The notes under the pieces are model-generated. The model saw nothing but the letters and a program-made list of their open reading frames with translations, made no database searches and was not told where the DNA came from. DNA of 23,466 nt. It comes from Melanopsichium pennsylvanicum. Lineage: Eukaryota; Basidiomycota; Ustilaginomycetes; Ustilaginales. The stretch is from assembly GCA_900208305.1 (NCBI GenBank), contig OAPG01000045.1, positions 1 to 23,466 on the forward strand. Direction: 5' to 3'. Below, one piece after another: positions 1-23,466 of the stretch (the stretch's first letter is position 1; each line of letters starts with the position of its first letter). The position numbers and the translations under genes are program-made.

Positions 1-139
1 TTTATATATTAGTATATTATTGTAATATACAAGTAAATTATATAAGGACCCGTACTTATAGAATATTGTAATTTATATGAACCAGAAAAAGGGTTAAAAA
101 TGCTACGCATTTTTTAGTACTTTTAATAATAGATATTTT

Positions 140-213
140 TGGAGAGAACAGGACTCGAACCTGCATCAGCATCCTTGCAAAGGAAGTATACTAACCAATT
201 GTAATATCTCCCC
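140..213 (-). tRNA. trnA: tRNA-Ala (UGC), left copy
   Basis: Mirror of 23316-23389, identical. Confidence 0.94.
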
Positions 214-904
214 AAATTTCATAAGACTATACCTATATAGTAAATAAAATAGAATAATATAAAGAAACTATAATGTGTCAATAAAATAGTCTATTTTTTA
301 TAGTAATAGTAAAACAAAAAATAGAATATTCACTCGAACTTATATAAAAAAGAACTCTTTTTTTACTACTAAATTAAAAAGTAGTGCAAAGGTAGTACAC
401 TAAATAACTATACTATGCCTTCTATTCAATATGAAAAATATCTTGTATCCCTTTATAACTCGCTATTATAAAAATGAGAAGAGAAATACATATATCTAGT
501 AATAAAACTAGTAATTATATGAACGGTAAATTCTTTTAAAATTCCTAATACATGGTACAAATTATGAATAGGATAATTAGAATTGTATGTGAAATTTTAT
601 AAGATAAGCTCCGGAAAAGATGTTTGAAATCCTTTTCTTTTTTCCCCTTCTTAAAAAAAAGTAGGCGCCAATTAAAATATTCTATTTTATTTCTTAAGGG
701 GGTAAATTAAAGTTTGATAAATAATTAAGGAACAAAGATAGTATTCATCTCCTGGTATATAGTGTGTAAAAAGGAATAGAATACCTTAAAATACACCGCC
801 ATTGATGAAATGATTTTAATTATTATTAAAAAATATTATAGTACATAAATTTATAGCTATTATCATTGTTGATATTTTTGTTTATCAATATAATTTGTGG
901 TATT
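214..904. other. Noncoding stretch after trnA (left)
   Basis: Mirror of 22625-23315 with several one-base homopolymer differences and a small C/A rearrangement at 314-316. No gene seen. Confidence 0.55.
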
Positions 905-910
905 TTATGT

Positions 911-983
911 ACAAATACAAATACAAATACAAATACAAATACAAATACAAATACAAATACAAATACAAATACAAATACAAATA
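911..983. repeat. (ACAAAT)n hexanucleotide tandem repeat (left)
   Basis: Mirror of 22546-22618 with the same unit number, about 12. Confidence 0.95.
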
Positions 984-1145
984 CCGACCTGTTTACTGAA
1001 GATAAACTGTCCTTTAGTAAAAATAACTAAGAATAGATTGAATTGCAAATGAAATTACTAGAATAAGTAGAGAATAAAATACTAGTTTAACAACAGTATT
1101 ATATGCGTTAAACATTTCAATATTATAATAATTCCTGTAGAAAGA

Positions 1146-1508
1146 TCACCGATTAGGACTAGGTTTATAATAAAACCACTTGACTTTTTCACAAATAGTC
1201 CAATAGCGGACGTGCGCGTATTCTATTTTAGTGGGCGGATAAGTAAAATATACTCGATAAATACCAATAAAACATAGTAGTACGATTTTAAATCCCTTTT
1301 TGGTAAATTTGTACAGGATTATTAACAATAAACATATCGAACACAAGCATCTGTAGAAAAGATTGTATAGCGCTTTTAGTGCATTATTAAACTCGTTAGC
1401 AATATCAGAAAAAATAGGGTAATAAATGTAAAGACATAGACTAGATACTAGGAGAACAATAAACAGAAAAATAAGAACTACTTTGTTAATTGAAATAAGA
1501 TTTAGCAT
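1146..1508 (-). CDS. Hydrophobic ORF of 120 codons, unknown (left copy, open frame)
   Basis: Starts MLNLISINKVVLIFLFIVLL and has two or three hydrophobic segments within the first 85 residues. The last 35 residues run through a G+C-rich patch (near 1207-1240) and look non-native. The right-arm copy lacks one T and is frameshifted after residue 59. I see no family motif. The N-terminus may be a remnant of another membrane ORF related to its neighbours. Confidence 0.35.
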   Translation of the reverse strand: MLNLISINKVVLIFLFIVLLVSSLCLYIYYPIFSDIANEFNNALKALYNLFYRCLCSICLLLIILYKFTKKGFKIVLLCFIGIYRVYFTYPPTKIEYAHVRYWTICEKVKWFYYKPSPNR

Positions 1509-1592
1509 TAGCCATTAACTATATTCTGATTAATTAGCTTCACTCTCTTTTAGTTCACTTACCGATGATGTACTAATTTTACTAAAATAATT

Positions 1593-2239
1593 TTAAGAAT
1601 ATAGCATAAAACTACAAATTAGAAAATATAATCCTGCTGTTGCTATAATATAAACTACAAAATTTAGAATCGTAAAAAAAGAAAGCCGCGCGCAAGCGCA
1701 AAAAGAAATCAAGTACATCTACATCTCTATTAGATGGTAGTCGATTACTGTCATTCGATTCCATCCAATTTAGCAGAAACGAATAAATAGAATCTAGAAA
1801 ACTAGTTGAATCTTCTAGAGGAGAGTGGATACTGTAACTGGTATTACTATTGTTACTGTTATCAGTATTATTATCTGTATTGATATCTGGCTTAGGTGTA
1901 ATCAGCTTGTTAGCACTGTTAGTATATATATATGGCTCTGTAGTATAAATTTGTTATTAATATAGCGAGCCGTATCCCTAAAGAATCACACTTCGGTTAA
2001 GAAACCGCTGACCATCAAAATAGTGCTGTATAACCTAGTGCAGTACCCTAAAATTTATATCCTAGTCCTCGTGGTGAAGAGGAAGACCATAGCTTATTAA
2101 TAAGAAATGGTATCGTAGATGGTATTAGATAATCTACAGGTACATTATAAACTGTATATTTAGTAAAAGCACTTGACACCTCTGCAATCGCAGCACCTGT
2201 TGTATCCTGATTTGATTGTGGTGCCAGTTCTTTAGTCAT
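1593..2239 (-). pseudogene. Decayed SPLE-motif membrane ORF, split by G+C cluster (left copy)
   Basis: Mirror of 21293-21937, two bases longer: the A runs beside the G+C cluster are 7 and 5 long here (near 1674-1680 and 1699-1703) against 6 and 4 on the right. The frame after the cluster therefore differs between arms, and both are broken. Confidence 0.63.
1684..1699 (-). repeat. G+C single-hairpin cluster inside decayed ORF, left
   Basis: Mirror of 21830-21845. The flanking A runs are each one base longer than on the right. Confidence 0.86.
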
Positions 2240-2320
2240 CTCATAAATTTTCTCATAAAAAAACAAAAACAAAAAAAACTTTTCGTTAGGTACTTTTATT
2301 CCTGTTGAACTAGAACTAAT

Positions 2321-2560
2321 TTACATATTTTTTATTGTTTCCTCTGCACGATATACAGCTTCAGCAATAAAGATGAGATTAAGTAGCATCCAAATTACAT
2401 ATAGAATTAAAAAAAAAACAAACAAAAAAAAAATAGGAATAGGCGACATAATTAGTTTAAGCATAGCATAAGTAATTTTGTTTATAGTTCCTGTAATTCC
2501 ACCTATACTGTAACAATGTTTTGCTCCAATAGAAATGTTGTAAAAAATAAATACAAACAT
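2321..2560 (-). CDS. Small hydrophobic ORF, unknown (left copy)
   Basis: Mirror of 20972-21211 with an identical 79-residue translation despite long T and A runs inside it. Same doubts as for the right copy. Confidence 0.4.
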   Translation of the reverse strand: MFVFIFYNISIGAKHCYSIGGITGTINKITYAMLKLIMSPIPIFFLFVFFLILYVIWMLLNLIFIAEAVYRAEETIKNM

Positions 2561-2778
2561 AAGTACTTAACATATTAGTACTGCTTGTGTATATTCTTTT
2601 TTAGAAAAATTGCAAAAATATCTTTCGAAATATCTCCGACAAAATTACAAGAATCGTTACAGAATGTCATACTATTTACAATCAGCTCCATTGGCATTAG
2701 TACTTTAAATGCTCTTGTCAAAAAAGTATCCCGTATTTACTTAATTTTGGTATACCTATATATAGGTATATAATTACA

Positions 2779-2867
2779 CGGACAAAAGGAGATTCGAACT
2801 CCTAAGGAAGTTTTTTATATTCCAGACAATTAGCAATCGCCTACACCTCGCCAATAGCGGTTTGTCC
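2779..2867 (-). tRNA. trnS: tRNA-Ser (GCU), left copy
   Basis: Mirror of 20665-20753, identical. Confidence 0.94.
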
Positions 2868-2885
2868 ATAAGTAACCTATATAAA

Positions 2886-2959
2886 GAAGGTATAACTCAG
2901 TTGGTTAGAGTGCGATACTTTTAATATCGACGTCGTAGGTTCGAGCCCTACTATCTTCA
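2886..2959 (+). tRNA. trnK: tRNA-Lys (UUU), left copy
   Basis: Acceptor GAAGGTA/TATCTTC, anticodon stem CGATA/TATCG, loop CTTTTAA (anticodon TTT), T arm GTAGG-TTCGAGC-CCTAC. It is the only tRNA of this arm on the plus strand, opposite to trnP and trnS on either side. Confidence 0.96.
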
Positions 2960-2967
2960 TATATTTT

Positions 2968-3038
2968 CTAGGATGAGTTGAATCGAACAACTATTTTCCC
3001 CACCAAAAGAGGAAGTCTTTCCTTTAGACGACATCCTA
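2968..3038 (-). tRNA. trnP: tRNA-Pro (UGG), left copy
   Basis: Mirror of 20494-20564, identical. Confidence 0.93.
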
Positions 3039-3152
3039 CTTTACTAGTATTCTTATTTTCATACTAATATAGTATTTACTAGTGTAACTATTTTTGTTTT
3101 TTTTCAACCATTCTCATTACCTACTAAAATCGAAGAATTTTATAAACCGGGG

Positions 3153-3171
3153 ATAAAATCTAATATTTTAT
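3153..3171. repeat. A+T hairpin (left mirror of 20361-20379)
   Basis: Same stem, loop CTAAT on the plus strand, beside the truncated trnP fragment. Confidence 0.85.
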
Positions 3172-3183
3172 CAGGGCAATGAT

Positions 3184-3207
3184 GTATTTCCTTTAGATGA
3201 CATCCTA
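3184..3207 (-). pseudogene. Truncated tRNA-Pro 5' fragment (left copy)
   Basis: Mirror of 20325-20348. Confidence 0.84.
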
Positions 3208-3304
3208 CATTCCCTATTTATAAAAAATAACTTGATAATTATAGTGGGCTTATAAAAATAGAATACTTTTAGGGCTACTTTTTTTCGGGAGAAAAAAGAA
3301 CAAA

Positions 3305-3343
3305 GCCGTAGGCAGCCGTAGGCAGCCGTATGCAGCCGTAGGC
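3305..3343. repeat. G+C-rich decamer tandem repeat (left)
   Basis: Mirror of 20189-20227: four units of GCCGTAGGCA, the third reading GCCGTATGCA. Confidence 0.92.
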
Positions 3344-3383
3344 GAAGATTTTATTAAAAAGTATGCGCAAGAAAACAACAAAA

Positions 3384-3395
3384 TTTTTGTTTTTG

Positions 3396-3426
<31 letters not shown>

Positions 3427-3440
3427 TTTATTTTTATTTT
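3384..3440. repeat. (TTTTTA)n hexanucleotide tandem repeat (left)
   Basis: Mirror of 20091-20148. One unit near 3421-3424 is TTTTA instead of TTTTTA, which accounts for the one-base offset between arms here. Confidence 0.94.
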
Positions 3441-3647
3441 CTACCGCGCCTATAAATAGATAATCACTATAATTAATCGTTTTCTATAGCACCTTTAATA
3501 CGTTTTATACTGATACTACTACAACTATTTTATTATTATTTCTATTAATGTATATAGCTTATTTATTTATAATATGAACTAACAAATAACTTTTCCAGAC
3601 ACAAGTTGAATTATTTGAATATAATAAGATTATATATATATTCAAAT

Positions 3648-3679
3648 ACCGCCCGCGCGCAAGCGCAGCGCAAGCGCAA
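3648..3679 (-). repeat. G+C double-hairpin cluster, copy 4 left
   Basis: Mirror of 19852-19883. Confidence 0.9.
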
Positions 3680-3730
3680 ATATCCTATTTTATTGGGCTG
3701 TATAGTATTTTCTATTATTTACAGTATTTT

Positions 3731-3801
3731 TGCCGACTACTAGAATCGAACTAGTGTCAAGTAATTACAAGTTACCTATTCTACCACTAAACTAAGTCGA
3801 C
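3731..3801 (-). tRNA. trnT: tRNA-Thr (UGU), left copy
   Basis: Mirror of 19730-19800, identical. Confidence 0.95.
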
Positions 3802-3941
3802 ATTTTTACCGCTAGTAAATCCGCAGTCATTTATTTCCTAATTATTATATATTAATTTATAGATTTAGTAGCGAATTTTATTATAATAGTATAAAACTAC
3901 TTTTTATTTTAATAGGCGGGCAGTAGTAGATCTAAACCTAC

Positions 3942-4012
3942 TGATCTCTAGGAGAATCGAACTCCTATTAGTAAAATGAAGATCTACTGTTTTACCTTTA
4001 AACTAAGAGACC
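3942..4012 (-). tRNA. trnE: tRNA-Glu (UUC), left copy
   Basis: Mirror of 19519-19589 with the same C at position 33. Confidence 0.84.
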
Positions 4013-4328
4013 TATACCTATATATATATACATAAATTTGTAACCATCCAGATTTATTAGTAGAGAAAATGAATCACAATTTATAAAGTAGTGACTATAA
4101 AATCTCTTATTTTCAAGGTCGCGTGTAAGCGCTGTTTTATTTTTAACCGCTAGTAATTTTATTAGGACTATACAAACACAAGCATTATGATATACAGAGT
4201 AATAAAGTATGATAGAATATCTATATATTCAACTATATGTTATTAAAATAGCGATAAAATTTTATGCGCTGGCCGATAAAAATGGAACATTTTGATTTTT
4301 TTAGAATAGAATTTTAAATACAAGGCTA

Positions 4329-4347
4329 ATAAAATCTAATATTTTAT
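4329..4347. repeat. A+T hairpin (left mirror of 19184-19202)
   Basis: Same stem, loop CTAAT on the plus strand. Confidence 0.85.
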
Positions 4348-4396
4348 AAGCGCTATTAAATTTAATTCCTAAAAAAAAAAAATGGATAAGAATTTA

Positions 4397-4417
4397 GGGG
4401 CCCTACGGGCGGGCCCC
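4397..4417. repeat. Strong G+C hairpin GGGGCCC/GGGCCCC (left)
   Basis: Mirror of 19114-19134, loop TACGGGC on the plus strand. Confidence 0.9.
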
Positions 4418-4467
4418 ATACCCATAAATTAATTCCTTTTTAAATAACCCGGCGATAATTATTAATT

Positions 4468-4540
4468 GAGTACATTCCAGGATTCGAACACTGGTCTAGC
4501 AGGACATGAGTCTGCTGTGCCACCTTTACACTAAAGTACT
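4468..4540 (-). tRNA. trnM: tRNA-Met (CAU), left copy
   Basis: Mirror of 18991-19063, identical sequence including the irregular acceptor and T stems. Confidence 0.84.
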
Positions 4541-4645
4541 TTATATATTTACTTTTTTCTATTCTTATACTAACCATATTTACACAGACCGCGCCAATAA
4601 AAATGAAAATTTTTATATCAAATAAAAAAAGTTACTATGTAACGA

Positions 4646-4693
4646 TTGAAAATATAGAGACTATCTCTATCTATTTTCAATTGAAAGGGGAGT
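4646..4693 (-). terminator. Possible 3' end signal after the nad1 chimera (left)
   Basis: Mirror of 18838-18885. Confidence 0.5.
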
Positions 4694-4719
4694 ATAATGT
4701 AATTTCTTCAATTAATTGT

Positions 4720-5727
4720 TTAATTGAACATAAAAGGGTGGTAGAATAGAAAGTTTAGCCCTGCAATAATTGTTGAAATGTTTACAGCTACAAACATTTT
4801 TAGCAGAATAATCAGATTATTTGCCATTTTATCTGAAGGAATAAATTTGCTAAGTAGTGTAGACATCTTAACGATACTATCTCGATTTTTTACACTGTAT
4901 CGGAAGATAGTAATTAGAATAAAGCTATAAAGTACAGTAATTGCACTTACTGCTACTAGAAATACAATAATATTGTATTGGAAGTGTAGAACGTCAATAG
5001 CGCTTAGTTCTGTGAAATCAGTTGCAGGAACTCTATTTCGTAGATCCTGTTTCACAAAATCAGGAAGAAGTGAAAATAGCCAATCAAAAATAGACCCGTT
5101 TTCCTCTAGTGGCGAATTAATCTGATGATTGCTATTGGTAGTACTACTACCGATATTAAGGGAACCTGATAGTTTAGTATCACCAACTTCAACACTAGTA
5201 CTAAAACCCTTAGAAATTGCTTCCTTCATTCGCGAATGAACCCATCCAAGAGTAGGTTTTGTCACTTCATGCATTGAGATAGCACTAGTTGTAGTAGTAG
5301 TCATAATAGTTGTAATCGCTGCTACTTTACCAGCAGTGCCAGACTTCAGTTGAAAGACTTTGTACATACCATATAGGCTAATAGAAGCCCACGCACCATT
5401 AATAATTCGACTATTCCACTTGTCAGTTATAGATACAGTCCCATTCTTTGCATTTGTAGCTAGGGCTTCAGTCTCTTGACAGTAGATAGGATCAAACCAT
5501 ACATTATAGAAGAGAGTAAATGTTGTAAAGCCTAGGATTACTACTACAACCATTAGAGGTACTGCAAATGGTTGTAGTAGAGCATAGTATCCAACAACAT
5601 TAGGTCCAATTTGTCGTTGCATTGATCCCATTACTTTTCGTTCAATTACTGTCATAAAAGCAACACTTAGTAGAATTGGAACAAGAACTACTAGAATCTC
5701 TAGTAGATTATATAGAATTGAAAGCAT
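4720..5727 (-). CDS. Chimeric ORF: nad1 N-terminus fused to unknown SPLE-motif membrane protein (left copy)
   Basis: Mirror of 17804-18811 with an identical 335-residue product. The nad1-like part covers 5563-5727 on the minus strand and the unrelated tail 4720-5562. The intact frame in both arms suggests either recent duplication or selection on the fused protein. Confidence 0.84.
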
Positions 5728-5828
5728 TTTTAAGTTTTATTTTACTGCGTTACTAATTTTACTAATTACTAATCTAATATCTAGATTATTTAAAGTAAAT
5801 ACGCACGTTAATAAATCTATACTTAATT

Positions 5829-5860
5829 ACCGCCCGTGCGCAAGCGCAGCGCAAGCGCAA
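5829..5860 (-). repeat. G+C double-hairpin cluster, copy 3 left
   Basis: Mirror of 17671-17702. Confidence 0.9.
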
Positions 5861-6109
5861 AATGTAGACTAAATTGCGCGCGGGCTCTTAGATAGATTAA
5901 TCTATTTTATTATAGACTAACCTACTATATTAATTTCTCTTTTATTTAAATGAAAGTAATAAGTATAGATAGGAATAAATCAAAAAGAGTAAGAGTAAGT
6001 ACTCTATCCTATACAAGAATAGGAATATTATAGTAGAGTTTTTTTTGCTATCGACGAGTTGTAAATTTAACTAGTTAAATTAAGTTGGCCTGAAAATAGA
6101 AGATTTAAC

Positions 6110-6145
6110 AACTAAATGAGTGAAAGGGGAGTAAATCACTTAGTT
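6110..6145 (-). terminator. Possible 3' end signal after nad4 (left)
   Basis: Mirror of 17386-17421. Confidence 0.45.
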
Positions 6146-6258
6146 AAACTAATTTTAATTAAGTTTAAAAGTGTAGTTACAAAAATAAAATCAAATTTAT
6201 TAAGACCTATCTAATTTTGTATTTTAGTAATAACTATTTTCCTTTTTTAGTCTGACTT

Positions 6259-7713
6259 TTAATTGATTGAAAAAAGTAGTCCAGATGTTGAAGCATGAAC
6301 TGAATCAAGGATAATATTTGGGAAAATTCCAAATACTACGGCAACAAATAGAAGAGGTAGTAGAAGCATAAACTCTCGTCGAGTAAGATCTGTAGTGTAG
6401 TTTAGGTATTTACTCCAAGCACCAAAGGCAATTCGGTTATATAGCCAAATAGAATAAGCAGCACTTAGAACAATACCGGAACTTCCTAGTACAGCAAATA
6501 CAGGGTTTCGTTGGAAGGCACCCGCTAGACATAGGAATTCACCAGCCCAATTAGCACTTAGAGGTACTGCAGCATTAAAAATTGTAAATACAAAGAACAG
6601 AATTGAGAATAGTGGCATATAAGCAGTCATACCTCGGTAGTACCGAATAGTTCGTGTATGGTATCGATCATATAGAACTCCACCTACTAGAATAAATAGT
6701 GCTGGACTAACAACTCCATGAGCAATACTTAGTAGTAGAGCACCATCAATACCTTGGATAGTATTACTGAATAGTCCTAGTACTACTACAGCCATATGAC
6801 CAATAGAAGAGTAAGCAACTAGAGCTTTGAAATCAGTTTGTCGTAGTGTAGCTAGTGATGCATAAATTAGAGTAATTACTGCAATAGTTTGTACTAGTGG
6901 AGAGAAGTATGATGTTGCATCTGGTAGAAATTGAATTAGAATTCGCATGTATCCATATGTAGCTAGTTTTAGGATAAGACCAGCTAGAATAACACTACCA
7001 GCTAGTGGAGCTTCAGCATGAGCTCGAGGTAGCCATACGTGGAATGGTAGTAGTGGTGTTTTGATAGCCATACTAATAAATACAGCTAGCCATAGTAGTT
7101 TTTGTGATTCTAGATTAATTTCAGATAGTGATACTACTTGAAAATCTGTTGAACCAACATTATAGTAAATAACTAGGAAAGCTAGTAGCATAAATAGTGA
7201 ACCAAATAGTGTATAAAGGAACAGTAGGAAAGCAGCTCGTACTCGTGTAGCACTACCACCCCAAATACCTACAATTAGGAATAGAGGAATTAGTACACTT
7301 TCAAAGAATACATAGAATAGTAGAATATCTAGTACAATAAATACCGCAATTAGTAGTGTTTCTAGTACTAGGAAACACATAAGGAAGTATTTAAGTTGTT
7401 GTTTAATATTATCCCAATTACTTAGAATACAAATTGGTGTAATAAATGTTGTTAGTAGAACAAAATAAAGTGAGATACCATCTACCCCAATGTGTAGGTG
7501 ACAGAAATTAACTTGGTTAAATTCTTGCGTAAATTGATATTCACTAGTACTTGAATCAAATTCACCCCATAGTACAATACTTAGAACAAAATTAATTAGT
7601 GATGTTCCTAGTGCTACTCGTTTCATTTGTGACTCTGATTGTTCTGTGTTTCCTTGCATAGGTGCTAGCATTAGAGCACCCACTAGAGGAATAATAAGTA
7701 GTAGTGTTAGCAT
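6259..7713 (-). CDS. nad4: NADH dehydrogenase subunit 4 (left copy)
   Basis: Mirror of the right-arm nad4 with an identical 484-residue product and the same codon restriction. Start ATG is at 7711-7713 and stop TAA at 6259-6261. It is transcribed away from the palindrome centre, as are nad2, nad3 and the nad1 part of this arm. Confidence 0.98.
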   Translation of the reverse strand: MLTLLLIIPLVGALMLAPMQGNTEQSESQMKRVALGTSLINFVLSIVLWGEFDSSTSEYQFTQEFNQVNFCHLHIGVDGISLYFVLLTTFITPICILSNWDNIKQQLKYFLMCFLVLETLLIAVFIVLDILLFYVFFESVLIPLFLIVGIWGGSATRVRAAFLLFLYTLFGSLFMLLAFLVIYYNVGSTDFQVVSLSEINLESQKLLWLAVFISMAIKTPLLPFHVWLPRAHAEAPLAGSVILAGLILKLATYGYMRILIQFLPDATSYFSPLVQTIAVITLIYASLATLRQTDFKALVAYSSIGHMAVVVLGLFSNTIQGIDGALLLSIAHGVVSPALFILVGGVLYDRYHTRTIRYYRGMTAYMPLFSILFFVFTIFNAAVPLSANWAGEFLCLAGAFQRNPVFAVLGSSGIVLSAAYSIWLYNRIAFGAWSKYLNYTTDLTRREFMLLLPLLFVAVVFGIFPNIILDSVHASTSGLLFSIN

Positions 7714-8000
7714 TTTCTTTTTTCATTTTTTTATTGTTGATGTCCTTCTTTATGGGCTAATAAAAAGTATATTCTTTTTTTATCCCTTATCTCTTTTATT
7801 ATTTTCTGTTCTGCTGGGCGCGGGCGCAGAGAACAGTACTTTTTATTTATTAGTCGGAGGATACTTAATATAATTTATACCTACGACTGCTGCCTACCGC
7901 AGCCCCCCCCGAAAGTTTATAGCATAAGTTATCTAAGCCCGCCCCAATAAAAAAGAGTATTATAGGCGCTACTCCATTTTACGACGGCTATAAATTGATA

Positions 8001-8028
8001 ACCGTGCGCAAGCGCAGCGCAAGCGCAA
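8001..8028 (-). repeat. G+C double-hairpin cluster, copy 2 left
   Basis: Mirror of 15503-15530. Confidence 0.9.
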
Positions 8029-8133
8029 TCATTTATTTTCTAACTTATATAATAAATATAGTAATATAATAAAAGCATAAGTATACCTATACAATACATA
8101 AAATAAGGAAATTAATAAAAAATAGAAAGATTT

Positions 8134-8165
8134 ACCGCCCGCGCGCAAGCGCAGCGCAAGCGCAA
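8134..8165 (-). repeat. G+C double-hairpin cluster, copy 1 left
   Basis: Mirror of 15366-15397. Confidence 0.9.
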
Positions 8166-8306
8166 TCTTTTGTCCTATCTTTTATTATGTAGATTAAAAA
8201 AACCCCTTTATAAAATTTTCTAGCGGCGGGCAGCAGGTAAGAGGGCGCCAATAAAAAGATAGGTTTTTTTATTTATTAAAATTAGTCGCGCCAGCGCAGA
8301 ATGCTA

Positions 8307-8325
8307 ATAAAATAGAATATTTTAT
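8307..8325. repeat. A+T hairpin (left mirror of 15206-15224)
   Basis: Same stem, loop AGAAT when read on the plus strand. Confidence 0.85.
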
Positions 8326-8349
8326 AAGGAGAGGGAAGAAAAGCTAAAA

Positions 8350-8519
8350 TTATGGTTTTTCAACACGGATAGAGCTTCGTTTATCTGTAAAGTAAAGTAT
8401 AGAGCACCTGAATTAAACTCGTAAACAAAACCAACAGTAAGTACCAGGAAGCCTTCGGCGGATTTTCATCCGCATCCATAAGTGCTTGTTTGGGAAAGGT
8501 TCATTGCATAAGGATATGT
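8350..8519 (-). pseudogene. nad3: Displaced original nad3 3' end, decayed (left copy)
   Basis: Mirror of 15012-15181, with the same hairpin insertion (8451-8474 on the plus strand) and the same five-base duplication. It reads toward decreasing coordinates and stops at 8350. Confidence 0.86.
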
Positions 8520-9444
8520 TATAATAATTGGCCTGAGGAGTACTAGAGAATTTCCATCCTTTATATGTTGTTCCCTTAGATATACATTTACGAATAGTAT
8601 CCATACTAACATATTTTGTGGGACCTAGTGTTCGTGTAAACGGATTCATTTGATAAATACTTTCTTTGTAATAAGTTTTCCCTGTTTCCTATTTTTTCCT
8701 TCGGCGGTCGAAGGCCCCAATCTTAATCTTCTGTGATTTTACTGCTAGACGGTTTTCCGGTGTTAGATGTGGTTTGGGTGATTTAGTAAAAATAGATCGA
8801 GCTTCTTTAACTAGGTCTACAAATTCTTCTGTAGATAGTAGAACACAAGTAGAAAGAATTGATTGAGTGTGAGCCTGCTGAGTGATAAAGAATAAAAAAC
8901 AAGACGGTTAGGGTTAGCCGTTGCTAGACTAATTGTTGCTCGAGAGATATCTGTTTCAGTTATAGTTGAGCTGCACTAGAACTAATATAAATAAGAATAT
9001 CATTCACATAAACATAGACAGGGACAGAGTTAGCTTTAATAATACTACTTTTCACTTTTTCACTGGTGTAACACCATCAACTTTCATTGTATTAAGTGTA
9101 CTATTAAGAGTGAAAATAGAATATTGTTTCAGACACAGTACAAGACTTTGCAGTTTAGTAATATCTTCTACTGCATAACCATTCCATTTTTAACAAAAAT
9201 AGAAATCTCTAGCTAAAAATCGGAATATTTGTATAGTGTTAGATGTAAAAACAAAATAACGTGAACTAGTGGCTAGAGTGCTAGGTTTAAAATAATGTAC
9301 TAGTCGAACAGAGAGACTCATACTGCTACCAACTAGTTGATCATTTTTGATTAGGTTAGTGAATACGTAAACACCATAAACACGTTTATTAGATACAAGT
9401 TTGCTACGTCCAACTCCTACAATAGCTTGAAATGCTTTTCGGAT
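8520..9444 (-). pseudogene. Broken GIY-YIG homing endonuclease gene (left copy)
   Basis: Mirror of 14087-15011 with the same in-frame stop after the nad3 hybrid, the same GVY/LVG core (plus-strand positions about 9322-9375) and the same frame breaks. The C-terminal TIRKCISKG...YKGW module lies near 8545-8595. Identical decay in both arms shows the gene was already dead before duplication, or that the arms exchange sequence. Confidence 0.72.
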
Positions 9445-10164
9445 TTAACTAATGCTGTCTGAAAGAAGAATTGTACTGGATGAAATACTAGCTAGTTTAT
9501 CTAGTTCTTCCTGAGTGCCTACCGGCGGGATAGAATGAAAAGCTTTTTGCACCTCATTGATAGTTGTCTGATCAGTAGGGTTACCACTCTGAATATGACA
9601 TTGTGCTTTTAGGTGCACATTCTCAGTAGATTGTCCTAGATCCTTTTCGTAGGCATCAGATAGATAAGTTGATTTTTCTTTTTTTCTACCTCTAACGAAG
9701 TGAATTGTTACTTTCACTTTTACTAATTTTTTAACTGGTAGAATAAGATCGTTTTTATTAGTAAAAGGGGAAGTATTAGACTTAACAACATCAACATTGT
9801 TAATTGAAGATCGTTTATCTGTGAAGTATAGAGCTCCTGTTCCAAACTCGTAAATGAAACCAACAGTAAGTACTAGGAAAAAGATAACAAAGATCCAGAA
9901 CCCATAAGCACTTGTCTGGTAAAGATTTACGGCAAATGGGTAAGTCATTAGGAGTTCAATATCAAATACTAGGAATAGAATACCTACTAGATAAAATTGA
10001 ATAGAGAAAGGGTTTCGTGTTTGACCATATACTGGACTAAAACCACATTCATATGGTGTAACTTTTTCTGAATCAGGTCGGTGAACAGCTAGTAGAAGGT
10101 TAGCAAATAGAAGAATAACTGCTAGAATAGGGATAAAAATAAAAAATAGTGTAATTGTGTTCAT
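9445..10164 (-). CDS. nad3: NADH dehydrogenase subunit 3, hybrid gene (left copy)
   Basis: Mirror of the right-arm copy with an identical 239-residue product: nad3 to about residue 121, then the in-frame endonuclease-element extension. It overlaps the nad2 stop by one base at 10164. That both copies carry the same hybrid structure means the element entered before the inverted duplication, or that the arms have been homogenised since. Confidence 0.92.
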
Positions 10165-11738
10165 TAGTAATAGAATAGTGATAGAGCTAGAATATGACAG
10201 CTATTTAGTAGGATTGATGGTTGAAGTACAAATAGTACGATAATCATAGTAAGACTAGAAATTAGTAGACTATGTACGTTAGTAATTGTTTGAGTAGTAT
10301 TAGTATCTTGTGTATTTAGAGTACTATCAGTATATACTACCTCAGTTTGAGTATCTTGACTATCGAAGTAGATAACTCGAATAATTTTTAGATAGTAAGA
10401 TGCACTAATTACACTTACTAGAATTGCTATAATAGATACAAAATAGTAACCACCGTGAGTACTTGAATATAGAACCATTTGTTTTGCAAAAAATCCAATT
10501 AGTGGTGGAATACCTGCCATAGAGAATAGACAAAGAGCAAGACTTAGTCCTAGTAGAGGATTTTCCTTAAATTGACCTTTAAGTTGATCAATAAACTGAA
10601 TGTCTGTACTATTAACTGATTGTTTATTAGTAGCACGATTTGAAACTAGGTATGATTTACTTGTGCTCATAATGTATCCAAATGCTAGAAGAATTAGGAA
10701 TGTGTTTACATTTGTAAGTGAGTATTGAATTAGATAGAATAGGAATGATTCAATTGATTCTTCAGTATTAATTGATAGAGCTAGTAGTAGAAATCCTACG
10801 TGACTAATAGTACTATATGCTAGAAGTCGTTTAATACGATATTGACTAAGTCCAACTACTGTACCGATAATAAGACTTAGAACACTAGCAATAAGTAGTA
10901 GATTTTTCCAAATATTAATAGATGTATCATCACTAATAAGAACACTTAGTGATTCAAAACTACCTTCTAGTCCTGATTGTAGTTCTAGAAGAAATACAAA
11001 GATGGAAATTTTTGGCATTGTTGTTAGCCAAGATGTTACAATGGTTGGTACACCATCATATACATCTGGTCCCCAATTATGTAGTGGAGCTGCTGCTACT
11101 TTAAATAGGAATCCAATACCAATTAGAAGTAGTCCACATGTAACACCACCACTATAAACAGCACTATAAGCTATATAATCTGATCCTGTTACTTGTACTA
11201 GAGTATAAATACTTTCAAATTGTGTAAGACCTGTATAACTATAAATTAGTGCTGTACCTAGTAGAATTAGGGCTGATGATAGACCACCTAGTAGAAAGTA
11301 TTTAAGACCAGCACTTGTTGCAGATTCTGAATCTCGGTAAAGTGTTGCTAGAATATAAACAGCAAAACTTTGTAGCTCAATACTTAGATACATACTTACT
11401 AGATCAGAACTACTTAGTAGTAGTGTAGCACCCATAGATGTAAATAGAATCATTAGTGAATACTCACTAATTGTTGGAACTACTGTTGTACTTGATCGTA
11501 CAATCGTTTTATCTGTAACTGGACCCCAACCTAGTAGAATTAGAGCACCAGTGAAAAGTAGAAATCCTTCAATAGCTACTGATACTGTTGTTACATGGAA
11601 TAGTCCACTGTAGATACCTACTCCGGAAGCTAGTGACTCAATATGTAGACCATTAAAAGCCAGTAGAGCAGAATAGATTAGAACTACAGATGTAATTCGA
11701 TTAAATAGACTAGGAGTAATTCGGTAGGAGAAAACAGG
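10164..11738 (-). CDS. nad2: NADH dehydrogenase subunit 2 (left-arm copy, start unresolved)
   Basis: Mirror copy of the right-arm nad2, identical in protein from the internal Met at 11453 to the end, and differing at one residue near the N-terminus (PVFSYR here, PVFYYR in the right copy). No ATG or GTG is available between the in-frame TGA at 11739-11741 and 11453. Either an ATT start is used, or TGA is read as Trp and translation begins at GTG 11772-11774 inside the spacer, or this copy has no valid start. TGA is not used as a sense codon in the intact genes here, so the second option is weak. The ATG at 11453 used alone would drop about 99 conserved residues and is not the real start. Confidence 0.88.
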
Positions 11739-11739
11739 T

Positions 11740-11791
11740 CAAGTGAATGCTTTACTAGTTAGGTCTAATTTCACTACTAAGTGAAGCCATT
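11740..11791. other. Non-palindromic spacer at palindrome apex, between two nad2 5' ends
   Basis: These 52 bases are the only sequence near the centre that is not mirrored. It holds a small hairpin TCACT-ACTA-AGTGA at 11771-11784 and an imperfect direct repeat (AAGTGAATGC at 11741 and AAGTGAAGCC at 11780). The right nad2 frame opens at GTG 11781, directly after an in-frame TAA (11778-11780). On the minus strand the left nad2 frame stays open through the spacer except for one TGA (11739-11741) and then hits TAA at 11790-11792. Confidence 0.85.
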
Positions 11792-13367
11792 ACCTGTTTT
11801 CTACTACCGAATTACTCCTAGTCTATTTAATCGAATTACATCTGTAGTTCTAATCTATTCTGCTCTACTGGCTTTTAATGGTCTACATATTGAGTCACTA
11901 GCTTCCGGAGTAGGTATCTACAGTGGACTATTCCATGTAACAACAGTATCAGTAGCTATTGAAGGATTTCTACTTTTCACTGGTGCTCTAATTCTACTAG
12001 GTTGGGGTCCAGTTACAGATAAAACGATTGTACGATCAAGTACAACAGTAGTTCCAACAATTAGTGAGTATTCACTAATGATTCTATTTACATCTATGGG
12101 TGCTACACTACTACTAAGTAGTTCTGATCTAGTAAGTATGTATCTAAGTATTGAGCTACAAAGTTTTGCTGTTTATATTCTAGCAACACTTTACCGAGAT
12201 TCAGAATCTGCAACAAGTGCTGGTCTTAAATACTTTCTACTAGGTGGTCTATCATCAGCCCTAATTCTACTAGGTACAGCACTAATTTATAGTTATACAG
12301 GTCTTACACAATTTGAAAGTATTTATACTCTAGTACAAGTAACAGGATCAGATTATATAGCTTATAGTGCTGTTTATAGTGGTGGTGTTACATGTGGACT
12401 ACTTCTAATTGGTATTGGATTCCTATTTAAAGTAGCAGCAGCTCCACTACATAATTGGGGACCAGATGTATATGATGGTGTACCAACCATTGTAACATCT
12501 TGGCTAACAACAATGCCAAAAATTTCCATCTTTGTATTTCTTCTAGAACTACAATCAGGACTAGAAGGTAGTTTTGAATCACTAAGTGTTCTTATTAGTG
12601 ATGATACATCTATTAATATTTGGAAAAATCTACTACTTATTGCTAGTGTTCTAAGTCTTATTATCGGTACAGTAGTTGGACTTAGTCAATATCGTATTAA
12701 ACGACTTCTAGCATATAGTACTATTAGTCACGTAGGATTTCTACTACTAGCTCTATCAATTAATACTGAAGAATCAATTGAATCATTCCTATTCTATCTA
12801 ATTCAATACTCACTTACAAATGTAAACACATTCCTAATTCTTCTAGCATTTGGATACATTATGAGCACAAGTAAATCATACCTAGTTTCAAATCGTGCTA
12901 CTAATAAACAATCAGTTAATAGTACAGACATTCAGTTTATTGATCAACTTAAAGGTCAATTTAAGGAAAATCCTCTACTAGGACTAAGTCTTGCTCTTTG
13001 TCTATTCTCTATGGCAGGTATTCCACCACTAATTGGATTTTTTGCAAAACAAATGGTTCTATATTCAAGTACTCACGGTGGTTACTATTTTGTATCTATT
13101 ATAGCAATTCTAGTAAGTGTAATTAGTGCATCTTACTATCTAAAAATTATTCGAGTTATCTACTTCGATAGTCAAGATACTCAAACTGAGGTAGTATATA
13201 CTGATAGTACTCTAAATACACAAGATACTAATACTACTCAAACAATTACTAACGTACATAGTCTACTAATTTCTAGTCTTACTATGATTATCGTACTATT
13301 TGTACTTCAACCATCAATCCTACTAAATAGCTGTCATATTCTAGCTCTATCACTATTCTATTACTAA
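11781..13367 (+). CDS. nad2: NADH dehydrogenase subunit 2 (right-arm copy)
   Basis: Complex I membrane subunit, 528 aa, antiporter-like, with about 14 hydrophobic segments. Family hallmarks are visible: [14 protein letters not shown] with the conserved Glu near 125, the [12 protein letters not shown] stretch near 149-160, [18 protein letters not shown] at about 216-233 with the key Lys 217, and [15 protein letters not shown] further on. The start is GTG at 11781, chosen because an in-frame TAA lies immediately upstream; no ATG exists before residue 100. The first four codons fall in or beside the palindrome spacer and include TTA, a Leu codon otherwise avoided here, so the true N-terminus may have been lost or replaced. 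It ends TAA, whose last A is the A of the nad3 ATG, a one-base overlap that suggests co-transcription. Confidence 0.93.
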
Positions 13368-14086
13368 TGAACACAATTACACTATTTTTTATTTTTATCC
13401 CTATTCTAGCAGTTATTCTTCTATTTGCTAACCTTCTACTAGCTGTTCACCGACCTGATTCAGAAAAAGTTACACCATATGAATGTGGTTTTAGTCCAGT
13501 ATATGGTCAAACACGAAACCCTTTCTCTATTCAATTTTATCTAGTAGGTATTCTATTCCTAGTATTTGATATTGAACTCCTAATGACTTACCCATTTGCC
13601 GTAAATCTTTACCAGACAAGTGCTTATGGGTTCTGGATCTTTGTTATCTTTTTCCTAGTACTTACTGTTGGTTTCATTTACGAGTTTGGAACAGGAGCTC
13701 TATACTTCACAGATAAACGATCTTCAATTAACAATGTTGATGTTGTTAAGTCTAATACTTCCCCTTTTACTAATAAAAACGATCTTATTCTACCAGTTAA
13801 AAAATTAGTAAAAGTGAAAGTAACAATTCACTTCGTTAGAGGTAGAAAAAAAGAAAAATCAACTTATCTATCTGATGCCTACGAAAAGGATCTAGGACAA
13901 TCTACTGAGAATGTGCACCTAAAAGCACAATGTCATATTCAGAGTGGTAACCCTACTGATCAGACAACTATCAATGAGGTGCAAAAAGCTTTTCATTCTA
14001 TCCCGCCGGTAGGCACTCAGGAAGAACTAGATAAACTAGCTAGTATTTCATCCAGTACAATTCTTCTTTCAGACAGCATTAGTTAA
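13367..14086 (+). CDS. nad3: NADH dehydrogenase subunit 3, hybrid gene with foreign C-terminal extension (right copy)
   Basis: Residues 1 to about 121 are a complete complex I subunit 3: three hydrophobic segments, YECGFSP near 38-44 with the conserved Cys 40 of the quinone-site loop, [16 protein letters not shown] near 57-72, and [20 protein letters not shown] at 101-120. Nad3 normally ends here. The frame continues for about 118 charged, non-nad3 residues to TAA 14084-14086, and past that TAA the same frame stays open into a GIY-YIG endonuclease. The extension uses TTA and AGA codons that the core avoids, which points to a foreign origin. Downstream (15012-15181) lies a second, decayed copy of the nad3 3' end. 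I infer that an incoming element replaced the C-terminal part of nad3. Whether the extension is kept or cleaved is unknown. The start ATG overlaps the nad2 stop. Confidence 0.93.
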
Positions 14087-15011
14087 ATCCGAAAAGCATT
14101 TCAAGCTATTGTAGGAGTTGGACGTAGCAAACTTGTATCTAATAAACGTGTTTATGGTGTTTACGTATTCACTAACCTAATCAAAAATGATCAACTAGTT
14201 GGTAGCAGTATGAGTCTCTCTGTTCGACTAGTACATTATTTTAAACCTAGCACTCTAGCCACTAGTTCACGTTATTTTGTTTTTACATCTAACACTATAC
14301 AAATATTCCGATTTTTAGCTAGAGATTTCTATTTTTGTTAAAAATGGAATGGTTATGCAGTAGAAGATATTACTAAACTGCAAAGTCTTGTACTGTGTCT
14401 GAAACAATATTCTATTTTCACTCTTAATAGTACACTTAATACAATGAAAGTTGATGGTGTTACACCAGTGAAAAAGTGAAAAGTAGTATTATTAAAGCTA
14501 ACTCTGTCCCTGTCTATGTTTATGTGAATGATATTCTTATTTATATTAGTTCTAGTGCAGCTCAACTATAACTGAAACAGATATCTCTCGAGCAACAATT
14601 AGTCTAGCAACGGCTAACCCTAACCGTCTTGTTTTTTATTCTTTATCACTCAGCAGGCTCACACTCAATCAATTCTTTCTACTTGTGTTCTACTATCTAC
14701 AGAAGAATTTGTAGACCTAGTTAAAGAAGCTCGATCTATTTTTACTAAATCACCCAAACCACATCTAACACCGGAAAACCGTCTAGCAGTAAAATCACAG
14801 AAGATTAAGATTGGGGCCTTCGACCGCCGAAGGAAAAAATAGGAAACAGGGAAAACTTATTACAAAGAAAGTATTTATCAAATGAATCCGTTTACACGAA
14901 CACTAGGTCCCACAAAATATGTTAGTATGGATACTATTCGTAAATGTATATCTAAGGGAACAACATATAAAGGATGGAAATTCTCTAGTACTCCTCAGGC
15001 CAATTATTATA
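14087..15011 (+). pseudogene. Broken GIY-YIG homing endonuclease gene (right copy)
   Basis: Directly after the nad3-hybrid TAA the same frame runs to TAA 14339-14341. It contains GVY (14156-14164) and LVG-S-S (14195-14209), spaced as in the GIY...YIG core, followed by a SVRL-x-HYF stretch carrying the expected Arg. Further downstream, other frames give pieces of the C-terminal DNA-binding modules of such nucleases: PVYVYVNDILIYISS near 14503-14550, a KSPKPHLTPENR-like piece near 14745-14780, and TIRKCISKGTTYKGWKF near 14936-14986. At least one in-frame stop and several frame changes separate them, so no full enzyme can be made. A hairpin CCTTCG-ACCGC-CGAAGG sits at 14817-14833. The family role is cutting of an uninvaded allele to spread the element. 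The family call rests on motif spacing, not on a database search. Confidence 0.75.
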
Positions 15012-15181
15012 ACATATCCTTATGCAATGAACCTTTCCCAAACAAGCACTTATGGATGCGGATGAAAATCCGCCGAAGGCTTCCTGGTACTTACTGTTGG
15101 TTTTGTTTACGAGTTTAATTCAGGTGCTCTATACTTTACTTTACAGATAAACGAAGCTCTATCCGTGTTGAAAAACCATAA
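15012..15181 (+). pseudogene. nad3: Displaced original nad3 3' end, decayed (right copy)
   Basis: Reading from 15012 gives TYPYAMNLSQTSTYG, matching [15 protein letters not shown] of the intact nad3 (residues 74-88). A 24-base G+C insert at 15057-15080, built on the perfect hairpin GCGGAT-GAAA-ATCCGC, replaces FWIFVIF. Then [20 protein letters not shown] follows, matching nad3 residues 96-115. A five-base duplication (ACTTT) shifts the frame before DKRSSIRVEKP and a TAA at 15179-15181. This is a divergent second copy of the last third of nad3, without a 5' part, immediately downstream of the endonuclease remnant. That layout is expected if an element carrying its own nad3 end displaced the resident one. 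Confidence 0.88.
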
Positions 15182-15205
15182 TTTTAGCTTTTCTTCCCTC
15201 TCCTT

Positions 15206-15224
15206 ATAAAATATTCTATTTTAT
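15206..15224. repeat. A+T hairpin ATAAAAT-ATTCT-ATTTTAT (right)
   Basis: Perfect seven-pair stem with a five-base loop, followed by a G+C patch (GCGCTGGCGCG). Related A+T hairpins recur at 19184-19202 and 20361-20379. Confidence 0.85.
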
Positions 15225-15365
15225 TAGCATTCTGCGCTGGCGCGACTAATTTTAATAAATAAAAAAACCTATCTTTTTATTGGCGCCCTCTTACCTGCTG
15301 CCCGCCGCTAGAAAATTTTATAAAGGGGTTTTTTTAATCTACATAATAAAAGATAGGACAAAAGA

Positions 15366-15397
15366 TTGCGCTTGCGCTGCGCTTGCGCGCGGGCGGT
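15366..15397 (+). repeat. G+C double-hairpin cluster, copy 1 right
   Basis: Two copies of the 10-base hairpin GCGCTTGCGC separated by one T, followed by GCGGGCGGT. Each 10-mer can fold as GCG-CTTG-CGC, giving a double hairpin. It sits between the nad3 remnant and nad4. Confidence 0.9.
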
Positions 15398-15502
15398 AAA
15401 TCTTTCTATTTTTTATTAATTTCCTTATTTTATGTATTGTATAGGTATACTTATGCTTTTATTATATTACTATATTTATTATATAAGTTAGAAAATAAAT
15501 GA

Positions 15503-15530
15503 TTGCGCTTGCGCTGCGCTTGCGCACGGT
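15503..15530 (+). repeat. G+C double-hairpin cluster, copy 2 right
   Basis: Same double hairpin as copy 1, ending in ACGGT instead of the longer GCGGGCGGT tail. 105 bases from copy 1. Confidence 0.9.
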
Positions 15531-15817
15531 TATCAATTTATAGCCGTCGTAAAATGGAGTAGCGCCTATAATACTCTTTTTTATTGGGGCGGGCTTAGAT
15601 AACTTATGCTATAAACTTTCGGGGGGGGCTGCGGTAGGCAGCAGTCGTAGGTATAAATTATATTAAGTATCCTCCGACTAATAAATAAAAAGTACTGTTC
15701 TCTGCGCCCGCGCCCAGCAGAACAGAAAATAATAAAAGAGATAAGGGATAAAAAAAGAATATACTTTTTATTAGCCCATAAAGAAGGACATCAACAATAA
15801 AAAAATGAAAAAAGAAA

Positions 15818-17272
15818 ATGCTAACACTACTACTTATTATTCCTCTAGTGGGTGCTCTAATGCTAGCACCTATGCAAGGAAACACAGAACAATCAGAGTC
15901 ACAAATGAAACGAGTAGCACTAGGAACATCACTAATTAATTTTGTTCTAAGTATTGTACTATGGGGTGAATTTGATTCAAGTACTAGTGAATATCAATTT
16001 ACGCAAGAATTTAACCAAGTTAATTTCTGTCACCTACACATTGGGGTAGATGGTATCTCACTTTATTTTGTTCTACTAACAACATTTATTACACCAATTT
16101 GTATTCTAAGTAATTGGGATAATATTAAACAACAACTTAAATACTTCCTTATGTGTTTCCTAGTACTAGAAACACTACTAATTGCGGTATTTATTGTACT
16201 AGATATTCTACTATTCTATGTATTCTTTGAAAGTGTACTAATTCCTCTATTCCTAATTGTAGGTATTTGGGGTGGTAGTGCTACACGAGTACGAGCTGCT
16301 TTCCTACTGTTCCTTTATACACTATTTGGTTCACTATTTATGCTACTAGCTTTCCTAGTTATTTACTATAATGTTGGTTCAACAGATTTTCAAGTAGTAT
16401 CACTATCTGAAATTAATCTAGAATCACAAAAACTACTATGGCTAGCTGTATTTATTAGTATGGCTATCAAAACACCACTACTACCATTCCACGTATGGCT
16501 ACCTCGAGCTCATGCTGAAGCTCCACTAGCTGGTAGTGTTATTCTAGCTGGTCTTATCCTAAAACTAGCTACATATGGATACATGCGAATTCTAATTCAA
16601 TTTCTACCAGATGCAACATCATACTTCTCTCCACTAGTACAAACTATTGCAGTAATTACTCTAATTTATGCATCACTAGCTACACTACGACAAACTGATT
16701 TCAAAGCTCTAGTTGCTTACTCTTCTATTGGTCATATGGCTGTAGTAGTACTAGGACTATTCAGTAATACTATCCAAGGTATTGATGGTGCTCTACTACT
16801 AAGTATTGCTCATGGAGTTGTTAGTCCAGCACTATTTATTCTAGTAGGTGGAGTTCTATATGATCGATACCATACACGAACTATTCGGTACTACCGAGGT
16901 ATGACTGCTTATATGCCACTATTCTCAATTCTGTTCTTTGTATTTACAATTTTTAATGCTGCAGTACCTCTAAGTGCTAATTGGGCTGGTGAATTCCTAT
17001 GTCTAGCGGGTGCCTTCCAACGAAACCCTGTATTTGCTGTACTAGGAAGTTCCGGTATTGTTCTAAGTGCTGCTTATTCTATTTGGCTATATAACCGAAT
17101 TGCCTTTGGTGCTTGGAGTAAATACCTAAACTACACTACAGATCTTACTCGACGAGAGTTTATGCTTCTACTACCTCTTCTATTTGTTGCCGTAGTATTT
17201 GGAATTTTCCCAAATATTATCCTTGATTCAGTTCATGCTTCAACATCTGGACTACTTTTTTCAATCAATTAA
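15818..17272 (+). CDS. nad4: NADH dehydrogenase subunit 4 (right copy)
   Basis: Complex I antiporter-like membrane subunit, 484 aa, normal length for fungi. Visible hallmarks: HIGVDGISLYFVLLTTFI at about 74-91, FFESVLIPLFLIVGIWGG at 136-153 with the conserved Glu 138, IKTPLLPFHVWLPRAHAEAP at 217-236 with Lys 218, and LRQTDFKALVAYSSIGHM with its lysine in the second half. ATG at 15818 is taken because it gives the standard N-terminus (MLTLLLIIPLVGALML). Leu is written almost wholly as CTA, with some CTT and a few CTG; I found no TTA, no AGA/AGG, no ATA and no TGA in the whole gene. About 130 bases downstream is the motif ACTCCCCTTTCA, shared with the nad1 region. Confidence 0.98.
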   Translation: MLTLLLIIPLVGALMLAPMQGNTEQSESQMKRVALGTSLINFVLSIVLWGEFDSSTSEYQFTQEFNQVNFCHLHIGVDGISLYFVLLTTFITPICILSNWDNIKQQLKYFLMCFLVLETLLIAVFIVLDILLFYVFFESVLIPLFLIVGIWGGSATRVRAAFLLFLYTLFGSLFMLLAFLVIYYNVGSTDFQVVSLSEINLESQKLLWLAVFISMAIKTPLLPFHVWLPRAHAEAPLAGSVILAGLILKLATYGYMRILIQFLPDATSYFSPLVQTIAVITLIYASLATLRQTDFKALVAYSSIGHMAVVVLGLFSNTIQGIDGALLLSIAHGVVSPALFILVGGVLYDRYHTRTIRYYRGMTAYMPLFSILFFVFTIFNAAVPLSANWAGEFLCLAGAFQRNPVFAVLGSSGIVLSAAYSIWLYNRIAFGAWSKYLNYTTDLTRREFMLLLPLLFVAVVFGIFPNIILDSVHASTSGLLFSIN

Positions 17273-17385
17273 AAGTCAGACTAAAAAAGGAAAATAGTTA
17301 TTACTAAAATACAAAATTAGATAGGTCTTAATAAATTTGATTTTATTTTTGTAACTACACTTTTAAACTTAATTAAAATTAGTTT

Positions 17386-17421
17386 AACTAAGTGATTTAC
17401 TCCCCTTTCACTCATTTAGTT
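17386..17421 (+). terminator. Possible 3' end signal after nad4 (right)
   Basis: ACTCCCCTTTCA at 17399-17410 lies within an inverted repeat: AACTAAGTGA (17386-17395) pairs with TCACTCATTTAGTT (17408-17421) with a four-base bulge. It shares the 12-mer with the nad1 chimera 3' region. Confidence 0.45.
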
Positions 17422-17670
17422 GTTAAATCTTCTATTTTCAGGCCAACTTAATTTAACTAGTTAAATTTACAACTCGTCGATAGCAAAAAAAACTCTACTA
17501 TAATATTCCTATTCTTGTATAGGATAGAGTACTTACTCTTACTCTTTTTGATTTATTCCTATCTATACTTATTACTTTCATTTAAATAAAAGAGAAATTA
17601 ATATAGTAGGTTAGTCTATAATAAAATAGATTAATCTATCTAAGAGCCCGCGCGCAATTTAGTCTACATT

Positions 17671-17702
17671 TTGCGCTTGCGCTGCGCTTGCGCACGGGCG
17701 GT
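17671..17702 (+). repeat. G+C double-hairpin cluster, copy 3 right
   Basis: Double hairpin with tail ACGGGCGGT, between nad4 and the nad1 chimera. A partial piece (GCCCGCGCGCAA) lies 15 bases upstream at 17646-17657. Confidence 0.9.
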
Positions 17703-17803
17703 AATTAAGTATAGATTTATTAACGTGCGTATTTACTTTAAATAATCTAGATATTAGATTAGTAATTAGTAAAATTAGTAACGCAGTAAAATAAAACTTA
17801 AAA

Positions 17804-18811
17804 ATGCTTTCAATTCTATATAATCTACTAGAGATTCTAGTAGTTCTTGTTCCAATTCTACTAAGTGTTGCTTTTATGACAGTAATTGAACGAAAAGTAA
17901 TGGGATCAATGCAACGACAAATTGGACCTAATGTTGTTGGATACTATGCTCTACTACAACCATTTGCAGTACCTCTAATGGTTGTAGTAGTAATCCTAGG
18001 CTTTACAACATTTACTCTCTTCTATAATGTATGGTTTGATCCTATCTACTGTCAAGAGACTGAAGCCCTAGCTACAAATGCAAAGAATGGGACTGTATCT
18101 ATAACTGACAAGTGGAATAGTCGAATTATTAATGGTGCGTGGGCTTCTATTAGCCTATATGGTATGTACAAAGTCTTTCAACTGAAGTCTGGCACTGCTG
18201 GTAAAGTAGCAGCGATTACAACTATTATGACTACTACTACAACTAGTGCTATCTCAATGCATGAAGTGACAAAACCTACTCTTGGATGGGTTCATTCGCG
18301 AATGAAGGAAGCAATTTCTAAGGGTTTTAGTACTAGTGTTGAAGTTGGTGATACTAAACTATCAGGTTCCCTTAATATCGGTAGTAGTACTACCAATAGC
18401 AATCATCAGATTAATTCGCCACTAGAGGAAAACGGGTCTATTTTTGATTGGCTATTTTCACTTCTTCCTGATTTTGTGAAACAGGATCTACGAAATAGAG
18501 TTCCTGCAACTGATTTCACAGAACTAAGCGCTATTGACGTTCTACACTTCCAATACAATATTATTGTATTTCTAGTAGCAGTAAGTGCAATTACTGTACT
18601 TTATAGCTTTATTCTAATTACTATCTTCCGATACAGTGTAAAAAATCGAGATAGTATCGTTAAGATGTCTACACTACTTAGCAAATTTATTCCTTCAGAT
18701 AAAATGGCAAATAATCTGATTATTCTGCTAAAAATGTTTGTAGCTGTAAACATTTCAACAATTATTGCAGGGCTAAACTTTCTATTCTACCACCCTTTTA
18801 TGTTCAATTAA
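17804..18811 (+). CDS. Chimeric ORF: nad1 N-terminus fused to unknown SPLE-motif membrane protein (right copy)
   Basis: Residues 1-55 are a clear complex I subunit 1 start: first membrane helix, [22 protein letters not shown] and LLQPFA. Real nad1 continues with a DALKLLLKE-like stretch and about 260 more residues. Here residues 56-335 are unrelated: a membrane segment at 56-76, a Thr/Ser-rich middle, INSPLEE at 203-209, [11 protein letters not shown], then membrane segments near 252-276 and 303-328. No LAGLIDADG, GIY-YIG or reverse transcriptase motif is seen, so it is not a standard intron ORF read-through. No nad1 remainder is found downstream before trnM. Codon use is mostly like the host genes, with an occasional AGA. 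A decayed relative of the tail lies at 21293-21937. It could be a nad1 5' fragment captured by the tail gene, or a first exon whose remainder lies elsewhere. Confidence 0.85.
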
Positions 18812-18837
18812 ACAATTAATTGAAGAAATTACATTAT

Positions 18838-18885
18838 ACTCCCCTTTCAATTGAAAATAGATAGAGATAGTCTCTATATTTTCAA
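18838..18885 (+). terminator. Possible 3' end signal after the nad1 chimera (right)
   Basis: ACTCCCCTTTCA at 18838-18849, then a hairpin at 18851-18885 whose arms TTGAAAATA(GA)TAGAGA and TCTCTATATTTTCAA pair apart from a two-base bulge. The 12-mer also occurs after nad4. The role in RNA 3' processing or termination is inferred. Confidence 0.5.
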
Positions 18886-18990
18886 TCGTTACATAGTAAC
18901 TTTTTTTATTTGATATAAAAATTTTCATTTTTATTGGCGCGGTCTGTGTAAATATGGTTAGTATAAGAATAGAAAAAAGTAAATATATAA

Positions 18991-19063
18991 AGTACTTTAG
19001 TGTAAAGGTGGCACAGCAGACTCATGTCCTGCTAGACCAGTGTTCGAATCCTGGAATGTACTC
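18991..19063 (+). tRNA. trnM: tRNA-Met (CAU), right copy
   Basis: Cloverleaf with D arm GTGT/GCAC and anticodon loop CTCATGT (anticodon CAT). The acceptor stem has a T-T mismatch at the sixth pair and the T stem closes as CCAG(T)G/CCTGG with a bulged T. Exact ends are uncertain by a base. Elongator, initiator or Ile-type CAU use cannot be told apart here. Confidence 0.85.
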
Positions 19064-19113
19064 AATTAATAATTATCGCCGGGTTATTTAAAAAGGAATT
19101 AATTTATGGGTAT

Positions 19114-19134
19114 GGGGCCCGCCCGTAGGGCCCC
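19114..19134. repeat. Strong G+C hairpin GGGGCCC/GGGCCCC (right)
   Basis: Perfect seven-pair all-G+C stem around the loop GCCCGTA, 50 bases after trnM. It could be a cluster insertion or an RNA-processing or termination structure. Confidence 0.9.
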
Positions 19135-19183
19135 TAAATTCTTATCCATTTTTTTTTTTTAGGAATTAAATTTAATAGCGCTT

Positions 19184-19202
19184 ATAAAATATTAGATTTT
19201 AT
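19184..19202. repeat. A+T hairpin ATAAAAT-ATTAG-ATTTTAT (right)
   Basis: Same seven-pair stem with loop ATTAG, preceded by AGCGCTT, between trnM and trnE. Confidence 0.85.
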
Positions 19203-19518
19203 TAGCCTTGTATTTAAAATTCTATTCTAAAAAAATCAAAATGTTCCATTTTTATCGGCCAGCGCATAAAATTTTATCGCTATTTTAATAACATATAGTT
19301 GAATATATAGATATTCTATCATACTTTATTACTCTGTATATCATAATGCTTGTGTTTGTATAGTCCTAATAAAATTACTAGCGGTTAAAAATAAAACAGC
19401 GCTTACACGCGACCTTGAAAATAAGAGATTTTATAGTCACTACTTTATAAATTGTGATTCATTTTCTCTACTAATAAATCTGGATGGTTACAAATTTATG
19501 TATATATATATAGGTATA

Positions 19519-19589
19519 GGTCTCTTAGTTTAAAGGTAAAACAGTAGATCTTCATTTTACTAATAGGAGTTCGATTCTCCTAGAGATCA
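19519..19589 (+). tRNA. trnE: tRNA-Glu (UUC), right copy
   Basis: Acceptor GGTCTCT/AGAGATC, D arm GTTT/AAAC, anticodon stem GTAGA/TTTAC, T arm GGAG-TTCGATT-CTCC. The seven-base loop is TCTTCAT, giving anticodon TTC but a C at position 33, where T is nearly universal. Shifting the loop to give a TCA (Trp) anticodon breaks the stem. Confidence 0.85.
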
Positions 19590-19729
19590 GTAGGTTTAGA
19601 TCTACTACTGCCCGCCTATTAAAATAAAAAGTAGTTTTATACTATTATAATAAAATTCGCTACTAAATCTATAAATTAATATATAATAATTAGGAAATAA
19701 ATGACTGCGGATTTACTAGCGGTAAAAAT

Positions 19730-19800
19730 GTCGACTTAGTTTAGTGGTAGAATAGGTAACTTGTAATTACTTGACACTAGTTCGATTCTAGTAGTCGGCA
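19730..19800 (+). tRNA. trnT: tRNA-Thr (UGU), right copy
   Basis: Acceptor GTCGACT/AGTCGGC, anticodon stem GGTAA/TTACT, loop CTTGTAA (anticodon TGT), T loop TTCGATT, discriminator A. All arms pair well. Confidence 0.95.
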
Positions 19801-19851
19801 AAAATACTGTAAATAATAGAAAATACTATACAGCCCAATAAAATAGGATAT

Positions 19852-19883
19852 TTGCGCTTGCGCTGCGCTTGCGCGCGGGCGGT
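19852..19883 (+). repeat. G+C double-hairpin cluster, copy 4 right
   Basis: Double hairpin with tail GCGGGCGGT, between trnT and trnP, directly after an AATAAAATAGGATAT stretch. Confidence 0.9.
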
Positions 19884-20090
19884 ATTTGAATATATATATA
19901 ATCTTATTATATTCAAATAATTCAACTTGTGTCTGGAAAAGTTATTTGTTAGTTCATATTATAAATAAATAAGCTATATACATTAATAGAAATAATAATA
20001 AAATAGTTGTAGTAGTATCAGTATAAAACGTATTAAAGGTGCTATAGAAAACGATTAATTATAGTGATTATCTATTTATAGGCGCGGTAG

Positions 20091-20148
20091 AAAATAAAAA
20101 TAAAAATAAAAATAAAAATAAAAATAAAAATAAAAACAAAAACAAAAA
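20091..20148. repeat. (AAAAAT)n hexanucleotide tandem repeat (right)
   Basis: AAAAT, six AAAAAT units, then two AAAAAC units. The left arm has one unit shortened by a base. Confidence 0.94.
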
Positions 20149-20188
20149 TTTTGTTGTTTTCTTGCGCATACTTTTTAATAAAATCTTC

Positions 20189-20227
20189 GCCTACGGCTGC
20201 ATACGGCTGCCTACGGCTGCCTACGGC
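20189..20227. repeat. G+C-rich decamer tandem repeat (right)
   Basis: Four units of about GCCTACGGCT (complement GCCGTAGGCA), one with a single change (GCATACGGCT). It is unusually G+C-rich for this DNA and lies 40 bases from the (AAAAAT)n repeat. Confidence 0.92.
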
Positions 20228-20324
20228 TTTGTTCTTTTTTCTCCCGAAAAAAAGTAGCCCTAAAAGTATTCTATTTTTATAAGCCCACTATAATTATCAA
20301 GTTATTTTTTATAAATAGGGAATG

Positions 20325-20348
20325 TAGGATGTCATCTAAAGGAAATAC
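20325..20348 (+). pseudogene. Truncated tRNA-Pro 5' fragment (right copy)
   Basis: TAGGATGTC-TCTAAAGGAAA repeats the first 24 bases of trnP (20494-20517) with two substitutions: the acceptor 5' strand and D arm only. No matching anticodon or T arm follows; an ATAAAAT...ATTTTAT hairpin (20361-20379) begins 12 bases later. Confidence 0.85.
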
Positions 20349-20360
20349 ATCATTGCCCTG

Positions 20361-20379
20361 ATAAAATATTAGATTTTAT
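20361..20379. repeat. A+T hairpin ATAAAAT-ATTAG-ATTTTAT (right, second)
   Basis: Identical 19-mer to 19184-19202, adjacent to the truncated trnP fragment. Confidence 0.85.
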
Positions 20380-20493
20380 CCCCGGTTTATAAAATTCTTC
20401 GATTTTAGTAGGTAATGAGAATGGTTGAAAAAAAACAAAAATAGTTACACTAGTAAATACTATATTAGTATGAAAATAAGAATACTAGTAAAG

Positions 20494-20564
20494 TAGGATG
20501 TCGTCTAAAGGAAAGACTTCCTCTTTTGGTGGGGAAAATAGTTGTTCGATTCAACTCATCCTAG
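20494..20564 (+). tRNA. trnP: tRNA-Pro (UGG), right copy
   Basis: Acceptor TAGGATG/CATCCTA, anticodon stem TCCTC/GGGGA, loop TTTTGGT (anticodon TGG), T arm AGTTG-TTCGATT-CAACT. The genome-encoded discriminator would be G. A truncated copy of its 5' part lies 170 bases upstream. Confidence 0.93.
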
Positions 20565-20572
20565 AAAATATA

Positions 20573-20646
20573 TGAAGATAGTAGGGCTCGAACCTACGAC
20601 GTCGATATTAAAAGTATCGCACTCTAACCAACTGAGTTATACCTTC
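20573..20646 (-). tRNA. trnK: tRNA-Lys (UUU), right copy
   Basis: Mirror of 2886-2959. It lies antisense between trnP (8 bases away) and trnS (18 bases away), which would require either two-strand transcription or a separate promoter. Confidence 0.96.
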
Positions 20647-20664
20647 TTTATATAGGTTACTTAT

Positions 20665-20753
20665 GGACAAACCGCTATTGGCGAGGTGTAGGCGATTGCT
20701 AATTGTCTGGAATATAAAAAACTTCCTTAGGAGTTCGAATCTCCTTTTGTCCG
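20665..20753 (+). tRNA. trnS: tRNA-Ser (GCU), right copy
   Basis: Acceptor GGACAAA/TTTGTCC, anticodon stem GGCGA/TTGTC, loop TTGCTAA (anticodon GCT), a long variable arm of about 20 bases as expected for class II serine tRNA, and T arm GGAG-TTCGAAT-CTCC. Confidence 0.94.
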
Positions 20754-20971
20754 TGTAATTATATACCTATATATAGGTATACCAAAATTAAGTAAATACG
20801 GGATACTTTTTTGACAAGAGCATTTAAAGTACTAATGCCAATGGAGCTGATTGTAAATAGTATGACATTCTGTAACGATTCTTGTAATTTTGTCGGAGAT
20901 ATTTCGAAAGATATTTTTGCAATTTTTCTAAAAAAGAATATACACAAGCAGTACTAATATGTTAAGTACTT

Positions 20972-21211
20972 ATGTTTGTATTTATTTTTTACAACATTTC
21001 TATTGGAGCAAAACATTGTTACAGTATAGGTGGAATTACAGGAACTATAAACAAAATTACTTATGCTATGCTTAAACTAATTATGTCGCCTATTCCTATT
21101 TTTTTTTTGTTTGTTTTTTTTTTAATTCTATATGTAATTTGGATGCTACTTAATCTCATCTTTATTGCTGAAGCTGTATATCGTGCAGAGGAAACAATAA
21201 AAAATATGTAA
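20972..21211 (+). CDS. Small hydrophobic ORF, unknown (right copy)
   Basis: 79 codons from ATG. Residues about 38-70 form a strong membrane stretch (PIPIFFLFVFFLILYVIW...), followed by a short acidic and basic tail (AEAVYRAEET). Codon use differs from nad4: TTG, TTA and several ATA codons occur. The membrane stretch and acidic tail loosely resemble residues 56-90 of the nad1-fused tail, and the neighbouring decayed ORF resembles the rest of that tail, so this may be the broken front end of a related gene. I do not recognise a family, and expression is doubtful. Confidence 0.4.
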   Translation: MFVFIFYNISIGAKHCYSIGGITGTINKITYAMLKLIMSPIPIFFLFVFFLILYVIWMLLNLIFIAEAVYRAEETIKNM

Positions 21212-21292
21212 ATTAGTTCTAGTTCAACAGGAATAAAAGTACCTAACGAAAAGTTTTTTTTGTTTTTGTTTTTTTATGAGAAAATTTATGAG

Positions 21293-21937
21293 ATGACTAA
21301 AGAACTGGCACCACAATCAAATCAGGATACAACAGGTGCTGCGATTGCAGAGGTGTCAAGTGCTTTTACTAAATATACAGTTTATAATGTACCTGTAGAT
21401 TATCTAATACCATCTACGATACCATTTCTTATTAATAAGCTATGGTCTTCCTCTTCACCACGAGGACTAGGATATAAATTTTAGGGTACTGCACTAGGTT
21501 ATACAGCACTATTTTGATGGTCAGCGGTTTCTTAACCGAAGTGTGATTCTTTAGGGATACGGCTCGCTATATTAATAACAAATTTATACTACAGAGCCAT
21601 ATATATATACTAACAGTGCTAACAAGCTGATTACACCTAAGCCAGATATCAATACAGATAATAATACTGATAACAGTAACAATAGTAATACCAGTTACAG
21701 TATCCACTCTCCTCTAGAAGATTCAACTAGTTTTCTAGATTCTATTTATTCGTTTCTGCTAAATTGGATGGAATCGAATGACAGTAATCGACTACCATCT
21801 AATAGAGATGTAGATGTACTTGATTTCTTTTGCGCTTGCGCGCGGCTTTCTTTTTTACGATTCTAAATTTTGTAGTTTATATTATAGCAACAGCAGGATT
21901 ATATTTTCTAATTTGTAGTTTTATGCTATATTCTTAA
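21293..21937 (+). pseudogene. Decayed SPLE-motif membrane ORF, split by G+C cluster (right copy)
   Basis: Starting at ATG 21293 (MTKELAPQSN) it reads to TAG 21482, then has further stops. An open frame from 21579 gives a Asn/Thr/Ser-rich stretch and HSPLEDSTSFLDSIYSFLL (SPLE at 21708-21719), then RLPSNRDVDVLDF. At 21830-21845 a 16-base G+C hairpin cluster interrupts the frame; beyond it a different frame resumes with FTILNFVVYIIATAGLYFLI to TAA at 21935-21937. The order (N/S/T-rich region, SPLE, SIFD/SFLD-like stretch, R-x-P, DVL, membrane helix) parallels residues 195-276 of the nad1-fused tail, so I call the two paralogous. Function unknown. From memory only, SPLE motifs before C-terminal membrane helices occur in unassigned fungal mitochondrial ORFs. 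Confidence 0.65.
21830..21845 (+). repeat. G+C single-hairpin cluster inside decayed ORF, right
   Basis: TTGCGCTTGCGCGCGG: one hairpin and part of the tail of the family consensus. It interrupts the SPLE-motif ORF between DVLDF and FTILNF, so it is very likely an insertion. Confidence 0.88.
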
Positions 21938-22021
21938 AATTATTTTAGTAAAATTAGTACATCATCGGTAAGTGAACTAAAAGAGAGTGAAGCTAATTAA
22001 TCAGAATATAGTTAATGGCTA

Positions 22022-22383
22022 ATGCTAAATCTTATTTCAATTAACAAAGTAGTTCTTATTTTTCTGTTTATTGTTCTCCTAGTATCTAGTCTATGTCTTT
22101 ACATTTATTACCCTATTTTTTCTGATATTGCTAACGAGTTTAATAATGCACTAAAAGCGCTATACAATCTTTTCTACAGATGCTTGTGTTCGATATGTTA
22201 TTGTTAATAATCCTGTACAAATTTACCAAAAAGGGATTTAAAATCGTACTACTATGTTTTATTGGTATTTATCGAGTATATTTTACTTATCCGCCCACTA
22301 AAATAGAATACGCGCACGTCCGCTATTGGACTATTTGTGAAAAAGTCAAGTGGTTTTATTATAAACCTAGTCCTAATCGGTGA
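22022..22383 (+). pseudogene. Frameshifted copy of the 120-codon hydrophobic ORF (right arm)
   Basis: Same sequence as minus-strand 1146-1508 but with two Ts at 22198-22199 where the left arm has three, so the frame stops at 22205-22207 after 61 codons; the rest continues in another frame from 22180. This is the clearest coding difference between arms, and may be either real or a homopolymer sequencing error. Confidence 0.5.
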
Positions 22384-22624
22384 TCTTTCTACAGGAATTA
22401 TTATAAATATTGAAATGTTTAACGCATATAATACTGTTGTTAAACTAGTATTTTATTCTCTACTTATTCTAGTAATTTCATTTGCAATTCAATCTATTCT
22501 TAGTTATTTTACTAAAGGACAGTTTATCTTCAGTAAACAGGTCGGTATTTGTATTTGTATTTGTATTTGTATTTGTATTTGTATTTGTATTTGTATTTGT
22601 ATTTGTATTTGTATTTGTACATAA
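22337..22624 (+). pseudogene. Hydrophobic fragment running into (TATTTG)n repeat (right arm)
   Basis: From GTG 22337 the frame gives FIINLVLIGDLSTGIIINIE and VVKLVFYSLLILVISFAIQ, a plausible membrane segment with host-like CTA codons, and then an artificial Ile-Cys repeat encoded by the hexamer. In the left arm one additional T (A run 1019-1023) stops the frame before the repeat. I regard this as the remains of a membrane ORF, perhaps the end of the one starting at 22022, not as an expressed gene. Confidence 0.35.
22546..22618. repeat. (TATTTG)n hexanucleotide tandem repeat (right)
   Basis: About 12 perfect units of TATTTG. A hexamer repeat keeps every frame open, so ORFs crossing it are artefactually long on both strands. 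Confidence 0.95.
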
Positions 22625-23315
22625 AATACCACAAATTATATTGATAAACAAAAATATCAACAATGATAATAGCTATAAATTTATGTACTATAATATTTTT
22701 TTAATAATAATTAAAATCATTTCATCAATGGCGGTGTATTTTAAGGTATTCTATTCCTTTTTACACACTATATACCAGGAGATGAATACTATCTTTGTTC
22801 CTTAATTATTTATCAAACTTTAATTTACCCCCTTAAGAAATAAAATAGAATATTTTAATTGGCGCCTACTTTTTTTAAGAAGGGGAAAAAAGAAAAGGAT
22901 TTCAAACATCTTTTCCGGAGCTTATCTTATAAAATTTCACATACAATTCTAATTATCCTATTCATAATTTGTACCATGTATTAGGAATTTTAAAAGAATT
23001 TACCGTTCATATAATTACTAGTTTTATTACTAGATATATGTATTTCTCTTCTCATTTTTTATAATAGCGAGTTATAAAGGGATACAAGATATTTTCATAT
23101 TGAATAGAAGGCATAGTATAGTTATTTAGTGTACTACCTTTGCACTACTTTTTAATTTAGTAGTAAAAAAAGAGTTCTTTTTTATATAAGTTCGAGTGAA
23201 TATTCTATTTTTGTGTTTACTATTACTATAAAAAATAGACTATTTTATTGACACATTATAGTTTCTTTATATTATTCTATTTTATTTACTATATAGGTAT
23301 AGTCTTATGAAATTT
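22625..23315. other. Noncoding stretch before trnA (right)
   Basis: A+T-rich. I see one hairpin-like AAAAT-AGAAT-ATTTT followed by TGGCGCC near 22845-22865, homopolymer runs, and no gene. Confidence 0.55.
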
Positions 23316-23389
23316 GGGGAGATATTACAATTGGTTAGTATACTTCCTTTGCAAGGATGCTGATGCAGGTTCGAGTCCTGTTCTCTCCA
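23316..23389 (+). tRNA. trnA: tRNA-Ala (UGC), right copy
   Basis: Acceptor GGGGAGA/TCTCTCC, anticodon stem CTTCC/GGATG with one T-T mismatch, loop TTTGCAA (anticodon TGC), T arm CAGG-TTCGAGT-CCTG, discriminator A. Confidence 0.94.
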
Positions 23390-23466
23390 AAAATATCTAT
23401 TATTAAAAGTACTAAAAAAATGCGTAGCATTTTTAAACCCTTTTTCTGGTTCATATAAATTACAAT

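Follow-up and report, generated by a model that had tools for sequence, protein, structure and literature searches.

Judged from the assembled sequence, contig C45 is very probably a fold-back chimera (a template plus its complement) that became a contig and not a structure carried by the fungus. This contig makes up the entire window, i.e., the whole 23,466-nt stretch of DNA that was analyzed, and belongs to an assembly of 61 contigs and 21,109,315 bases. Comparison of the window with its own reverse strand by BLAST yielded a single match, of positions 65 to 23466 against 23466 to 65, with 99.78% identity. An earlier note on this DNA had described a giant near-perfect palindrome with reverse-complement arms around a 52-base spacer, and both features were recovered, the arms having a length of 11,675 nt apiece and the spacer being placed between them as follows.

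Positions 65 to 11739, forward strand: left arm, mtDNA running from tRNA-Ala to a truncated 5' part of nad2 (self-match; match to C35 and C42)
Positions 11740 to 11791, no strand assigned: 52-nt spacer at the turn, an error-rich reverse copy of the flank of the nad2 break, of ~43 nt (edit count, local score)
Positions 11792 to 23466, reverse strand: right arm, the reverse-complement copy of the left arm (self-match)

The turn lies at 0.501 of the contig, and the arms are equal in length to within 64 nt; no counterpart exists for the leftmost 64 bases, and the contig ends there and at position 23466. Sixteen alignment columns differ between the arms. Fourteen of these fall at positions 93 to 1700, in the outer 1.7 kb, and are mostly single bases within A or T runs, while the others are located at 3419, where one base is missing from the alignment (a gap), and at 11728, a mismatch whose right-arm counterpart, 11803, is 12 nt from the turn. 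Over their inner 8,360 nt, the arms were 100% identical (rounded). The palindrome is real in the assembled letters and far beyond chance. Both arms also contain the 6-mer TACAAA, repeated in a short tandem array (910 to 984 and 22545 to 22619).

Pfam searches supported a nad1 5' piece, nad4, nad3, and nad2, in line with the four nad genes or parts per arm of the earlier note.

Positions 4720 to 5727, reverse strand: open frame that has just a 5' portion of nad1 at its start (PF00146, positions 2 to 47 only)
Positions 6259 to 7713, reverse strand: nad4 (PF00361, E = 5.5e-75; 98% to Ustilago [Mycosarcoma] maydis)
Positions 9445 to 10164, reverse strand: nad3, extended by a long C-terminal addition (PF00507, E = 4e-27)
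Positions 10164 to 11738, reverse strand: nad2, truncated by the turn at its 5' end, with an open frame of 524 codons (Pfam and frame comparison)
Positions 11792 to 13367, forward strand: second truncated copy of nad2, open frame of 528 codons (Pfam and frame comparison)

The nad2 frame has 554 codons in eight uncut places, compared to the 524 and 528 codons in the window, indicating that both copies in C45 are without the true 5' end; at uncut places in C28 and C58, the nad2 frames are broken. In other contigs, full-length nad1 is located past the genuine start of nad2. The minus-strand frame at 4720 to 5727 has 335 codons and matches no Pfam family beyond the nad1 5' end, the nad3 frame at 9445 to 10164 has ~125 extra codons past its Pfam domain (16 to 113 of 239), and a nad3-like fragment at 8322 to 8612, with a 59-nt stretch that is 85% alike, had no Pfam match. 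With the default settings of ARAGORN, six tRNAs were detected in the left arm and the same six in the right arm, where one also falls within a spurious tmRNA call. Six of the seven tRNAs per arm that had been claimed were borne out; the seventh, a tRNA-Met at 4468 to 4540, was called with one of three further option sets only, and this set dropped tRNA-Ser. Among the best 120 of 7,973 matches of the nad4 protein, the level of identity was 98% to U. maydis and Sporisorium reilianum and 96% to Ustilago bromivora; within the same 120, records without an organism name reached 99%, and a 99% record labelled Vibrio presumably represents contamination. The arms thus consist of ordinary mtDNA, of the type found in an Ustilaginaceae-like fungus.

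The junction itself was used to query the genome (window positions 11600 to 11930). Ten other places were detected in nine contigs (C25, C27, C28, C29, C32, C35, C39 [twice], C42, and C58). Each matched the left arm up to position 11738, and the right arm on the other strand, and none of these 10 places in the same assembly matched across the turn. Seven stretches were readable at the break (C25, C27, C29, C32, C35, C42, and C58) and exhibited an identical straight continuation, with C58 ending 16 nt past the break; the straight path leads beyond nad2 to full-length nad1 and then to cox1. C35 and C42 matched the 9,020 nt at positions 2719 to 11738 with 100% identity (rounded), with lengths differing by one and two bases, and 13 differences between C45 and C42 were found in the first 1,700 nt. 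The match to C35 and C42 was used in place of a comparison of this part of the left arm with the joined mtDNA map described below, in which zero differences arise by construction because the map stretch at 2719 to 11738 is the window.

The sequence at the turn was of a different quality from that of the arms. Read on the minus strand, the spacer differed from the straight nad2 flank by 10 edits in 52 nt, compared to a minimum of 16 and a mean of 22 edits for 2,000 random mtDNA places, and its local alignment score was 62, with a shuffled maximum of 38. The loop at the turn amounts to ~43 nt that are normally present after the break in nad2. A junction of ~80% accuracy between near-identical arms suggested that normal reads had polished the arms and that hardly any had covered the turn, which would have the quality of one or a few raw reads. 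No remnant of a SMRTbell or nanopore adapter was detected at the turn of the window, where all four adapter scores were below the 95% shuffle value. Among 18 of the 25 turns found in the assembly (see below), 4 of 72 adapter scores exceeded this value, which is about the number expected by chance, and none was convincing.

Overlaps between C42, the window, C25, C24, and C34 produced a circular map of 74,062 nt (74.06 kb). Three joins were of 2,867 to 3,070 nt at 99.6 to 100% and that of C24 to C34 was of 1,407 nt at 99.86%, while the C25/C24 join was of 96 nt, 60 of them matched exactly, and the gene places in these two contigs had a constant offset of 2,306. C30 crosses the seam of the map, and no difference was found along 4.5 kb. 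The matches of C35, C42, and C25 to the map are in part comparisons of a contig with itself or with the window. When 52.9 kb of the 74.06-kb joined sequence was aligned with itself to detect repeats of at least 90 nt, no second nad2, nad3, or nad4 was found. The arm pieces that were clearly repeated in the map were short, i.e., a 177-nt tRNA-Ser piece, a 471-nt nad1 5' piece, and the 59-nt nad3-like piece (85%); the nad2 flank additionally had a weaker match, of 136 nt (81%). The suggestion that every gene in the window is duplicated was not upheld in the compared part of the map.

Large inverted repeats are reported for fungal mtDNA, e.g., in Malassezia (PMC10113387), and a stable repeat of this kind in a circular mtDNA, comparable to those of Malassezia or of chloroplasts, would account for the long and almost identical arms. 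Such a repeat is expected to have unique sequence between or beyond its arms, whereas the 52 nt between the arms of C45 copy the nad2 flank with many errors. Moreover, the junction was present in 0 of 10 other places, seven of which were examined and run straight, the 74.06-kb circular map closes, and no second nad2, nad3, or nad4 was found in the 52.9 kb of joined sequence. This explanation, which the earlier note had listed, is extremely improbable. Another of its readings was a linear mtDNA whose closed hairpin end had been read through; in C45, such a covalently closed end would have to be at nad2. A hairpin DNA end that is read through gives a template-complement read, so that the same read would be obtained from such an end in C45. 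The end would, however, sit inside nad2, which seven other contigs run through and continue beyond, the circular map closes, and 25 turns at many sites would require many ends; a hairpin end is likewise extremely improbable.

Two of the short repeats have inverted partners in the map.

Positions 2719 to 2895, no strand assigned: 177-nt repeat that contains tRNA-Ser(gct); its inverted partner (99.4%) lies upstream of cox1 (self-comparison)
Positions 5553 to 6023, no strand assigned: 471-nt repeat, nad1 5' piece, inverted partner near full nad1 (joined sequence 12387 to 12857), 98.7% (self-comparison)

The 177-nt repeat was crossed into an alternative arrangement by C35, C42, and C54 and the 471-nt repeat by C32, C58, and C61. 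The level of identity through the join was 99.8 to 99.96% for C35, C32, C61, and the examined join of C42, and scattered gaps were present at the crossing in C54 and C58. The crossings at both short inverted repeats look like real inversion isomers of the mtDNA, unlike the fold-backs. C35 was considered as a palindrome on the basis of its cox1 places and was rejected; it actually crosses the 177-nt repeat and has a unique center. An extra copy of tRNA-Ser(GCT) is reported for some U. maydis strains (PMC13028006).

The contigs of the assembly fell into two size classes, with C1 to C23 being of 0.3 to 2.6 Mb and the other 38 contigs of 15.7 to 55 kb. Telomere repeats (CCCTAA) were present at 21 of the 22 contig starts examined (C2 to C23, the exception being C6), and the large contigs look chromosome-like. 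Gene matches or sequence identified 36 of the 38 small contigs as mitochondrial; C33 and C40 had no mtDNA match in the two stretches sampled from each. One chromosome-size contig (C14, 304208 to 317108) contained 12.9 kb copied from the mtDNA (map positions 25365 to 38255, 99.8 to 99.98%), which either was inserted into the nuclear genome very recently or reflects a misjoin.

Fold-backs were searched for in the mitochondrial contigs by means of gene places in both orientations, followed by mapping of short stretches on the joined mtDNA. Twenty-five turns were detected in 22 of the 36 mitochondrial contigs, window included, of which seven came from a second round of mapping (C24, C36 [twice], C38, C39, C41, and C56), and 22 is a lower bound, the other 14 contigs having been seen via gene places and partial sequence only; the turn positions were set by hand from the map alignments, and the contigs with turns may not be independent. 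C30, C34, and C36 had two turns each. The arms near the turn were 72 to 98% alike in 17 of 20 fetched stretches, with loops counted as gaps. Individual contigs differed, in that the arms of C51 were noisy relative to the map (76 to 84%) and those of C57, C59, and C60 were at 98 to 100% up to the spacer, while C36a and C50 were at 97 to 99.8% to the map on both sides with a short spacer or none. The turn of C36a was nearly clean, and those of C38 and C39 contained long poly-A or poly-T runs. Some contigs had a noisier second arm and several had no such noise, the orientation of a contig being arbitrary; a loss of nanopore quality, as described in PMC7229812, fits the former group. The turn was located at 0.4 to 0.6 of the contig in 11 of 18 contigs compared and outside this range in 7, with several axes placed by hand and with C30, C32, C34, and C36 left out. 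The spacers of C30b, C47, C52, C59, and C60 exhibited no match to local mtDNA beyond shuffles, and the match for C57 was marginal, just above the 95% value. As five of these six other spacers are unlike local mtDNA, the reading of the C45 spacer does not carry over to them.

The turns were not distributed evenly. Six pairs of turns lay within 150 nt of each other, compared to 1.2 expected (p = 0.004; 5,000 random draws; five distances tried), and clustering faded at 2,000 nt (p = 0.18). This excess indicated that the turn sites are not purely random. One cluster (C52, C59, and C60) is located at 57.27 to 57.53 kb of the map and another (C47, C53, and C56) at 63.6 to 63.98 kb. Hairpin-primed turning was considered and rejected, with stems near the 25 turns having a mean of 8.24 and those at random sites a mean of 8.47. 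An 11-nt stem is present within the loops of C52, C59, and C60, between the fold points, and the spacers of these three contigs had no mutual likeness beyond shuffles, except for C52 versus C60, which was just above the 95% value.

Both clusters are in favor of a reading of C45 as a low-level head-to-head dimer of mtDNA that arose in the living fungus, either through fold-back replication or because broken ends were joined. The few nearly clean turns, e.g., that of C36a, also point in this direction, and single molecules of this type would look identical in a contig. Set against this are the many turn sites, most of them with a noisy spacer or adjoining noisy arms, the presence of the C45 junction in no other contig, and the equality of its arms to within 64 nt, which would be rare in a fragment drawn at random from a larger palindrome. 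It is unlikely that the living cell contains head-to-head dimers, and for C45 this origin is highly improbable. A broader version, in which the fungus makes real fold-back mtDNA at preferred sites (hot spots of replication or breakage) and the palindromic contigs represent head-to-head dimers that form a minor population, has only a slight chance of being correct.

The fold-back artefact, which the earlier note had placed last among four readings, was favored by the straight path elsewhere, the noisy spacer, and the 25 turns in the assembly. The second arm lies on the other strand at the same place within 200 nt, the turn is within 10% of the midpoint (at 0.501, as measured on the contig and not on a read), and the junction is absent from the other molecules at the site (0 of 10 places, as represented by contigs). 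We infer that one or a few long reads contained ~11.7 kb of one strand followed by the opposite strand of that fragment, the ~43-nt loop being present once in the chimeric read; near-equal arms are expected if both strands of one fragment were read. A possible source is a 3' end that folded back while the library was made or the DNA amplified and was then extended or joined; another is software that did not split the template from the complement. Very deep sequencing of the mtDNA may have provided enough of these reads for the assembler to emit separate contigs, whose arms would have been polished by normal reads, the turn being unpolishable.

Foldback artefacts are reported to form ~0.55 to 0.6% of nanopore genomic reads (Heinz et al., PMC12870357). 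The authors consider library making to be the most likely origin, poly-A is among the commonest foldback inserts in K562 samples, and a turn within 10% of the midpoint is filtered as an artefact. Three PacBio data sets are stated there to be virtually free of foldbacks, making this source less likely if the platform used here was PacBio. Palindromic reads are described as disturbing mitogenome or genome assembly in PMC13265396 and PMC6218980. A literature search, with most subscription journals outside its scope, found no report of palindromes in the assembly that contains C45.

These results indicated that a chromosome-level fungal assembly can contain approximately twenty false palindromic mitochondrial contigs, which could pass for inverted repeats, gene duplications, or ends of a linear mtDNA. 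Clean arms, a dirty turn, and a straight path in other contigs constitute a cheap check that does not require reads.

C45 shares with the inverted repeats of Malassezia-type mtDNA the two identical reversed arms but differs from them in having no unique sequence between the arms, a turn inside a gene, and other contigs that run straight. The chimeras of whole-genome amplification, as described for Pacasus (PMC6218980) and for tardigrade mitogenomes (PMC13265396), are similar in being palindromic long products that spoil assembly and in having several turns per molecule, as do C30, C34, and C36; unlike that amplified DNA, there was no sign of amplification here, and the large contigs look chromosome-like. 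Whereas the foldbacks of Heinz, Meyerson, and Li (2026; PMC12870357) are reads, those described here are finished contigs, examined among the mitochondrial ones only. As in those reads, a strand is followed by its own reverse complement from the same place, with a turn near the middle, no recognizable adapter, and poly-A inserts in some cases.
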